Assembly: GCA_918797485.1 (NCBI GenBank)
Contig: CAKKNE010000004.1
Location: 3,410,001-3,474,000, forward strand
Source of the DNA: Pelagomonas calceolata
Lineage: Eukaryota > Sar > Pelagophyceae > Pelagomonadales > Pelagomonadaceae
Length of the DNA: 64,000 nt
Reading direction: 5' to 3'
Below are positions 1 to 64,000 of the stretch, piece by piece. The translations under genes were made by a program, and so were the position numbers. The stretch's first letter is position 1. Each line of letters begins with the position of its first letter. The notes under the pieces were generated by a model that was given only the letters and a program-made list of their open reading frames with translations, searched no databases and was not told where the DNA came from.

Positions 1-98
1 GCTCGGGCGATGCGGGCTGCGCCGTGACCTCACACAGTGGTACCGTAGCCTAGCCATCAAGCAAAGCAGCCCATACTCACAACGCAGCCATACAACTA

Positions 99-632
99 AT
101 GGGCTGCTGCACCTCAAAAGTCAATGCGGATCCCGTGTCGACGATTCTCGTCATCGGCCCGGAAAGCGCCGGCAAGACCACGTTGCTCCGGTCCGTCGGC
201 CGGCGCTGCGCCGGCGCCGACGAGAGCCAGCCGGTCCGGACGATGCCGACGATAGGCCAGGAGGTCGAGTACCTCGAGGCGCCTGGCGCGCGCGTCATGC
301 TTCAAGAAATCGGGGGCTGCATGGCGCCGACGTGGCCGCGCTACTACGACCGGGCGGCGGCTGTCCTGTTCGTCGTCGACGCGGCGGCGCCGGAGACCTG
401 GGCCGAGGCGCTCGTTTTGTTAGAGGAGCTGGTCGGGGCCGTGCAGAAGCCCATTGGAGTCGTGCTGAACAAGCTCGACGCGGCCGCGGCGGACGGCGTC
501 GCCGCGCGCGGGCTCCTCGGCCTCGAGGAGCTGGCCGTGGACGTATTCGAGGGCTCGCTGACGGGGAAAGGCGCCCTCGTCGACGACCTGAAGGGGTTCG
601 CCCTGGCCGCGCGGCCGCTAAGTATCAAGTAG
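99..632 (+). CDS. ARL16: ARL16-like small GTPase
   Basis: A 177-residue ARF-family GTPase. The P-loop GPESAGKT is at residues 20-27, the G3 region reads QEIGGCMAPTW from residue 69 and the G4 motif NKLD is at 124-127. The IGGC..W..YY stretch replaces the usual DVGGQ of ARF proteins and is characteristic of ARL16, whose animal relatives act in Golgi-to-cilium traffic. The protein begins MGCC, so N-myristoylation at Gly2 with palmitoylation of Cys3/Cys4 is plausible and would give membrane attachment. The catalytic Gln of canonical ARFs is absent, as in ARL16, so GTP hydrolysis may be slow or need a partner. The start is the first ATG of the frame. The next gene converges on it with 17 bp between stop codons. 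Confidence 0.85.
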   Translation: MGCCTSKVNADPVSTILVIGPESAGKTTLLRSVGRRCAGADESQPVRTMPTIGQEVEYLEAPGARVMLQEIGGCMAPTWPRYYDRAAAVLFVVDAAAPETWAEALVLLEELVGAVQKPIGVVLNKLDAAAADGVAARGLLGLEELAVDVFEGSLTGKGALVDDLKGFALAARPLSIK

Positions 633-649
633 TAGTAGCACAGTCTTTC

Positions 650-3600
650 TTACATGCCAGTGGCCGCGGCGGCGAGGAAACGCTCCGTCATCTCCCCAAA
701 GGCCGGCCAACCAGCGAGCCCCTCGGGCGTCGCGGGATATTCGCCGTGCGCGAGGCCGGACGCCGCGTACCAGGCGCCGAGGGGGCCGTGGAGCTCCTGC
801 AACTCGGCGAGCTCCGGCGCTCCCTCCGGTGCCGCCGCGGGTTCGAGCTCCATCGGCGCGGTCACTTCCTCGGCAGCAGTGGCGATAGGTGGCTGCGCCG
901 GCGCCGCTTCGGCGACGGGGGTTGATGGCGCCGCGGCGGCCGGCGCCGGGGTGGCCAGCGCCGCGTCCTCACGCTGCAGCGCGAGCGCGATGGCCTCGTC
1001 GCTACTGACCGAGGAGTGCGGGAGCGCCGCCGCCGCGTCCGCGGGAGGCGGGGACGTCGCCGCCGCGGGCGCAGGCGGCGGGGGCGTCGGCGGCGCTGCT
1101 GCGGGCGCCGCGGCGGGCTCGGCGGCCGACGGCTCCTCGAGCGGCTCGAGTTGTTCCGCGCGCCGCGACGCCGTCTTGCCGTCGCCGAAGGTGATCGTGT
1201 ACCAGCTGCCACCGCCCAGCGTCGACTTGCATCGCTGCCCCGTTTCGAGGTCGCGGCACGGGCAGCCCGGAACGCGCAGTTTCGCGGCCTTCGCGTCCCT
1301 CAGCGACTCCCTGACGGCAATCTGCAGGTGGCGGTCCTCGACGCCCGTCGAACGGTCGACGGCGCCCGCGCGCCGCGGCGCCGTGGCCACGAGGTAGCCG
1401 CAGCCCTGCAAATTCCGCGGCACGCCGCCGATCGAAGCCAAAGCGTCGGCCGTGCCCGAGCGCTCGTCGGGCCGGGTCTCGGGCATGCCGGACGCGTCCT
1501 CCTCGTAGGTCGTCAGGACCTCGTCGCCGGGCTTGACGTCCCGCACGAGCTCCCAGCCCCACAACACGGCTTGTCCGCACGTGGCCTCGCGGCCCCGTAA
1601 GGCGCGCCAGGCGACCGTGGGCTGCTTGGCACCTCTAGCTTCGTTGACGAAGAAGGTGCGCGTCGCCACTCTATTTTCTTCGTCTCGAAGCACCATGTAG
1701 CCGTCACCTCCGATGTAGACGTAGTCGAAGGCGCCCAAGCGCTTGTAGCCGTCTCCGACCTTGTGAGCGACGCCCGGGTCCTTGAGCACCGTGCCCTTCT
1801 TTAATCGCTTGGTGAAGAGCACGCCGCGGCCCGCGGCGTCGCTCTGGCGCGCGTCGCCGACGTCGCGCGTCACCTCCGTGCACGCGCCGAGGCGCTCGAA
1901 GAGGCGTTTGGCTTCGGCCGTGGCCGCCTGGTCCTCAACTTCGGGCAGGCCGAGGCGCGCGCGGACCTCGGCCGGCTCCGGCGGCGCCCAAGGGTCCGGC
2001 GGCGGCGGCCGCGCGCGCGGCTTGCGGGCGCGCTTCGGCGCCGGCGCGACGTCCTCGTCGGAAGACGACGACGAGGCGGACGGCGCGCGCGCGCGCTTCT
2101 GGGGCGCCTTCTTCGGCTGGACAGCCTGGCCCAGCGGCACGGGCCCCTTGTTCGCGCCGCCGCGGAACGACTGGATGGGCGTGCCGTCGGGCAGGTAGAG
2201 CACGTGGTAGGCGTTGTGCTTCGACGTGACGCCGGTCGCCTTCGTGAAGGCGGCCGGCGAGTCGTAGGTCTTGCCCTTGTACTGGAGCCGGCCGTCCTCG
2301 AGGAGCGTGCCCTCGGCGCGATGGTGGTCCGGCAGCGACCGGTGCCACTCAACGATGATGGGGCCCGGCGCGATGAGGCCCGCGGCGATCAAGCCGGCCA
2401 GCGTGCCGTGGTTCGCCACCTGGCCCTTCCTGTCCCGGACGACGAGCGCGGGCACCGCCGGCTTCGCGTCGGAGCGCCGCCGCTTCGCCGGCCGGCGCTC
2501 CGGCGTCGGCGACGGCTCGGTGTCAGAGTCGGAGTCCTCGTCGGCGGCCGGCGGCGCCGGCGCCGGCGCCGGCGCTGGCCTCGGCGCGGCGTCGCGCAGC
2601 GCCTTGATGTGGCACGGCTTCACGCGCCCGTCGTGGTCGCCGTCGTCGAAGTCGACGGCGTAGAGGAAGCCGTCGCCGTCCGCCTTGACGGCCTTGATGG
2701 TGCCCTCGTACATGGCGCCCCACGCGCCGCGGTAGCGCGCCTTGACGCGGTCGCCGACCTTGTAGGCCGGTGCTTCCGCCGCGGCGTCGTCGGCCGCCGG
2801 CGCTGGAGCTTCTTCTGAGCCCGAGTCCGAGTCCGACTCCGAGTCCGACTCGTCGACGGCGTCCCGGGCCTCGTACTTGTCGCGGATGTGTTGCGGGGCC
2901 AGCCTGTCCGGATTATTGGCGATGAGCCGGCTGATGTAACCGTCGGTCATGCCCGTGTACGCCCTCGCCGCGTCCACCCGAGAGGCAAAGCGCCGCCACT
3001 TCTTGTCGCCGACGCGGCGGATCTCGCAGGCTTGACTCCGACTCGGCGCCGGGACTTCCTCACCGTCGGAGTCGACGGGCCTGCGCGCCTCGAGGTGGCG
3101 CAATCTCGCTGGGCACTTGTCGGGATGGTTCACGAGCTTCGAGACGTCGGCCGGGGTCAGGCCGAACGCCTTCGCCGCGTCGTTTTGCATAGCGAAGCCG
3201 CGCCACGCCGTGTCGCCGACGCTGCGCATCTCGATGACGACGGGCCGCTCGTCGCCCGAGTCCGACTCGGGAGCTTCGTCGTCGTCGTCATCATCGTCGT
3301 CGTCGTCGCTCGGCTCCGGCGGCGGCGGCGGCGCGCCGCCGGTCGGCGGCGGCGGCGCCTCGTCGTCGTCGTCGTCGTTGTCGTCGTCCTCCCCACTCGG
3401 ATCCGGCGGCGGTGGCGGCGCGGCGGCGGCGGGCGCGGGCGCGGCCGGCGCCGCGGCCGGCGCGGCGCCAGGCAACGCGGCGCCCGGCTCGTTCAGCGCC
3501 GCGACGGCCTTGCGGAACTTCGCGCGCACGAGCATCTTCCACTGCGCCGTGAGCTCCGCGAGTTCGGCCGGCTCGGCCTGACGCACCTCCTCGATGCAGT

Positions 3601-3706
3601 CCGCGACGGCGAGCACGTCGTCCGTGCGCGCCTGGACGAGCGGGATGCTGTCGCAGAAGCGCTGGATGCAGGGCGTGCGCCCGCCGCAGGGGCAGAGGAC
3701 GTTCAT
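650..3706 (-). CDS. Large acidic SET-like / RAMA-like chromatin protein
   Basis: A 1018-residue low-complexity protein with several modules. Residues about 154-205 and 226-280 are two copies of a module shaped like VGDxxWRxFAxxxDAAxAxG followed by a helix-turn pattern. Residues 314-370 look like a Tudor/chromo-barrel fold (YKVGDRVKARYRGAW). Residues 440-515 contain GTLLEDGRLQYKGKTYDSP, which resembles a RAMA domain. Residues 625-737 have the pattern of a degenerate SET domain (GRGVLFTKRLKKGTVL near its start, GDEVLTTYEED near its end). Two UIM-like helices occur near 790-806 and 917-932. Linkers are acidic or Pro/Ala runs and a basic RRPAKRRR stretch near 404 suggests nuclear location. Chromatin reading or modification is an inference; the SET core lacks an obvious NHxC motif and may be inactive. 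The protein starts MNVLCPCGG, a small Cys cluster. Confidence 0.7.
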   Translation of the reverse strand: MNVLCPCGGRTPCIQRFCDSIPLVQARTDDVLAVADCIEEVRQAEPAELAELTAQWKMLVRAKFRKAVAALNEPGAALPGAAPAAAPAAPAPAAAAPPPPPDPSGEDDDNDDDDDEAPPPPTGGAPPPPPEPSDDDDDDDDDDEAPESDSGDERPVVIEMRSVGDTAWRGFAMQNDAAKAFGLTPADVSKLVNHPDKCPARLRHLEARRPVDSDGEEVPAPSRSQACEIRRVGDKKWRRFASRVDAARAYTGMTDGYISRLIANNPDRLAPQHIRDKYEARDAVDESDSESDSDSGSEEAPAPAADDAAAEAPAYKVGDRVKARYRGAWGAMYEGTIKAVKADGDGFLYAVDFDDGDHDGRVKPCHIKALRDAAPRPAPAPAPAPPAADEDSDSDTEPSPTPERRPAKRRRSDAKPAVPALVVRDRKGQVANHGTLAGLIAAGLIAPGPIIVEWHRSLPDHHRAEGTLLEDGRLQYKGKTYDSPAAFTKATGVTSKHNAYHVLYLPDGTPIQSFRGGANKGPVPLGQAVQPKKAPQKRARAPSASSSSSDEDVAPAPKRARKPRARPPPPDPWAPPEPAEVRARLGLPEVEDQAATAEAKRLFERLGACTEVTRDVGDARQSDAAGRGVLFTKRLKKGTVLKDPGVAHKVGDGYKRLGAFDYVYIGGDGYMVLRDEENRVATRTFFVNEARGAKQPTVAWRALRGREATCGQAVLWGWELVRDVKPGDEVLTTYEEDASGMPETRPDERSGTADALASIGGVPRNLQGCGYLVATAPRRAGAVDRSTGVEDRHLQIAVRESLRDAKAAKLRVPGCPCRDLETGQRCKSTLGGGSWYTITFGDGKTASRRAEQLEPLEEPSAAEPAAAPAAAPPTPPPPAPAAATSPPPADAAAALPHSSVSSDEAIALALQREDAALATPAPAAAAPSTPVAEAAPAQPPIATAAEEVTAPMELEPAAAPEGAPELAELQELHGPLGAWYAASGLAHGEYPATPEGLAGWPAFGEMTERFLAAAATGM

Positions 3707-3880
3707 TTTAGCGCTTTTGGGCCTTGGCGCCTTTCGGGTGTAGGGCCGAATACGGGCCCTGCGCGCGCCTCTGGCACGGATGACCGCGCTGCGCCGGCTC
3801 TATTCGAAAGTCGCCACACCCTGCGACCCGTGGGTCGCTCTAATGGCGTAGAACAAGGAGCCTCGACAAAAGCTCTCTGG

Positions 3881-3910
3881 TTTGCTAGTGTCTTACATTA
3901 CGCTAGCAAA
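3881..3910 (+). promoter_or_regulatory. CTAG palindromic promoter element, copy 1
   Basis: Arms TTTGCTAGTG and CGCTAGCAAA flank the core TCTTACATTA, the longest and cleanest palindrome of the series. It lies between divergent genes, 175 bp from the start of the SET-like gene and 85 bp before the ATG at 3995. See the finding on the whole family. Confidence 0.7.
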
Positions 3911-3994
3911 CAGATCCAGCCTCGACCCAAGTTTCCCTGGGAACGCGCTGCAGAAGCGAGGAACGCTGCCAGTACACTACTCAGAGCTGCCACA

Positions 3995-4623
3995 ATGAGG
4001 CTGGTCCTCGCGCTCTGCCTCTTGACCGTCCAGGCCTTCCAGACCCCGCGGCCCAGACCCGCGGCCCAGATCCAGCGGCGCGCCTTCCTCGACGACGACG
4101 ACGTCAGTGATTCGGCGTGATTTCCGACCTTTTCCGAACGTCGACGCCATGCTGCACCGCCTCGACGCCGTCGACGCGGCCGCGTGAGAGTCTACGCGTC
4201 TCGCGAGAGCGCCGCGGCAGTCTCGCGACGGTGTTAATCACACAGGGCTCGATCTGGGACACATTATTAAGAAACGGACCCATCAGCTTCGGGATTAGGG
4301 TGGCGCGGCCCGACTTCTACGAAGAGACGGTGGTCACGTACATGGAGACGAAAGGAGTGGATAGACTAGAAGCGCAGCGGCGCATGGACTTCATGTTCAA
4401 CGACCCGAACGGCTTCGGCGTCAACGAGTTGCGCGAGGAGCAGCTGGGCGAGAAGATCAACTACAACGTTAAGTCGGGCGTCCAGAACCGGCCGGTCTTC
4501 AGTGCCTTCTGGGCCGCATGGTGCTTCTACTTCTTCTTCATCTTCCTGCCGACGCGCGTTTCTGAACTCGGGGGCATCGACTTCACGCCGTCGAAGTTCG
4601 ACATCATGGGGCCCTACAACTAG
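3995..4623 (+). CDS. Plastid-targeted membrane protein, unknown function (one intron)
   Basis: Two exons, 3995-4102 and 4246-4623, give 161 residues. Exon 1 encodes a signal peptide (MRLVLALCLLTVQA) followed by FQTPRPRPAAQIQRR, the Phe-led basic transit peptide of heterokont plastid proteins. Exon 2 encodes the mature part, with a hydrophobic segment rich in Phe and Trp (FSAFWAAWCFYFFFIFLP) about residues 123-141 and a short tail ending IMGPYN. The intron (GTCAGTG...CACACAG, 143 nt) is inferred because exon 1 meets a stop directly after it and the frame resumes cleanly at GSIWDTLLRNG. I do not recognise the family; a small thylakoid membrane protein is a reasonable guess. Its start region is shared with the divergent SET-like gene. 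Confidence 0.7.
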
Positions 4624-4633
4624 ATTCACATAA

Positions 4634-5476
4634 CTATTTAAGAAAGTCTGCTGAGACCTCCAACACGTTGCCGTCGGGGTCTTGTATACGCTCAGCTCTA
4701 TCGCGCGCCGCGAGCCTTAAGGCGCCGACCGCGGAAACGCCTGTTGATGGTGGCTTCGCCCGTCGATCGGGCACGAGGAGCACACCAAAAGAAGATGGAG
4801 CCGCCTCTAGATAAATAGAGCCCTTGGGCGGGTTGGGATCAAAAGGCGACTCGCCCTCCTTCTTGTCGAAGGGCCGCGCGCGCGGGTACGGGGCGCGCTT
4901 GAACCCGTGACTTTCGTACCAGGCCGCGCTCTTCCGCGCGTCTTTTGATCGGTAGGCCACGTACATGAGGCGGTCGGGCGGCTCGTCGCCAACGAGCAGC
5001 CGCAGCGGCAACCCGCCCGGCGCGCCGACGGACCAGGCGCCGTAGCCGTCGCGCAGCTCGCCCCCGTACGTCACCATGCGCGACGCGCGGAACTGCAGCG
5101 GCAACGCGATTTGGACGTAGAGGACGGCGTCCGTTTCTGGAGAAGCCGGCGCGACGTCGTTCGCTGGTTGCAGCTCGAGCGAGAAGTGGCCGCCGTCGAC
5201 GTCGAACGACGACACGCCGAGCGTGAAGTCCTTCGGCCGCTCGAGGGCCGTCGGGCCGAACGAGGCCCGCGCGGCGCCGCCTTTTTCCGCTGTTACGGTC
5301 ATTCCCAATGCTTCACTTAAAAACGCTGCCGTCGCGGGCACGTCGCCGCAATTGACGACCAATGAGCGCGGGACGAGCGGTGCGTCGGCGAAGGTCGCAG
5401 CCTGCGCTGGCAGCGGTGCCAGTGCCAGCGTCTGCAGCACTGTACGGCGGTCCAGGCTTTGCGGTTGCAGTCGCAT
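4634..5476 (-). CDS. Plastid/lumen-type VOC (glyoxalase-fold) protein
   Basis: Starting at the methionine at 5476 (in-frame upstream Met codons reach 5545) gives 280 residues. The N-terminus MRLQPQSLDRRTVLQTLALA followed by PLPAQAAT resembles a twin-arginine thylakoid-lumen signal with an AxA cleavage site. The remainder is two VOC-type modules: SLVVNCGDVPATAAFLSEALGM near residue 39, and LMYVAYRSKDARKSAAWYES with a final RIQDPDGNVLEVS. The DPDGNxxE ending is a classical VOC/glyoxalase metal-ligand region. The substrate cannot be told from sequence. The gene converges on the 3995 gene with 10 bp between stop codons. Confidence 0.75.
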   Translation of the reverse strand: MRLQPQSLDRRTVLQTLALAPLPAQAATFADAPLVPRSLVVNCGDVPATAAFLSEALGMTVTAEKGGAARASFGPTALERPKDFTLGVSSFDVDGGHFSLELQPANDVAPASPETDAVLYVQIALPLQFRASRMVTYGGELRDGYGAWSVGAPGGLPLRLLVGDEPPDRLMYVAYRSKDARKSAAWYESHGFKRAPYPRARPFDKKEGESPFDPNPPKGSIYLEAAPSSFGVLLVPDRRAKPPSTGVSAVGALRLAARDRAERIQDPDGNVLEVSADFLK

Positions 5477-6005
5477 GGCTGCCGTGGCTGCAGCATAGAT
5501 GCAAACGGTTCGTATTATCGATGCGGGATGCATGACTGGCTGCATTTTGGCGCTCTGATGTTGTGCTGCTGCACTCCAGTCCTCACGGCCCTCAAGGTGA
5601 ATGTGCGACTATCTATGCTTCCCGGCGGACGGAATGCATCCAAAGGAGCCTTCAGATGGGTTCGAAATTTTCTAGTATGTTACGAGGACGCTAGGTTTTA
5701 TTTTGCGCGATCGCCATCGTCGTGCAGCTATTGCGAAGTGCTCGCTTAGGTAGCTCTCCAACCACCAACGTAAGTCGTCTCAGCCGAAGCCAGAGATCAC
5801 TTCTCTGAACTGAGGACTGCCCCGCCCTCCCCGCTCGCCAGCTTGGGTGCAAAGCGCAGCGAGGCTGCTTGCAGCCCTGCGCAGCGCCGCGCGCCGTCGC
5901 CGGCTCCCCGCGGTCCACGAGAGAGTAACAACGCACGCGAGAGAGTAACAAGCGCTCACTTTGTTACGCGCGCGCAGCTCGCCGCCGACGACACAAAAAG
6001 CAAAA
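5477..6005. promoter_or_regulatory. Divergent promoter region, VOC protein / eL22
   Basis: 529 bp shared by two divergent genes. It holds one CTAG-type palindrome (5672-5695, listed separately). Nearer the ribosomal gene is a direct repeat of CGAGAGAGTAACAA at 5918-5931 and 5938-5951, spaced 20 nt start to start, with a related TTTGTTACGCG just downstream. A duplicated site 55-90 bp before a ribosomal protein ATG is a plausible activator site. No further gene seen. Confidence 0.4.
5672..5695 (+). promoter_or_regulatory. CTAG palindromic promoter element, copy 2
   Basis: CTAG, then TATGTTACGAGGACG, then CTAGG. It lies 196 bp from the VOC gene start and 310 bp from the eL22 start. Same TTAC core as the other copies with a 15-nt spacer. 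Confidence 0.6.
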
Positions 6006-6365
6006 ATGCCGACCAAATCGAAAGCCGCGAAGAAGAAGACCGTCAAGTTCTACGTCGACTGCTGGCAGCCCGTCGAGGACTCCGTGCTTGACGTCGCGAC
6101 CTTCGAGAAGTTCCTGCGGGACACGATCAAGGTCGACAACAAGGCGGGCAACCTCGGCGACAAGGTCGTCCTCAGCACGGAGAAGACGAAGGTCGTCGTC
6201 CAGGCGACGGACGGCGTCATCGCGAAGCGGTACCTGAAGTACTTGACGAAGAAGTACCTCAAGAAGCAGCAGCTCCGCGACTACCTCCACGTCGTCGCGA
6301 CGGCGAAAAACACGTACGAGATGCGCTACTTCAGCATCAACTCCGAGGGCGACGACGAGGCGTAA
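6006..6365 (+). CDS. RPL22: 60S ribosomal protein eL22
   Basis: A 119-residue protein starting MPTKSKAAKKKTVKFYVDC. The basic N-terminus, the VKFYVDCWQPVEDSVLDVATFEKFLRD-type core and the ending YEMRYFSI followed by an acidic tail (NSEGDDEA) match eukaryotic eL22 in order and length. It binds rRNA in the 60S subunit and is not essential for peptide bond formation in other eukaryotes. The start at 6006 is preceded by AAAA, a good initiation context; an upstream in-frame Met at 5961 would add a non-conserved 15 residues and is rejected. No intron is needed. It faces the next gene tail to tail with 6 bp between stops. Confidence 0.95.
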   Translation: MPTKSKAAKKKTVKFYVDCWQPVEDSVLDVATFEKFLRDTIKVDNKAGNLGDKVVLSTEKTKVVVQATDGVIAKRYLKYLTKKYLKKQQLRDYLHVVATAKNTYEMRYFSINSEGDDEA

Positions 6366-6371
6366 AAATTG

Positions 6372-7967
6372 TTACCTTAGTGAGTTCGTGCACCGCAGCA
6401 GCACGTCAGCTATTTCGACGTGCGGCGGCGCCGTGAGGATATACAAAGCCGCGTCGACGACGTCGCGCGCCTCCAAAGCGTCGGCCGCCGCATACACTAA
6501 GTCCGACGCCGCCTTTCCATTTTTCGCGGCATAGAAGTCCGACACGACGAGCCCGGGCGAGATCGACGAGACTCTGTAAGGAGACTGCTTCGCGCGCAGT
6601 TCCCGCCGCGTCGCCTCGGCCAGCGCCCGCACCGCGGCCTTGGACGCCGCGTAGATCCCCAAATCCGTCGCGTCGGGCATTCTATGAGCTGAAAGTGAGG
6701 AAATGTGTAGCACGTGGCCCCGCGGCGCCTTCATCCTTTCGAGCAGGGCGAAGTAGGCCGTGGACCACGCCGCCGGCGCCACCGTGTTGATGGCAAACGT
6801 CTCGTTTATTGCGCTTTCGCTGCCCCCCAGGACGACCGCGCCGTCCCGCGCGACGCCGGCGTTGTTGATCAGAGCAAAAGGGGGTGATGCACAAGCATCC
6901 AAGGCCTTTGTGATCGTAGCTGGGTCGGTCACATCCCCAACCACACAAATGATCCGCTCACCAATACGTTTCCGTAACGCTTCCAGCCGGTCCGCCCTTC
7001 TAGCCACGGCCACGACACGTACTTTCAACTCGCAAGCAAGCGCCTCGCACAGAGCCGCCCCAATACCGGCGGAGGCGCCCGTCACGATGCAGACGCCGTC
7101 GACGAACGCCGGAGACGCTTCTAGCGCCAGCGCCCTCGAACAGCGCGGCTGGTCGCGCGCCTTCCGTTTGATCGCATCTTGTTCCAATTGTGCTTTGATT
7201 TTATCAGCGACAGTCGACTTCTTCTTCAACCCCCGCGCGAATTTGGAAAACGCGCCCTTCGAGAGCGTCGAGTCGCGGAACTCGTCTTTCAGTCTATTGC
7301 CATCAATATCTTCTCTAGCATAACATAAATCAACTCGAATCACGAGCTTCACGCCCTTCGTCAAAGGAGGACACGCGTGCAGGATGTCGTGCTCAAACAC
7401 CAGAGCCATGCCTCTTTTGGGTTTGACTGGTATGCCGCGCTTGTAACAGACCTCCGGGAAAACGTCGTCGCGCGGGTTTGCTGGTGGAGGCGCGGACTTG
7501 GGCGAGGGCAACAAGCACGTCTCGCAGCCCTCGTAGCCCTCATTCAGATACAACAGTATGGTGAAGAGACTCGCGTTCGGCTCCTTCACAGGCGTATGTT
7601 TATCCCCACCAGACGTGTCCGGGTGCGGCGCGACGCTCGCGCCCTCCGGGTACTTGACAAAGCGGAAGGTTGGGGTGACGCCGACCAAGCGCCTCCTTTT
7701 GTGGACCGGCGGGCAGAACGGCCTGAGCCTCTCGAAGATAGTAAGGGCCCACGCGTCATCATCAAAACGCGCTCGCAAGCCCGTCTGCAGCGGCGCCATG
7801 GGGCTCGGTTTCCAGCCGCTCGCGTCCGCCATTTGTATTAGTTGGGAGCACTCCTTGGCGTCGAGGACGTCGTCCACCGTAAACGCGAGTTTCGAGTTGT
7901 CGAGCGTCCACTCCTTCGGCAGCCGGTGGCGCGTGTAGGCGCGGTCTTTCGCAACCATGCTAGCCAT
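6372..7967 (-). CDS. Prolyl-4-hydroxylase-like / short-chain dehydrogenase fusion
   Basis: One uninterrupted 531-residue frame with two enzymes. Residues about 25-216 are a 2-oxoglutarate/Fe(II) dioxygenase of the prolyl-4-hydroxylase type: iron ligands H115-x-D117 (PHPDTSG) and H197 (FEHDILHACPPLTKG), with a likely 2-oxoglutarate-binding basic residue at 207 or 211. After a basic coiled linker (220-290), residues 291-531 are a short-chain dehydrogenase: TGASAGIG at 296-303, NNAG at 368-371, Ser423/424 and YAASK (Tyr439, Lys443). All catalytic residues of both halves are present, so both activities look intact. No signal peptide is obvious. Hydroxylation followed by oxidation of the product is a natural hypothesis but not shown. 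Start chosen at the first Met; Met4 is also possible. Confidence 0.85.
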   Translation of the reverse strand: MASMVAKDRAYTRHRLPKEWTLDNSKLAFTVDDVLDAKECSQLIQMADASGWKPSPMAPLQTGLRARFDDDAWALTIFERLRPFCPPVHKRRRLVGVTPTFRFVKYPEGASVAPHPDTSGGDKHTPVKEPNASLFTILLYLNEGYEGCETCLLPSPKSAPPPANPRDDVFPEVCYKRGIPVKPKRGMALVFEHDILHACPPLTKGVKLVIRVDLCYAREDIDGNRLKDEFRDSTLSKGAFSKFARGLKKKSTVADKIKAQLEQDAIKRKARDQPRCSRALALEASPAFVDGVCIVTGASAGIGAALCEALACELKVRVVAVARRADRLEALRKRIGERIICVVGDVTDPATITKALDACASPPFALINNAGVARDGAVVLGGSESAINETFAINTVAPAAWSTAYFALLERMKAPRGHVLHISSLSAHRMPDATDLGIYAASKAAVRALAEATRRELRAKQSPYRVSSISPGLVVSDFYAAKNGKAASDLVYAAADALEARDVVDAALYILTAPPHVEIADVLLRCTNSLR

Positions 7968-8166
7968 TTTTTATCTGCTGCGTCGACGGCTACCGCGTCG
8001 ATGGCGTCTCGAAGTCTGGAGAGCTTATCTCACAACTGGGGCAGTACTGTGTGTAGTGATCGATCCTATGTGGACGGATATGCAGCAAATGGGTCCAGGA
8101 ACCTCGCTGCGACCGTCTTGCGCAACAGTGGAGCCGATTTGCCTGCCAAAACTGGTTTGCGGGCGT

Positions 8167-8190
8167 GCTAGCGTCCTGTAAGACACTAGC
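8167..8190 (-). promoter_or_regulatory. CTAG palindromic promoter element, copy 3
   Basis: On the minus strand this reads GCTAG, TGTCTTACAGGACG, CTAGC, a near-consensus copy. It lies 200 bp upstream of the hydroxylase/dehydrogenase fusion, in a 277-bp gap that otherwise shows nothing. Confidence 0.7.
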
Positions 8191-8244
8191 CGCAAAGATG
8201 CGGATGCCCTCACGTGCTGCGGCGAGCGATTACAAACACACACA

Positions 8245-9429
8245 TTATCTAGAGACCGCGGGCGACGCGCACGGCTCCAGGCACGTCACGAAGCGCCGGA
8301 ACCGCTTCGACAATAAGTGGTCGTCGGCCTTGTCGAGCCAGCGCAGCATGAAGTTGTAGACCTTGGCCGAGCCCGCGTTGTTCTGTTCGTAGAGCCCGAG
8401 CTTCGCCTTAGTTAAATCAAGAGACTTGGCCCCGAAGCGGTAGTGCGAGAAGCCGTAGGCTTTCAGACCCCGCGGGAGGGCCTCCTCGCCCTCGACGTAG
8501 TGCGACGACGCGTACTGAGTTGATTTCCCCATGAACGAAGTCGGCACGAGGATCCACTTCCGCGGCTGGCCCTTGAGCATTTCTAAAGTCGCGAGGCAGC
8601 GCCGCGGGAACTGGCGCCATAAAGGCTCATTAGTAATAGAGTTCAAGCGCCAGGTCTCGGCGATGCGGTCGACCATGGAGCCGAGCACGAAGCCGTCGCC
8701 CGTCACGAGGGCCGCATCAATAAGTGGTGTTGGAACGTCGAAGAACTCGTCGAGGTCGGGATACATGAGGTACTTGTTCTTCGGCAGCGTCTTCAGGTAA
8801 GCGTTGACCGCCTCTCTTTTTAAATCTGACGTGTACGTAGATGCTTCTCTCAAATTATCGGGGTGTACGACTTCATCGAGGATGGGCTTCACGTCCTTCA
8901 GTGAAGGCGACACGATAATGAGAGAGCGGCCGGGCTCCTTGAAGCGGATGCCCCGCGCCGCGTAGAAGGCCAGGAAGTGTTTCAGCAACTCGGGATTGCG
9001 GCTCGTCACGTAGGCGAAGAAGTAGAGCTTGCTCGTGAGTGTTTTGTTGAAACGCTGCGGCGCTCCACAATTCCCGTCCTTCGTAAACACAAGCGTCGCG
9101 TTGAGGTCGTGCTTCTGCTTCGTGGGCGTGAGGTGTTGCGCCCCGCGCCATCGACGCGATGCTGCCTCCGCAGCTGCGTCTGCTCGTTTCGACTTGGCCG
9201 GCGCGGCCGGCGCCTTCACCTCCTTGCGGCAGTGGCGGTCGCTGCCCACCGTGACGCAGCCGGGCAGCTGCACCGGATATTTCTTTCGCTGGTTTTTCCG
9301 CATTAACGCCTGCTGGCGCTCGGCGTCGAGGTACGTGCCGTCTTGGAGCAAATTGTCCGCCTGGTATTTGGCATGTTTAATGCCGTTCGCCGCGGCGCGC
9401 GGCAGCAGTAACAAGTATAATAGGTTCAT
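8245..9429 (-). CDS. Secretory glycosyltransferase (GT-A, DxD) with an exonised introner fragment
   Basis: A 394-residue protein with an N-terminal signal peptide (MNLLYLLLLPRAAA). The catalytic part begins near residue 133 (SKLYFFAYVTSRNPELLKHF) and has the DLDEFF motif at 225-230, the metal/nucleotide-sugar binding DxD of GT2/GT92-type transferases that act on surface or secreted glycans. The ending is Cys-rich (TCLEPCASPAVSR). Residues about 82-98 (ADAAAEAASRRWRGAQ) are encoded by 9138-9186, which is almost identical to the core of the introner in the 19248-20773 gene; the frame stays open there. Either this piece is translated or it is an unrecognised intron. Donor sugar and acceptor are unknown. 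Confidence 0.75.
   Translation of the reverse strand: MNLLYLLLLPRAAANGIKHAKYQADNLLQDGTYLDAERQQALMRKNQRKKYPVQLPGCVTVGSDRHCRKEVKAPAAPAKSKRADAAAEAASRRWRGAQHLTPTKQKHDLNATLVFTKDGNCGAPQRFNKTLTSKLYFFAYVTSRNPELLKHFLAFYAARGIRFKEPGRSLIIVSPSLKDVKPILDEVVHPDNLREASTYTSDLKREAVNAYLKTLPKNKYLMYPDLDEFFDVPTPLIDAALVTGDGFVLGSMVDRIAETWRLNSITNEPLWRQFPRRCLATLEMLKGQPRKWILVPTSFMGKSTQYASSHYVEGEEALPRGLKAYGFSHYRFGAKSLDLTKAKLGLYEQNNAGSAKVYNFMLRWLDKADDHLLSKRFRRFVTCLEPCASPAVSR
9138..9186 (-). repeat. Introner core fragment inside a coding exon
   Basis: This 49-bp segment matches 20147-20195 (inside an introner-type intron) at all but about four positions, including GCCATCGACGCGATG and AGCTGCGTCTGCTCG. Here it lacks the terminal repeats and is in-frame in the glycosyltransferase gene. 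The differences fall where the intron copy would give stop-prone or less coding-like triplets. Confidence 0.7.
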
Positions 9430-9781
9430 GGCATCGTGCTAAGGGCTGCCCATGAACCCCTTGGATGCCTTCGAGGCCTTTGCGCCGCGAGAGCTGCCCG
9501 CATTTTTCACGCAGAGCCCGCACGTAATTTGAATCTTTTGGCGCCCGCAGAGTATGAGTGCTCACGTTCATCACCGACCCTGGCGCACGCGTGGGGGCTG
9601 CTTTTTCTCGTCGTCGTTTCGGCCTAAAAAAAGTGGCTCGTGCCAGGTGTGAGAATGACAGCCAAAAAACAGGCATAACGCGCGTGCACCATGGGAACGC
9701 GCAGCGACGCGGCCCGCAGCCGTCGCCGGGCAGCCCATCAATAGCCTAGATCGATGCGCCGCGGCGCGCGGGCATAGGAAG
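9430..9781. other. Divergent intergenic region, no specific element seen
   Basis: 352 bp between the starts of the glycosyltransferase (minus) and the TBL-type protein (plus). It contains no CTAG palindrome, no long repeat and no credible ORF. It presumably holds both promoters. Confidence 0.4.
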
Positions 9782-10939
9782 ATGCAACTAAAGGTGCTGC
9801 TGCTGCTGCCCTATACTATAAAGGCGGCCTGCGACCTCACGAGAGGCAAGTGGGTGCGCGACGACGACTACCGTAACCAAGCAATACAGCACTACAAGCA
9901 GTGCTCGCCCAAGCTAGCGATCCGGCCCAGCAGCCGCCAGTGCGGCAATTCGCATCTAGCCTGGCGCTGGCAGCCCGACCGATGCAAACTGCCGCCCCTC
10001 GAAGTGCGGTGGTTCCAGCACTTCACTTCTAAAAATGTTTTAAGTTTCGTCGGGGATTCGCTGGCCGGAGACCAATTCACGTCGATGGACTGTTTGTTGT
10101 CTGCGCGAGAAGCTTTTTTTTGGAAGCGCGAGTACCACAAGCTCCCATTCTTGGTGGACGAGGACTACTACCCGGCGTCTTCCATAAAAACGGCCTTCCT
10201 GAAAAGTAGGAAGGACGAGGCCGCGTTATGTATGCGATCTTATAGACGACGCCAGATCACGGCCAATTGCACGATAGATGCGGTGATCGTGCATCTGCGG
10301 AACGCGCAGCGCATTTCCACTTATGCTAGATCGTTTCGACGAGTTTTAGTTTTGAACGCGGGCCACCACTTCGGGCACGAAAAACTAAATGTGTGGTTCA
10401 ACTACAGTAAGGGGCCGAGTCGCTGGTCCGATTTGGTGGAAGCGGACAAGTCCGCGCCGAAAGACGACGAGCGGCACCCTTCAAAAGCGTGGGAGGTGGC
10501 TCTATCTACGGTACTGCAAGCCACGCAGTCGCCGAAGTGGAATAGCTTCACCGTCCTCCAGACGGTCTCGCCGACGCACTACACGAGTGGCGGCTGGCGC
10601 GACGGGGGTTCGTGTGGCGCGACGGAGCCCGCGACGTCCGCCGGCGAGTCGTACCGAAAGGAGTTCGACGCGCAGCGGAGGGCCGCCGACGCCTTCATGC
10701 GCAAAACCACAAACGCGGCGAAGCACGTGCGCGTGCTCGACGTCTTCAACGTGTCGGCGCTAAGACCGGACGCGCACCCGGGTAGGTACGGGGAGCTGCG
10801 GCCGGGCGTGCGCGACTGCAGCCATTGGTGCCTGCCCGGCGTGCCCGACGTCTGGAACCAGTTCCTCCAGCACACGCTGCGCTGCCGCGCGTGCGCGAAC
10901 GGCGGCAAGTGCCGGCCGGCCTACGTCCAGGACTGCTAA
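9782..10939 (+). CDS. TBL/PC-esterase family polysaccharide O-acetyltransferase
   Basis: A 385-residue secretory protein of the trichome-birefringence-like/PMR5 family. After a hydrophobic N-terminus (MQLKVLLLLPYTIKAACDL) comes a Cys-rich PMR5N-like segment (RQCGNSHLAWRWQPDRC). The catalytic Ser is in GDSLAGDQ at 91-98 and the paired D/H motif is in DCSHWCLPGVPDVWNQ with Asp344 and His347. Plant members acetylate cell-wall polysaccharides in the Golgi; an equivalent glycan target here is inferred. The C-terminal cluster RCRACANGGKC adds cysteines. It is followed by a hairpin repeat (10948-11034) a few bases after its stop. Confidence 0.85.
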   Translation: MQLKVLLLLPYTIKAACDLTRGKWVRDDDYRNQAIQHYKQCSPKLAIRPSSRQCGNSHLAWRWQPDRCKLPPLEVRWFQHFTSKNVLSFVGDSLAGDQFTSMDCLLSAREAFFWKREYHKLPFLVDEDYYPASSIKTAFLKSRKDEAALCMRSYRRRQITANCTIDAVIVHLRNAQRISTYARSFRRVLVLNAGHHFGHEKLNVWFNYSKGPSRWSDLVEADKSAPKDDERHPSKAWEVALSTVLQATQSPKWNSFTVLQTVSPTHYTSGGWRDGGSCGATEPATSAGESYRKEFDAQRRAADAFMRKTTNAAKHVRVLDVFNVSALRPDAHPGRYGELRPGVRDCSHWCLPGVPDVWNQFLQHTLRCRACANGGKCRPAYVQDC

Positions 10940-10947
10940 TTCGATGA

Positions 10948-11034
10948 TTGCTTTGCTTAGAGCTCCCGTCCCGCCCCCCGCCCTCATGCGCCGTCGCCCC
11001 GAGTGTTAGCTCGGAGGCGACGACTCGCGCTTCG
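10948..11034 (+). repeat. 3-prime-flanking hairpin repeat, copy 1
   Basis: Begins TTGCTTTGCTTAGAGCT and ends with a hairpin at 10993-11021: stem GTCGCC-CCGAG, loop TGTTAG, stem CTCGG-A-GGCGAC. Two further copies lie at 51474-51560 and 51638-51750, in each case right after a gene's 3-prime end. A processing or termination element, or a small mobile repeat, are both possible. Confidence 0.6.
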
Positions 11035-11245
11035 TTGCGGTAATTCGCGCGTCGCTCGATTCGAGTGTACTTCGATTCGCGCGCGACCGATTGATACCCG
11101 TCATGCTATTGTACAACCGATACGAGGCTGAGGCTGAGGCTACGTCGCAGGGTTCCCCGTACCCCTCCCGCTCCCCCCGGGCCCACCCGTCCGGCTGGAC
11201 TAGGACGCAAGGGCTGAGTCACAAGGGACTCGCACGCCCCACGAA

Positions 11246-11267
11246 GCTAGTGTGTCGATACACTAGG
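11246..11267. promoter_or_regulatory. CTAG palindromic promoter element, copy 4 (variant)
   Basis: CTAG, TGTGTCGATACA, CTAGG. This variant is a near-perfect palindrome with a 12-nt spacer and shares its TGTGTCGATAC core with the copy at 48858. It is upstream of the 11514 gene. Confidence 0.5.
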
Positions 11268-11513
11268 ACTCGTCTATGAAAATTTCAGCACACGCGTCAT
11301 ATCAACGCACCCAGCCTATTTTTGGGAAGCATAGCTGCATCATAATGTATTGACCCAAGCCGAGAGCATCACACGCACGGCTGGCACCAATGCTGCCCCT
11401 ACAGCCACACTGGATGGGCAGCTAGACGGCAGTCTACGCAAGCTCTCCACAAGCCTCGTCCAGACGCCATCGAAGCGACTGCCCCCGACGGCGTACGCGG
11501 CTGCCCCTTCGGC

Positions 11514-12491
11514 ATGCGGCGCGCGGCGCTCGCGCTCGCGGCGGCCGCCTGCGCGTTAGGCGCGAAGCAGCCTGAAGCAGCCACGCGCGAAGCAGGGCAC
11601 GGCAAGCCGCGCAAAAAGTACGGCAAGCCCTACCCCGAGACGAAGGCCGCCTGCGGCGTCGTCATGTTCGGCACCGGCGACGATTATATACAATACTCGG
11701 CGCGCAACGCGCAGCGCATCGCGGCCCTCGCGCCGGGTAAAAACTGGTGCGCCGCCCAGCCGGATTTAGATAGGGTCCTGGTCGTGTACTTCCACGACAA
11801 TAAAAAAGCGGACACGTTGGTGCGAAAGGGCCTGGGCGGCGCGGCGCCGCGCTTCGAGCTGTTTTATCTGGGCACCCGCGCCAAGCCGCGCATGGCCAAG
11901 TTCGAGGCGCTGCCGGGTACCAAACGGTGGGCGCGGGACTACAAGTGGCTCCGGCCGCAGTATTATAAGAGGAGCCCCTTCCGGACGACGCTGAACATGG
12001 ACGGCGACGCCGTGCCCTGCGGCGCGCGCCTCGTCGAGGCCTTCCGGGCCTTTGCGGAGTCAAAGGCCGCCGTCGCGGGCCTCTGGCACGTCGGGGCGTC
12101 GTACTCGGGCCTCAACACGGGGTTCATGGCGTGGGACAAAGAGAAAGCGGACCCACTCCTCGCGGCCTGGGCGGACGACATGCGACGCGCCATCCTGGCG
12201 AATCGGACCATCAGACACGACCAGCCGTCGCTCGCCGCGGCGCTGAACGCGACGAGCGGCGTTAAGGTTCTACGCTTCTCGGAGGCGAACGTCTGCCGCG
12301 TCTGCCGCGCGGATAAAGAGGGGCATTGCGCGTCGACGTGCGCGGCGGACAGCTGCTGGGTCGACCACCGCGACTGGGGCCCGAATTACAACAAGGCGGG
12401 CATCGACGGCATCGCCAAGGTCGACGGCGGCACCAAGGTGTCGAAGTGGAAACTTACCCCGGCTCCCGCGGAGCATGAAGCGCCCGGCTAA
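11514..12491 (+). CDS. Secreted GT-A-like glycosyltransferase, family not identified
   Basis: A 325-residue protein with a clear signal peptide (MRRAALALAAAACALGAKQ). Residues 47-60 (CGVVMFGTGDDYIQYS) are a typical nucleotide-sugar transferase start, and NMDGDAVPCG at 161-170 carries a DxD-type metal site. The later part has GLNTGFMAWD and HDQPSLAAAL, a pattern seen in transferases that place an acceptor-contacting Asp before a helix, and a Cys-rich segment (CRVCRADKEGHCASTCAADSC). Golgi location is expected. The nearest family may be the nucleotide-diphospho-sugar transferases; the donor is unknown. It lies next to the TBL-type acetyltransferase on the same strand, consistent with a shared glycan role. 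Confidence 0.7.
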   Translation: MRRAALALAAAACALGAKQPEAATREAGHGKPRKKYGKPYPETKAACGVVMFGTGDDYIQYSARNAQRIAALAPGKNWCAAQPDLDRVLVVYFHDNKKADTLVRKGLGGAAPRFELFYLGTRAKPRMAKFEALPGTKRWARDYKWLRPQYYKRSPFRTTLNMDGDAVPCGARLVEAFRAFAESKAAVAGLWHVGASYSGLNTGFMAWDKEKADPLLAAWADDMRRAILANRTIRHDQPSLAAALNATSGVKVLRFSEANVCRVCRADKEGHCASTCAADSCWVDHRDWGPNYNKAGIDGIAKVDGGTKVSKWKLTPAPAEHEAPG

Positions 12492-12809
12492 CCGTAACTG
12501 TGTATATTCTTCCTCCTCGTCGTCGAAGTCGTCCGTTCTCGTGTGTCTAGCGAGTTCTCCCCACCGCGCGGCTGGGCTCATGCGAAAATTTCCCTTGTGT
12601 TTGGGCGCACGGACGTCTCCGCATTCCTCGCAGACAGATCAGCACAAGACTGCTGCCCGGAGTTTGACTTCACCCAAATCGGACGGGTGCCTGACAATTT
12701 TGGCCGTCCGTCGCGCGTAGCGCAGCCAAAATGATGGTAGTGAGCACTCAAATTAGGCCGCATCGGGCTGCGTGAAAGCCAGGTCACCTGCCGAGGGCCA
12801 GGGGCAGCC
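12492..12809. other. Intergenic region, nothing specific seen
   Basis: 318 bp between two plus-strand genes. I see no CTAG element and no long repeat. A CCAAAAT/ATTTTGG inverted pair near 12700-12735 is the only structure noted. Confidence 0.35.
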
Positions 12810-15500
12810 ATGCGCCTGGTGCTCGTAGCCGCGCTGGTCGCCGGCCTGGTACACCTACCGGATGGGGCCGAGACGCCACCGGCACGGCGCGCGCTGGGCG
12901 TGAATGCCACGGCCACGGCCGCGCCGACGACCGCCGGGCCCACGCCCGCGCCGACGACGGCGCTGCCCACCACGGCCGCGCCGACGACCGCCGGGCCCAC
13001 GGCCGCGCCGACGACGGCGCTGCCCAGCTACGCGCCGACGACGGCGCGCCCGACGCGCCGGCCGACCTGGAGCCAGGCGCCCACGACGGCGCTACCGACC
13101 TATCAGCCGACGACGCCGCAGCCAACAACACAACAACCGTCGCCGGCACCGACCACGGCTACACCGACGACCGCTCAACCGACGACGTCGAAGCCGAGCT
13201 ACGAGCCGTCCCCAAAACCGTCGCCGGCGCCGTCGCCACAGCCGACGACGCCGCATCCAACCACCCCAGAACCGTCGCTCGCGCCGTCGTACACGAAAGC
13301 TCCGACGCTGAGCATGGAGCCGACGCTGGGCCCGACCCCCACTCCGATCATCGTCGCGTGCGCCGGCGACTCGATCACCCAGGGCGGCCACGAGGAAGAC
13401 CTGGTCGATGGGACAGCTGGACACAGCTACCCCGAGCTCCTGCAGGATTTATTAGGCCCGGGTTACCGCGTGCTGAATTTCGGCAGGAGCGGCACGTCAG
13501 TGGGCCCGGAGAAGCCCTGGCGCACGGAGGGCCACTTCGAGAGCATGATAGATGTGAAATACGATTTTGCGATCCTGACCTTTGGCGCGAACGACGCGAA
13601 GACGGACCGGTGCGAGGCCTGCTGGGGCGCCGACTGGGACAGTCATGCTGACGAATGGGCGAAGAACTATGTTGACTTGATCAGTGATCTGCGGGATTAC
13701 AATCCGACGGCCAAGTTCTTCCTTGGTATCAACACGCCCTACCTCGGCGGGTCGAGCAAGTGGGGCACGGAAGCTCTCACAGTTGTCAACGACATCCTTC
13801 CCGTTTCAAGTGCGGCGGTGGCATCGGTCATCGGCGCGCGGGGCACCGTCGACTTCCGGAGCGGTTTTGTATTGGAAGACGGCACGTTCGACGCGACTTT
13901 GTATGACGACAAGATCCACCCTAATAATGCCGGTTATGCTAAGATGGCCGCCGCCGCTTACACAGCTCTCTTAAACCCAAATATGTTGGACGTGCCGGCG
14001 CCGTCGCGCGCGCCGACGTACGCGCCGACGTACACGCCGTCGCCCGGGCCCACGGTAACCATGGTGCCTACTACATCGAAACCATCTTCTGCACCGACAA
14101 CTGCTAAACCGTCGCCAGCGCCTTCTATGACTTTTGCGCCGACGGTCGCGCCCTCCGTCTCGGCGCGGCCTTCCTTGAGTCCCTCCGCGGAGCCGTCGTC
14201 GTCGCCGACGACCGCGCGGCCCTCGGCGTCGACGCCCGAGCCCACGGTGCAACCGTCCACGGCGACACCGACGACCGCTCAACCGACGACGTCGAAGCCG
14301 TCGTCGTCGTTTGCGCCGACGGTCTCATTATCTACTCCACGACCGACCCTCTCCGTGACCGCGGGCGTCGTGACCATGACACAGACGGTCTCTGGTATTG
14401 CGGTCGAGGACGCCCTAGTCCACCAATCGATCTTCGCATCCACAATGGCGACGATGGCTGGCGTCGCGCCGGAGCGGGTGACGGTCACCATCTCCACAGA
14501 TACGCGCCGGCGCCTGACGGACACGCTGACCATACGATACGCCGTCGCCACACCAACTCTAAGTGCCGCCGAGGCGCTCGCCCGAGACATGGCGGCCCTC
14601 GCGCCGGCGGACTTCGACGCGGCGCTGCGGCAGGAAGCGGCTAACGCGGGCGCGGCGGACGCCTTCGCCGCCGTCTCCACCACATCCCTCTCCGCGCCGG
14701 AGGCCGCGCCGGCGGCGCCCGAGAGCGAGCCGTCGCAGAAAGGCGGCAACGACGCGGTCGACGGCGCGAGCGCGGCCGTCCTCGGCCCCGTGATCGCCGG
14801 CGCTTTTCTGGTAGCGGTCCTTGGTCTCGGGCTGGTCCTGCGGCGGCGCCGGCGGAAGCTGTCCAAGGACGTCGCCGAGGCGATCGACGTCGACGTTGAC
14901 AAGGACGTCGAGGAGCCGCCGCGCATTGTTTTTCATGAGCCGCCGCCGCCACCGCCGCCTCCGCCGCCCCTGCCTCCCCAGACGCCCGGCGCGGGGTCGC
15001 CCGCGGGCCTCGTCGAACTGGACGGCCTCGCGCCGCCGCCGCCGCCGCCGCCGCCCCCGGAGGACCTGCCGCAGAGCCCGAAGGTGACGCCGAGCTTCTG
15101 GGCGCGGACCATGACCACGGTCCGCAACCTGCGCTCGGGCAGCCAGGACGACGACGACGCGGCGCCGTCGCCCGTGAAACAGGTCGAAACCGTGACGCCG
15201 GCGCCCGGCGCCTCGCCGCCCGCCCGCGACGCGTCGACGAACTCGGTCGGCGCGGGCGAGCGGCTGCGCCTCGCGATCGCCGGCTGGCGCGGCCCGCCGC
15301 CGCCGTCGCCGTCGGACCGGGCCTCGTTCGACGAGGAGCTGCGCCAGTTCGACGACGACTTCAAGGAGGAGGCCGTCGCGGACTTATTTGAAGCGCACCT
15401 CGCCGACACGCCCGTCGCGACGCGGCCGCCCGTCGACGTCGTCGACGTGTCCCCCGTCGGCGAGGAGGAGGACCGCGACGTGCCGGCGCAATTAGAATAA
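12810..15500 (+). CDS. Stalked, membrane-anchored SGNH hydrolase
   Basis: An 896-residue type I membrane protein. A signal peptide (MRLVLVAALVAGLVHLPDGA) is followed by a Pro/Thr stalk of APTTAxPT-type repeats (about 35-170), likely heavily O-glycosylated. An SGNH/GDSL hydrolase domain spans about 178-390: GDSITQGG near 184, GAND in the middle block and DDKIHPNNAGY with the Asp/His pair near 367-370. A second PT stalk (395-510) leads to a SEA-like region (VTMTQTVSGIAVEDAL onward) with a TDTRRRLTDTLTI stretch, then a single transmembrane helix near 656-678 followed by RRRRRK. The cytosolic tail has polyproline runs and acidic patches. The catalytic triad looks complete, suggesting an extracellular esterase held away from the membrane. 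Pro/Thr codons vary little, so the stalks probably expand by slippage. Confidence 0.85.
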   Translation: MRLVLVAALVAGLVHLPDGAETPPARRALGVNATATAAPTTAGPTPAPTTALPTTAAPTTAGPTAAPTTALPSYAPTTARPTRRPTWSQAPTTALPTYQPTTPQPTTQQPSPAPTTATPTTAQPTTSKPSYEPSPKPSPAPSPQPTTPHPTTPEPSLAPSYTKAPTLSMEPTLGPTPTPIIVACAGDSITQGGHEEDLVDGTAGHSYPELLQDLLGPGYRVLNFGRSGTSVGPEKPWRTEGHFESMIDVKYDFAILTFGANDAKTDRCEACWGADWDSHADEWAKNYVDLISDLRDYNPTAKFFLGINTPYLGGSSKWGTEALTVVNDILPVSSAAVASVIGARGTVDFRSGFVLEDGTFDATLYDDKIHPNNAGYAKMAAAAYTALLNPNMLDVPAPSRAPTYAPTYTPSPGPTVTMVPTTSKPSSAPTTAKPSPAPSMTFAPTVAPSVSARPSLSPSAEPSSSPTTARPSASTPEPTVQPSTATPTTAQPTTSKPSSSFAPTVSLSTPRPTLSVTAGVVTMTQTVSGIAVEDALVHQSIFASTMATMAGVAPERVTVTISTDTRRRLTDTLTIRYAVATPTLSAAEALARDMAALAPADFDAALRQEAANAGAADAFAAVSTTSLSAPEAAPAAPESEPSQKGGNDAVDGASAAVLGPVIAGAFLVAVLGLGLVLRRRRRKLSKDVAEAIDVDVDKDVEEPPRIVFHEPPPPPPPPPPLPPQTPGAGSPAGLVELDGLAPPPPPPPPPEDLPQSPKVTPSFWARTMTTVRNLRSGSQDDDDAAPSPVKQVETVTPAPGASPPARDASTNSVGAGERLRLAIAGWRGPPPPSPSDRASFDEELRQFDDDFKEEAVADLFEAHLADTPVATRPPVDVVDVSPVGEEEDRDVPAQLE

Positions 15501-15723
15501 AGTAACGATATGTGTTTTATTTTTTTTCTCGTTCGGCCCGCGGCCGCGCGACGGAACATGAATGGCCTTCCTCCGGAGCCCCAACCGGGTCTGAATTTCG
15601 GTGAAATACCCCGCGATCGCATTCTTACGGCCTGCGAGATTTAAATATTGCCGCCCCAACGTTCGGGCTTCAAGTTTGTGAGGTGGTTCTGCTCTGAACT
15701 AAAGAACACCGCGTAACGCCATC

Positions 15724-16767
15724 ATGCGGCGACCATCGCTGGTTCTGTTATTGTCTACTGGTAGCGCTTTGCGTCCAGCGACGCCTGCAGCAAAAATCAG
15801 CGCGCTCGGTAACGCTGCGGACAAGAAGAACACGCCCAAAGACGTCTACGTGGCACAGACGCCGAGTGGCCGGCGCGACACACAGAGGTTGAACGCCGCA
15901 GCGCTAGAAGAAGAACTCAAGACCAACACGCCGTACTGGTACGACGACCGCATCCACTCCTTCGGGAACGTGGGCTTCGGCGGCGTCTTCGCGTCCGTGT
16001 GCGCGCCGCTCGCGACGTGGGCCATCGACCAGGCGGCGTACGAGGGCCGCGACGTGCGTAGTGAGGCGTGCGCCGCGGCGGCCGCCTCCATCAAAGATAG
16101 ACGGTCACGGGCGGCGACAGCGTGCGCGGCCGCGTTCGACGTGAAAAACGTCGTCGACCTCGGCTGCGGCAGCGGCGCGTCGACGCGGTGCCTGCGGGCG
16201 GCCTTCCCGGGCGCGACCGTCACGGCCGTCGACACGAGCGTCCACTTCCTCAACGTGGCGCGGGCCCTCACGAACACGCTGCAGAGGCGCGTGGACTTCC
16301 GGCTCGTCAACGGCGAGGAGACGGGCCTCGAGGCGTCGAGCCAGGACGTCGCCGCGCTGTGCTTCGTCTTGCACGAGGCGCCGGCCGCGGGCCGCAAGGC
16401 GCTCCTCAAGGAGGCGCGACGAATCCTGAGACCAGGCGGGACGCTCATGGTCCTCGACATCGCCCAGACGTACGAGCCCTCCGACGCCATGGCGGCCGGC
16501 GAGCCCTACGTCTACGGCTACATGAAGAATATTCGAAGGGACATCGACGCGGCCGGCTTCGCGCGCGTCGAGGAAAGTTACCTCGTCGCGGACCGCGCGA
16601 CGCTCTGGTTGTGTGCCAAGGACGCGCGCGTGCCCCCGAAGAACAACATCCTGTCGCTCGGGAGCTTCACGCCCGCGGTCCCGGCGGACGCGAAGAACAA
16701 CGTCCTGTCGCTGGGCGAGTTCTCGCCGCCGTCGGTCGAGGCGGCCGAGACGGTCGCAAGGCCCTGA
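15724..16767 (+). CDS. SAM-dependent class I methyltransferase, plastid or secretory targeted
   Basis: A 347-residue protein. The N-terminus MRRPSLVLLLSTGSALRPAT looks like a signal peptide plus transit peptide. SAM-binding motif I is VVDLGCGSGAS at 143-153, motif II-like AVDTSVHFL near 175, and a post-motif LRPGGTLMVLDI block near 237-249. These fit type 11/UbiE-like methyltransferases. The last 45 residues hold an internal duplication, KNNILSLGSFTP and KNNVLSLGEFSP, of unknown role. The substrate is not evident. It follows the SGNH gene by 223 bp on the same strand. Confidence 0.8.
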   Translation: MRRPSLVLLLSTGSALRPATPAAKISALGNAADKKNTPKDVYVAQTPSGRRDTQRLNAAALEEELKTNTPYWYDDRIHSFGNVGFGGVFASVCAPLATWAIDQAAYEGRDVRSEACAAAAASIKDRRSRAATACAAAFDVKNVVDLGCGSGASTRCLRAAFPGATVTAVDTSVHFLNVARALTNTLQRRVDFRLVNGEETGLEASSQDVAALCFVLHEAPAAGRKALLKEARRILRPGGTLMVLDIAQTYEPSDAMAAGEPYVYGYMKNIRRDIDAAGFARVEESYLVADRATLWLCAKDARVPPKNNILSLGSFTPAVPADAKNNVLSLGEFSPPSVEAAETVARP

Positions 16768-17424
16768 ACATCTCTCCCCTACCACTCTCTCCCCTCTCGC
16801 GCGCCACTCTACCGGACTGGCCGTCGCTGACTACTCCCCTGTGAATGATAAGTATGTATCATTGTTCCGCACACCACTTTTCTTCTTCTTCGCCGATTCA
16901 TCGGCCGCTGCGGACCGCGTGCTAGAGTGATGCTTTTTTTTGGCTGAAACGTCCGCGGTACAGCAACTCCAAAAGTTAGGAACGCCTGGAATGGTAGCCC
17001 GGGAGCCTGCGGCGCGACGGCCTCTGCCTGTGTTCGATACGAGACCATCTCCTGCTTTGCATAGGTTCAAGGAAGACTTGTTCCACAAGGCGGCCGTCCC
17101 GCGGTGATTTTTTTGGCGCTTTTGTCGAAGCACCCCCGGCAACCGACGAGTGCAGACTGCTAGGGAAGCCTCGTATGGAGTCCGGGACGCCTGCGTTGGG
17201 ACGACCCCTGCGGCAGCACACCTGCACAGGCCTTGGGCGAAGCAGCTCTCAGTAATTGTTGCACTCGCTGGAGACCGCAGTCATAATTATACACGCTCGA
17301 GGCCGCTGCATTTTAGCAGCAGTGCCACAGAAAACCGCAAGCGCAAGAAACCGCAAGTCCGCGCGCTTAGGTAGAGCCTAATCGCCCACAGACTGCACTG
17401 CACAACAACAGCACCAGGCTAACG
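16768..17424. other. Intergenic region without recognised features
   Basis: 657 bp between two plus-strand genes. It is less GC-rich than its neighbours and contains CT-rich and poly-T runs, consistent with a 3-prime UTR followed by a promoter. No ORF with coding character on either strand and no CTAG element found. Confidence 0.4.
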
Positions 17425-19143
17425 ATGGCGCCGACGAAGCGCACGACCAGCAAGGTCGCCAAGAAGCCCGGCGCAAGCAAGAAGAAAAAGGCGCCGGCGC
17501 CGCCGCCGCCCGAGCCAAGCTCGTCGGACGACGACAGCAGCAGCAGCAGCGACGACAGCTCGTCGGAGGAGGAGGTCGCGCCGCCCGCGCCGGCGCCGAT
17601 GGCCGTCGACAACAGCAGCGACGACTCGTCGAGCGACGACGACTCGTCGAGCAGCGACGACGACGAGCCCGCGCAGCCGGCGGCCGCCGCGGCGGCCTCG
17701 AGCTCGGACGACTCGTCGGACAGCTCCGACTCGGACGACGAGGCGCCGGCCGCGCCCGCCGCGGCGGCCGCCTCGAGCTCGGACGACTCCTCCTCGGACG
17801 ACGACAGCTCGGACTCGGACGACGAACCCGCGCCCGCGAAGGCGGCGCCGGCCGCCGCGGCCAGCTCCTCGGACTCGGACGACGACTCGTCGTCGGACGA
17901 CTCCTCGGACGACGAGGCGCCCGCGAAGCCGGCCGCCGCCGCCGCCGCCGACAGCTCGTCCGACTCGGACGACGACTCGAGCAGCTCCGACGACTCCGAC
18001 GACGAGCCCGCCAAGCCCGCGGCGCCGGCGGCGGACTCCTCCTCGGACGACAGCTCCGACGACGACTCGTCGAGCTCCGACGACGACGAGCCCGCCAAGC
18101 CGGCGGCGCCCGCGGCCGCCGCGGCCGACTCGTCGTCGGACGACTCGAGCAGCGACGACGACTCGGACAGTTCTGATGATGAGCCCGCCGCGCCCGCCAA
18201 GCCGGCGGCACCCGCGGCGGACTCGTCCTCGGACGACTCGAGCAGCGACGACAGTTCTGACGACGACGACGAGCCCGCGAAGCCGGCGGCCGCGGCCGAC
18301 TCGAGCAGCGACGACTCGTCGAGCGACGACGACGACGAGGAAGAGGAGGACGCTGCCGCGCCGGCGAAGAAGAAGGCCAAGACCGAGGATGCAGAAGTAG
18401 ATAGAACAGTTTACCTGAAGGGCCTGCCCTGGTCCGTCGACGAGGGCTCCGTGTCGAGCTGGATGGCGGCCTGCGGAAGCGTCGAGAAGGTCGAGCTGCC
18501 CATCGGCGCCGACGGACGCGCGTCCGGCGCCGCGTTCGTCATTTTTTCATCTACCGATGAAGCGGAGAAGGCCCTGGAGATGAACGGCGAGACCTTCCCC
18601 GACTCGGAACGCTGGATCAAAGTCTTGAGAGGGTCGCACGGCCGCCGCGAGTGGGACGACGCGGGCAAGCCCAACGACGACAACGTGTCCTCCATCTTCA
18701 TCGGTAATTTGTCCTGGACCGTCGAGGAGTCGCACGTGCGCGAGTGCTTCGCGAACTGCGGCGAGATCCTGAGCGTGCGCTTCTCGACGGACCGGGAGAC
18801 GGGCGAGTTCCGAGGGTTTGGGCACGTCGACTTCGACACTCCCGATGCCGCCACTGCCGCTGTCGCTTTGGCTGGCGCCTGGGTCGACAACCGCCAGATC
18901 CGTGTCGACTACGCGAAGCCGAAGCCGCCGCGCGACTCCTGGGGCGGCGGCGGCGGCGGCGGCTACAGCCCGCGCGGGCGCGGCGGCGGCGGGAAAGGTG
19001 GTGGCCGCGGCGGCGGGCGGGGCAAGGGCGGCGGCCGGGGCGGCGGCCGGGGCAAGGGCGCGAGCCCGCGCGGCGGCTCCACTTTGAAGCGGGGCTCGGG
19101 CGCGATCGCGACGTCGACGGGCAAGAAGACGACGTTCGACTAG
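17425..19143 (+). CDS. Nucleolin-like protein: acidic Ser/Asp tracts, two RRMs, RGG tail
   Basis: A 572-residue protein with the nucleolin/GAR2/NSR1 layout. A Lys-rich start (MAPTKRTTSKVAKKPG) leads to about 280 residues of alternating SSDDSSSDDD tracts and Pro/Ala spacers, which are likely casein-kinase-2 substrates. RRM1 spans about 328-405 (RNP2 VYLKGLPW) and RRM2 about 421-500 (RNP2 IFIGNLSW, RNP1 RGFGHVDF). The C-terminus is a Gly/Arg-rich tail. The expected role is pre-rRNA transcription and processing in the nucleolus. The acidic tracts come in at least nine units separated by PAKPAAPAA-type spacers, a sign of repeat expansion. Confidence 0.9.
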   Translation: MAPTKRTTSKVAKKPGASKKKKAPAPPPPEPSSSDDDSSSSSDDSSSEEEVAPPAPAPMAVDNSSDDSSSDDDSSSSDDDEPAQPAAAAAASSSDDSSDSSDSDDEAPAAPAAAAASSSDDSSSDDDSSDSDDEPAPAKAAPAAAASSSDSDDDSSSDDSSDDEAPAKPAAAAAADSSSDSDDDSSSSDDSDDEPAKPAAPAADSSSDDSSDDDSSSSDDDEPAKPAAPAAAAADSSSDDSSSDDDSDSSDDEPAAPAKPAAPAADSSSDDSSSDDSSDDDDEPAKPAAAADSSSDDSSSDDDDEEEEDAAAPAKKKAKTEDAEVDRTVYLKGLPWSVDEGSVSSWMAACGSVEKVELPIGADGRASGAAFVIFSSTDEAEKALEMNGETFPDSERWIKVLRGSHGRREWDDAGKPNDDNVSSIFIGNLSWTVEESHVRECFANCGEILSVRFSTDRETGEFRGFGHVDFDTPDAATAAVALAGAWVDNRQIRVDYAKPKPPRDSWGGGGGGGYSPRGRGGGGKGGGRGGGRGKGGGRGGGRGKGASPRGGSTLKRGSGAIATSTGKKTTFD

Positions 19144-19247
19144 TGGCGTCCCTCCCCCATCCCTCCTCCCCCCACGTAACTATCGTCTACCCCTCTTTTT
19201 TTCTGCGCGTGAAGCACACAAGATAGACTTAGAGGAAGGGAAAGGAA

Positions 19248-20773
19248 CTAGACGCCCGGCGCGACGTAGGCCAAAACCGTCGCCTGGTCGTGCACCACCG
19301 TCCGGCACGACGTCGGGCCCGGGGCAATCGCGGCGCGGAAGGTGGCTCCCAAAGCGTTCGCCCCCAACGCCTCGGCGACAAGCGACGGCTCGCCCGGCGC
19401 GCAGGAGACGCCTGAGAACTCCAGGATGGCCGAGTCCCCGTGCGCGCGGCGCGCCGGCGCGACGCTCGCGAGCACCGCGCGCTCGCGCGCATCCCGGTCG
19501 CCCACGGCACGCAGCCGCAGCCGTGTTTCGCCTGGAACTATTGTCTGCGGGCAACAGCACACGGCCAGCGACCCGTGCTCGACCTCGACGGGGCACGTCC
19601 TTCCTTCGGAACCGGTCATCAATTCAGCTAAAATGGTGTCGCGGCCGTCCTCGTCCAGGCCCAGGGCGCTCTTGCGCACGCGCCGCCCGTCCACGCCCGT
19701 CACGAGAACTCTATCACCGCGCGGCATCGGCAGCGACGCGGTCACGAGCGAGTGGTCCTCCGAGAGGGGCGTCGAGCCCGGCGCGACGACGACGTGCAGG
19801 CCCACGAGCGAGTCGACGCCGCCGTCGAGCGCGAGCCCCGCGACGGCCCCCTCCTCGAGCGCGCGGCCCCGGCCCCCCGCTACGACGGGGCCGTCGTCGT
19901 TCACCACTCCACCCACCTTCGGCGACTCGGGCAGCACGCCGTCCACTCTCCGAAGCCAATCGTCGAGCTTATTGCGCTCCGAGGGGCTCCCGGCCGCCGC
20001 GAACAGTAGTAACGACGGTGGTGCCTGCACGAACCGCTCCCAGTCCTCGAGCGCCGGCAGGCACCCCGCGTCGCTGGCAAACGCCGTGGCCGTCGCGCCG
20101 TCGGGCATGGCGAGGAGCGTCACCTGTGTGAAAATCAATTGTCGGGCGCCCCACGCCATCGACGCGATGTTGTCTCCGTAGCTGCGTCTGCTCGATGGCG
20201 TGTAGATGCTCACGCCATCGACGCGACGTTGTCGCCGTGACCGCGTCGGTTCGATGGCTTGAGGTTCACGAGGATCCACGCAATATCCCTCAGGATACTA
20301 ACGCACTGGTTGATTTCCACACCGAGCATCACGGCGGCGCGCGGGTTCGCGCCGTCGCAGGCCTCGCAGAACGCCTCGCGGTGGCTCCCGAAGCCCACGG
20401 CCGCGTCGAGCTGGAGTTCATCGACTAAATGCTGCGTGACGGTCGCGACCGAGCACGGGCTCGCGACGACGACCGCGGCCATGCTCCGCGTCGGCGCGAC
20501 CTCGGGCGCGAGCTGGGCCGCGAGGCGGGCCGCGAGCGCGTCCGGGTCTTCGGCCGACGAGCGCGATCCGACGACGCGCATGGTGGTCTTGCTCCTCGCG
20601 ACGCGCGCGGCGGCGAGGCGCTTGGTGGTGACGGTGCGCAGCGACGTCATGGTCTTCGTTGTCTTCGTGTGCACGGTGCGCAGGGCACCTTGCGCCGGGG
20701 TCTTGCTCCTCGCGACGGTGCGCAGGGACGGCGTCTTGGACTGGGCATTGCGCAGGGCCGCTTGAAGCGCCAT
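19248..20773 (-). CDS. FIST-domain-like protein (one introner intron)
   Basis: Exon 1 is 20773-20333 (147 codons) and exon 2 is 20123-19248, giving 438 residues. Exon 1 starts with a basic region carrying several SLRTV/LRTV-(A/H/T)-KT repeats, possibly a mitochondrial presequence. Then AAVVVASPCSVATVTQHL and AAVGFGSHREAF resemble the FIST-N sensory fold, and the C-terminal half (GDRVLVTGVDGRRVRKSAL onward) would be the FIST-C part. FIST proteins bind small ligands in signal transduction, and FBXO22 is a eukaryotic relative; the assignment here is moderate. The intron is an introner element removed exactly between duplicated target copies, restoring RAA-VTLLAMPDG. Confidence 0.6.
20124..20332 (-). 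mobile_element. Introner element acting as intron (FIST gene)
   Basis: Terminal inverted repeats CTGTGTGAAAATCA (20124-20137) and TGATTTCCACACCG (20311-20324) are flanked by AGCGTCAC (20116-20123) and AGCATCAC (20325-20332), an 8-bp duplication with one mismatch. In the gene's sense the intron starts at the GT of the upstream duplicate and ends CACACAG in the terminal repeat. The core includes ACGCCATCGACGCGATG and ACGCCATCGACGCGACG, two partial repeats. Relative to transcription it is inserted opposite to the copy at 47189-47360. About 201 bp of element plus one target copy; non-autonomous. Confidence 0.85.
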
Positions 20774-21137
20774 TTTTGCAGCGATTTCTCACCGTTTTTT
20801 GCTTGCGACGCACTTTGCTTTGATTTTGCGAGACTTTCGAGGCGCGCAGTCGGTGTATCGACGTACGTACAGCAAGGTGACCGCATCGAGTACGGCTGTC
20901 CCGCTTCGGCACGCGCCGGATCCTAGCATCGAGCCCCAGCGCCACGCGTCTCTCAGATGGCTGCCAAGGAGCCGTTCCGACGAATCCCATGCTGACGGTA
21001 TTGGGACACTTTGTTCGGGTCGGCAGCTCGAATTTGCGTCATCGATGCAATCAGCTCTGCTGGTCGTCCTTACGCGACGCCAGGAGCACCAGCGGTTGCT
21101 TTGATCGGCGAAGGACTGCTCCACATTCGTAGTTACC
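20774..21137. other. Divergent intergenic region, FIST protein / hydroxyacid dehydrogenase
   Basis: 364 bp shared by two divergent starts. No CTAG palindrome seen. A CGACGTACGTAC near 20859 and CATCGATGCAAT near 21039 are short palindromes. No ORF with coding character. Confidence 0.35.
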
Positions 21138-22664
21138 ATGCTGCGCGCGTCGTTCAGCACGGTCGCGCGCCATGCGGCGCAGCCGAGGATCCAGCTCTCC
21201 ACGGCCGCGGCCAAGGCGGCGCCGACGATCAAGGTCGAAGTGAACAACGCCGGCCCGAGCGCCGCGGAGCTCAAGGAGGAGCGCAAGGAGACCATGACCA
21301 AGGCGGCCGCCGCGAAGACGAGCGGCAAGAGCGGCTGGCAGAAGTTCGTCTCCGGTGTTTTAGATGTGATCCGCCCGGCCTGCGCCGCGGTCCACACGCC
21401 CGTCATGAAGGTCCTGGACGCGCCGTCCCGCCGCCGCGTGCAGAAGGCGGCGTCCGTCGAGGATTTGCGCATCGCGGCCGAGAAGCGGATGCACGCCATG
21501 TGCTACGGTTACTTGGCCGGCGGCGCCGATGAAGAGGTCGCGCTGCGCCGATCGGTAGACTGCTACAAGGACGTCGAGTTGCGCCATGCCGTGTTGCACG
21601 GTGTTGGGCATGGTGAGGTGGATCCTTCCACGACCATCTTAGGCCACGAGGCCAAACTCCCCTTCTTCGTCACGTCGTGCGCCGGCCAGCGCATGTTCCA
21701 CGCCGACGGCGAGGTCGCCACGGCCAAGGCCGCCGAGAAGCACGGCGTGCGCATGGCCCTGTCTCAATTAACCACCTCTACTTTCGAGGACGTCCGCGAG
21801 GCGGCCCCTACTTCCGCCAAGTGCCTCCAGCTCTACGTGTGGCGCGACCGCGCGCTCCTGAAGGAAGTGCTTGATAGGGCCAAAGAAGTGGGCTTCACCT
21901 CCCTTGCGTTAACGGCGGACTTCTCGTGGGTCGGCAACCGCGAGCGCGAGACAAAGACGGGCTTCACCGTGCCTCCTTCGTATTCGGTCCAGCAGTGCGT
22001 CGACGCGGCGCGCTCGCCGGCCTGGACCTTCGACTTCATGAGCCGCGTGCCTTATGGGTACAAAGCGGTCCCCGACGCCGATTTCCCGGCCGAATCCCTC
22101 GTCGACTTCATCGCGCAGCAGATGAAGCCCGAGTTCGACTGGAAGGACGCCGAGTGGCTCTGCCAGGAGTGGGGCGACACGGGGCCGGTCGCGCTCAAGG
22201 GCGTGGCCCGCGGCGAGGACGCGAAGCGCTGGCTCGACATCGGCGGCAAGGTCATCTGGGTCTCGAACCACGGCGGCCGCCAGCTTGAGAGTTCTGTGGC
22301 GCCGTTCGACGTGCTGCCCGAGGTGCGCAAGGCCGTCGGGCCCGACGTCGAGGTCATTATGGACGGCGGCGTGCGCCGCGGCATCGACGTCGTGAAGGCG
22401 CTTGCTAGAGGTGCGGACTCCGTGGCGTGCGGCCGGGCCTACTTGTACGGCCTCGCGGCGGGCGGCTTCGAGGGCGTGGACAAAGCGCTCACGTTATTAT
22501 CGAAGGACGTGCACCTCGCCATGGGCTTGTTAGGTTGCCGCACGGTCGCCGAGTTGAAAGCTAGAGGCCCCGAGTTCATGCTCCACAAGCAGAACTCGTC
22601 GTTCGTCTACGACAACGGGACCGGTCTCCAACCCTACTTCGGCGCGCCGCCGTCCAAAATATAG
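21138..22664 (+). CDS. FMN-dependent alpha-hydroxyacid dehydrogenase, mitochondrial
   Basis: A 508-residue member of the glycolate oxidase / L-lactate dehydrogenase family. The N-terminus MLRASFSTVARHAAQPRIQL is a classical mitochondrial presequence. The FMN barrel spans about 110-480. The catalytic His is in SNHGGRQLE (residue 378), with VIMDGGVRRGIDVVKAL and GADSVACGRAYLYGLAAGG forming the FMN phosphate site. The Tyr of the YLAGGADEE block near the start of the domain is the usual substrate Tyr region. A cytochrome b5 domain is absent, unlike yeast flavocytochrome b2. L-lactate or glycolate oxidation is expected. No intron needed. Confidence 0.9.
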   Translation: MLRASFSTVARHAAQPRIQLSTAAAKAAPTIKVEVNNAGPSAAELKEERKETMTKAAAAKTSGKSGWQKFVSGVLDVIRPACAAVHTPVMKVLDAPSRRRVQKAASVEDLRIAAEKRMHAMCYGYLAGGADEEVALRRSVDCYKDVELRHAVLHGVGHGEVDPSTTILGHEAKLPFFVTSCAGQRMFHADGEVATAKAAEKHGVRMALSQLTTSTFEDVREAAPTSAKCLQLYVWRDRALLKEVLDRAKEVGFTSLALTADFSWVGNRERETKTGFTVPPSYSVQQCVDAARSPAWTFDFMSRVPYGYKAVPDADFPAESLVDFIAQQMKPEFDWKDAEWLCQEWGDTGPVALKGVARGEDAKRWLDIGGKVIWVSNHGGRQLESSVAPFDVLPEVRKAVGPDVEVIMDGGVRRGIDVVKALARGADSVACGRAYLYGLAAGGFEGVDKALTLLSKDVHLAMGLLGCRTVAELKARGPEFMLHKQNSSFVYDNGTGLQPYFGAPPSKI

Positions 22665-22732
22665 ATATATATACCCTCCCTCCCCCCTGTAAACTTACTT
22701 GGGTCGGCCGGGGAATTCGTGTTTACTATCCA

Positions 22733-23155
22733 CTACCTTCCGTGCGCTCTCGGCTCAGTCGTCTTTTTGCCGGCGGCCTCGCGCATCGCGCGCTCCAGGT
22801 CGCTCTCAGGCGCGTCTGCGACGGACACCTGGGGCGGGGGCGCGCCGCCGCCGCGCCGGGAGCCGCTCAGCGCCGCCGACGCGCCCGAGAGCTCCGCGCC
22901 GTAGCTTTCTGTGGCGGCGCCCAGGTACTTGACGTCCGGCCGCTTGAGACCACCACAGTTTTCCCCGAAGCACCCTTTGTCGTTGCAGATGCAGAACTCG
23001 CCTCCCGGGGTCACGGCAGTGGCCGGTTCAGATGGCCGGAGGAGCAAAAGGCCTGGCGCCGCCGCGAGCCAGCGGCGGCGTGTCGACGCCGCGCGTGGAG
23101 TCAGGCCTTGTGATACTTGTGCCAGCAGCGCGCAGGCGAGAATCCGCGACGGCAT
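22733..23155 (-). CDS. Small plastid-type protein with CxC/Cys motifs, unknown
   Basis: Starting at the Met at 23155 gives 140 residues beginning MPSRILACALLAQVSQG, a signal peptide followed by a basic stretch (TPRAASTRRRWLAAA), as in bipartite plastid leaders of algae with secondary plastids. The mature part has the Cys-rich block FCICNDKGCFGENCGGLKRP, then YLGAATESYGAEL and a basic end. I do not recognise the family; the short Cys block could bind a metal or form disulfides. The frame stays open 43 codons further upstream, but that part looks non-coding and would hide the leader. Confidence 0.55.
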   Translation of the reverse strand: MPSRILACALLAQVSQGLTPRAASTRRRWLAAAPGLLLLRPSEPATAVTPGGEFCICNDKGCFGENCGGLKRPDVKYLGAATESYGAELSGASAALSGSRRGGGAPPPQVSVADAPESDLERAMREAAGKKTTEPRAHGR

Positions 23156-23503
23156 AGTAGTGAGAGCTCTGGCTGCTCTGAGAGCCCCTGAGTGTGTGAG
23201 CAGCAGGGAATCAGCACGAGTGCTCGCAAATCGATCAGCGCTCTCTAAAACTGCTCTAATTAACGCCCCTGGCTGCGAAATCACCTGTAAAGGGCGCTTT
23301 TTTAACTTAGAGCGCTAACTTATAGCGTTAGCGTATAGTAAGACACTAGGAACAGCGCGACCTTCGGCCTAAATCCAGCCCTCTGGGACGCCACAGGTAC
23401 GCTGTGGCGCTCCCAGTTAGCTGCTCGCACTTCTCTCACAGCCCTCGCAACGCTCTGGCCGACGCCCGCAACCGAGTCTGTGAGAAAGTGAGGAGTAAGA
23501 AGG
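23156..23503. other. Divergent promoter region
   Basis: 348 bp between divergent genes, with the CTAG-type element at 23325-23350 near its middle and a GAGCGCTAACTTATAGCGTTAGCG inverted run just before it (broken here as GAGCGCTAA and TTAGCG). Nothing else noted. Confidence 0.4.
23325..23350 (-). promoter_or_regulatory. CTAG palindromic promoter element, copy 5
   Basis: On the minus strand: CTAG, TGTCTTACTATACG, then CTAA (one arm mutated). It lies 170 bp from the small plastid protein start and 154 bp from the BTB gene start. Confidence 0.6.
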
Positions 23504-24637
23504 ATGGCCGACGACGCCCCAGCAGCAAAACGCCCCAAAAGCGCACCCAGCGAGGAGACCTACCCCCACCAGCGCATCAGCATCGAGGTGGGCGAAAGAA
23601 CATTCAGATGTTCAAGAAGAACGTGGACGCAAATAGAAACGTCAGTAATAGCGGTGGCCGTGTCGCTCACGACACCTGGTGAAGAGCCGATCACGCTCGA
23701 CTCGTTCTTCGACGAGCCTCCCCATGCCTTCGAGCGCGTCGTGACGTATCTGCGGTCGAACTGCACGAACTACGAGCCGCCACGCGACGACGTGGACCTC
23801 GACGCGACGGCCACGACGGCGCGGAAGCTAGGCTTCGCGCGGTACGCGGCCCATTTGAAGCTAGAACGAGTACGACGCGACTTAGAAAGGGAAGCGTTAT
23901 ATTTAGACAGTGTGTTACGAAGAACGAAGATCTGCGTCGACGACTGGCGGCGACGAACGAGGCAGGTCGACGTGAAACCGATCATCTTAGATGTGGACGC
24001 GGGCGACGACGCGCACCCGCCGGCGTCGGAGCGACTGAGGCAATTAGCACCTGCCTTAGAAGACACGGACGCGTACGGCCACGCGCGGCACTACGCGGTG
24101 AAAGCCGCAACGCCGTTGCGCGCGAAGAGCGGCATGGAGGCCGATGCTAGAGGTTCATCGAAGGTGTGCGTTTTACTAGAAAGCGAGCGGCCGCTGCGGG
24201 ATGCGCGGGACCAGAGCCACCTCCCGCACAACTTGTTGTACTGCGCTCGGCTCCAGGAGGACATTATATTTCGGCGACTTGGATTACAAAGGGTCTTGTG
24301 CCGCTTCCCGCTGGAACATCGCAAAAGATCTACTGTGATATCGTCGGCGCATCTATCAAGAGACCTGTACCGCGACCTATACGCCTATCAAGGCCACGAG
24401 CTCAACGAGAGCGATCGCGCGGACGGCATCGAGTTCGAAAGGCCGTTATATGGGCTGACGGGCGCGCCGGAGGGGCGGCCCTTCGTGAGCCTGCCGCAGC
24501 CGAAGCCTAGCTGTAGGCAGCAGCATCCTAGTTGGCAAGAAGACGACGAGGACGACCAGCTCTGGTTCGACGCGGACCCGACGGAGCAGGCGCGCCACGA
24601 CCTGCTGACGCGGCTGCTGGCCGATCTGGACGGCTAG
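23504..24637 (+). CDS. BTB/T1-type protein
   Basis: A 377-residue protein. Residues about 24-105 (ISIEVGERTFRCSRRTW, then DSFFDEPPHAFERVVTYLR) fit a BTB fold of the KCTD/T1 type, where VGG-like edges and a FxxILxYLR-like helix are typical. Such domains tetramerise or bind Cullin-3. The remaining 270 residues are charged, with a helical LKLERVRRDLEREALYLDSVL stretch near 122 and no domain I recognise. The start MADDAPAAKRPKSAPSEE includes a possible nuclear signal. The gene ends in DLLTRLLADLDG. Confidence 0.6.
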   Translation: MADDAPAAKRPKSAPSEETYPHQRISIEVGERTFRCSRRTWTQIETSVIAVAVSLTTPGEEPITLDSFFDEPPHAFERVVTYLRSNCTNYEPPRDDVDLDATATTARKLGFARYAAHLKLERVRRDLEREALYLDSVLRRTKICVDDWRRRTRQVDVKPIILDVDAGDDAHPPASERLRQLAPALEDTDAYGHARHYAVKAATPLRAKSGMEADARGSSKVCVLLESERPLRDARDQSHLPHNLLYCARLQEDIIFRRLGLQRVLCRFPLEHRKRSTVISSAHLSRDLYRDLYAYQGHELNESDRADGIEFERPLYGLTGAPEGRPFVSLPQPKPSCRQQHPSWQEDDEDDQLWFDADPTEQARHDLLTRLLADLDG

Positions 24638-25075
24638 TCCTGCGTAAGACTCGGAAGCGTGCTAGGACTGACCATCACGCCTCGCCGCGACCCAACACGC
24701 ACTTTCATCGCGTCGCGTCGATGGCGTCCAGTGGTCCGTTCACCTCGGCGCCATCGATGCGTCTGCGCGACGGCGTGGGGGCCTCAAGTGTTCTTCTTCC
24801 ACGTGACCACGTCGCTGGCGCGCAGCAGTCCGCGGGGGAAAGGCTAGAAGCCGTAGCACAGGCGTGTCCCAGGGCTTGGTCCCCCGCCAAGGGCCTCGGG
24901 GAGATCTCGGGCGGCGCAGAACGCCGGCGCCACGTTTACCCCCTACTCCCCGGCGCGCTGTGCAGGGCGGCGCTGCGACGTGAATTTGGCGGCACTCACA
25001 CGCCCTCGTCTCAAGCGGAGCACGCAAAGGCGACCGAGTTTCTTAGATTCCAAGCGGGGCTGCCCCACGAACAAC
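24638..25075. other. Intergenic region with an introner-core-like segment
   Basis: 438 bp before the TPPP gene. Around 24706-24790 there is CATCGCGTCGCGTCGATGGCG and later GCGCCATCGATGCG (written here in pieces of at most 20), the same GTCGATGGCG / CGCCATCGA pair found inside the introner introns. Terminal repeats are not visible, so this may be a decayed copy or a 5-prime UTR intron. A weak CTAG-like pair flanks 24634-24662. Confidence 0.4.
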
Positions 25076-26309
25076 ATGGGCGCCGGCCAGTCCATGGAGG
25101 TGGAGCGCGCCCTCGACGAGGCGCCGACGGCCCAGGCCGCGGCGAAGGTACTGGGCGCCTTGGAACCGGGCGCGCTGGCCGAAGCTTTGAAAGATCAGGG
25201 CGTAAGGGACGGGCCCGACTTATTGTCACGTCTCGAGGCGCTGCCCACCACGAAAGACGTCGCGCCGGTCGACAACTTTCTGGACCGGTTAAGAACAATA
25301 AGAGCGGCCTGTGTGAGGGTCGAGGCCAAGGGCCAGCAGTTAAGGGGAACGAAGCAGGACCTCGATGATTTAGATCAGAAGAAAAATTCCAACGCCGACG
25401 ACCTGCTGTACGCGACGCGCGTCGACCTCGCGGCGCAGCTCGCGGCGTTGGACCAGCACGCTGTGAAGCTGAGACACATGGAGAAGATGCTGCTGTTGGA
25501 ACGACTGGAGGGGGCCAAGGGCCTCGAGAGCCCGAGGGCGATCGGCAAGATGCCGCCGCACCTGCCGATGAAGGAGGCTGAAAGATTAAATGATACGAGA
25601 CGACGCGAGGCCAAGGCCTATACGGCTAAATCACCTACCGTTAGGTTTGAGGACGGCTTCGCGGGCGTGGAAAGGGACAAGTTCGGGAGCCCGGTGCTTA
25701 AGAAACGACCGATGAGCCCCTTCGAGGAGCACTTCGGGCCCGAGATTGCCAAGGACGAGGGCGACGACGCGAGCCCGCGCACGCTGGCGCGGTGCATGAC
25801 AGCAAGAGCAGCGACGCGCGCGCAGCAATTGATCGTCCAGCACGAGGCCGCGAAGCCGGACCCGGTCGCGGTGGCCAAACAGGACGAGGAGCAGTCCTGT
25901 TCCAGTATCGAGGAGGTCTTCGAGCGGTTCTGCGGGCTCTATAGACTCGAACACATGACGAACACGATCTTCGCCAAGTTCTGTAGGGATACCAAGGGCG
26001 TCATTTCGAAGAAGACCTTTCCCGTGCCGATGATCGACATGGTCCGGCGCCCGTGCGGACAATTATCGAGCCGACGCAGTCGCGGCGACAACGTCGCGAA
26101 ATTTGATTTCCACACAGGTCTGGACCAAGGGCGCCGGAAAAGCGAAACACGTAGGGTTCAAAAAATTCCTGAAGTTGCTCCATTTGATTGCGGCGCAGAA
26201 GGGCATCGAAGACGACAAGTTCGTCGCGGCAGTCGTCAAGCGCGCGCGCATCAAGACCAAGAAAACGGTAGCAACGTCGCCCGTTCTGGGCGGCCGGAAG
26301 AAGCACTAG
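25076..26309 (+). CDS. p25-alpha / TPPP-domain protein (one introner intron)
   Basis: Exons 25076-26041 and 26118-26309 give 385 residues. It starts MGAGQSMEVE, so Gly2 myristoylation is likely. The p25-alpha domain spans about 278-385: SIEEVFERFCGLYRL, FAKFCRDTKGV, then across the splice site MIDMV-WTKGAGKAKHVGFKKFLKLLHLIAAQKG. TPPP proteins bundle microtubules and are widespread in flagellated organisms. Residues 1-270 are helical and charged with no known domain. The upstream Met at 24980 is rejected because the MGAGQS start restores a myristoylation signal. Without the intron the frame would run into unrelated residues, so splicing is well supported. Confidence 0.8.
26042..26117 (+). mobile_element. 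Introner element acting as intron (TPPP gene), decayed
   Basis: A 76-nt intron ending TGATTTCCACACAG (26104-26117), identical to the terminal repeat of the 47189 copy. The left terminal repeat is degraded (CCGTGCGGACAATT, 26051-26064). Flanks GTCCGGCG and GTCTGGAC agree at five of eight positions, suggesting the oldest of the four insertions. The internal GTCGCGGCGACAACGTCGCG matches the core of the longer copies. Confidence 0.75.
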
Positions 26310-26355
26310 GGGGCTGGTTGCTCGTAAGACTGAAGATACAACATTCAAGTTACTA

Positions 26356-28634
26356 CTAGCTAATCGTACACGCGTTGGTGCTCGCGCGCCGCTTCTCGAG
26401 CCGTCGCTTCGTCTCGTCGATGGCGTCGATGAGGCGGCGCTTCTGGACGTCCGTCAGATCGACTGCGGCGTCGAAGTCGGACGCTTCGACGAAAGCCAGG
26501 TCACTCACCGACTGCGCCCCGAGGTCGCGCAGGATTCGCAAGGCGCCAACTGGCACGTCGAGATCTACTAAAAAACGTTCGAGCTCCTTCGCGTTCGCGT
26601 CTAATCGCGCCGCGGCGTCCTCCGTGGACTCGAGCAGGAGGTCCAGGATCGTGTAGCGCCGCCGCGCCTTCGAGTACGAACTTACCGCCTCCTCGGCCCG
26701 CGTCGCGCGAGCAACCAAGTGCCGTTTCGCTTCGAGGTGTTCCTCGATGGTCGCGTCGAGACGGTCCTGGAGCTGCGCTTGCCTGCGCGCGACAATTGGT
26801 CATCCGGGGCGGAAAGATAGATCTGGACGCGGGGATCTCACCACTTGCCTTCGGACTCGAGCATCGCGTTGGCGTCCGCGAGCGCCTCTTTCGTCGAGGC
26901 AGCGTCCTTGGCCAAGTTTGCGTAGGCCGCGCGGCTTCGACTCACGTCGGCCTCGAGAGCGCTGCATCGCGAGGTTAGGCGCTGAACGTCCGTCTGGGCC
27001 GATGCGACGGCCTTCCGACCTTCCTCGGCCGCGTCTCGCATGGCTATCTGCTCGCCCTCCAAAAACGCGACGCGTTCCCGCAACGAGGCGATCTCTTCGC
27101 CGGCCCTCTGCGCTTCGGCATCTCGTGTCCGATCGTGCCGCTCCATCAGCGCCCTACAGTTTTCCGCGGCCCAGCGAACCGCAGCCGTCGCCAAGAACCC
27201 GGCATCTCCCGGACCGCACGCTGTCTGGAGCGCCGCCGTCGCAGAGACGGCGTCCGCGGCCGCCTGTTCGGCGTCCGTGGCGTCGTCGAATGGCGTACAC
27301 GTTGTGTGCGCCTCTCCGCGCGTCGCGCGCAGGCGAGGGGCTAGCTTCTTTTCGACCGCCGCGGTGGCGCGTGAGAGGGCCGTCCGGCACCGATCGCGCC
27401 GCCGCCTCAAGTTTTCGGCGAAGTCGTGGTCGCAGCGGCGCCGCGCGTCTAGCAGCGGCCGGTCGCCAACGCTCGAGCGCAGCACCGCGTCGTTCGACGC
27501 CGCCGCCACGATCCCGTCGCAGGCTCGGCACCCCTCCAGACGCGCGGCCGCGAAGGCAGCTTCAGGGGCGTCGTCCGGTACGGCGAGTAACGCCGCTGCG
27601 TGGGCGGCGACGCCCGCGTCCACGGCTGCGTCGCACTCGGCCTTGACGACGGCCATCCAAGCCGAACTGACCACGGGCGTCGCTCCCGCATTAAATGCGT
27701 CGACATATGTCGCTGCGAGTGCCACAAAGGTCTTGCCGCGTAGAGCAGCGCCCCTGACTCTCTTCGGCCGCGGCCTTTCACTCAACAGTCGTCGCCGGAA
27801 GTCCGCCAAAGCAGCCGCAAAGGCCGGTCGCGGAGGTTTGTTCGTGTCGGCGCGGAGATCCGATTCGGCCTCGTAGGGGCGCGGCAGCGTCGCGCACCTC
27901 CGCCGCTCGAAGGCGAGCGCGATCGCGGCGCGATACTCGTCGCTCTCGCGTCTATTCGTACGACGAAGGCTACTCTCGAGGTACTCGTCGCTGTCGATTT
28001 CGTAGCCGTCCGCGTTGACGAGTTCCAGCGCGAAGTCCCTAAGCACCCACCAGAGGTCGGGCAGATGGTCGGAGTTGCCGCCTGCCTCGTCCGCCTCGAT
28101 CTTCCGCGCGAGGCGCGACACGAGTCCGAGACTTGCAATGGCTCCTTCGTCGAGAGAGCCCGGCGAGTTGTAGACCAAAGATGACGCTAGTAGTGCGGCC
28201 AGGGCGAACAATGTCTGGTCGTAGTTGGCGTCTACACCCAAGCCACCCAGCCCCTCGACGTCGATGAGCAGCAGGGCCGCCGGCGCGCCGCTTTCCGTCT
28301 CGATGTCGGCGGGCCGGCCCCAGACGTCTAGTCCCTTCGTCTGCCGCGACGTGCCGTGGCCTACGGTGAAGCCTCGACTACCCGCCGGGTCCCGCAGCCA
28401 GTTCAGCAGCGACGACTTGCCGGACCGGTGCGGACCGCACATGGCCACGACGCAGAGCTCCGCGTCGATCGCCGCGATCACGTCCGCGGTCTCGGGCACG
28501 AGCCGCAGCTTCCGCTCTCCTTCTTCGTCGACTACTTCGATGAGCGGCAGCGGTGCGTCCGGAAAATCTGTCGTTGCTTCCAATTCTGGCTCCACATCGG
28601 CTGCGTCGACGGCGTCCGCGTAGAGGTCTGCCAT
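26356..28634 (-). CDS. Guanylate-binding-protein/atlastin-like large GTPase (one intron)
   Basis: Exon 1 is 28634-26842 and exon 2 is 26782-26356, joined by a 59-nt GT-AG intron (GTGAGAT...CGCGCAG), giving 739 residues. The splice turns a stop after SEGKW into a continuous coiled coil (QAQLQDRLDATIEEHL). The GTPase domain has P-loop GPHRSGKS at 67-74, switch II DVEG at 125-128 and the RD-type G4 motif WWVLRDFALEL at 195-205, the hallmark of the GBP/atlastin group. A helical middle domain and long coiled coil follow, and the last 70 residues look like a SAM-type helical domain (VPVGALRILRDLGAQSVSDL). No transmembrane hairpin is visible, so it is closer to GBPs than atlastins. Such proteins self-assemble on membranes. 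Confidence 0.85.
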
Positions 28635-28775
28635 GGCTCACAGTCTCGTGCACGTGTGTGGTTGGGGCAGCATGGCCTGGAAATGGAGACTATTTTGCGA
28701 CAACCCCCTTCGTGCGTATGTGCCTGAGGCGGTTTGCGGGCAGCTTTTACACTCAAAAAAATCTGAAATTTGCTT

Positions 28776-28799
28776 GCTAGTGCGTTACAGGACGCTAGC
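28776..28799 (+). promoter_or_regulatory. CTAG palindromic promoter element, copy 6
   Basis: GCTAG, TGCGTTACAGGACG, CTAGC, within TTGCTAG...CTAGCA arms. Divergent pair: 142 bp from the GBP-like start and 85 bp from the AVL9 start. Confidence 0.7.
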
Positions 28800-28883
28800 A
28801 GCACTTTGCGACGGCTTGGTCTTTGGCTGATTTTAAATAGTTTGACGCCTTGGCTCTAGCAAAACCTGCGAAACGTTCGACCT

Positions 28884-31127
28884 TTGAAGCCCAGCGAACC
28901 CATGGCTGAAGAGGGCATGTCAGCGGAGGAGGCCGAACGACTGAAGAGGCTGCTGAGCGCCGAGGACGACGAAGAAGAACTCGACTATGCGGAGCCGGCG
29001 CCAGCGCCGGGTCCAGCGCCCGCAGCGCCGGAGCCGCCCGCGCCCGCGGCGCCGGCCGCGCCGGAGAGCCAGGTCGAGGCCGATGCCGCGCTCGCCCGTA
29101 AGCTGGCGACCGCGACGGAGGGCGACGAGGCGCTCGCGCGCGCCATCCAGGCGTCGCTCGCCGACGCGGCGCCGCCGGCACCGGCCGAGGACTCGGCCGC
29201 GGCGGGCGAGGCCGAGTGGGCGCGGCAGCTCGCGGCGCTAGAGGCCGAGAAGGCGGCGCCGCCGCCGCCAACGAAGCCTGCCACGCCGCCGCCGCCGCCG
29301 CCGGCGAACACGACCTGCTTCGTGGCCGTCGTGGGCTTCGACCACGCGCGCGGCAACGTGCTGGAATGGGCCTTCCCCGGCGCCGAGGCCGCGTGGAGCG
29401 AGAGCCTGCCGTTCGCGGCGCTGCCCGATGGTGCTCATCATGTTGCTGCGGGCAAGGGCGAGGTGTGTAGGTTCGCAGTAGTTCGAGAAGACAAGACGCG
29501 GCTCTACGGCTGCTCCTGCGTCATGCAGGCCGCGCCCGACGAATTAACAGGCAGAGCAAAAGCCCAGGCGACGCGGTCGCGCGTCCAGAAGGCCGTCTGC
29601 GTTTTACATACTTCGAGAGACGTGGCCTGGTCGGCGCGGCTCGGGTCGAGGATCGAGGCCTGCGCCGCGGCGCTGTTCGCCGGCGGCGACCTTGATGATC
29701 GCGGTTTGTTGCGCGACTTCCATTCGTCAGTAAGGGAGATGAAGGCAGGTGAGCCGGCGACGCACTTGTTCGATGCTTGTGCTCGTTTAGGCTTCGCCGG
29801 GGCGCTGCGGTGCGTGAAGGCCCTTGCTTTAGGCCACGCCCTAACTTTTGTGCACGCGAAGTCGGTCTGCGCCGCGCCGGACGCGGCTCTAGCTTTCGCG
29901 GACGTGTTGTATGCGTTCGACGAAGACAATGAGAGTGTAGATAGTGTCGCGGTCTTTGGAAGGGAGCTCTCCACGCAAATGAGAATCGAGCCCGCGGTGG
30001 CGTTGATGGATCTGGACCGCGTGGTTTCCGAAGGCGACGAGTTCCAGGTCGTCGCGGGCACGGCGAACGCTCATTTAGCGGAAGCGGGCCTCGGGCCGCG
30101 CCTCGCGCCGTGCGTCGTCGCGCGACTGGAAGCGGACGCGCCCAAGGCGTCGCGGGTGCGGGCCTTCGGGCCCTCGCAGTACGCGGCGGGCGCCGTCTGT
30201 AGATTGACGCCCGTCGAGGAGGCGCTGGCCGCGGAGTTGGATGAAAGGGCCGCGAAGGTCTTTCAACGGGGCGACGGCGAGGGTTTTAGGGATGACGACC
30301 AGTGGGCGAAGCACGCGCTGCGGGCGCATTTGCGGGATGTGTTGGATCGCCTCGCTGCCTGTCCACTGGTGCCGGGGCCCGAGGAGGGGGATGTGGTGGC
30401 GGATAGGGAATTTGCCGGCGACCTCGCGCGGCGCCACGGCGGGCCCTTCGTGGCGGCGTTCCTGGACACGGCGCCGGCGGTGCGCTTTTTAGCCCAACGG
30501 AACCCGGCGCTCGCCGACTGGCTGGCCGTGGCCGACGCGCCGACGCTCGCGCGGTCCTTCGACCCGTCGCTCGCGGACCGTATTGGGTTTGCGCGCTTGC
30601 ACGTGCGCGAGGCGACCAAGGACCTGACCGTCGACGACGCGCTGGCCAGCGGCCAGAAGGCCCTGACGAACGTCGCGGCTCAATTGACCAATGTTGGTGC
30701 AGGCCTCCAAGAGCGCTTCCCGCGCACGGCCGGGGCCTTCCGCGGCGGCGACGCCGGCGCGGCGGCGGCAGCAGGCGTCGGGCCCGACCTCGCCCCGGAC
30801 GGCGCCGCGGCCGCCGCGGCCTTCGCCCAGCCGACGCCCGCGGCTTCGCCGCCGCCGCCGCCGCCGTCCGGGAGCCCGAGCGCCGCGGGCCGCGTCGCCT
30901 CGCTGTGGCGGGATCGGCTCTCGGTGATCACCGAAAAGGCAACGTCGGCCGTCCAGGAGATCGCCGCCTCGGACCAGGTCAAGGGCGCGCGGACGCAGCT
31001 CGGCGACTTCTTCCGCCGGAGCTCCTCGACGGCCAGCGGGGGTTCGCCACGCACGCCTCCGTCGGGCGGCGAGGGCTCTTCGGCCGCGCCGGGCGGCGGC
31101 GGCGAGCGCAGCAGCGCCGAGGTGTGA
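28884..31127 (+). CDS. AVL9: AVL9-like late secretory pathway protein (DENN-type)
   Basis: A 747-residue protein. The AVL9 core starts near residue 148 with CFVAVVGFDHARGNVLEWAF and LPFAALPDGAH, followed by YGCSCVMQA and RSRVQKAVCVL, which match AVL9 homologues in order. AVL9 has a longin/DENN architecture and acts in exit from the Golgi. N-terminal residues 1-145 are acidic and Pro/Ala-rich with one UIM-like helix (DEALARAIQASLAD near 91), and the C-terminal 120 residues are low complexity. Met7 at 28902 (MAEEGMSAEE) is an alternative start with good context. The gene diverges from the GBP-like gene. Confidence 0.85.
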   Translation: MKPSEPMAEEGMSAEEAERLKRLLSAEDDEEELDYAEPAPAPGPAPAAPEPPAPAAPAAPESQVEADAALARKLATATEGDEALARAIQASLADAAPPAPAEDSAAAGEAEWARQLAALEAEKAAPPPPTKPATPPPPPPANTTCFVAVVGFDHARGNVLEWAFPGAEAAWSESLPFAALPDGAHHVAAGKGEVCRFAVVREDKTRLYGCSCVMQAAPDELTGRAKAQATRSRVQKAVCVLHTSRDVAWSARLGSRIEACAAALFAGGDLDDRGLLRDFHSSVREMKAGEPATHLFDACARLGFAGALRCVKALALGHALTFVHAKSVCAAPDAALAFADVLYAFDEDNESVDSVAVFGRELSTQMRIEPAVALMDLDRVVSEGDEFQVVAGTANAHLAEAGLGPRLAPCVVARLEADAPKASRVRAFGPSQYAAGAVCRLTPVEEALAAELDERAAKVFQRGDGEGFRDDDQWAKHALRAHLRDVLDRLAACPLVPGPEEGDVVADREFAGDLARRHGGPFVAAFLDTAPAVRFLAQRNPALADWLAVADAPTLARSFDPSLADRIGFARLHVREATKDLTVDDALASGQKALTNVAAQLTNVGAGLQERFPRTAGAFRGGDAGAAAAAGVGPDLAPDGAAAAAAFAQPTPAASPPPPPPSGSPSAAGRVASLWRDRLSVITEKATSAVQEIAASDQVKGARTQLGDFFRRSSSTASGGSPRTPPSGGEGSSAAPGGGGERSSAEV

Positions 31128-31280
31128 TGTAAACTTCTTGTTTTCCGATCGCGGCGTGGTCTGATCCGTGCGTTGCCTCCATGACCTTTCCGAAAGGTCA
31201 GAAAAGTCCGCCAGAGCCGCAAGGGCTTGCCTTGCCCAGATAGGGCTCCCGGAGAGAACCTGCGCGCAGGTATAAGTAAG

Positions 31281-31304
31281 GCTAGTACCTATCTGCGCGC
31301 TAGC
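31281..31304 (+). promoter_or_regulatory. CTAG palindromic promoter element, copy 7 (diverged core)
   Basis: GCTAG, TACCTATCTGCGCG, CTAGC: arms and spacing are kept, the TTAC core is not. It is 55 bp before the MFS gene ATG at 31359. Confidence 0.45.
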
Positions 31305-31358
31305 TAATAACGCAAAGGCGGCAGGCCCGGGCGCATAGCTCGAAAGACTCAAGCAGCC

Positions 31359-32654
31359 ATGCGTGAGGCACCGAGTCCAGCATTGAACACATCAGAGGAG
31401 GAGGACGCCGCAGCCCTGGAGCCAACAGAGGACGCCGCAGCACCACCAACAAAACGCGGCCGCCACCGTGTCCTCGCCTGCGCGACGCTCGCGTCAATCA
31501 TAAATGCCTTCATGTTCATGAACTTTTCGCCTATCGTCGAGCTCAGCCGGAGGCGCTTCCGCGCAACGGAAGGCCAGGTCTCGTGGCTCTACTCGGCGGC
31601 GCTGCTCGCCACGCTGCCCTGCTTCTTCGCCGGGGCGACGCGCATGTCCAACGCGGACACGCAGCGCGGCGCCATTCTCGCCATACATGGGTTGAACGCC
31701 GTCGCGGCGCTGCTGCGGCTCGCCGCCGTCGCCCGGGCGAGCTACGCCGCCGCCGTCGCCTCGTCGCTGGCGCTGGGCGCGGGCACGTCGCTCGTCGTCG
31801 CGTCTTACGCCGCCGTGCCGTTGTTGTGGCTGCCTCCACAGGAGCGCGCGGCCGGCGTCGCCTGGCTCGTGCAGGGCAATTATGCTGGGTGGGCCCTCGG
31901 GGCCGCGGCGACGCCGGCGGTCGTCGTCGACGGCCATTCGTTCGGGCGATTCATGTTCCTCCAGGCGCTTGCGTGCGTCGTGATGGTGCCGGTCGCGCAG
32001 CTCCTCCTGCCCGGGAGCGCGGCGACGCGGGAGCCGTTGCTCGAGGGGCCGCCGGTCGCGCGGGCAACGCTCGGGAAGACACTTACGGACCTGGCGCGGC
32101 GACCGCGCTGGTGCGTGGCGTGCGCCGCGTACGCGGTCGCGGCGGGCGTCGGCTTCGCCGTGCCCGCCGTCGTGGACGACATTCTTGGGGACGTCTGCGG
32201 CGCGGCGCCGCGGCGCGCGGCGCGCGTCGGTGTGGTTTTCATCTTGGCGGGCGTGGCCTGCGGCGCGTTACTCGGTCGGTGCCCGTGCGAGAAACGCCGG
32301 CGGCCGCTGCTCGTCGCGCTGCTCGCTCTCGGCGCCGTCGCGCTGGCCGCTCTTCACGTTGCGACGGCGCGGCCGCCGTGCCGGCCCCTCGACGCCTTCG
32401 GCGGCGCGGCTGTGGCGGGCGCGGCGACGATCGGTTTTGTTGGGCCCGCGCTGGCCGAAGCAGCAGCGAGCGCGGGCCCGGACTCGACGGTCATGGCGGG
32501 AGGTATCGTGGAGTGGTGGATCCAGGTCCTCGGCGCCGTCGTGACGCAGGCCGCGACGCGCCGGAACGGGTTCGCCGTCTGCGCGTGTGCGCAGGCCGTG
32601 GCTGCCGTGTTGCTGGCGGGGACGCTGCTTTGCCGACGGCCTCCTGAGGAGTAG
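31359..32654 (+). CDS. MFS transporter, FLVCR-like
   Basis: A 431-residue polytopic protein with about twelve hydrophobic segments. The first, LACATLASIINAFMFMNFSPI, followed by EGQVSWLYSAALLATLPCFF, resembles the FLVCR/MFSD7 branch of the major facilitator superfamily (NFSPI and W..S pattern). A hydrophilic central loop around residue 225 separates two six-helix bundles. The N-terminal 45 residues are acidic and cytosolic. FLVCR proteins carry choline, ethanolamine or heme in animals; the substrate here is unknown. Ala/Gly-rich helices reflect the GC bias. Confidence 0.7.
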   Translation: MREAPSPALNTSEEEDAAALEPTEDAAAPPTKRGRHRVLACATLASIINAFMFMNFSPIVELSRRRFRATEGQVSWLYSAALLATLPCFFAGATRMSNADTQRGAILAIHGLNAVAALLRLAAVARASYAAAVASSLALGAGTSLVVASYAAVPLLWLPPQERAAGVAWLVQGNYAGWALGAAATPAVVVDGHSFGRFMFLQALACVVMVPVAQLLLPGSAATREPLLEGPPVARATLGKTLTDLARRPRWCVACAAYAVAAGVGFAVPAVVDDILGDVCGAAPRRAARVGVVFILAGVACGALLGRCPCEKRRRPLLVALLALGAVALAALHVATARPPCRPLDAFGGAAVAGAATIGFVGPALAEAAASAGPDSTVMAGGIVEWWIQVLGAVVTQAATRRNGFAVCACAQAVAAVLLAGTLLCRRPPEE

Positions 32655-32988
32655 TGTTTTTTGTTGTCCCCCTACTTAAGTAGCTGTCGCGACTGACTCC
32701 GCAGTCCATTAAAACGGGTTTTACAGCTAATTTTGCAAATTTTGTGCTGAGCGTGCACGCGTAGGCTCGGCGCGCATATCGCGTGACTCTAGATCGCGCC
32801 GCACGACCGGTGATTGCAGGGGAGCGCGACATTACAAGCTCGTGGCCCCTCACCTCTGAATTGCACTGCAAGTACTATCATCCTCAGTGACGACTTCTAG
32901 CGGTCGCACCGGTCCTGCCTGCGTTGCATTTATTCCCAAACTACTTGCCCTAAGCAACAGGGGGACCTATGGTGTTTCAGTTGGCAGC
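32655..32988. other. Intergenic region, nothing specific seen
   Basis: 334 bp between the MFS gene and a small membrane protein gene. In-frame Met codons upstream to 32887 leave the exact start of the latter open. No CTAG palindrome found. Confidence 0.35.
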
Positions 32989-33548
32989 ATGAATTCTACG
33001 CTCAATTTTATCGATGGTCATCAAATTAGCTATGCGGTGGCCGGCGCCTGCGCGCTTTTCCTCTTCCTGCTCTTGCTCTTTGAGTTACTACGGACGCGCC
33101 TCTATTGGATTTACGAGCCTCGCGTCCATCGCGACGACTACAAGTCAAAGACGCCGCCCGCGCCAGACAGACGTTCTTCGTGGTCGTACTCCTCACGATC
33201 GTGCTGATCCCCGCCTGCGTCGCCTACTTGTACTTCTGCCGGAATCGGAAGGCAAAGGTCGAGCAGCAACGCGTAGAGCCTGCCCAAATTCGTCGAGCTC
33301 CCTCGCGCGAGGAGCTCGTCGTCGGCGGCGCCGCGCCTCCGCCGCGGCGAAGACAACGACGACAGATCCACGTGCTCAAACTTTGGCTCTACGCCCTCGC
33401 CTTGGTCTTGTTCTTCGGGGGTTGGCTGGCCTGGAAGAACGACTTGAACGGAACGTGGTGCTTCCGCCGCGACTCGCCGTTCTATTGGCTCCAGGGCCAC
33501 GCCGTCTGGCACGTGTTGACGATGGGCGCGCTGGGCTGCATCTACTAA
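32989..33548 (+). CDS. Small multi-pass membrane protein with very short intron
   Basis: Two frames each hold convincing membrane segments: AVAGACALFLFLLLLFELL (frame 1) and TFFVVVLLTIVLIPACVAYL (frame 3), then LWLYALALVLFFGGWLA and an ending GHAVWHVLTMGALGCIY. They join if a 47-nt GT-AG intron (33124-33170) is removed, giving 170 residues; a 23-nt GT-AG alternative (ending 33166) also restores frame. The H-xxWHxLT ending resembles the C-terminal membrane motif of ceramidase-like CREST proteins, but the protein is much shorter. Function unknown. A sequencing indel is an alternative to the intron. Confidence 0.5.
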
Positions 33549-33602
33549 TTCTTTCGATCAGAGAGACTCGTCGAGTAGCCACTCATAATTTAAAACATGT
33601 AC

Positions 33603-34430
33603 CTAGGAGGCGCCGCCGCCTCCCTTCACAGATGCGACGGCCGCGGCCTCGCGACCCGCTTCGAGCGCATCGTTCTCGCGCGGAAACAGGAGCTCGACGC
33701 TCGCCGGCGTACCGTCGTGGTTATGTAAGGTGAGGGTGCCTTCGGCGATTGCGATGCTCGCGCGCCCGCGCACGAGAAAGTCGAGGCCGATAATCGCCTC
33801 GAACTCGACGTTGGCCGGGAACCGCAGGACGTCGAACGCCGCCCGAAACGGCACACCGCCCACGATCATCTCGCAGTAGTGCACGCGGCCGCAGCCGTCC
33901 GTGGCCCCGCCGAAGCCGCCGACGCGCCGCGTAAACGAGTCGTCGACGAGCTCCCCAAGGCCGCAGCGGTCCGTAGCTTCGACGCCCAGCGCGCTGCGCT
34001 CCGCGCCCGTATCCAGGAGGGCCAAGACTCGGACAGAGTTGATCTCCAACGGCACGAGGCGTAGCGCCTGCGATCTGAGCATGCCGGCGATTAAGCCTTT
34101 CTGTAAGTTCGTCGGAACGTCCGCGGCCCAGTCATGCTGCCGGATGGCCGCCGCCCGGGCCTTGACGGCGGCGTCGTCGCGCGGCGCCGCTTGGGCCGCG
34201 AGCTTATTGCGCGCGCCGACGAGTTGCGTGCGGAACGCGGCGAGCGCCGGGGACGCGTCGCCTCCGCCTGCGGCAGTCATCTTCGAGTGCACAGTCGGCG
34301 CCGCCTCGCGGACCAGCTGCGCGAACGCGGCGGCGTCAAGGTCATCGCCGTTACCAGGTGACGTCTTGAACCGTTCGAAGACCGCGCGCAGCTCGTCGTG
34401 CTCCGCTTGGGTCGAGGCCGCGGCGCCCAT
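33603..34430 (-). CDS. DDI1-like aspartic protease (host retropepsin-fold) protein
   Basis: A 275-residue protein starting MGAAAS, which suggests N-myristoylation. The protease-like domain spans about 125-250, with the catalytic triplet DTG at 140-142 (LLDTGAERSALG) and a flap/second-strand region ending IIGLDFLVRG. This is the layout of DDI1/NRIP3-type eukaryotic proteases, which act as dimers. There is no ubiquitin-like or UBA domain, so it is not a full DDI1. Nothing around it suggests a transposon; the gene is single-exon and lies 1 bp from the next gene's stop. The N-terminal 110 residues are helical. Confidence 0.75.
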   Translation of the reverse strand: MGAAASTQAEHDELRAVFERFKTSPGNGDDLDAAAFAQLVREAAPTVHSKMTAAGGGDASPALAAFRTQLVGARNKLAAQAAPRDDAAVKARAAAIRQHDWAADVPTNLQKGLIAGMLRSQALRLVPLEINSVRVLALLDTGAERSALGVEATDRCGLGELVDDSFTRRVGGFGGATDGCGRVHYCEMIVGGVPFRAAFDVLRFPANVEFEAIIGLDFLVRGRASIAIAEGTLTLHNHDGTPASVELLFPRENDALEAGREAAAVASVKGGGGAS

Positions 34431-35090
34431 CTAGACGGCCGTGATGATATCAGTCGCCGCGAGCGGCACTCTCCGTCGACCACCGGCCCGCAGCGCGGCC
34501 GTCGACGCGCTGTGCGCGGCAGACGCGAGGGCCACGTCCGACACGAAGAATGCCGCGACGACCGTTCCCAGGTCGCCGGGCTCCAGAAACGCGAAGGCGC
34601 TCTGCAGCGCCGCGTTGCGCGTCCAGCGACTCGTCCACTTCTTGATGAGGCCGCTGTGCGGCGAGCCGACGACACCGCTATCTCGCAAGAGCAGCAGGTC
34701 CTCGCCGGCGAGCCAATCCACGACCTCGCGGAGCTCGTCGTAGCCGAGAAAGTCGAAGAGCGAGCGCGGTGCGGCAGTCGCGTCGTCGGCAGTCGCGCCG
34801 GCTTGTGTGGCTGCCCCTGTGGTCTCCTCTGGGAGAGTATCAGGTACTGCTGATGCGGGAGCGGCTGCCGCCTCTGTGCTGCTGCTGCGGGTGGTCTCCG
34901 TCGTGCCTTTCGTGGCCGCCCAGCGCAGGCGTGGGTGCGCCGTGCGCGTGGGAGCCACAGCGCCACTCACAGCGCGCTCAGCTAGGCGCGCCCACACAAC
35001 ACAGGCGAGGTCGGAGGCCGGCACCGCCTCTAACTGGCTCGAGAACGGACTCTTGTTTGGACTCATGCGTGGCTGTGATCCCATGTGCAC
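34431..35090 (-). CDS. F-box-like protein, uncertain
   Basis: A 219-residue frame ending directly before the ATG of the protease gene. Residues 112-136 (FDFLGYDELREVVDWLAGED) and 164-190 (FAFLEPGDLGTVVAAFFVSD) both look like F-box-type helices (L..L..D/EL..V). The first half is Ala/Thr-rich and low complexity, so the true start may be further downstream. It could form a unit with the protease gene because the two lie end to start with no gap. Function unknown. Confidence 0.45.
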   Translation of the reverse strand: MHMGSQPRMSPNKSPFSSQLEAVPASDLACVVWARLAERAVSGAVAPTRTAHPRLRWAATKGTTETTRSSSTEAAAAPASAVPDTLPEETTGAATQAGATADDATAAPRSLFDFLGYDELREVVDWLAGEDLLLLRDSGVVGSPHSGLIKKWTSRWTRNAALQSAFAFLEPGDLGTVVAAFFVSDVALASAAHSASTAALRAGGRRRVPLAATDIITAV

Positions 35091-35315
35091 GGGTTTTTGC
35101 GAGCGTTTGATGCGCTAAATTGGGGCAATAGCAGCGCACTTCGGCTAAATTCGACACGTTTTGAAGGATTCTGGACCTTTCACTGCGTGATAACTGCTCA
35201 CGAGATCGCCAAGACCCCGCACCACCTGTGGAGCCAAGCTGCTGGCAGTGCCTGTTTGCTGCCAGCTCGCGTTCGCTGCGAAAGGCTGCGCACGACAGAG
35301 GGCTGCCAAGCAGCC

Positions 35316-36119
35316 ATGGCCGGCTGGGACGACACGCCGCCGACAAAGACGGACAAGGACGCCCAGGCGTCGCACTTCGCGTTCAACCAGTTCAGCGCCG
35401 CCTTTGCCACGGACGCACCGATCAGCGCATCCAAATTTGGACGAGAGAAGCGGAGCTTCGACGATTGGAGCGCGCCGCCGGTCTACGCGCTGGACGAGCA
35501 CGCGAGCAACAAGCCTACGTTGTTCGTCGGCAACCTGAGCTGGACGATCACGTCCGAGGCGCTCTTCGCGCGGCTCGGGGGCATCGGCTCCGTCGTCGCC
35601 TGCGAGGTCAAGCGCAACGGCCGGGGCCAGTCCAAGGGCTTCGCGCTGGCGACGTTCCAGTCCGAGGAGGCGGCGCAGCGGGCCATCGCCGAGTTCCACG
35701 GCGCCGTCCTCGAGGGCCGGCGGCTCGTGGTCCGGCCGGACCAGAGCGAGGGCGACCGGCAGCGCGCGGCCCTCGGCCTTCCACGGCCGTCCGCGGTGGC
35801 GCCGTCGGCGCGCATCTTCGTGGGAAATGTACCCTTCGCGACGACGCAAGAGGAGTTCGCGCGCGTCTTCGAGGACGCGGGCGTGGGGGCGCGGCGCGCG
35901 GCGCTCGCCGTCGACGCGTCGGGCCAGTCGCGCGGCTACGGGCTCGTGCGCTTCAAGAACGCCGAGGCCGCGGAAAAGGCGCTGGCCGCGCTGGAGGGCC
36001 TCGAGATCGGCGGCCGGCCCGCGCGGTGCAAAGTTGACGAGCGGCCGGACGACGATGCCGCGCGCGCGGCCGCCGCGGCCGCGGCCGCCAAGGCGCGGCT
36101 CGACGGTAGTCCCTCGTGA
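35316..36119 (+). CDS. RNA-binding protein with two RRM domains
   Basis: A 267-residue protein. RRM1 at about 67-145 has RNP2 LFVGNLSW and RNP1 SKGFALATF; RRM2 at about 166-245 has RNP2 IFVGNVPF and RNP1 SRGYGLVRF. A short N-terminal FNQFSAAF stretch and an Ala-rich tail flank them. The tandem arrangement is like hnRNP- or plastid-RNP-type proteins, but no leader is seen. The first ATG with good context is at 35316; an open extension to 35085 looks non-coding. It diverges from the F-box-like gene. Confidence 0.8.
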   Translation: MAGWDDTPPTKTDKDAQASHFAFNQFSAAFATDAPISASKFGREKRSFDDWSAPPVYALDEHASNKPTLFVGNLSWTITSEALFARLGGIGSVVACEVKRNGRGQSKGFALATFQSEEAAQRAIAEFHGAVLEGRRLVVRPDQSEGDRQRAALGLPRPSAVAPSARIFVGNVPFATTQEEFARVFEDAGVGARRAALAVDASGQSRGYGLVRFKNAEAAEKALAALEGLEIGGRPARCKVDERPDDDAARAAAAAAAAKARLDGSPS

Positions 36120-36154
36120 GGCGGTTTTTTAATTTGTGATGTTGTGATTTTTAC

Positions 36155-37018
36155 TCATGACTCCGTCGCTGGTGTGCGCCTCTCGAAGCGCTCGGCGAGC
36201 TCGTCCGCGTCGCAGATCACGCAGCCCGAGGGCCGCAGCACGGCGAGCTCGACGTCCGTCGCGACGGCGTCGCTCCGGTCCGTCGGCGGCGACGCCTCCG
36301 CGGCCGCGACGGCCGCCGCGTAGGCCGCGTCGGCGCCGTCAGAAACGTCTGCGCAGGCCGCGGCGGCGCGCTCCAGGTCCGCGATGGTCGACCCGTCGGG
36401 CGCGGCGCCCGCCGTCGCGACGCCGCCCACGCCGTAGGCCTCGTAGGCACCCGACGGCTCCGTCCTGAAGAGCCGCGGCTCGCTCGAGCCCTCGTCGAAG
36501 CCGCCGATGAGGAACGCCGCGCCGTAGGGCCGCCCCGCCGCGCGCGCCGTCGCCGCGCGCGCGAGCCGGCCGAGGTGCCGCGCGCACGCCTCGACGGGCG
36601 GCGCCTCGCCCCAAGTGCTGCGGTGCCTCCGGCAGAAGTCGCGCAGGGCCGCGAGGAGCTGCAGCGCGTCCGGCACGAGGCCGCAGGCGACGCACGCGAT
36701 CGTGTCGTCGACGCGGTGCACGCGCTCGCGCCACCGCCTTTCCAGAAACGCGCCGGGCACGGACCGCGCGTGCGCCGACCGCACGGCGGCGAGCGCGACG
36801 CCGTCGGGCGCCACGGCTCCTACTGCAAAACTGCCCCGCGCCACGTTCTTCTCGGCGTACTCCACCTGGTAGACGCGGCCCTCCGGGCTGAACAGGCAGC
36901 CGCGGTCGTAGAGGCGCCGCTGGCGCTCGGACGCCGAGGGTTTGGTTGGGGTGCCGCCGCGGCCGCGCGGCGCGGCCAGCGCGCAGGCGGCCAGTGCGTA
37001 GAGAGGGAGGAGGCGCAT
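36155..37018 (-). CDS. Proteasome alpha-type protein with N-terminal signal peptide
   Basis: Starting at the Met at 37018 gives 287 residues. The N-terminus MRLLPLYALAACALAAPRGR is a signal peptide. It is followed by RLYDRGCLFSPEGRVYQVEY and AEKNV, which is the alpha-subunit signature of 20S proteasomes. The rest keeps the fold (VGAVAPDGVALAAVRS, VDDTIACVACGLVPDA, RPYGAAFLIGGFDEGS). Alpha subunits line the gate and are not catalytic. A secretory or plastid leader on such a protein is unexpected and implies a diverged paralogue outside the cytosol or nucleus. An upstream Met at 37054 would bury the leader only slightly. Confidence 0.8.
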   Translation of the reverse strand: MRLLPLYALAACALAAPRGRGGTPTKPSASERQRRLYDRGCLFSPEGRVYQVEYAEKNVARGSFAVGAVAPDGVALAAVRSAHARSVPGAFLERRWRERVHRVDDTIACVACGLVPDALQLLAALRDFCRRHRSTWGEAPPVEACARHLGRLARAATARAAGRPYGAAFLIGGFDEGSSEPRLFRTEPSGAYEAYGVGGVATAGAAPDGSTIADLERAAAACADVSDGADAAYAAAVAAAEASPPTDRSDAVATDVELAVLRPSGCVICDADELAERFERRTPATES

Positions 37019-37136
37019 TGCTGTGTGGCGCTCGCGGCAGCTGCGCTCTAGCACTGTGTAAGGCAGGTAAATTAACTCGCCTGCAAGAAACGCTAGTTAT
37101 ACGCTGCTCCTGGAGCTGTCAAAGTGCGGCAGCTTT

Positions 37137-37160
37137 CTAGTATGTTACATCCACGCTAGA
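37137..37160 (+). promoter_or_regulatory. CTAG palindromic promoter element, copy 8
   Basis: CTAG, TATGTTACATCCACG, CTAGA. Divergent pair: 119 bp from the proteasome-like start and 159 bp from the first Met of the F-box/cytochrome b5 gene. The rest of 37019-37318 shows nothing further. Confidence 0.65.
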
Positions 37161-37318
37161 TAACTTGCCACCTCGCGCGTGCTAGCCCTGGACGCGGTCT
37201 ACACCCAACAAGGAAGACCAGCAATTATGCACTGTCGTTCCTGAATCATGATCGATGCCTTCCCGTAGCCTTTCCAGCAAGTGACGCCGTTTCGGGCCAC
37301 TAAGCTGACACGCCAGCT

Positions 37319-38053
37319 ATGATCCTCCTACCCGGTTTCGCCCGCTTGGCGTCTTCTGGAACCTCTCAGCCGTCGTCAAAGGGACAAAAGGGGAGCGCTC
37401 GCACTGCCCTCGGACTCGCGTCGCTGCAGCGCATGGCGACCGCGCTCAGCGGCTGGCGTGTGACGCCCACCGACGGCTTCCCGCATCTCGAGAGGCTCCC
37501 ACAGGACTTGGCATGGCACGCTGCGTCATTCTTGACTGCGCGAGAGCTCATGAGATGCGGCGAGGCTTGCCGCGCGCACGCGGCGGTCTGCCTCGAGGCG
37601 AACGAGCCGTGGGACGCGCTGCGGCGGCGACTCGCGCGAGCCGCGGGCGTTTCGCTCACGCGGCGGCCTGACGACGCCAAGACGCCGCCGGCGCGCCTGT
37701 TTTTCGCCGACGCGCGGGCGATGCCGGACCGCGTGGCTGCGAGCGCAGCGGCAGACGCCTGCGTGCTCGTGGTGGACGGCCGCGCTCTGGACGTGACGGC
37801 CTTCCTGGACCAACATCCTGGCGGCGGCGAGCTCCTGACGGAGTTTCGAGGGCGAGATGCGAGCCTAGCTTTTGACGAGGTGGGCCACAGCTTCTTCGCG
37901 CGGGCGATGCTCGACGCGTACGTCGTCTTCGCGCCGGAGCGCTTCGTCGGCGGGCGCCTCCCGCCGCGGCGGCAAAATCGTTCCGCGGGCGACGAAAGGA
38001 GGACGCTCCTGAGGTATGGCTTTGCGCGAAGCCGCATGCGAGGTGATGGGTAA
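37319..38053 (+). CDS. F-box / cytochrome b5-like fusion
   Basis: Up to 244 residues; a start at 37433 (MATALSGWRV) has a better context and would give 206. An F-box-like segment (ERLPQDLAWHAASFLTAREL, then CGEACRAH) precedes a cytochrome b5-type heme domain: VLVVDGRALDVTAFLDQHPG, GGELLTEFRGRDASLAFDEV, GHSFFARAMLDAYVV. The HPGG motif and the second His (GHS) provide both axial heme ligands. A short basic tail follows. An SCF-type adaptor carrying a heme sensor is one reading; the partner substrate is unknown. Converges on the next gene with 23 bp between stops. Confidence 0.75.
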   Translation: MILLPGFARLASSGTSQPSSKGQKGSARTALGLASLQRMATALSGWRVTPTDGFPHLERLPQDLAWHAASFLTARELMRCGEACRAHAAVCLEANEPWDALRRRLARAAGVSLTRRPDDAKTPPARLFFADARAMPDRVAASAAADACVLVVDGRALDVTAFLDQHPGGGELLTEFRGRDASLAFDEVGHSFFARAMLDAYVVFAPERFVGGRLPPRRQNRSAGDERRTLLRYGFARSRMRGDG

Positions 38054-38076
38054 ATTTTCAAGTTTGTAACACAACA

Positions 38077-39615
38077 TTAGGGCGCAACGACCTCCAAATC
38101 CACGACCAGCAGCCGGTGGTCCGACGGCGCGTGGCCCTTGGCACCTTCGACCAGATCGCAGCCCAGCACGGCGGCGGCCCGCGGTCGCAATCCCAGGCCC
38201 CGCGCGAGGACGCGGTCGGGCCGCGCCGCGTCCAAATTCATCGTCTCCGGATTCGGAAAAGTAGCACCAGAATCGAGGGGCCGCGTCCGGGCCCAGGCGT
38301 CGACGAAGGGCGGGCCCTCGAGGACGAGCGGCGCGTCGGCCGCGCACGGCCCCCCGACCAGCCTCAAGATCTCCGGTTCCAGGGTCAGCGCGTCCAGGGG
38401 CCACTCGTAGTCGGGGTACGTGTTGAGGTCCCCCACCAACACCTGGCCCAGGGCCTCCTCGCGGCCCCAGAGCGCGTCGAGCCACGGCCGCAATATCGTC
38501 GAGACGCTGTCGCACTGCTGGCGCCGGTCGTAGGACAGGTGCGCGGCGACGACGCGCAAGTTGCCGAAGGGCGTCTCGGCGAGCACGCCGAGCGCCGTGC
38601 GCGGGTTGCGGTCCGACGACCGCGCCGCCGGCGGCATCGGCGCGAGCGCGTCGTCGTCGCGCGGCAGCGGAAATTTCGAAAGTACGCCGACGCCCTCCTC
38701 GGCCCAGCCCGGTGGCGCCGCGCCGCCCGCGCCGCCGCCCGTGCCCGGCACGTAGCGCGAGTGGGGGAACTCCAAACCTTCGGCGGCGCAGGCCTCGCGC
38801 AGCTCGTCGACCCAGCGCGGCTCGCCGCGCGCCTCCTGCAGCGCGACGACGTCGACGTCCGCGTCCCGGAGCAGCCGCGCGAGCGCCGCGCGCCGCCGCG
38901 GCCACGTGTCGGCCGCGGGCTGCCAGAGGTTCAGCGACGCGACGCGGAGCGTGTGCGGCGTTTTAGGTGCGGGCACGGCGTCGCAGAAATCGTTCGCCCG
39001 GTAGGCGTCGCGGGCGGCGCCGCCCGCGTCGATGGCCGCCTGGCGCGCCGCCTCGTCGCGCGTCGCGTCGACGCGCGCCACGAGCACGTCCATGGCCCGG
39101 CGCCGCGTCGTCCCATCGATCACTTCGCCGCCGGCGGCGAGGCCGTCGACGGCGCCGCGCGCCGCGGCCGCGGCGACGGCGCGCGCGGGCCGCGGCTCCT
39201 CGGCCGGCGGCGGCGGCGGCGCGGCGCGGTTCTTGCGCGCCCGGACGCGCTTTTGGGCTTGGCCGTAGGCCCGCGAGAGCTCCCGGCGCAGCGCCGCCGC
39301 GCTCGCTTCCACGGCGCGCCGCGTTGCGCTCCGGTCGTCGAGCGGGTGCACGTACTGCGGTCCCGCCGTTTTTTTGTCAGCAGCGCCTGTCGTGCCGGTC
39401 CCGCGCGTGGCCTCGTGCGAGCGGGTGACCTCGACCTCGACCAGCGACGGCAGCAGCAGCGCGCGGGCGCCCATAACCAATACCACAATCCCTACGACCG
39501 CCGCCGCGAACCAGAGCTTCCGCGTGCGCGCGTGCAGGTGCTTGGCGTGCTTGTCGTCGTCGTGCCGCAGCGTCGTCGCGCCGCTGTACGCGGGGAGCGG
39601 CTGCCGGCGGTGCAT
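38077..39615 (-). CDS. Membrane-anchored endonuclease/exonuclease/phosphatase family protein
   Basis: A 512-residue type II membrane protein. A basic cytosolic N-terminus precedes one transmembrane helix (WFAAAVVGIVVLVMGARALL near 35-54) and an Ala/Arg-rich helical stalk. The EEP domain begins LRVASLNLWQPAADTW; the metal Glu is in VVALQEARGE, then VVAAHLSYDR, VGDLNTYPD and the final SDHRLLVVDLEV. All core motifs are present. Relatives include sphingomyelinases, inositol phosphatases and DNases; the lumenal location favours a lipid or nucleotide phosphodiester substrate, which is inference. Confidence 0.85.
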   Translation of the reverse strand: MHRRQPLPAYSGATTLRHDDDKHAKHLHARTRKLWFAAAVVGIVVLVMGARALLLPSLVEVEVTRSHEATRGTGTTGAADKKTAGPQYVHPLDDRSATRRAVEASAAALRRELSRAYGQAQKRVRARKNRAAPPPPPAEEPRPARAVAAAAARGAVDGLAAGGEVIDGTTRRRAMDVLVARVDATRDEAARQAAIDAGGAARDAYRANDFCDAVPAPKTPHTLRVASLNLWQPAADTWPRRRAALARLLRDADVDVVALQEARGEPRWVDELREACAAEGLEFPHSRYVPGTGGGAGGAAPPGWAEEGVGVLSKFPLPRDDDALAPMPPAARSSDRNPRTALGVLAETPFGNLRVVAAHLSYDRRQQCDSVSTILRPWLDALWGREEALGQVLVGDLNTYPDYEWPLDALTLEPEILRLVGGPCAADAPLVLEGPPFVDAWARTRPLDSGATFPNPETMNLDAARPDRVLARGLGLRPRAAAVLGCDLVEGAKGHAPSDHRLLVVDLEVVAP

Positions 39616-39740
39616 GGCTTAGCGCTAGACGACGTGGATTTTTGGCCTCTGGCCAATTGTGGAGATAAAAGTAGACCTTTCCCGGTCGAAAAGTGATGCG
39701 TGCCAGGCTTACAGTGCAAAAACTGCGGTCGCGGCGCTTC

Positions 39741-39763
39741 CTAGTGTCTTACTGGACGCTAGC
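39741..39763 (+). promoter_or_regulatory. CTAG palindromic promoter element, copy 9
   Basis: CTAG, TGTCTTACTGGACG, CTAGC. Divergent pair; almost exactly central, 126 bp from the EEP start and 125 bp from the HIS6 start. Confidence 0.7.
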
Positions 39764-39887
39764 AAGTTTTTATAAATCACGCAAGCGGCGTGCACGCACG
39801 GCCTGACGCCTGCACAGCTCGCCTAGCGAGTGCATTCTTTCTAATTCAGCGCGGGCTCGAGCCCATACAACTCTGCACAGCATAGAG

Positions 39888-40658
39888 ATGAAGTTCCGCC
39901 CCTGCATCGACCTGCACCACGGCAAGGTCAAGCAGATTGTTGGTGGGACGCTGCGAGACGACGAGGGCAGCGCACCCGCCGAGAACTTCGTGAGCGACCT
40001 GAGCGCGCAGCACTACGCGGAGATGTACCGCCGCGACGGGCTGACGGGCGGCCACGTGATCAAGCTCGGCCCGGGCAACGAGGAGGCCGCGCGCGCGGCG
40101 CTCGCGGCCTACCCGGGCGGCCTACAGGTCGGCGGCGGCGTGACGGCGGCGACCGCGGCCGAGTGGCTCGAGCGGGGCGCGTCGCACGTCATCGTGACGT
40201 CGTGGCTCTTCGACGGGCCGGCGCTGTCGCGGAGTCGGCTCGACGAGCTCGTGGCCGTCGCGGGCCGCGAGCGCGTCGTCCTCGACCTGAGCTGCCGGAA
40301 GCGCGACGGCGACTACTTCGTCGTCACGGACCGGTGGCAGACGTTCACGGACCTTAAGGTGGACCGGGCGACGCTCGAGGACCTGGGGAGCTACTGCGCC
40401 GAGTTCCTCGTCCACGGCGTCGACGTCGAGGGCACGCGCGTCGGCATCGACGACGCGCTCGTGACGCTCCTGGGCGACTGCTCGCCCGTGCCCGTGACGT
40501 ACGCCGGCGGCGCGGCGGCGCTGGCCGACCTCGACCGCGTCAAGGCCCTCGGCCGGGGCCGCGTCGACCTGACGATCGGCTCGGCGCTCGACGTGTTCGG
40601 CGGCGACATCCCGTACGCCGACGTCCTCGCCTGGCAGGCGCGCGAGGACGCCTCTTAA
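39888..40658 (+). CDS. HIS6: HIS6/HisA: ProFAR isomerase of histidine biosynthesis
   Basis: A 256-residue TIM-barrel isomerase that converts ProFAR to PRFAR, the fourth step of histidine synthesis. MKFRPCIDLHHGKVKQIVGG is the typical eukaryotic HIS6 start, with the catalytic Asp in CIDLHHGKV. Phosphate-binding turns VGGGVT, and the second-half VTYAGGAAAL with a later IGSALDVFGG, complete the two-fold repeated barrel. Length matches yeast and plant enzymes. No leader is seen, so cytosolic location is likely. Converges on the F-box/actin-like gene with 63 bp between. Confidence 0.92.
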   Translation: MKFRPCIDLHHGKVKQIVGGTLRDDEGSAPAENFVSDLSAQHYAEMYRRDGLTGGHVIKLGPGNEEAARAALAAYPGGLQVGGGVTAATAAEWLERGASHVIVTSWLFDGPALSRSRLDELVAVAGRERVVLDLSCRKRDGDYFVVTDRWQTFTDLKVDRATLEDLGSYCAEFLVHGVDVEGTRVGIDDALVTLLGDCSPVPVTYAGGAAALADLDRVKALGRGRVDLTIGSALDVFGGDIPYADVLAWQAREDAS

Positions 40659-40721
40659 TTATTAACAGCTCACTAGTCTGGGGCTATCTCGCGCCGAAAT
40701 GCAGCCTTGCAGTTCCCTTTG

Positions 40722-41963
40722 CTAGGCCTGCGACCGCCGCTTGGCCGCGAGGAGCGCGTCGAGCGACGTCCGCCGCCCGTCGTCGGCCCAGCCGTCGCCG
40801 CGCGCCAGCCGGGCGGCGCCGCGCCAGACGAGGTCCCGTCGGGCGTCGTTGTCCGCGGGAACGACCTCCTTCCCCCCGGACAACTCGCGCCGGATGCGGC
40901 GGCCGAAGCCTCTCACGGCCGTGCCGCCGCCGGCGAGAACAATCGCCGAGGCATCGCTGGCGCGGGCAGCCGCCGCGCGCACGAGCTTGACGACCCCCGT
41001 TGGCTCGGCGAAGAGCGCCTCGACGCACTCGAAGCGAGCGCTCGATAGACCGTCCGCCGTCGCGCAAAACTCTAGTTCTTCGGCGCTCGGCAGTACGCGA
41101 GCGGGGCTTACATGACGGCAGTATGCGAGCGCGCGAACGGCTTCTTCGGCCTTGTTTAGGTCTTCTATGCCAGCACTTCGCGCGAGCGCCGCGGCCACGC
41201 CGTCGAAGCCGACGTGGCGCAGCCGCGTGTATGCGTGTGAGTGGATGTTGTGCGCGCCCTCGCGAACGGCATCTGGCACCCGACCATCGCGGTCCACGGG
41301 CACGGCGACACTCTCTGTCGCCCCGACATCAAGTACAACGCACGGAGGCGCCACGCCCGCGCCCGCGACGGCGCAGAGCGTCGCGTCCTCGATCCGCGCC
41401 CGCCGGGCGCCCGCGCTCAGGAGAGCATTTAGGGACCGCGTGCGCGACGATTCGCTGGCGAGATGGGGGGACACAACGCAGAGCGAAAGCCCCTCGATTG
41501 ATCCGAGGCCCACCGCGGCAACGGCGTCCGCGACTCGCCGCACGACGGCCGCCGCGTCTTCGCGCGGGCGCCGCGCCGCCGGCGTCTCGGACTTGAGATT
41601 TTCGAATCGTTTCGCTCGATCCGCCGCGATAGCCGTCGGAACTGGCAGGCGCGCCGGCGCTCGCGCCCACGCGAGGCCGACGCGATCCCCCGTGGCACCC
41701 AGCTCCACGACGACGATGCCTGCGGTCCGTGCCCGCCACACCAGGTAACGAGCGGGGTTCCACTCGTTTGTGTCTTCGGCCCCGGCCGCGCCGCGCCAGG
41801 CGGCCGAGCAGCCCTCGGTGCTTTTCGCCCACGTGCGCTCGACGCGACAGGCGCGGAGCAATGCATGTCCGTCGAGATACTCCAGGACTTGGTTGAATAC
41901 GTCGTCTGGCAGCCCAAGGGGCAGCCCGGTGGTGCTCTCCGTAGAGTTGGGGGCCGTCTCCAT
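40722..41963 (-). CDS. F-box / actin-related fold fusion
   Basis: One 413-residue frame. Residues about 13-60 are F-box-like (LPLGLPDDVFNQVLEYLDG and ACRVERTW). From about residue 82 (GIVVVELGATGDRVGLAW) the protein follows the actin/Hsp70 ATPase fold: a second phosphate loop CVVLDVGATESVAVPV near 208-223 and a C-terminal adenosine loop IVLAGGGTAVRGFGRRIRRE near 342-361, matching actin's VLSGGTTM-PGF-RL. A middle segment corresponds to subdomain 4. The catalytic Gln/His of actin are not clear, so ATP turnover is uncertain. It is a diverged actin-related protein joined to a possible SCF adaptor; I know no standard family with this order. Confidence 0.7.
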   Translation of the reverse strand: METAPNSTESTTGLPLGLPDDVFNQVLEYLDGHALLRACRVERTWAKSTEGCSAAWRGAAGAEDTNEWNPARYLVWRARTAGIVVVELGATGDRVGLAWARAPARLPVPTAIAADRAKRFENLKSETPAARRPREDAAAVVRRVADAVAAVGLGSIEGLSLCVVSPHLASESSRTRSLNALLSAGARRARIEDATLCAVAGAGVAPPCVVLDVGATESVAVPVDRDGRVPDAVREGAHNIHSHAYTRLRHVGFDGVAAALARSAGIEDLNKAEEAVRALAYCRHVSPARVLPSAEELEFCATADGLSSARFECVEALFAEPTGVVKLVRAAAARASDASAIVLAGGGTAVRGFGRRIRRELSGGKEVVPADNDARRDLVWRGAARLARGDGWADDGRRTSLDALLAAKRRSQA

Positions 41964-42018
41964 GATCTAAACCACTGGGGCGGACGAGAATCGACACGGC
42001 CGGCCCGAGAGCATTTTT

Positions 42019-42042
42019 GCTAGAGTCTTACATGCCGCTAGC
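42019..42042 (+). promoter_or_regulatory. CTAG palindromic promoter element, copy 10
   Basis: GCTAG, AGTCTTACATGCCG, CTAGC. Divergent pair: 56 bp from the F-box/actin-like start and 124 bp from the SDR start. Confidence 0.7.
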
Positions 42043-42165
42043 CTGTCCTTGCTCTCTTGCCAAAAAAGGGTGTGTTTTGCTATATCTGCAAGGGTTGTGA
42101 GCAGCACACCTAGGCAGCAACTGAATCTAGTCACTGCATCGCTAAGCCACTAGACATTGGGTAGC

Positions 42166-42981
42166 ATGGCTCTCAGCGCAGCCCAGCTCTTCTCCGTCAC
42201 CGGCCGCCGCGTGCTCGTGACCGGCGGCGGCTCGGGCATTGGGGCCATGGTGGCCGAGGGCTTCGCGGCGAACGGCGCGCGCGTCACGATCGCGTCGCGC
42301 AACGAGAAGGCGCTGGAGGAGACGGCGGCGCGCATCCGCGAAAGCACGGGCGGCGAAATAGATATAGCGGTCGCGGACCTCGCGTCGCGCGAGGGCTGCG
42401 AGGCCCTCGCGAAAGATTTCGGAGACCCGCTCGACGTCCTCGTGAACAACAGCGGGACGAGCTGGGGCGAACCGATAGAACGGGAGTCGGGCCGCGCGAA
42501 CTGGGGCTGGGACAAGGTGTTGGATTTGAACGTCAAGGCCCCGTTCTACCTGACGCGCGCGCTCCTGCCGGCGCTGCGCGCCGCGGCGAAGGACGGGGAC
42601 CCCGCGCGCGTCGTCAACGTCGGCTCGGTCGCGGGCGTGGCGCACCAGCCGACGCCGACGCACGCGTACGACGCGTCGAAGGCGGCGCTGCACCACCTGA
42701 CGCGCAAGTTCGCGAGCGAGCTCGCGCCCGACCTCACGGTCAACGCCGTCGCGCCCGGCTTCGTGCCGTCGCGCATGTCGCGCGGCCTCGCGACGTGGGG
42801 GTTGGATTTTGAGAGAATTGCGTCCCGCGTGCCGCTCGGGCGCGTCGGCGGAGCGCCGGACATGGCGGGCGTCTGCCTCTTCCTCGCGTCGCCCGCGGCG
42901 GCCTGGATCTCGGGCGCGATCGTCCCCGTCGACGGCGGCCACCTCGCGCGGGGGCTGGACCTGCCGGCCGGGGAGGACTGA
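42166..42981 (+). CDS. Short-chain dehydrogenase/reductase
   Basis: A 271-residue SDR starting MALSAAQLFSVTGRRVLVTG; the in-frame Met at 42157 would add three residues. Cofactor motif TGGGSGIG near 19-26, NNSG in place of NNAG, Ser in VNVGSVAGV, and catalytic YDASK follow. The ending SGAIVPVDGGHLARGL is typical of classical SDRs of the gluconate-5-dehydrogenase type. It resembles RhlG/3-oxoacyl reductases, but the substrate is not certain. No leader is evident. Confidence 0.85.
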   Translation: MALSAAQLFSVTGRRVLVTGGGSGIGAMVAEGFAANGARVTIASRNEKALEETAARIRESTGGEIDIAVADLASREGCEALAKDFGDPLDVLVNNSGTSWGEPIERESGRANWGWDKVLDLNVKAPFYLTRALLPALRAAAKDGDPARVVNVGSVAGVAHQPTPTHAYDASKAALHHLTRKFASELAPDLTVNAVAPGFVPSRMSRGLATWGLDFERIASRVPLGRVGGAPDMAGVCLFLASPAAAWISGAIVPVDGGHLARGLDLPAGED

Positions 42982-43024
42982 CTAAGTTGCGTCGTTGTGA
43001 GGACGTTTCTTCGAAGCATGGCTT

Positions 43025-43048
43025 GCTAGTGTCTTACGGGTCGCTAGC
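43025..43048 (+). promoter_or_regulatory. CTAG palindromic promoter element, copy 11
   Basis: GCTAG, TGTCTTACGGGTCG, CTAGC. Between tandem plus-strand genes, 92 bp before the TPR gene ATG. It shows that the element marks starts, not only divergent pairs. Confidence 0.7.
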
Positions 43049-43139
43049 TAGCTGTCGCGGCGCCTCCCACAGCGCAGCGCGTGGGCGTCCAGGCAGTTAG
43101 CATTCGAACTAGCACTCGCTGACGTGCATAAATTAGACC

Positions 43140-43850
43140 ATGGCAAACGACGAGCCAGCATCAGCACCAATGCCTCCGCCGCCACCACCAGAGGTCGAAG
43201 ACGTCCCGACGGACGACGACTCGGCGCCGACAGCGACGTCGCTCGAGCGCCGGGCCACCGCGGCCTTCCGCAAAGGACGGTTTAGCCGAGCCCACGACCT
43301 CTACACGGCCGCGCTCGAGCTCGAGGGCGGCTCCGCGGAGGACGCCGCCGCGAAATGGCTTGCGCTCGGCAACCGCGCGGCCTGCCTCCTGCGGCTCGAG
43401 CGGCCGCGCGAGGCGGAGGCCGACTGCAGGGAGGCGCTGAAGCAGCGCGCGCCGGCGAACCTTTTGGCGCTCTGCGCTGTGGCGTGCATGCGCCAGCCCG
43501 GCGAGGCGCACCTGATGGCGGCCTTCGCGTGCTGCGTCGAGGCGCTGTACGTGGAGCCGCAGAACGCCGCGGCGCGGCGCGTGCTCGCCGACGTGCGAAA
43601 GGCGCCCGGCGGCCGCCTGCTCCGGCCCGAAGACGCTGCGCGAGAGCGCCTCGAGCAACGCATGCTCCGACGGGGGGAATCGGGGCGCATCGGCTACGCG
43701 CTCGCCTACTTCGACGCCCTCGAGCGCCTCGCGCCCGAGGACGCCGTCGCGCACCTCCGCGTCCAGAGCTGCTGGCGCTCGGCGCTCACGGGCCGCATCC
43801 CGGAGCCGATCCAGGCGGTGCCGACGGGTGCGCCGGCGTCGCTCGACTAG
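43140..43850 (+). CDS. TPR-like helical repeat protein
   Basis: A 236-residue protein. After a Pro-rich start come tetratricopeptide-like helices: ATAAFRKGRFSRAHDLYTAA, KWLALGNRAACLLRLERPRE and AEADCREAL, with the G..Y/A..A pattern of TPRs. A third unit near AAFACCVEALYVEPQNAAAR is weaker. The C-terminal 70 residues are helical without clear motif. Likely a co-chaperone or scaffold; no partner can be named. Confidence 0.7.
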   Translation: MANDEPASAPMPPPPPPEVEDVPTDDDSAPTATSLERRATAAFRKGRFSRAHDLYTAALELEGGSAEDAAAKWLALGNRAACLLRLERPREAEADCREALKQRAPANLLALCAVACMRQPGEAHLMAAFACCVEALYVEPQNAAARRVLADVRKAPGGRLLRPEDAARERLEQRMLRRGESGRIGYALAYFDALERLAPEDAVAHLRVQSCWRSALTGRIPEPIQAVPTGAPASLD

Positions 43851-43939
43851 TTTATTATTACGTATGCGTTTTTTATGACATGGGCGTTTTGTTAAGGTTA
43901 GGTATGCGCCGGCTCCGTTGGGTCGCCGACGGTGGCGCC

Positions 43940-44485
43940 TCAGAAGCTGAGCCGCGTGCGCTTCATGGGGCTGAGCGGCTCGTCGTCGTCCGTGGCGAAG
44001 CAGAGCTCCTTGGGGTCGGGCCGCGGCTTGACGTATTTCCGCGCCTGTATGAAATCAAAATTTTACGGCGCGTTCGTGCTGAATCTCGAGGACCCGACAC
44101 ACTGATTGATTTCCACACCGTTTCGTGCGCAACTCGAGCAGCACCAGGCGTAGAACTCCGCGCGGAGCAGATCTTTCGCCCGCTCGACGATGAAGACGTC
44201 TTGCGTCGTCGAGCAGACGACGCAGCGCGGCGAACCCGGCGGCGGTGGCGCCGCGTCGTCGTCGTCGTCGTCATCGTCAAAGAGCACCGTCCGCGTCGGG
44301 TCCGGGGCCTTAAAGGGGGCGCGCACGGGCGCGTCGTTCGCGGGCGCCTCATCGTCGCTCGACGAGTCGCCACCCGCCGTCGGCGGCCGCGCCGGCGCTT
44401 TGCCGCCCGGCCGTCGCCGAGTCGGCCGCTCGACGGGGCGCGCGGTCTGCGAAGAGTTGCGTTTTTGCCCTTTGCGGCGCGGCAT
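43940..44485 (-). CDS. Small Zn-binding-motif nuclear-type protein (one introner intron)
   Basis: Exon 1 is 44485-44129 and exon 2 is 44044-43940, giving 153 residues. It starts MPRRKGQKRNSSQT, a basic nuclear-type N-terminus, then a Pro-rich linker, an acidic DDDDDDDD run, and a Cys pair set CVVC...CCSSC that could bind zinc. Exon 2 adds ARKYVKPRPDPKELCFATDD and ends LSPMKRTRLSF, a possible CDK-site/basic motif. Splicing at the GC of the upstream target copy and CATACAG restores frame; using the GT inside the terminal repeat would give a different, longer tail. Function unknown. Confidence 0.6.
44045..44128 (-). mobile_element. Introner element acting as intron (Zn-motif gene)
   Basis: An 84-nt intron. 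Terminal repeats in gene sense: CGGTGTGGAAATCA (44120-44107) and TGATTTCATACAG (44057-44045). The duplicated flanks GCACGAAA and GCGCGGAA agree at six of eight positions. The 5-prime splice site would be GC. The first part resembles the 20124-20332 copy in the same orientation; the palindromic core is lost, so this is an internally deleted copy. Confidence 0.75.
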
Positions 44486-44788
44486 CGTAACGATCAGTAT
44501 CGTTTTGTTTTGAACCGAGTCTAAAAACTGACCGCCGGCCGGCGGCTTTCGATCTCGCTGGTCCCCTCTGACTCCAGAGCCTCTCACGTGCGAAACCCTG
44601 GCCCGTCTACCGCGACGGGCGCATGAAACCGGCGCCTCTGTGAAGCTGTAAAACCCGTTTTGTTCAGCGCAGGGCGCGTTCCTAGGACGTGGGACGATGG
44701 ACGAACAATGTTCAGAGGGATTACCGAGGCGATTCTGCTCAGAAAGAAGTGCTGTTACGAAAGACGAGCACGGTACCAGGACAACGCG
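44486..44788. other. Upstream region of the Zn-motif gene, nothing specific seen
   Basis: 303 bp between the start of the Zn-motif gene and the stop of the kinase gene (both minus). No CTAG palindrome. Open frames here lack coding character. Confidence 0.35.
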
Positions 44789-46075
44789 TCAAGTCGGCAG
44801 GACGTTGTCCTCGATGCGCGAGATGTAGACGTAGCAGTCCGTGCCGTGGCCCTCCATGGAGAGGAGCTTGAGGTCCCCCCCAAACAGCGTCGCGTAGACC
44901 TTGGCGAGGGGCAGCGCGTGGCCCTCGTCGGACGCCGGGCTCAGCACGTCGGGTGCACCCCCCTGGAGCGATGCCGGCCCGAGCGCCTGGCAGAGCGACT
45001 GGTCCGCGAGGTCGTTCGCGACCTCCTTATAATTTCGCGACGCGGCGGAGAAGGAGAAGATGCGGTTGAGCTTGGAGCGCGGGATGCCGCCGGCCGTGTC
45101 CGAGACCTTGACCACGACGTCCGAGTTGTCGTCGGCGTCGGCGATGACGACCGTCACCTCGCCGAGGGGCTCGCCCGTCGCCGCGCTCTTCACGAACGCC
45201 GCGCGCGCCGCGTTCCGCAGCACATCCCTCAAGATCTTGTAGAGGTGCCGCGGCAGGAACGGGATGGTCGCGCCCTCGCCGCGGCCGAAGAGCCGGAACC
45301 GCGGCAGCCGGCCCTCCGGGTTCCGCGGGCTCCGCAACACTTCCTCCTGCACGTCGGCGATGGCCTGGACGCTCACGTCGAAGGGCGACATCTCGCGGTC
45401 CACCAACCCGCAGACCGAGGGCTTCGGGTGCGCGCGCAGCTCCGCGGCCTGCGCGTCGTAGAGCGACCGCGCGCGGAGCAGCTCGTCGGGCTCGAGCACG
45501 CCGTCGCCGTCCGCATCCAAGCCGCCGAACGTCCCCCAGAGGTACGCGCTCTCGCCCTCGGACGCGAGGCGGCAGGCCCGGTGCTGGCCGAGCAGCAGCC
45601 GCAGCGTCAGCCGCTTCGCGTAGAAGTCCGAGAGGAAGGCGTCGACCTCGTCGCTCGCCGCCGGCGCGCGGTGCAGCCAGCCGCCGTCGTCGAGCGCGCC
45701 GAAGACCTTGGCGCGCACGGCCCGGCCCGCCTCGCGCACCTCGTCGAGCGCGTCGCCAAATTTAGCTTCGCGCTCGAGGAACGTCGCGCTCGGCTTCCGC
45801 CGCCACGTCGCCCACTCCGGCGGCGGGCTCACCTCCGAGATCTTCGCGGCCGAGGCGCCGTACCACGCGATGAGCTCGTCGAAGGCCGGCAGGCCCGCGA
45901 GCGACGCCGGCGCGCCGTCCTCGAGGCTCACGGCCATGCGCGCGAGGAGCGGCGGCAGCACGCCGTGCAGGTACGCGCCCGCGCGGCGCCGGTCCGCGAC
46001 CTCGCCCGTGAGCTGTTCTAGTGTTACGCGGGGCGTGCGGACCTTGGCCAGCGCTCGCACGGCGGCGGAGGCCAT
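44789..46075 (-). CDS. Mitochondrial PDK/BCKDK-type protein kinase with EF-hand insertion
   Basis: Starting at the Met at 46075 gives 428 residues. The N-terminal helical domain has the family LLLGQH motif near 161-166. The GHKL ATPase domain has the N-box HLYKILRDVLRNAARA (Asn288), G1 box VSDTAGGIP and the G2 region EGHALPLAKVYATLFGGDLK, then MEGHGTDCYVYI. These kinases phosphorylate pyruvate or branched-chain ketoacid dehydrogenase E1. Between the two domains, residues 187-198 form a perfect EF-hand loop, DADGDGVLEPDE, flanked by helices. Family members I know lack it, so calcium control is suggested. The start MASAAVRALAKVRTPRVTLE fits a mitochondrial presequence. Confidence 0.85.
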   Translation of the reverse strand: MASAAVRALAKVRTPRVTLEQLTGEVADRRRAGAYLHGVLPPLLARMAVSLEDGAPASLAGLPAFDELIAWYGASAAKISEVSPPPEWATWRRKPSATFLEREAKFGDALDEVREAGRAVRAKVFGALDDGGWLHRAPAASDEVDAFLSDFYAKRLTLRLLLGQHRACRLASEGESAYLWGTFGGLDADGDGVLEPDELLRARSLYDAQAAELRAHPKPSVCGLVDREMSPFDVSVQAIADVQEEVLRSPRNPEGRLPRFRLFGRGEGATIPFLPRHLYKILRDVLRNAARAAFVKSAATGEPLGEVTVVIADADDNSDVVVKVSDTAGGIPRSKLNRIFSFSAASRNYKEVANDLADQSLCQALGPASLQGGAPDVLSPASDEGHALPLAKVYATLFGGDLKLLSMEGHGTDCYVYISRIEDNVLPT

Positions 46076-46430
46076 TCTAGCTTTCCTCTCCGGCTGCCTG
46101 GCTTTTGGACGAACTAGGATTAGGCGTCCCTCGCACAAAACAAGCCTGGCCCCCTTACTGTATGGCCTCAGATTGCAAAACGCTCTCGATAATCATGCTA
46201 GCTTGCTAGCGTCGTAGAGATACTAGCAATCACTGGCCTACATCGCACGCCGATACGAGACGTACAGCAAGTCACATTTCGTGATTCGTGTCACGTCGTG
46301 TAGCCCTGTCACTGTAGCTGACGCTAGGAGCCGCCCCACCGTGCGCGCCCCAGCTAGGAGCCGCCCCAGCCTAAGAGCCAGCCGCCGCACCGCGCGCGCC
46401 CCACAAGACATTGCCTAAATCAGCACACAA
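46076..46430. other. Divergent promoter region with GCCCCAGC repeat
   Basis: 355 bp between kinase and kish starts. It contains a CTAG palindrome (46205-46227) and a short tandem of CTAGGAGCCGCCCCA at about 46324-46338 and 46354-46368. Confidence 0.45.
46205..46227 (-). promoter_or_regulatory. CTAG palindromic promoter element, copy 12
   Basis: On the minus strand: GCTAG, TATCTCTACGACG, CTAGC. Divergent pair: 130 bp from the kinase start and 204 bp from the kish start. Confidence 0.6.
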
Positions 46431-46688
46431 ATGTCGGCGATCTTCAACTTCTCGTCGTTGGTCGTCGTGCTGCTCCTCTTCGTGTGCACGACCGCCTACC
46501 TTCGCGCGCTGCGGCCGACGATCTTCGACGGCCACCTGACGGCCGAGGACCTCGCGGACCCGCAGTCCCACCGGCGGCGGACGGGCGTGCGGGGCTTCTG
46601 CTGGCGGGCCTCGCGCGTCGGCGAGCGCGCGTCGCCCTACGTCGCCGTCTCGCTCGCGGCCATGGCCGTGCACATCATGGTCGCGTGA
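46431..46688 (+). CDS. TMEM167: Kish (TMEM167) secretory pathway protein
   Basis: An 85-residue protein starting MSAIFNFSSLVVVLLLFVCT, which is the hallmark of kish/TMEM167 (MSAIFNFQSLL in animals). Two transmembrane helices flank a loop; the conserved FCWRASRVGERASPYVAVS matches the family's WK-ARIGER-SPYVAV core. The loop has about 13 extra residues (DLADPQSHRRRTG) compared with the animal protein. Kish is needed for Golgi function. Single exon; converges on the PDZ gene with 89 bp between. Confidence 0.95.
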   Translation: MSAIFNFSSLVVVLLLFVCTTAYLRALRPTIFDGHLTAEDLADPQSHRRRTGVRGFCWRASRVGERASPYVAVSLAAMAVHIMVA

Positions 46689-46777
46689 CCGTTTGTGCAA
46701 AAGGGGCGCTTACTGGGTAAGTCCATGTTATGTATAAAAATCCGCGAGCGAGAGAACACTCATAAAGGCAAACACAC

Positions 46778-47864
46778 TTACAAGAAACACCCGTCGCCGG
46801 GGCAGCGCGCGTCGGCCGCCGCGGGCCGTCCGGGCTGTCGTGGGAGCCGCGCCGCGACGGACGGGTCGACGGCGAGCGACCGCGCCTCGGCGGCGGCGCA
46901 CTGGCGGCGGATCTCGTCGAGCACGTCGGCGTCGTGGCAGCGCCAGAGGTTGAGCGTCAGCGCGCCGCGCGCGGCCGCGGACGAGAAGCGCTGGAGCAGC
47001 GCGGCCGCGGCGTGGCGCCGCGGCACGGGCTCGTGGTTGAGGCCGACGAGGACGTCGCCGGGCCGGACGTGGAGCCGCGCCGCGCGGCCGCCGACGGCCG
47101 CCGCCGCGAACGCGCCGTCGAGCGCGGCGCGCCCGGGAAACGCGACGCGCGCCCACGTCACGCCGGCCGCGCCCGCGCCGCAGTGGACCTGTGTGGAAAT
47201 CAACCAGTGAGTTAGGTTATCGAACCTCCACGCGCGGTCACGGGGACAACGTCGCGTCGATGGCCTGGAAACTCCACGCCATCGAGCAGGGCAGCTACGG
47301 AGACAGCATCGCGTCGATGGCGTGGGGCGCCCGAAGTGTGATTTCCGCACAGCAGTGGACGCAGAGCTCGCCGCCGGCGGGCGCGCCGCCGCCGGCCGCC
47401 GCGCGCCCGCGCCAGAGGAGCGCGTCGACGGCCGCGAGCGCGTACTTGGGGTTCGACCGCACGAGGTCCTGCAGCTCCTCGGCCGAGGCGCCGCGCGGCA
47501 GCGGCTTCCCGTTGATGGCCACGAGCACGTCGCCGGCCGCGACGCCGGGCGCGCGAGCCGCCGCTCGCACCGCCGCGACCTCGATGCGCCGCGCCGCGCG
47601 CGGCTCGTTGCGCAGCGCCACAGCGGCGCCGAAGACGCCCGGCGCGAGCCGCGCGCGCCGCAGGCTCGCGAGCCCGTTCTCGGCGACGACCGCCGCCGCC
47701 GCGGCGCCGCCGCCGCCGCGCGCGACCGCCGCGGCCCGCGCCGCCGCCGCGCCGCCGCTGCCCAGCGATGCGTCCGAGTCGTCGTCAGAATCGTCGGCGC
47801 TGCTGCTCTCGGCAGGCTCTTCCTCCGCGTAGACGACGTCCAGCCCGCCGAGGAGCTGCGCCAT
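46778..47864 (-). CDS. Two-PDZ-like protein (one introner intron)
   Basis: Exon 1 is 47864-47361 and exon 2 is 47188-46778, giving 304 residues. Each exon carries a PDZ-like unit: APGVAAGDVLVAINGKPLPR in exon 1 and LHVRPGDVLVGLNHEPVPRR in exon 2, both with the GDVL-x-x-N carboxylate-loop-following strand. The acidic N-terminus follows MAQLLGGLDVVYAEEE. Splicing at the duplicated target restores GELC-VHCGAGAAG. Ala-rich stretches reflect base bias. Partner unknown. Met at 47906 is an alternative start. Confidence 0.65.
47189..47360 (-). mobile_element. Introner element acting as intron (PDZ gene), youngest-looking copy
   Basis: Terminal inverted repeats CTGTGTGGAAATCA (47189-47202, plus strand) and TGATTTCCGCACAG (47339-47352), differing at one position, are bounded by identical 8-bp copies of the target CAGTGGAC at 47181-47188 and 47353-47360. 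In gene sense the intron begins at the GT of GTCCACTG and ends CACACAG. The core is clearly homologous to 20124-20332 but lies in the opposite orientation to transcription, so both strands of this element can supply splice sites. Confidence 0.9.
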
Positions 47865-48462
47865 CGCTCGGTCCCAACGCGAGGCAGCCCTTCCTGTGCC
47901 GTGCAAGGCGTCGAGGCCTGCGTGCCGTGTAGGCCTGGGGGCAGCCAGATGGGCAGCCGCAGGCGCCGCGTGCGGGTATCTTACGTAGGCCAGCCTCTCG
48001 GAGGTCTATAGTAGGGGCCTACAGACCTCTTGGTGCCCGTGTCATCTGCCCGTGCCTCCCGCGGCGCGAGTGTCGGGTTCGCAACGGAGCCGGCACAAAG
48101 CTGTGCGCGCGGTGGTATTATTGCGAGAGGACACTCGTCGTGCTAGCCTAGGCACCGGAGAACACTCTCCCAGTACAACACCTTCGTTCCCGTCGCCGGA
48201 ACTGCTGCCCCATCCCATTGTTTCACACAGCAGGCTGCCCGAGTCTCGACGGCCGAGGCGCCTTCCATGTGTCGAGCGCTCGGCCGCGCGCGCGAGCCGG
48301 CACGCGCGTCGTGCGCGTCGCGGCGACGCCGTCGAGCCAATGACAGATCCGCACGCGCGGCGCGTCATGCGTCGCGGCGACGCCGTCGAGCCAATATCAA
48401 TTCCACGCAACGGCGCGGCGAGCGCGGGCCGAACTCACTCCGCGCGCAGGCGTCCCCGCGCG
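47865..48462. promoter_or_regulatory. Divergent region with duplicated CCAAT-bearing repeat
   Basis: 598 bp between PDZ and RIIa starts. A direct repeat at about 48317-48343 and 48370-48396 reads GCGTCGCGGCGACGCCGTCG then AGCCAAT, so each copy ends with a CCAAT box; the second lies about 70 bp before the RIIa ATG. An inverted repeat GAGGTCTATAGT / ACAGACCTC lies near 48001-48029. No CTAG palindrome. Confidence 0.5.
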
Positions 48463-48639
48463 ATGGCGAGCGCGTACCAGAAGGAGTTCGTGATGCCCGA
48501 GGAGTTCCCGGCGACGCTCCGCGACTTCACGCGCGAGGTGCTGCGCGACCAGCCCGAGGACGTGGCCAAGTACGGCTACGAGTACTTCCTGAAGAAGATG
48601 GAGGAGGCCAAGGCGAAGGCGGAGGGCTACGCGACGTAG
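48463..48639 (+). CDS. RIIa-domain (PKA regulatory-type dimerisation) mini-protein
   Basis: A 58-residue protein, MASAYQKEFVMPEEFPATLR then DFTREVLRDQPEDVAKYGYE and YFLKKMEEAKAKAEGYAT. The P-x-L-x-x-(F/L)-x-R-E-(V/I)-L-R-x-QP-x-D(V/I) pattern is that of R2D2/RIIa domains found in PKA RII, ROPN1, SPA17 and axonemal proteins, which dock to amphipathic AKAP-type helices. It consists of the domain alone. Such stand-alone proteins are common in flagellar radial spokes. Longer upstream frame to 48052 is not credible. The short length explains why it can be overlooked. Confidence 0.8.
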   Translation: MASAYQKEFVMPEEFPATLRDFTREVLRDQPEDVAKYGYEYFLKKMEEAKAKAEGYAT

Positions 48640-48796
48640 CGAGCGCGGGGGGCGCGTACGTTTTGTCTTTTTCTAGCTACGAACTTGAAATAATCCATAG
48701 GACTTCACGGTGATCAGAGCGGGAATTAAGCTCTGAACTTCACTATTCGGGGGTCAGTCGGAGAGGTTTCTTTTCAAAAGCCATCCGCCTAGGCCT

Positions 48797-48816
48797 GTAT
48801 ACATGTATACTATGTG

Positions 48817-48849
<33 letters not shown>

Positions 48850-48851
48850 AC
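48797..48851. repeat. AT-rich microsatellite
   Basis: Alternating TATA/TGTA run ending in about ten uninterrupted TA dinucleotides. It is the only clear AT microsatellite in the window. Confidence 0.85.
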
Positions 48852-48857
48852 GGATTC

Positions 48858-48877
48858 CTAGTGTGTCGATACGCTAG
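48858..48877. promoter_or_regulatory. CTAG palindromic element, copy 13 (variant)
   Basis: CTAG, TGTGTCGATACG, CTAG. Same variant core as the copy at 11246. No gene start is near on the right, so this copy may mark an unannotated transcript or be orphaned. Confidence 0.45.
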
Positions 48878-50185
48878 ATCACTAGGTCTTGCGGCTCGCC
48901 AAAATACACCAGCGATTGACGGTGCCTTCTAACGTCCAAATGGTACATCATATCAACTCCAGCCCAGTTTTCATCCACACTCGACGGAACCGGAGCCGAC
49001 GGCCCGCGCTCGGAGGGCGGGAGAAGAGTTTTACTAGACAACTCCCGAGTTTATGTTCGTTTCCTTCCGTTTGTTGATGGTAGAGTCCATCTAGCCCGTT
49101 TGAACATGCACCTATGTGAATGAAGTCATCCGTTAGAGCCGCGCGATTCGACGACTGCTGGCCCCCACGTTTATACCTAGACAAGCCCAGAAACCAAACC
49201 TGCGAGTATCAGCGACGCCACCATCCAGATGGACCATAACGCCGTTGTTCTATTCACAATCGACCGACTTGCCCGTTCTCCGCGGGCGACGGTGCGGAGA
49301 CGGAGCACCAAAAAGGCCCCAGCCCGGTGGTTTATAAAATAAATTTGCGTTTCAGGCGCTTCGGTTACGGGACGGGCCAGCTAACCGGCTTGATTGTGTA
49401 CTACATTGCTCCGAGACCCGAAGATGCTCGGCGCGGGTCGTCGGGCTCGCGACCCCACGATCGATCGTAAATGGGCGAATTGCTTGAACCTGCGACCATC
49501 AGCCCGTGTACCTTCACCATGGACCATAACGCGATCATTTGTTTCATGACCGACGGACTTATGCGAGGTCCAGATAAAGATGTTCACGTCCCGAGCGTGG
49601 GCAGCCAAAAGTACCCTTCTTATAATGTAGATGGCATATACTCGTATTTGACTATCGGTGGGGTAGTATGGGACCCGACGAAACCGCTACGGCGACTACT
49701 GGGGGGCCTCGGGTAATTGACGTTTTTCACGGGAACGGGGCGCCATCGGGCCCAAATTGCACACTTTTTTCGGGGGCTGATCGGCTCCTGGAGGTCTCTC
49801 GGGGTAGGTCTAGTTGTGGGTAAGCGCCTACGCCGCATGCGCCGATTCTTGGGGCCCTCCGAGAGCTCTGGAAGCCATTGCCAGCTATTCATGGTTTTGT
49901 GGGCCGCAGCGGTGAGAGAATTGGTCGATTATGCCCCGAGCCCGGGCGCATGCGGTGTAGCCGCTTGCGCGTGTATTTAGACGACCCTAGGCGACCCCAG
50001 AGAGGCCTCTGGACCACGGATTGACAGGATTAAACTGGCGCGGCCGCCATAGACCCTGCTGGCGGCGTCGGCCGCGAATTCATATATACTTTTTCGGCCC
50101 CCATTACGTGTCCCATTGATCTCTTTGGACCAGTAGCGAACGGAACGGTACTCAAACGGCTGCATGCCGCGTTCCGAGTTTGCTT

Positions 50186-50210
50186 GCTAGTGTCTCTACA
50201 CGCCGCTAGC
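50186..50210 (+). promoter_or_regulatory. CTAG palindromic promoter element, copy 14
   Basis: GCTAG, TGTCTCTACACGCCG, CTAGC, 245 bp before the LYR-protein ATG. A perfect palindrome CTACGCTACGTAGCGTAG follows at about 50232-50249. Confidence 0.6.
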
Positions 50211-50454
50211 GTGGAGTTCATGCGCCACACACGCTACGCTACGTAGCGTAGCGAGTTCTAGGCCTGCGCTGTGCCAGCAGCAGACCGCAGCTTCACGCCG
50301 GCGACGTGTGCTAGAACACTTGCACGCCTTCGACGCTGCAGACGCTGCCTCCGGCATACTGCTCTCTGCAGCTCATCACAGCGCAGCGTTGCTCAAAACG
50401 CGCTAGACTTGGAAGCAGCGATCAATAACTTGCGGCGACGACGCGACCGCACCG

Positions 50455-50763
50455 ATGTCAGGACGGGCGCAGATCCTTTCCCTCTACCGGCGGATCCTGT
50501 TCGCGGCGGCGCGCTTCCCGAGCAAGAACCGCGCGAACGTCTACGCCGAGATCCGCGACGAGTTCCGGCGCAACGCGACGCTCGCCGAACCGGAAGCCGG
50601 CGAGGCCGTCGCGCTCGCGCGCCAGTCGCTCCGCCAGCTCGAGGCCTACACGACCATGACGCGGTCCAGCGGCAACTGGGAGATCACCATGGAGAAGAAC
50701 CCCATGCCCAAGCCCCCGAGCGCCGACGCATCATCGAGTGGCGGCGCGGCGGGCGCGTCATGA
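50455..50763 (+). CDS. LYR-motif (complex I LYR family) protein
   Basis: A 102-residue protein. ILSLYRRILFAAARFPSKNR at residues 7-26 contains the L-Y-R motif followed by the F of the family, then VYAEIRDEFRRNATLAEP and a helix ARQSLRQLEAYTTM. LYR proteins bind the mitochondrial acyl carrier protein and serve Fe-S cluster or respiratory complex assembly. The Lys/Arg-rich first helix and length fit LYRM1/2/9-like members; which one cannot be told. The last 20 residues are low complexity. Confidence 0.85.
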   Translation: MSGRAQILSLYRRILFAAARFPSKNRANVYAEIRDEFRRNATLAEPEAGEAVALARQSLRQLEAYTTMTRSSGNWEITMEKNPMPKPPSADASSSGGAAGAS

Positions 50764-50876
50764 TTGTCGGCGTCCGCCGGGGTCGTAGCGCCTCTTAACG
50801 ATACTGTGTTGTGACAGCGTTCATAGCCCGTGCAAAAGACGACGCGCATGGATGCTAGCTCGTCTTCGTTTGGCTT

Positions 50877-50900
50877 GCTAGTGTCTTACAGGCCGCTAGC
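50877..50900 (+). promoter_or_regulatory. CTAG palindromic promoter element, copy 15
   Basis: GCTAG, TGTCTTACAGGCCG, CTAGC; consensus copy, 147 bp before the ATG at 51047, between tandem plus-strand genes. Confidence 0.7.
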
Positions 50901-51046
50901 CCAGTGCAAAGTGCCCGACAGTCTTCACCTAAAATAGTAGTAGCGGCGCTCTCGCGGAGGACAATCCACACGCGGCGCAGGCCACGCATATCCAGGCCGC
51001 TAGATCCGGCAGTCTCTGATTAGCTGAAGAAGAAAGGTGAAACCAA

Positions 51047-51443
51047 ATGAAAAACCTGCTCGAGCGCACGAAGAGCGGGCGCCGGAAGGGCTCGCTCGGG
51101 CTCGTCCTGGACTCCGACGCCGCCGATGAGGCCGCATCTACCAACGGCGCCGCCGCCGCTCCGGCACCCGCCGACGCCGTCGAAGACGCGAATCACGCGA
51201 CGGCAGGCCCGGCACCCGTCGTCGACGACGCGACGGCGGGCCCGGCGCCAGGCGACGGCGGCGACGGCGCCGCCCCCGACGACGACGGCTCCGAGAGCGA
51301 GCTCGCCGACGACGACGGCATAGGAGCTGCGGGACCTCCGGGACGCGCTCTTCACGGTCAAGACGGCGCTCGTCGAGATGCGCACGCGGTCCTCGCTCGT
51401 CAGCGACTCGTGCGACTCGGAGGACGCGCGCGCGCCGCTGTGA
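51047..51443 (+). CDS. Small acidic/basic protein, unknown, probably spliced
   Basis: The first frame starts MKNLLERTKSGRRKGSLGLV and becomes an Ala/Pro/Asp low-complexity run. From 51324 a second frame, ELRDLRDALFTVKTALVEMR then TRSSLVSDSCDSEDARAPL, is a convincing helical ending with a stop at 51441-51443. A GT-AG intron 51218-51323 (106 nt, or starting 51221) would join them, giving about 96 residues, but the acidic run between could also be coding with a shorter GC-AG intron. I do not recognise the family. A Golgi-type coiled-coil tail is a guess only. Confidence 0.45.
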
Positions 51444-51473
51444 TTAAGACCTTTGCGAATACCGGAGTACGCG

Positions 51474-51560
51474 CTTGCTTTGCTGAGAGCTAGGCCGCCT
51501 AGCCGCCCGGCCGCGCCGTGACGCCGTCGCCCCGAGTGTTAGCTCGGAGGCGACGACGGC
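51474..51560 (+). repeat. 3-prime-flanking hairpin repeat, copy 2
   Basis: Starts TTGCTTTGCTGAGAGCT, continues AGGCCGCCTAGCCGCC, and ends in a hairpin at 51526-51554 identical to that of copy 1, here extended by CGCCGTC / GACGGCG-type flanking pairs. Confidence 0.65.
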
Positions 51561-51637
51561 GGGGGGGGAGCAGGCCGGACGCCGGAATCCCAGGTCCGCG
51601 CCGGTCTGACTTGGTACTTGCGCCGGTGGCGCACGTT

Positions 51638-51750
51638 GCTTTGCTTAGAGCTAGGCCGCCTAGCCGCGGAGCCGACGCGGGGCCTGCTTGACCGAACGCC
51701 GGCCTCCATACGCCGTCGCCCGAGATAGCTCAGAGGCGGACGGCGGCGGG
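51638..51750 (+). repeat. 3-prime-flanking hairpin repeat, copy 3
   Basis: Starts TTGCTTTGCTTAGAGCT, shares AGGCCGCCTAGCCGC with copy 2, and ends in GTCGCC-CGAG-ATAG-CTC-AGAGGCGGAC (51715-51741). The stem is kept although loop and some stem bases differ. Confidence 0.6.
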
Positions 51751-51789
51751 GGAAAGCACGTGCTATTTAAATTACTCCGCAACTCCCTA

Positions 51790-52224
51790 CTAGATGTAGA
51801 TCGCGGTGGAGAAGTGGAACGCCGCGACGAGCTGGAACGGCAGCTCGAGGGCGACGAAGACAATCCCAATAGCGTTCATGATGACGTCCACCCGCAGCAC
51901 GTAGAGCTGCGCATAGATAAAATACCAGTAGGCCGTCACGCTGCACGGCGTGAGGAGCAGCGACCAGATCATGGGCCGCAGCATCTCCGTCTTGTTCGAC
52001 TTCGACGCGAGGAAGAGCCGCGCCCACTGGACGACGGCGAACACCAGCACCGTGGCGACCTCGACGGGCCACATGTATTTTGGGTAGTAGTAGCTACTTC
52101 CTTTATAGACGAACGCGCACGCGTTGAAGGCCGTGAAGCCGAGCACGAACCAGTTCTCGAAGTAGATGAGGATCTGCAGCGGCAAACTTGATAGGATCGC
52201 CGTGCGCTGGCCCTGGGCCTGCAT
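51790..52224 (-). CDS. TMEM216: TMEM216-like ciliary transition zone protein
   Basis: A 144-residue four-helix membrane protein. SSLPLQILIYFENWFVLGF at the start, FVYKGSSYYYP in the first loop, QWARLFLASKSNKTE in the second and YAQLYVLRVDVIMNAIGIVF in the fourth-helix region match TMEM216 (SSTPLEILFFLNGWY, FLYKG, IRLFFGTKGN, TYVLRLEVIMNGILLFF) in order and spacing. In animals it is part of the transition-zone gate. The start at 52224 matches the family N-terminus. No intron needed. Confidence 0.9.
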   Translation of the reverse strand: MQAQGQRTAILSSLPLQILIYFENWFVLGFTAFNACAFVYKGSSYYYPKYMWPVEVATVLVFAVVQWARLFLASKSNKTEMLRPMIWSLLLTPCSVTAYWYFIYAQLYVLRVDVIMNAIGIVFVALELPFQLVAAFHFSTAIYI

Positions 52225-52555
52225 CGCGCCGCCCAGGGTCGAGGGGCTGCCCCCCTTTCAGCTGGGCCGCCGGCCGCGGCGGCGAGCGCTGGTTGTGCTG
52301 ACGGACCACTGGGCTTTTTGTAACCCAGGGCGGATGTCCACCGATTGATATCGACGGTCTCTGCGCGAGCTCGGCGCGATGGTCCGCAAAACAGCTCAAA
52401 ACCGGTGCTCGCGGGTTTGGCTGCGTCCGTGGTAGGAGTCCTCCCGCCCTGCGACGTGGTCTCCATCGTTCGAGGAGACGTGCGCGCGGGTTGAGAGCAA
52501 CGTGCGGGCGCGCCTGTTGCAACTTCGACGACGACGACAAGTCCCAATGATTAAA
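52225..52555. other. Intergenic region, nothing specific seen
   Basis: 331 bp upstream of the TMEM216-like gene and downstream of the next minus-strand gene. GATTGATATCGA near 52342 weakly recalls an introner end but no partner repeat was found. Confidence 0.35.
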
Positions 52556-52563
52556 TTAAGCCC

Positions 52564-53313
52564 CTACGCGCTCACGAGCTCCGCGAGCGCGTGCGCGGCG
52601 TCGAGGTCGTGGAAGGACTCGACCGACGCGAGCGACCGCGCGCGCTTCAGCTTCGGCGAGAGCGGCAGCAGCGGCGCCGGCCGCGCGCGCTTCGGCGGCG
52701 GCGCCGGCGCCGCCGGCCGCCGCTGGCAGAGCGAGAGCGCGTTCACGTAGCGCGGCCCGTGCGCGGGGCTCGGCCGCTCCACGAGCCGGTACCAGCGGGT
52801 GCGCCCGCCGACGGCCTCGCACGCGACGCCGAGGCGGCCGTCGGGCTCCCAGTGGACGTCCGCGTCGTCGGAGACATCCTCCAGGCAGGCGGCGGGGTCC
52901 TCCTCGACGGCGTAGGCCGGCGCGTCGTGCCGCGCGGCGGGGTCCGGGTGCACCTCGACCCGCAACAGCTGCTCGAGGTCGTCCGCGTCGCCCGCCGCCA
53001 GCATTCGCGTCACCTCGAAGGCGTCTATTGGTGCGAGAGGCGTGCCCTGCAGGAGGTCCTGGGCTCCCCGAAACCAGGCCGGCGCCGGCCCCTCGAGCAC
53101 CCAGCGGCCGTCGACGCAACGGCTGCCGACGCAACGGCTGCCGACGGCGGAGGTTGTGCGGCGCGGCCGCGCGCGCGTGAATTCCGCGAGGCGGCTGTCG
53201 AGCTCCCACCAGGGCGTCAGGTCGTCCGCCGGGCCCGCGAGCAGCGATCTCGCGGTCGGCTCCGCCGAGCAACTGCCGCTCCACATCCTGCTCGTCTCTC
53301 TTGCGAACTGCAT
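52564..53313 (-). CDS. Unknown protein, member A of an inverted paralogue pair
   Basis: A 249-residue protein that I do not recognise. It shares most of its length with the divergent gene at 53814: WVLEGPAPAWFRGA, a helix LAAGDADDLEQLLRVEVHPD, DDADVHWEPDGRLGV, LVERPSPAHGPR and the tail SPKLKRARSLASVESFHD-LDAAHALAELVSA. The WEPDGRLGV segment is followed by a RTRWYRLVERPSP strand. A basic PPPKRARPAPLLPLSPKLKR region suggests nuclear location or phosphorylation at SP sites. The counterpart start MWSG (53286) is shared by both genes and may be the true start. Confidence 0.65.
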   Translation of the reverse strand: MQFARETSRMWSGSCSAEPTARSLLAGPADDLTPWWELDSRLAEFTRARPRRTTSAVGSRCVGSRCVDGRWVLEGPAPAWFRGAQDLLQGTPLAPIDAFEVTRMLAAGDADDLEQLLRVEVHPDPAARHDAPAYAVEEDPAACLEDVSDDADVHWEPDGRLGVACEAVGGRTRWYRLVERPSPAHGPRYVNALSLCQRRPAAPAPPPKRARPAPLLPLSPKLKRARSLASVESFHDLDAAHALAELVSA

Positions 53314-53813
53314 CGTCCAGCGCGGTTGGGTTGCGGTCCCGCACCGCGTAGGTCTTGCACTTGCAATATGATGGCAATTTCGCGCGTCGCAAAAAGCGCA
53401 CTGTACTTGAGATCACTTGCCACGTTCGAGCTGGGATGCGAACCGATTGGCTGTCGGAAAACAACCTACAGCCCCGCTCGCACAGCTGAGGCGCACCGCG
53501 GACGCGATCCTGAGAGAAGGGGAGAAGCGCACCTTCCCCCGCATAGTCGATCGCGCGACGTCAACGAACGCGAGCAAACCAAACTCATCTCCGCGTCGCT
53601 AAAAGCGCTCGTTTGGGCCGGGCACACACTGCGCCGTCGATGACGACACCGCGGAGTCGTTGCGCAAGGGCGGCCGCGGCGTGGCCGACTGGCGCGCGTC
53701 ACGGCGGCGGCGTGGGGGCTTCCGCCTCGCCTGCCGTCGGTACGAGTAGGTAGGATTGAGATCACTTCGTTGGCCGTCCGTACGTTTCTGCGAGGGGCAC
53801 GCACGAGATTTTT
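53314..53813. promoter_or_regulatory. Shared promoter region of the inverted paralogue pair
   Basis: 500 bp between the head-to-head paralogues. A CCAAT/ATTGG motif lies at about 53444-53449. Open frames in both directions have no coding character. No CTAG palindrome. Confidence 0.4.
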
Positions 53814-54575
53814 TTGTGTGCTGAGCAACAACCAGCAGCGGAAGGAATTGTTATCGCGCATGCCATTGCAAACCGCAAGATGATACGCGCAGCCGCGAAG
53901 ATGTGGTCTGGCGTCCAGGATAGCGAACCGCCGCAACCGCGCCGCTCGTCTATCAATTTAAAACCCTGGTGGTCACAAGGTGCAGCCGAAACGCACGCGG
54001 CGACGCGCAGCGGCATCCGCGCGCGCGACAGCCGGCTGGTCGACAACCGCTGGGTGTTAGAGGGGCCGGCTCCGGCCTGGTTCCGCGGGGCCGAACATCT
54101 CCGAGAAGGTACGCCCCTTGCGCTGTCGGACGCTTTCCGCGTCACCCAGATGCTCTCGGCCGGCGACGCGGACGACCTAGAGGCGCTGTTGCGTGTCCAG
54201 GTCCACCGGGACCCCGCGGCGCGGTCTGCGCCGGCGTTCGCGGTTGAGTCGGACCCGGCCGCCTTCCGGCAGGAGGTTTCCGACGACGCGGACGTCTACT
54301 GGGGCCCCGACGGCCTCCTCGGCGTCGCCGGGCGTGATGTGGGGAGAAACCGCCATTACCAGCTCGTGGAGCGGCCGAGCCCCGCGCACGGCCCGCGGTT
54401 CGTCGCGAACGCGCTCTCGCTCTGCCAGCGCCAGGCGTCGCGCCCGAAGCGCGCGCGGCCGGCGCCGCTGCTCCCGCTCTCGCCGCAGCTGAAGCGCGCG
54501 CGGTCCCTGGCGTCGGTGGACAACTTCCACGACATCGACGCCGCGCACGCGCTCGCGGAGCTCGTGAGCGCGTAG
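53814..54575 (+). CDS. Unknown protein, member B of an inverted paralogue pair
   Basis: A 253-residue protein matching member A from NRWVLEGPAPAWFRGAEHL to the end (SPQLKRARSLASVDNFHD, then IDAAHALAELVSA). Member B lacks the Pro/Ala insertion near residue 210 and has YWGPDG for HWEPDG. First 60 residues differ from A; Met30 (53901), preceding MWSGVQDSEP, lines up with a Met in A. Codon bias is similar in both, so the duplication is local and not foreign. Function unknown. Confidence 0.65.
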   Translation: MCAEQQPAAEGIVIAHAIANRKMIRAAAKMWSGVQDSEPPQPRRSSINLKPWWSQGAAETHAATRSGIRARDSRLVDNRWVLEGPAPAWFRGAEHLREGTPLALSDAFRVTQMLSAGDADDLEALLRVQVHRDPAARSAPAFAVESDPAAFRQEVSDDADVYWGPDGLLGVAGRDVGRNRHYQLVERPSPAHGPRFVANALSLCQRQASRPKRARPAPLLPLSPQLKRARSLASVDNFHDIDAAHALAELVSA

Positions 54576-54640
54576 ACCGGGCGGACCCTGTGTCGTGTGC
54601 CTAAGATATGTTCAAGTCACACACTTACGGCCGGCTGGAT

Positions 54641-56374
54641 CTAGAGCTCCGGCCGAGCCCCGCCTCGGACCCTGAAGGCGTCCGCCGTCGCCGGCCGGTT
54701 GCGCGGGCCGGCGACGAGGTGCGGGATGGCGTCGATGGCGGCGCGCTCGGCGGGCGCCAGCGGCTCGCGCGCGCGGGAGAGCGCGTCCAGGTTCTCGGCG
54801 ACGTGGCCCGCGTCGCGCGACCGCGGGATCGCCGCGTGGCCCGCGTCGACGTGCCAGCGCAGGATCAGCGTCGGCACGTCGACGCCGCGCCGCGCGGCGA
54901 GCTGGCGCAGTAGCGGGTCCGCGCGCGCGCCGACGCCGCGCGGCCAGCCGCTCAGGGAGCTGTAGGCGACGACGGCGATGTCGAGCTCTTTGGCGGCGGC
55001 GAGCACGTCGTCCTCGCCGGGCTCCTGTTCGCCCCTCCGATACACGTCAACCTTGTTCTGCAGGGCGTCGGGGACCCAGATCCCGCCGAGGGCCGGGTCC
55101 TCGGCGAACGCGCGCAGCTCGACGGCGTTGAAGTTCGACACGCCCAGCGCGCGGAGCGTGCCCTTCTTCTGCAGCTCGACGAGCGCGCGCCAGGCCCCGG
55201 CGAGGTCCGCGCGCGCCTTGGCGTCGTTCAGGAAGTTGAACGCGGAGTGCAGGCTGTAGAGGTCGACCGTCTCGACGCCGAAGAAGCGCAGCGTCTCGGC
55301 GACGCGCGCCTTCGCGCCGTCGTACGAGAGGTGCGCGCGGTCCGAGAGCTTCGAGGCGAGGAAGGCGCGGCCCGGACCCCCGGATTGCGCGAGGGCGCGG
55401 CCGACGGCCGCCTCGTTGCGGTAGGCCTCGGCCGAGTCGATGTGCACCGGCGGCGCCGCCGGGTGGGCCGCGGCCCAGGCCAGCGCCGCGCCCACGCTCG
55501 CCTCTGACTCGTGCTCGTCGAGCCAGCACGTGCCGAGGCCTAGGACCGGGAGCTCGACGCCCGCGCGGGGCAGCGGCACCGTCGTGCGTTGCGCCTTCCG
55601 CCCGCGCCACCAGGACTTTACGCCCGTTTCGGCCGCGCCGGCGGCTTCGACGACGATCTTGCCCTCCCAGCTGGCCGGCAGGGCCGAGATGGCGCCCCGC
55701 AAGTTCTTCGCGATGCGCGGGAGCTCGCGGAGGCTCCAGTCCAATCTGCGCGGGTCGTGATGCACGTCGAGGGCCGCCAGCGTGTGCTCCTCCGTGGCGG
55801 CCGCGAAGCGCCGAGCGTTGGCGTCGTCGGGCGGCGCAACCGCCCTAAACAGCCGTGCCGCGTAGAGCGCGTACTGCTCCGCGACGGCGGCCGCGGCCCC
55901 CGCGTCGTCCTCGGGCAGCGTCACGTCACTGGGAAGCTCGCCCCGCAACACGATGCCCTCGAATTCGGCCACGCGCTCTTCGAGCGCGGTGTGGCCGTCG
56001 AGCGCGAGGCGCGCGCCGTCGAACAGCGCCGCCTCGGCCGGCCGCCGCGGCGGCGCCGCCGGCAACGCGACGGGCAGGCCGAGCGCACGCCGCGCGTCGG
56101 GCGCCCAGAGCCAGCGGTGGCTGCAGGCCGCCGCGCAGTGGAGATTCATAAATCTCACGTTCTTGGAGCACTCGTCGGCTTCGGCCCACGAACGGCAGTC
56201 GTGTTCCGGGCTCGGCGGCGCCCGCGCGTCGCTCGCGCACGCGGCGCGGCACTCGACCAGCATGAATTTGTGGTTCTTGACGCACTCGCCCTCCCGCGCC
56301 CATTGCTCGCATTTCTCAGGGGTGGCCGCGCCGCGCGCGCCCAGGGCAGCGAGGCCGATGCAGAGCAGACGCAT
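54641..56374 (-). CDS. Secreted ShKT-domain / aldo-keto reductase fusion
   Basis: Starting at the Met at 56374 gives 577 residues with signal peptide MRLLCIGLAALGARGA. Two ShKT-type six-Cys modules follow: CEQWAREGECVKNHKFMLVE (then CRAAC) and CRSWAEADECSKNVRFMNLH (then CAAAC). A helical middle region leads to an aldo-keto reductase barrel from about 285: LPVLGLGTCWLDEHES, Asp/Tyr of IDSAEAYRNEAAVG, Lys of FLASKLSDRAH and His of LYSLHSAFNF, giving the full D-Y-K-H tetrad. Later LGVSNFNAVELRAF and the NADP-end IPRSRDAGHVAENL are typical. A secreted NADPH enzyme is unusual, so an ER or plastid location is likely. Stop lies 65 bp from the convergent member B. Confidence 0.85.
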   Translation of the reverse strand: MRLLCIGLAALGARGAATPEKCEQWAREGECVKNHKFMLVECRAACASDARAPPSPEHDCRSWAEADECSKNVRFMNLHCAAACSHRWLWAPDARRALGLPVALPAAPPRRPAEAALFDGARLALDGHTALEERVAEFEGIVLRGELPSDVTLPEDDAGAAAAVAEQYALYAARLFRAVAPPDDANARRFAAATEEHTLAALDVHHDPRRLDWSLRELPRIAKNLRGAISALPASWEGKIVVEAAGAAETGVKSWWRGRKAQRTTVPLPRAGVELPVLGLGTCWLDEHESEASVGAALAWAAAHPAAPPVHIDSAEAYRNEAAVGRALAQSGGPGRAFLASKLSDRAHLSYDGAKARVAETLRFFGVETVDLYSLHSAFNFLNDAKARADLAGAWRALVELQKKGTLRALGVSNFNAVELRAFAEDPALGGIWVPDALQNKVDVYRRGEQEPGEDDVLAAAKELDIAVVAYSSLSGWPRGVGARADPLLRQLAARRGVDVPTLILRWHVDAGHAAIPRSRDAGHVAENLDALSRAREPLAPAERAAIDAIPHLVAGPRNRPATADAFRVRGGARPEL

Positions 56375-56741
56375 CCTGCCGCTGCGCGTGTGCGTGTGGG
56401 GCCTCAAGGCTCGTGGAAAGCAGTGGTTTCACACCGTGTCACGAGCCACGGTGAGCAGCGCTGGCGCAGCCAACACGACTTTGCAGCGCAATCGTGCTAT
56501 TCCAATGGCTGGATGCCTTGCGGCGCTCGCAAGGCAGCTGTCGGTAAAAAACAAAAGCAGCCGAGAAGCCCGAGCTAGCGCTGTAAGACACTAGGGATCT
56601 TGCTCCGATCGTCAAGCATCGGTCAATCATCACGCGGTGCCAGCTGAGTAAGCAATTTATAGATCACCAGGAACTGTCCTCTTGCCCGCGGCTGCCCGCA
56701 TCCATCGGGCGGGCAGCCCTTTCAGTAAGAGAGGCTGCAGG
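56375..56741. other. Divergent promoter region
   Basis: 367 bp between divergent genes, with one CTAG element near its middle and nothing else recognised. Confidence 0.4.
56574..56595 (-). promoter_or_regulatory. CTAG palindromic promoter element, copy 16
   Basis: On the minus strand: CCTAG, TGTCTTACAGCG, CTAGC (12-nt spacer). 200 bp from the ShKT/AKR start and 148 bp from the FkbM-type start. Confidence 0.6.
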
Positions 56742-57821
56742 ATGGGCGCGCCGCGGCGAGGACCGCCCGCGCGCAAGAAGCTGCGCATGCTTGCCGCGGC
56801 GGGCTTGGCGGTCGCGTGGTGGTTCGCGTCCACGGACCCGCTCTGCCTGACGGAGGCGGAGTCCGCGGCCGCGTACTACAAGGACCACATCCGGGACTTC
56901 TCGAACAAGGCGGACTTTCGCGGCGTCGAGCGGCTCCTCGCCGTCGCGAGGACCGCGGGCCTCTGCGCCGACGCGGCGCGGGCGATCCTCGTGGCCGGCG
57001 TGAACGAGGGCCAGCTGTCGGACGTCGTCCTCCGGAGCTGCCGCGGCGCGGCCTTCCACGGCTTCGAGATCCAGCGCGACGTCTTCCGGCGCGCGCGGCT
57101 GCGCCTCCGGCGGGACCACGGCGCCGCGCGCGTCGCGATGCACCGCGCCGCGTGGTCCGACGCGGCCGCGGCGAAGGTGGCCTACAGCGGCGAGGGCGAG
57201 ACGGCGTCGCTGTTCGTTCCGGACGAGCGGGGCCGCTTCGGCGACTGGGCGCGGCACGCCGCCGACGGCGTCGCGACGGTGCCGCTCGCGGACGTCGCGG
57301 ACCGGCTCGCGAACAGCTCGATCCTGTACGTGGTCGTCGACGTCGAGGGCCACGAGCCCAAAGTCCTGCGGGGCATGCATCTGGAACGGGGCTACGCGAA
57401 GCGATTCCCGCTGTTCCAGTACGAGCTGGGCGGGACCTGGGGCCACCACGACCCGCGGCACAACAATGACTGGACGCAGGGCCGGGCGGCGGGCTACCTG
57501 CAAGACGCCGGCTACGAGCTCTACCTCGTCGCGACGACGGGGTGGCTCCGCGTCACCCCCGACTTCTTCCCGGCGGCGAGCTTTTTGAACGGGGGCGACG
57601 GCTGCTGCGCCAACGGCAACGTGCTGGCGGTCCATCCGGACCACGCGCCGCCGCCGATCGTCGCCGCCGTCCGCGCCGCGGCCGCGACGCACGCGCTCGC
57701 GTTCGCGGCCCGCCCCCGCGCCTGCCGCCGCCTCCGCGCCGCGCACGCGCAGGTCGCGGCGTGGTGCCGCGCCCAGCCCTCGCCGGCGCGCTGCCTCGCG
57801 CAGTGCCGCGAGGAGCGATGA
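56742..57821 (+). CDS. FkbM-type methyltransferase, membrane anchored
   Basis: A 359-residue protein; a Met at 56682 would add 20 non-conserved residues. A basic start (MGAPRRGPPARKKLRM) precedes one hydrophobic anchor (LAAAGLAVAWWFAS). The SAM fold shows ILVAGVNEGQLSDVVL in the motif-I position and the FkbM hallmark VVVDVEGHEPKVLRGM (acidic DVEG..E.LRG). HGFEIQRDVFRRARLRL fits motif II. The C-terminal third has GGDGCCANGNVLAVHPD and Cys pairs. FkbM members O-methylate glycans or secondary metabolites. Lumenal topology in the Golgi is expected. Confidence 0.8.
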   Translation: MGAPRRGPPARKKLRMLAAAGLAVAWWFASTDPLCLTEAESAAAYYKDHIRDFSNKADFRGVERLLAVARTAGLCADAARAILVAGVNEGQLSDVVLRSCRGAAFHGFEIQRDVFRRARLRLRRDHGAARVAMHRAAWSDAAAAKVAYSGEGETASLFVPDERGRFGDWARHAADGVATVPLADVADRLANSSILYVVVDVEGHEPKVLRGMHLERGYAKRFPLFQYELGGTWGHHDPRHNNDWTQGRAAGYLQDAGYELYLVATTGWLRVTPDFFPAASFLNGGDGCCANGNVLAVHPDHAPPPIVAAVRAAAATHALAFAARPRACRRLRAAHAQVAAWCRAQPSPARCLAQCREER

Positions 57822-57891
57822 CCCGGGGGGACACCGGGGTGTCGGTTTGCCACTTCCCAGGTCATTCGTTCGACCAGGCAGAGTATTTACC

Positions 57892-57911
57892 TAGGTGTTT
57901 ATCGTACTAGA
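57892..57911 (+). promoter_or_regulatory. Weak CTAG-like element
   Basis: CTAG, GTGTTTATCGTA, CTAG. Arms and spacing fit, core does not. It lies between convergent gene ends and may be chance. Confidence 0.25.
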
Positions 57912-57954
57912 AGTATCACAATGTACTCCAACAAGGGAGGCGAAGCGCGCCTCC

Positions 57955-60601
57955 TCATGGGGGGGGGGCTCCTACGGCCACCATGCGCGTACAATTCTGC
58001 CCGCACCGAGGAAGCCAAGCGGCCCGCCTCGCCTCCTCTATGAGACGGCCCCAGTTGCTCGCAATCGTGAGGACGTAGGACCGTGCCTCGAGCGCTAGGA
58101 TGAGCGACACGAGGGACTCGAGGCCAAGCGCGCCGCTAGACCGACGCGCAAAATCGACCGGAGAGAGCTCGTCGCGTCTTTTCGGTTTATGTTTGTGTTT
58201 CTTTTCATTTTTCTTTCGTTTTTCGCCTGTCGGAGCATCCGCGCCGCGAGAGGCCTGTAAGATGGCGGCCGGATGAGTGTAGACAACCCAGCCTTCGCGG
58301 AGGACGACTGCCTGTTGGAAAGCTTCGAGCGCCGTGTAGTCCTCCGTGACGACAAAAATCGGGACCTCGCGACTCGGATGACGAGGCCGGTCGGCGAGGA
58401 GCCGGTCGACGGCGGCGACGTACGTGTCGATGGCCGTGCGCGGGGACTCCTTATATTTGTCTCCCCAGCCTGCGTGCAAGACTCACTTCTCGGCGACGAC
58501 CCGATCGCGCTGGCTACGAGTTGTGGACGGATGGTAGGCCAGGAGACCGCCGAACCGCCACAGGCAAGCCGTCGTGTGAAGGCGCACAGGCAAGCCGTCG
58601 TGTGAAGGCGCCTGGAACATGAATTGCGCGCCGTTCCCGGCGGATGTGAACAGTTATCAGATCCTTCGGCGCGCCGGCGCGCCCGAAGATCACGCGCGCC
58701 GCCTTGCGCGCGCGGTCGACAACCTTGGGCTGGAGATTTTCCAACATGAAGGCAACGGGCGCATCCAGGCCGTGAACTCCGTCGCTCTGGCCGGAAAAAG
58801 ACGCCATTGGCATCGGCGAGAACGCCGGCGGTGCGGTAGGCGTCGCGCGCACCGGCCCCGCGCCGTCGCCGCCGTCGTCGTCGTCGCTCCTCGCGACGCC
58901 GGGGTTCGCCAGGGCGCCAAAGTAGCACGAGAGCGGCGCGAGGAGCTCGCGGCGCGTGCAGAACGCGGGGTCGTCCCAGATCCAGGCCCGGCTCGACAGG
59001 CGCGGCAGGACGCGGCAGGCCGCCTCCGCGCGGTCCGAGAACGAGTGCCGCGCCGTGCCGCTCGCGTCGGCGCACGACACCGCGCCCCGGGGCACCGCGA
59101 CGAGGGTCAGGTTGCGCTCGTCCGCCCAGAGGAGCGCGTGGGCCCACTGGTGCAGGTCCGAGCCGAACCCGTAGTCCGTGAGCTCGTAGGCGGCCGCCGC
59201 GCCGCCGGCGCGCTGGCGCGCGCCGACGCGGCGCGAGAAGTCCGAGGCCGCGACCGCGCCCGGCTGCCCCCAGGGGAACGCGAGCGGGGCGCCGCCCCCG
59301 TCGGTCGCCGCGGCGCCGTGGTCGTAGAGTCCGTCGGCGCAGGCGCCGCGCGGCCGGGCGCCGGGCGCGAACCACGCGTCGACGGCGAGGCTCGGTTCCA
59401 CGAAGCGGTCCGGCGCCCACGCGCGCGCGCCGTCGGCACGCTTGCGCGATATTTGCGCGGCCATGAGCGAGAAGCTCGAGTGGCCGGCGACGAGAACCTC
59501 GGCGTCGACGAGGAGAAAAAACGAGACGAGGGCGTGGAATTCCAGCGCGGCGCCGGCGACGTCCGTGTGGCGGCTGCGGTGCGCGTCCGCGGCCGACACG
59601 GCGAGGACGCCGGCGCCGAGTCGCGCGCAGGCCCGCTCGACCGCGGGCGAGTTCGAGGCCACGAACACGGACGCCGGCGCCACGCCCGGCGCCGATCGGA
59701 GGCACGCGGTGGCGTCCGCGGCCCGGCGGAGGTACGCGAGGCAGAGGTGCTGCGGCGGCTCCCGCGCGTGGAGCCGCTCCTGCGTCAGCGGGCCGCGGAC
59801 GTAGAGCGGGTTCTCGCCGAACGCCGACCGGACGTGGACGGCGGCGTAGCGCCGCGCCTGGCCCAGCGCGTCCCTGCGGCGGTCGAGTTCGGCCCGCAGC
59901 GCCGCCGTCCTCGCGAAGAACGTGTTGAATCGGCAGTGCGCGTCGTCGGTCCGGCGATCCACCTGGTGGAAGCCGGCCGCGGCCCGGAAGTTGCCGACGG
60001 CGTCGCGCACGGAACCGGGCTTCGCGTACGCGGGCGCCAACTCGCCCCGAAGCAGCGCCCGGAACTGCGCCCAGCTTCCCCGGGCGGGGCCCGTCGAGCG
60101 CGTCGCGCGGCCGAGGAGGCCGAGGAGGCCGAAGAGGAAGCCCCCGCGCGTCGCCGCGGTCTCGGGCGGGTCCCGTCCGAGCGCGATCCAGCCGTCGCGG
60201 TACGAGAACGTCTCCAGCGCCCGGGTCGCCGCGGGTCGCGCGTCGCACGACGCGTTCCACGGCACGGCCGCCGGCGCGACGGCGCGCCGGAAACCGGCGA
60301 AACCCTCGAGGTCGATCCACAGCATCGCGTCGACGCCGTACGCCACCTTCGTTGCGTCGTCCAGCGTCATGAGCCAGTTCCCGACCGACGAGTACGCCTT
60401 GACGCACACGCCCGGCCCGCCGCGCGCGGCCGCGCGCGCGGCAACGTACCGCCGCGACGCGGGGCACGGCGGGCCGTCCCAGTCCCAGGGCGCGAAGGGC
60501 GCCGCATCGGCCACGACGAGTACGACGGCAGCCACAAGCGCGACAGTGGGCCGCGGGCTGCGCGGGAGCCTGTTTGCACCATCCTCTGCGAATGTCATCA
60601 C
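57955..60601 (-). CDS. Secretory alpha-fucosyltransferase-like protein (spliced)
   Basis: Exon 1 (60601 to about 58630) encodes a signal anchor (PTVALVAAVVLVVADAAPF) and a large N-terminal region with a first GT-like half (RYAAVHVRSAFGENPLY, then VFVASNSPAVERACARLG and AGHSSFSLMAAQISRKRA). A second half begins YELTDYGFGSDLHQWAHALL and reaches LITVHIRR. Exon 2 (about 58469-57955) continues GDKYKESPRTAIDTYVAAVD, PIFVVTEDYTALEAFQQAV and a final SLVSLILALEARSYVLTIAS. HxRR-xDK, VTEDY and the SNxGR-like end fit FUT8/NodZ-type fucosyltransferases. The acceptor of the 5-prime splice site is unsure; GC-AG removal of 58629-58470 keeps frame. It may be a double-domain transferase. The intron carries a 26-nt tandem duplication. 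Confidence 0.65.
58559..58610. repeat. Perfect 26-bp tandem duplication in an intron
   Basis: The unit, CACAGGCAAGCCGTCG then TGTGAAGGCG, occurs twice head to tail (58559-58584, 58585-58610) with no mismatch, in the putative intron of the fucosyltransferase-like gene. It appears to be a recent slippage or repair event. Confidence 0.85.
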
Positions 60602-60767
60602 TCGTTGCAGCTCGTGTGGGCAGCTATAATATTATATTTGCATCCTCCCGCAGCACATTGCCACATGACAAGGACAATAATGCCCCAAGGCCGGAGCGTA
60701 GCTCTTTTTACAACTCGTAGGTAATCTGCATAAATCAAGATGAGACCGAGCGTGTGTGCCCAAATTG

Positions 60768-62023
60768 ATGCATGATCAGTCGGAGCCTCCGGGCTCTCCA
60801 TGGCGGGCTGCCCTCTGTGCAGCGCTCTTTGTCGCCGGCGGCGCCTACCACTTGCGGGCCCTGCGGGCCCTGCGGCACGAAAATGGGGCTCTGCGACGCG
60901 CCCAAGCAGGCAAGACGGCGGAGCTTGCACTGCTGCGTGCATCTGACGACCGGCGGTTCGAGTCCTACCGCGCCCACGTCGACGCGTTGCGAACGCGACA
61001 CCCCCGTCGTCGCGGGAACGCGACAGCCGAACACGTGCCCGTAGGAATCCTCGTGCGGACGTTCGCGGGCGATCTGCAGTGGCTCGCCTACTGCCTGCGC
61101 AGCGTGGCCAAATTCGCGCAGCCGTACGTCGACGGCGTCACGGTAGTCTTTCCGGAGGCCGACGACGCGACGGTCGGCGCGTTCGTGCGATTGGCGCACC
61201 CGTGGGCGCGGACCAACGTGTCGACGTCGGCGGCGGTGTTCGCGGCGGCGATGCGAGCCGCACACCCGCACAAGTTTGCGCGGTGCCACGCGGGGCAGTG
61301 CCTACCCGACTGTGCTCTTGCGGCGTCCTTTTATTCTCTTCGCGTTGTTGTTGGCATCGCGTGCCACGTCCACGTCGCGTCGATGGCGCCACGTGCCACG
61401 CCATCGACGCGATGCCCCACGCAGACGCGGCGCAGATCTTCGACAAGCTCTGCGCCGACCTCTACGTGCCCGCTGCTCGTTTCGTTCTCCACCTCGACAG
61501 CGACACGGTACTCACGCGGCCGCTCGCCTTTTCGGACGTCTTCGATCCGCGCACGAGAAAGCCCCTGATGCCCCGGGTCCGGTACGCGCCGGGTTCGGAG
61601 GCGGAGTGGCGGTGGCGCGCCGTCACCGCGGATCTCGTCGGCATCAAGGCCGAAGACCTAGAATTCCAATTCATGACCCGTCAGGGCCTGTGCTACCCGC
61701 GCGCGTTCTACGGCACCTTTCGACGAGCCGCCGAGCGGCTCCATGGACGCCCGCTCTCCGAGTGGCTGGTGGACCGCTTCGCGAGCACGAAAGGTCACCC
61801 GGCGTCGGAGTTCGAGGCCCTCGGAGCGTTTGCGTACTACCGCGGCGGGCGCGACCAGTTCGCCTGGCCAGCCGTCACTCAGAACGCGGCGTCGTCGTTC
61901 CCCGCGCTCCAGAAATTGTCATGGGGCGGTCTCGATACGACGCTGCGCCTCGTCCTCGAGTGCGTCATTGCGGGTGCGTCGACGCCGGGGAATTGCGAGA
62001 CCGGTCTAGGCACGGTGAGTTAG
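60768..62023 (+). CDS. DUF6492-type Golgi glycosyltransferase (one intron)
   Basis: Exon 1 is 60768-61311 and exon 2 is 61425-62023 with a 113-nt GT-AG intron, giving about 380 residues. An N-terminal anchor (WRAALCAALFVAGGAYHLRAL) precedes VGILVRTFAGDLQWLAYCLR. Across the splice it reads LPDY-AAQIFDKLCADLYVPAARFVLHLDSDTVL, which fits the family pattern GY..Q...KL.AD...D..L.LDSD; DSD is the metal site. Later QFMTRQGLCYPRAFYGTF and WGGLDTTLRLVLECVIAG complete the domain. Donor sugar unknown. The intron contains introner-core segments but no clear terminal repeats. Confidence 0.75.
61312..61424 (+). repeat. Intron with introner-core palindrome, ends lost
   Basis: Contains GCGTCGATGGCGCCACG and CACGCCATCGACGCGATGCC, an inverted pair shared with the cores at 20147-20225 and 47244-47328. 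Terminal repeats and target duplication are not seen, so this may be an old or rearranged copy. Confidence 0.55.
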
Positions 62024-62080
62024 GCCTCCGAATCGCGCCGATCCACGTAGCGAGAAATAGGGATGTTTCAGTACAGATAC

Positions 62081-63016
62081 TTAAGCCCGTCGCCAACCCG
62101 GCGGCTCCTCGCCGCGGCCCGCGGGCGGTCCGTAGGTCCGCTTCCAGAGCGCCCGCGCCCCGGCGGGCGTGAGCGAGACGTTCCGCGCGCGGAGGTCGCG
62201 CGCGAATCGCCGGCTGACGAATATGAGGTCGTACGTGCAGTCCGCCGTCACCTCGCCGGGCCGGCACGGCGGCGGCGAGACGTCGTATTTGACGTCGAGG
62301 TGGTACCATCGCGCCATCAGCGCGACGAGCGCCGCCGTGTCGTTTTTGGCGGCGCCCTCGACGCTCTCGACCTGGACGACGTCGGCGGGCGTCGCGGCCC
62401 AGTCGACGGACCGGAGCACCTCGAGCTCGGCGCCCTCGACGTCGACGCTCACGTAGTCGAGGCGTTCGACGCGGCGCTCCCGCATCAGCCCCGCGACCGT
62501 GTAGCAGGCGACGCTCGTCTCGCGCGCGACCTTGCCGCGGTGGCGCATCGCCTCGAGCCGCGCGGGGTCCATGTCGTCCGCGAAGCCTGAGAAGCCGCCC
62601 TTCTTCGAGAAGACGAAGCGCCGCGCGCCGGCGCGCGCCGCGACCGCGCCGTGGTAGTTCCAGCACCCGGGTCGGTTCCGCACGAGCCGGTGGAACTCGT
62701 CCGTCGGCTCGACGCAGAATCCCCGCCAGCCGCGCTGCTCGAACGCGTAGCTGTTCGAGTGGGCGACGCCGTCGCGGGCGCCGAATTCCAGGTAGACGCC
62801 CGGCCCGGGCCGGTGCCGGAAGAACCGCTCGTAGACGTACAAATCTTGGCCGGCCTGGGACCGGAAGCGACCGCCGGGCCCGAGCGCGACGACCTTCGTT
62901 GCCGGGCCGACGCCGACCGGCGCGCGCATGGCGGTGGAGCACAGGATCACGATAGCTATGACCGGAAGGACGAAACAGAGCCTGCGCCAAGCAGAGGGGC
63001 TGCCTATCGTCGGCAT
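62081..63016 (-). CDS. FkbM-type methyltransferase, membrane anchored (second)
   Basis: Starting at the Met at 63016 gives 311 residues: MPTIGSPSAWRRLCFVLPVI followed by AIVILCSTAMRAP, a signal anchor. The FkbM domain reads QDLYVYERFF, VYLEFGARDGVAHSNSYAFE (motif I), GFCVEPTDEFHRLV (motif II) and RLDYVSVDVEGAELEVLRS, the family hallmark, with YDLIFVSRRF near the end. It differs from the 56742 gene outside these blocks, so the two are old paralogues. A longer frame upstream to 63646 overlaps the opposite gene and lacks conservation signs. Converges on the DUF6492 gene with 57 bp between stops. Confidence 0.85.
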   Translation of the reverse strand: MPTIGSPSAWRRLCFVLPVIAIVILCSTAMRAPVGVGPATKVVALGPGGRFRSQAGQDLYVYERFFRHRPGPGVYLEFGARDGVAHSNSYAFEQRGWRGFCVEPTDEFHRLVRNRPGCWNYHGAVAARAGARRFVFSKKGGFSGFADDMDPARLEAMRHRGKVARETSVACYTVAGLMRERRVERLDYVSVDVEGAELEVLRSVDWAATPADVVQVESVEGAAKNDTAALVALMARWYHLDVKYDVSPPPCRPGEVTADCTYDLIFVSRRFARDLRARNVSLTPAGARALWKRTYGPPAGRGEEPPGWRRA

Positions 63017-63383
63017 CAATCCGTCTTCAGCCCGCTGCCCCCTGGACCAGCTGCGTACACGCAATGTGATCTCAAATCTGATCTCGGCCCGCTGCCCCCC
63101 TGGACCAGCTGCGTACACGCAATGTTCAGAGAGTGAGGTATAGAGGTATAGAGCTGAGGTACCTGAAGATAGAGTGAGTTTACGCGGGTTTTTATAGATT
63201 GAATCCGACCAATCGGGATACGGGTCCAGCACGCCGGGGCGCGGCCGGGTACGTTTGATTACAAGCGGGCAAAACCCGAACCGGCTGCTGCCATCTCGAT
63301 CTCGACCTGAGAGCAAAATCGAGAACCCGAATGGCTTTGTGATCGCTGCCCCTCGTGGGGCATTGCGTGCATCGCGCAGGACG
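63017..63383. other. Divergent region with a 38-bp tandem repeat
   Basis: 367 bp between divergent starts. A segment GCCCGCTGCCCCCTGGACC followed by AGCTGCGTACACGCAATGT occurs at about 63028-63065 and again at 63088-63126 with one inserted C, the unit being about 60 bp including its spacer (GATCTCA repeated). No CTAG palindrome. Confidence 0.55.
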
Positions 63384-64000
63384 ATGCGGTTGTTGTTGAT
63401 GGCGTGGTGGGTCGCGAGGCCCGTCGCCTCGGCAGCGACGGCGTGCCTGTACGCGCACGGCGACGCGTCGCGCCGGCCGCGCACCTGCGTCGACGTGCGC
63501 GCCCTCTCGCGCCAATCGCCCGCACGCTGCGCGACGCGGTCGCTGCGGCACCAGGTCTGCGCGCACGCGGACGGCGAGCTGGTGCAGCCGTTCTTCGTCC
63601 ACGCGGCGACGGCGGGGGGAAACGCGTCGAGTCCGGGCCCTCCCACCGAGTACGTCGTCGAACACGGCGTCTGCCGCGCGGCCGCGCGCGGCGCGGCCGA
63701 CGCCGTGGGCGCGGCGGCGGGGGCGCACGAGTGCGCCGCCCGGTGCGCGGCGCGGCTCCTCGCCGCCGGATGTCGCGCCTGGAGCTTCGCGAACCGCAGC
63801 TGCGCACTCTTCTACGACCGCGGCGCGCCGCGAAGCGTCGAGAGGAGCCACGACGCGCGCTGCGCGAGCGGCGAGGTCGACGCTCCCGTCCGCGTCGTCC
63901 GCGACGCCGTCGTGTCGCACTACGGGACGCACGTCTGCCCCTGCCGCGACCTCGGCGCGCCGTGCGTCGTCACGACGCTCGCGTGCGGCGCGGACGCCGA
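63384..64000 (+). CDS. Partial secreted Cys-rich (PAN/Apple-like) protein, runs off the window
   Basis: An open frame from ATG 63384 to the right edge with no stop, 205 residues so far. The start MRLLLMAWWVARPVASAATA resembles a signal peptide. Cysteines are spaced as in extracellular domains; HECAARCAARLLAAGCRAWS followed by FANRSCALFYDRG is the C-x3-C...C-x-x-(W/F)-x-F....C-x-L-F pattern of PAN/Apple modules, which bind proteins or sugars. Later CPCRDLGAPCVV adds more. Long antisense frames across this region (62081-63646 extension, 63192-63932, 63259-63807) are shadows of it. The C-terminus and any catalytic domain lie outside the window. Confidence 0.65.
   Translation, partial: MRLLLMAWWVARPVASAATACLYAHGDASRRPRTCVDVRALSRQSPARCATRSLRHQVCAHADGELVQPFFVHAATAGGNASSPGPPTEYVVEHGVCRAAARGAADAVGAAAGAHECAARCAARLLAAGCRAWSFANRSCALFYDRGAPRSVERSHDARCASGEVDAPVRVVRDAVVSHYGTHVCPCRDLGAPCVVTTLACGADA

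Follow-up and report, generated by a model that had tools for sequence, protein, structure and literature searches.

An abundant bipartite, near-palindromic element in promoter-side gaps of the Pelagomonas calceolata genome

The element in the analysed window

The window, which is the whole stretch of 64,000 nucleotides analysed here, holds 45 gene models. For 29 of them Pfam gives a match at E≤0.001, in 27 cases above its own cut-off, while a tRNA scan of the window and a search for Rfam matches at gathering score both returned nothing. A preliminary description had listed 16 copies of a CTAG-flanked element in it, and all of these are present, with coordinates off by 0-4 bases. As claimed, nine of the 16 lie between divergent starts (gene identities given by Pfam): at 3885..3906 (22 nt, + strand, score 41.4, between genes 650-3706(-) and 3995-4623(+), 178 and 88 bp from their starts), 5672..5694 (23 nt, +, 28.8, ribosomal protein L22e on the right), 23328..23349 (22 nt, -, 28.8), 28777..28798 (22 nt, +, 38.3, between a guanylate-binding protein gene(-) and an AVL9 gene(+)), 37137..37159 (23 nt, +, 33.7, between a proteasome alpha subunit(-) and a cytochrome b5 domain gene(+)), 39741..39762 (22 nt, +, 37.1, mid-gap at 125/125 bp between an Exo_endo_phos gene(-) and a HIS6-like gene(+)), 42020..42041 (22 nt, +, 38.8, a short-chain dehydrogenase on the right), 46206..46226 (21 nt, -, 26.4, between a branched-chain ketoacid dehydrogenase kinase-like gene(-) and a DUF1242 (kish) gene(+)) and 56575..56594 (20 nt, -, 36.3, an aldo-keto reductase gene(-) on the left).

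Four copies are found in tandem gaps, namely at 8168..8189 (22 nt, -, 34.4), 209 bp upstream of a short-chain dehydrogenase gene, 6372-7958(-); at 11247..11266 (20 nt, no strand assigned, 12.7), a near-perfect palindrome which appears as C4:3421247-3421266 in the search for the second core described below; at 31282..31303 (22 nt, +, 22.0), with the called start of an MFS transporter gene 55 bp downstream; and at 43026..43047 (22 nt, +, 40.5), 92 bp upstream of a TPR gene. A further copy at 50187..50209 (23 nt, +, 28.0) lies 245 bp upstream of an LYR gene, the genes named again being Pfam assignments. The notion that 15 copies sit 55-310 bp upstream of a start holds in slightly reduced form, since 14 of the 16 lie 55-311 bp from a called start; the exceptions are the copy at 48858..48877 (20 nt, +, 23.5), 218 bp past an RIIa-domain gene and 1,577 bp from the next called start, and the one at 50878..50899 (22 nt, +, 40.3) past the LYR gene, in a gap that is convergent according to the gene finder, or else about 150 bp upstream of a + strand ORF at 51047. 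None of the 16 falls in a called exon, and the neighbours (ribosomal protein L22e, a proteasome subunit, AVL9, HIS6-like, LYR and MFS genes among them) are functionally unrelated.

Sequence and abundance

The consensus of the element is GCTTG-CTAGTGTSTTAC-N4-CGCTAG-CT, a bipartite and near-palindromic sequence of about 30 bp with some 20 nearly fixed bases, near-palindromic arms and two types of core. Instead of the 24 nt first given, its length from CTAG to CTAG is 18-24 nt, most commonly 22 nt, and the spacer is 0-5 nt among the 100 matches listed. Two half-sites, as proposed in the preliminary description, are likely, though not as two equivalent halves: the left one is TGTSTTAC and the right one CG. 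Most copies do share a common core, TGTSTTAC being dominant among the 57 copies from which a two-block weight matrix was built (12 of 69 CTAG pairs, scoring below 14 against the consensus, were dropped), although those at 11247 and 48858 carry a second core, GTGTCGAT, which holds TCGAT. In the copy at 23328 one arm is changed to CTAA. Similarity among the 57 copies ends within 6 bp of the arms, that is, outside -6..+23. Summed by hand, the information content is about 36 bits, a figure partly forced by demanding both CTAGs; since about 13 bits would suffice for finding some 6,000 sites, there is an excess that a single protein would not need.

At a threshold of 12 the matrix recovers exactly the 16 copies in the window and no others, a result that is partly circular because 14 of them helped to build it. 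In a 264-kb sample the same threshold gives 68 matches against a mean of 1.7 in three first-order Markov simulations, and most matches are near-intact, 59 of them still being found at score 20. CTAG pairs in this sample peak at gaps of 12-15 nt (11, 8, 37 and 5 pairs), a peak that is absent for nine other palindromic 4-mers, and the 14 top-ranked 8-mers in 95 promoter-side gaps are all pieces of the element. Genome-wide, the full bipartite pattern CTAGTGTSTTACN{0,10}CGCTAG occurs 2,397 times and its reversed control not once, CTAGTGTCTTACANNNCGCTAG at up to 3 mismatches occurs 2,385 times against 1 for the reversed pattern, and 88% of 2,723 exact left halves have the right half within 10 nt. 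Scaled up from the 264-kb sample, the genome would hold roughly 5,000-6,000 copies. The original observation is in other words confirmed and is larger than first noted; we found no description of the element in the literature searched, and a word search in papers on Pelagomonas retrieved no promoter motif.

Placement relative to genes

In the 264-kb sample, with genes called by our own HMM gene finder, divergent gaps contain at least one element in 36 of 57 cases, tandem gaps in 20 of 43 and convergent gaps in just 2 of 57 (Fisher p 3e-12 for divergent versus convergent), and 61 of 66 noncoding matches are on the promoter side (binomial p 0.001). Exons make up 77% of the bases and yet contain only two of the 68 matches, both low-scoring, which together with the near-empty convergent gaps speaks against an equal occurrence in coding and 3' regions; a terminator or 3'-end signal was rejected on the latter ground. 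The element is not obligatory, since 21 of the 57 divergent gaps are without it. For distances, gaps of up to 1,200 bp were used, comprising 36 of 38 divergent and 20 of 23 tandem matches. In divergent gaps the element lies near the middle, with the start codons at median distances of 178 and 189 bp, and none of the 36 matches is closer than 50 bp to a start, where random placement expects 9.6. AT content is slightly higher within about 100 bp of the element. Fifteen extra loci, chosen by a strict pattern, were counted in the lists of orientation and distance only.

It should be mentioned that a first gene model took gaps with elements for introns and so fused the tandem genes on either side, which was remedied by a higher intron penalty and by scoring acceptor types, and that this change was not blind, having been made after elements were seen in those introns. 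The three of the 68 matches that still fall in called introns are probably in mis-called gaps and may reflect the same artefact. Along tandem genes the orientation is 19:7 (p 0.03), which at first suggested a fixed orientation relative to transcription; this was dropped because all five strong tandem copies in a relative run the opposite way.

Conservation in a close relative

The relative is represented by four mis-binned metagenome contigs with eight copies at score at least 20. Four of these were compared, and each has a counterpart of like orientation in the orthologous gap of Pelagomonas. In the three gaps that align, the element is identical at 21/23, 20/22 and 19/21 positions, the other aligned columns at fractions of 0.74, 0.61 and 0.56, and windows conserved as well as the element number 44/464, 14/232 and 0/112. 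For a weak copy, L039 462 with a score of 15.2, conservation in Pelagomonas is poor (score 9.0), and one divergent gap, element-free in Pelagomonas and the relative alike, is itself well conserved. Two of the MED672 contigs carry several copies, and the MED672 contigs alone are informative, since the three MAG assemblies behind L036, L037 and L040 match the consensus at up to 3 mismatches 4, 1 and 2 times, the control 1, 1 and 3 times. The single matches in L037, which has bacterial-looking genes, and in L040 were set aside because about 15 chance matches are expected in 257 billion bases, as estimated for even base composition.

Discussion

The reading of the element as a bidirectional proximal promoter element with a bound protein is the best supported one, because it occurs mainly in promoter-side rather than 3' gaps, is placed symmetrically between divergent genes and is retained in a relative in the copies compared. 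We give a probability of roughly 0.7 to its being a general proximal promoter element, putatively bound as double-stranded DNA by one lineage-specific factor or by two acting as a pair. Sitting mid-gap where the neighbours diverge, or some 200 bp ahead of the start of a tandem gene, the bound protein would keep the promoter region open, and transcription would start on one or both sides with the element in either orientation.

By analogy, the best reading is that the element would function like the sites of yeast Reb1 and Abf1 or of fly DREF and BEAF-32. Sites for Reb1, Abf1 and Rap1 occur in many promoters, have 7, 7 and 9 critical bases, respectively, and cause nucleosome depletion where bound, and promoters can fire bidirectionally (PMC3875857). 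The element resembles them in being common to many promoters and in its bidirectional placement, but differs in its some 20 nearly fixed bases, its two core types, its near-palindromic arms and its spacer of 0-5 nt among the matches listed; as with general regulatory factors, its neighbours in the window are functionally unrelated, and in the 264-kb sample, on our own gene calls, it is concentrated on the promoter side. DREF and BEAF-32 are associated with promoters, with housekeeping genes and with borders of divergent transcription, and the element likewise lies in promoter-side gaps and between divergent genes. The DRE and BEAF-32 sequences, TATCGATA and CGATA, are shorter than the element and do not describe it, the dominant core being TGTSTTAC and the second core with TCGAT having 92 matches only. 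The vertebrate CpG-promoter motifs TCTCGCGAGA (BANP) and ACTACAnnTCCC (ZNF143) are palindromic or bipartite, promoter-proximal and often bidirectional as well, but unrelated to it in sequence.

That a bound protein might instead separate divergent units or anchor chromatin contacts is suggested by the central, symmetric position in divergent gaps, by the non-fixed orientation and by the ties of fly BEAF-32 and DREF to both promoters and domain borders; we nonetheless consider it rather unlikely, since occupancy of 20/43 tandem but only 2/57 convergent gaps is what one would sooner expect of promoters than of boundaries at large. A hairpin formed by the two arms, either within a transcript or within extruded single-stranded DNA, and recognised by its fold, gains some credit from four copies in the window whose RNA folds better than shuffles in the orientation of the element (z -4.9, -4.4, -2.2 and -3.1), the opposite strands folding less or not at all (z -3.5, -3.0, 0.15 and -2.5). 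However, the better-folding strand is of one orientation whereas the orientation of the element is not fixed, pairing is lost in the variants at arm positions 5 and 6 (3 A-G, 8 A-C), the seventh position is paired in just 26 of 59 copies, one of these being C-G for T-A, and there is not one two-sided change in the six arm pairs of these 59 copies, on which account a stem-loop was rejected as the selected feature. The folded nucleic acid of the preliminary description is thereby weakened to a very improbable alternative.

An origin from a transposon, of which the element would be a remnant or a solo end, be it a MITE or one of the introners reported for this lineage (PMC9481584), would account for the high copy number and the inverted-repeat appearance, and the introners of pelagophytes are likewise abundant and short, have inverted ends and occur in the same genome. 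They are, however, intronic and have a longer body and unrelated ends, GTGTGGAAATCA...TGATTTCCACACAG, whereas the element avoids exons, mostly persists near-intact (59 matches at score 20, 68 at 12) and lacks similarity past about 30 bp, so there is no transposon body; furthermore, orthologous copies hold their position while the flanks change. We reject a transposon or introner because similarity stops abruptly, introners end differently and the copies stay in place, and the earlier opinion that the element is not a decaying transposon is upheld, the probability of such an origin being slight. Equally remote is the idea that the paired CTAG tetramers carry 6mA as a mark near promoters. In AaV, a giant virus of the pelagophyte Aureococcus, 6mA is placed on motifs of the CTAG type, but this concerns viral DNA, and from digests the authors deduce divergent patterns in host and virus (PMC12700378); moreover, methylation leaves the TGTSTTAC core and the strict spacing unexplained. 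A viral origin was also rejected, two scans of viral contigs, from which records close to the window's own genome were possibly excluded, having given no match.

To return to the proximal promoter element, its presence at most sampled divergent gaps offers a handle on transcription initiation in a compact stramenopile genome, and it could serve as bait for isolating the factor, as a promoter predictor in annotation and as a natural bidirectional promoter for tools. More tentatively, and in our view with the odds against it, it may be a two-part lineage-specific module used by perhaps half of the genes, in which two different recognition events, one on a GCTAGTG...CGCTAGC clamp and the other on a core that can be exchanged (TGTSTTAC or GTGTCGAT), would meet on one over-informative site and a putative protein complex of its own would organise promoters bidirectionally. 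The excess information and the exchangeable core raise the question of how sites of such length are maintained, and the two-part module would, if true, serve one of the most numerous eukaryotes of the ocean.

Abundance of the element

All 16 CTAG-flanked copies claimed in the preliminary description are indeed present in the window, and a scan with our two-block weight matrix, which is partly circular since the matrix was built on 57 copies including 14 of these, returns the same 16 above threshold, offset by 0-4 bases. The genome-wide pattern search that the description had called for covered 32,445,274 bases in 8 contigs, the window lying on contig 4; for P. calceolata RCC100 PMC9481584 gives six nuclear contigs of 32.4 Mb together with one plastid and one mitochondrial contig. 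The consensus with at most 3 mismatches has 2,385 matches against 1 for the reversed control, the pattern CTAGTGTSTTACN{0,10}CGCTAG has 2,397 against 0, and the 12-base left half by itself has 2,723 against 1, so that the right half accompanies 88% of left halves. Among the 100 matches listed, all on contig 1, the spacer from TTAC to CGCTAG, counted by eye from coordinates, measures 4 nt in 72, 3 nt in 17, 2 nt in 4, 0 nt in 4 and 5 nt in 3, and spacers of 1 or 6-10 nt do not occur. A second core type, CTAGTGTGTCGA...ACRCTAG, is carried by 2 of the 16 window copies and has 92 matches on contigs 1 to 6 (one palindrome entered on both strands included) against 0 in the control. Furthermore, CTAG pairs separated by 12-15 nt are in clear excess in the 264-kb sample, where nine other palindromic tetramers have no such spacing peak, and the 27 exact copies, 59 copies at score 20 and 68 at score 12 found there suggest, when scaled up, some 5,200-6,000 elements in the genome. 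Contig 1 is without the element at about 2.59-2.95 Mb among the matches listed, the list having other gaps equally long, and this stretch may correspond to the low-GC region that PMC9481584 describes as centromeric.

The element appears undescribed in the accessible literature on pelagophyte, Aureococcus, stramenopile and microalgal promoters, which comprised few subscription journals and no supplements. The terms 'motif' and 'palindrom' do not occur in the text of the Pelagomonas paper PMC9481584, nor 'promoter' and 'motif' in those of PMC13284251 and PMC12054182. In the literature text that could be searched, the sole match to the 12-mer is an unrelated diphthamide paper, and the promoter motifs treated in PMC5917014 are those of the virus AaV.

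Placement and orientation relative to genes

Gene models were made with an own-built three-periodic hidden Markov model trained on long ORFs, giving 159 genes with 77% exon in the 264 kb; 29 of the 45 window models match Pfam, 27 of them above its cut-off. The minus-strand gene at 650-3706 has weak RAMA (adenine methylase associated) and Tudor domain matches, both below that cut-off. Gene spacing is regular, with medians of 60 bp for convergent and 417 bp for divergent gaps (57 of each in the sample).

As had been described, nine of the 16 window copies lie between divergent starts and none within a called exon; six of the others are in tandem gaps and one, at 50878, is in a gap called convergent by the gene finder, despite a plus-strand ORF starting at 51047. 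By our own models, whose final intron settings were picked after false introns were seen to hold elements, the element occurs in 36/57 divergent, 20/43 tandem and 2/57 convergent gaps of the 264 kb. Exons, 77% of these bases, hold just 2 of the 68 matches, both scoring below 15, and 0 of 61 at threshold 16, while noncoding matches number 61 in 46.1 kb of promoter-side sequence versus 5 in 13.4 kb of convergent and intronic sequence (p 0.001). The preliminary description had named copies lying equally often in coding and 3-prime regions as a refuting outcome; in this sample promoter-side sequence is favoured and exons are nearly empty. When the 8-mers of the 95 promoter-side gaps are ranked, the top 14 all derive from the element, and others, GGCTGCCC among them, come next.

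Copies between divergent genes lie close to mid-gap, at medians of 189 and 178 bp from the two starts (49 copies, including extra loci), and 0 of 36 copies are less than 50 bp from a start where 9.6 are expected; since divergent gaps are of typical size, placement in mid-gap and at a fixed distance from the start are not fully separable. We conclude that orientation is not fixed, since 19 of 26 copies at tandem genes are oriented with the gene (p 0.03), yet all 5 strong tandem copies on the contigs of a relative are oriented against it.

Introner-like introns occur in the window, for example at 20124-20269, 44045-44116 and 47189-47360, with common ends like GTGTGGAAATCA / TGATTTCCACACAG; the introners of RCC100 have a length peak near 210 bp according to PMC9481584. 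An inverted duplicated pair at 52564-53143 and 54011-54575, with arms 74-92% complementary, overlaps two gene models, and the 836-bp gap between these models is without the element.

Anatomy and conservation

In 57 aligned copies the information starts roughly 6 bp before the left CTAG and ends 2 bp past the right one, with almost none beyond these edges. The halves are unequal: arm position 5 of the left half is nearly always T and its counterpart in the right half nearly always G, which gives a G-U pair on one strand and A-C on the other. Two-sided changes in the six arm pairs number 0 among 59 copies, and the seventh position is paired in 26 of the 59, one of these being C-G for T-A. Folded as RNA in the direction of the element, four copies surpass their shuffles, the opposite strands less so or not, but such folding is uninformative on function, as any inverted repeat would show the same.

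A scan of prokaryote genome contigs gave six records with the element, four of them (L036, L038, L039 and L041) from a metagenome-assembled genome labelled Spirochaeta sp. MED672. Judging from sequence identity to the Pelagomonas genome, in one predicted protein each (95% for L039, 98% for L036) and in DNA (82% over 4.9 kb for L036, 80-87% for L041), these three contigs are mis-binned DNA of a close Pelagomonas relative, the tracing having covered these three of the four; the MED672 assembly is in this respect contaminated. Two introner-type stretches of L041 match many places in the Pelagomonas genome (102 rows, several per place). The four MED672 contigs carry eight copies scoring at least 20, and the orthologous Pelagomonas gap was compared for four. 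Identical columns number 21/23 at L039 2199, 20/22 at L041 586 and 19/21 at L041 2686, against 0.74, 0.61 and 0.56 in the rest of the respective aligned gaps, and for the copy at L036 7907 gap and orientation are unchanged, with flanks no longer alignable. Changes between the species fall mostly at positions variable among copies, namely the S base, the spacer bases and the spacer length. The weak copy at L039 462 is poorly kept in Pelagomonas, and one divergent gap free of the element is so in both species.

Possible function

Taken together, its high copy number, its location on the promoter side, its occurrence in either orientation, its abrupt borders and its persistence where the flanks have changed speak for a putative binding site for a protein, one that would serve promoters to either side. 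Counting against this reading, other windows match the element's conservation in 44 of 464, 14 of 232 and 0 of 112 cases in the three aligned gaps. The protein bound there may open chromatin, activate or insulate. The information of the site, added by hand from a copy set preselected for both CTAGs, is about 36 bits, whereas about 13 bits are enough to locate 6,000 sites in a genome of this size; in the boldest reading, the excess would reflect two separate acts of recognition at a single site.
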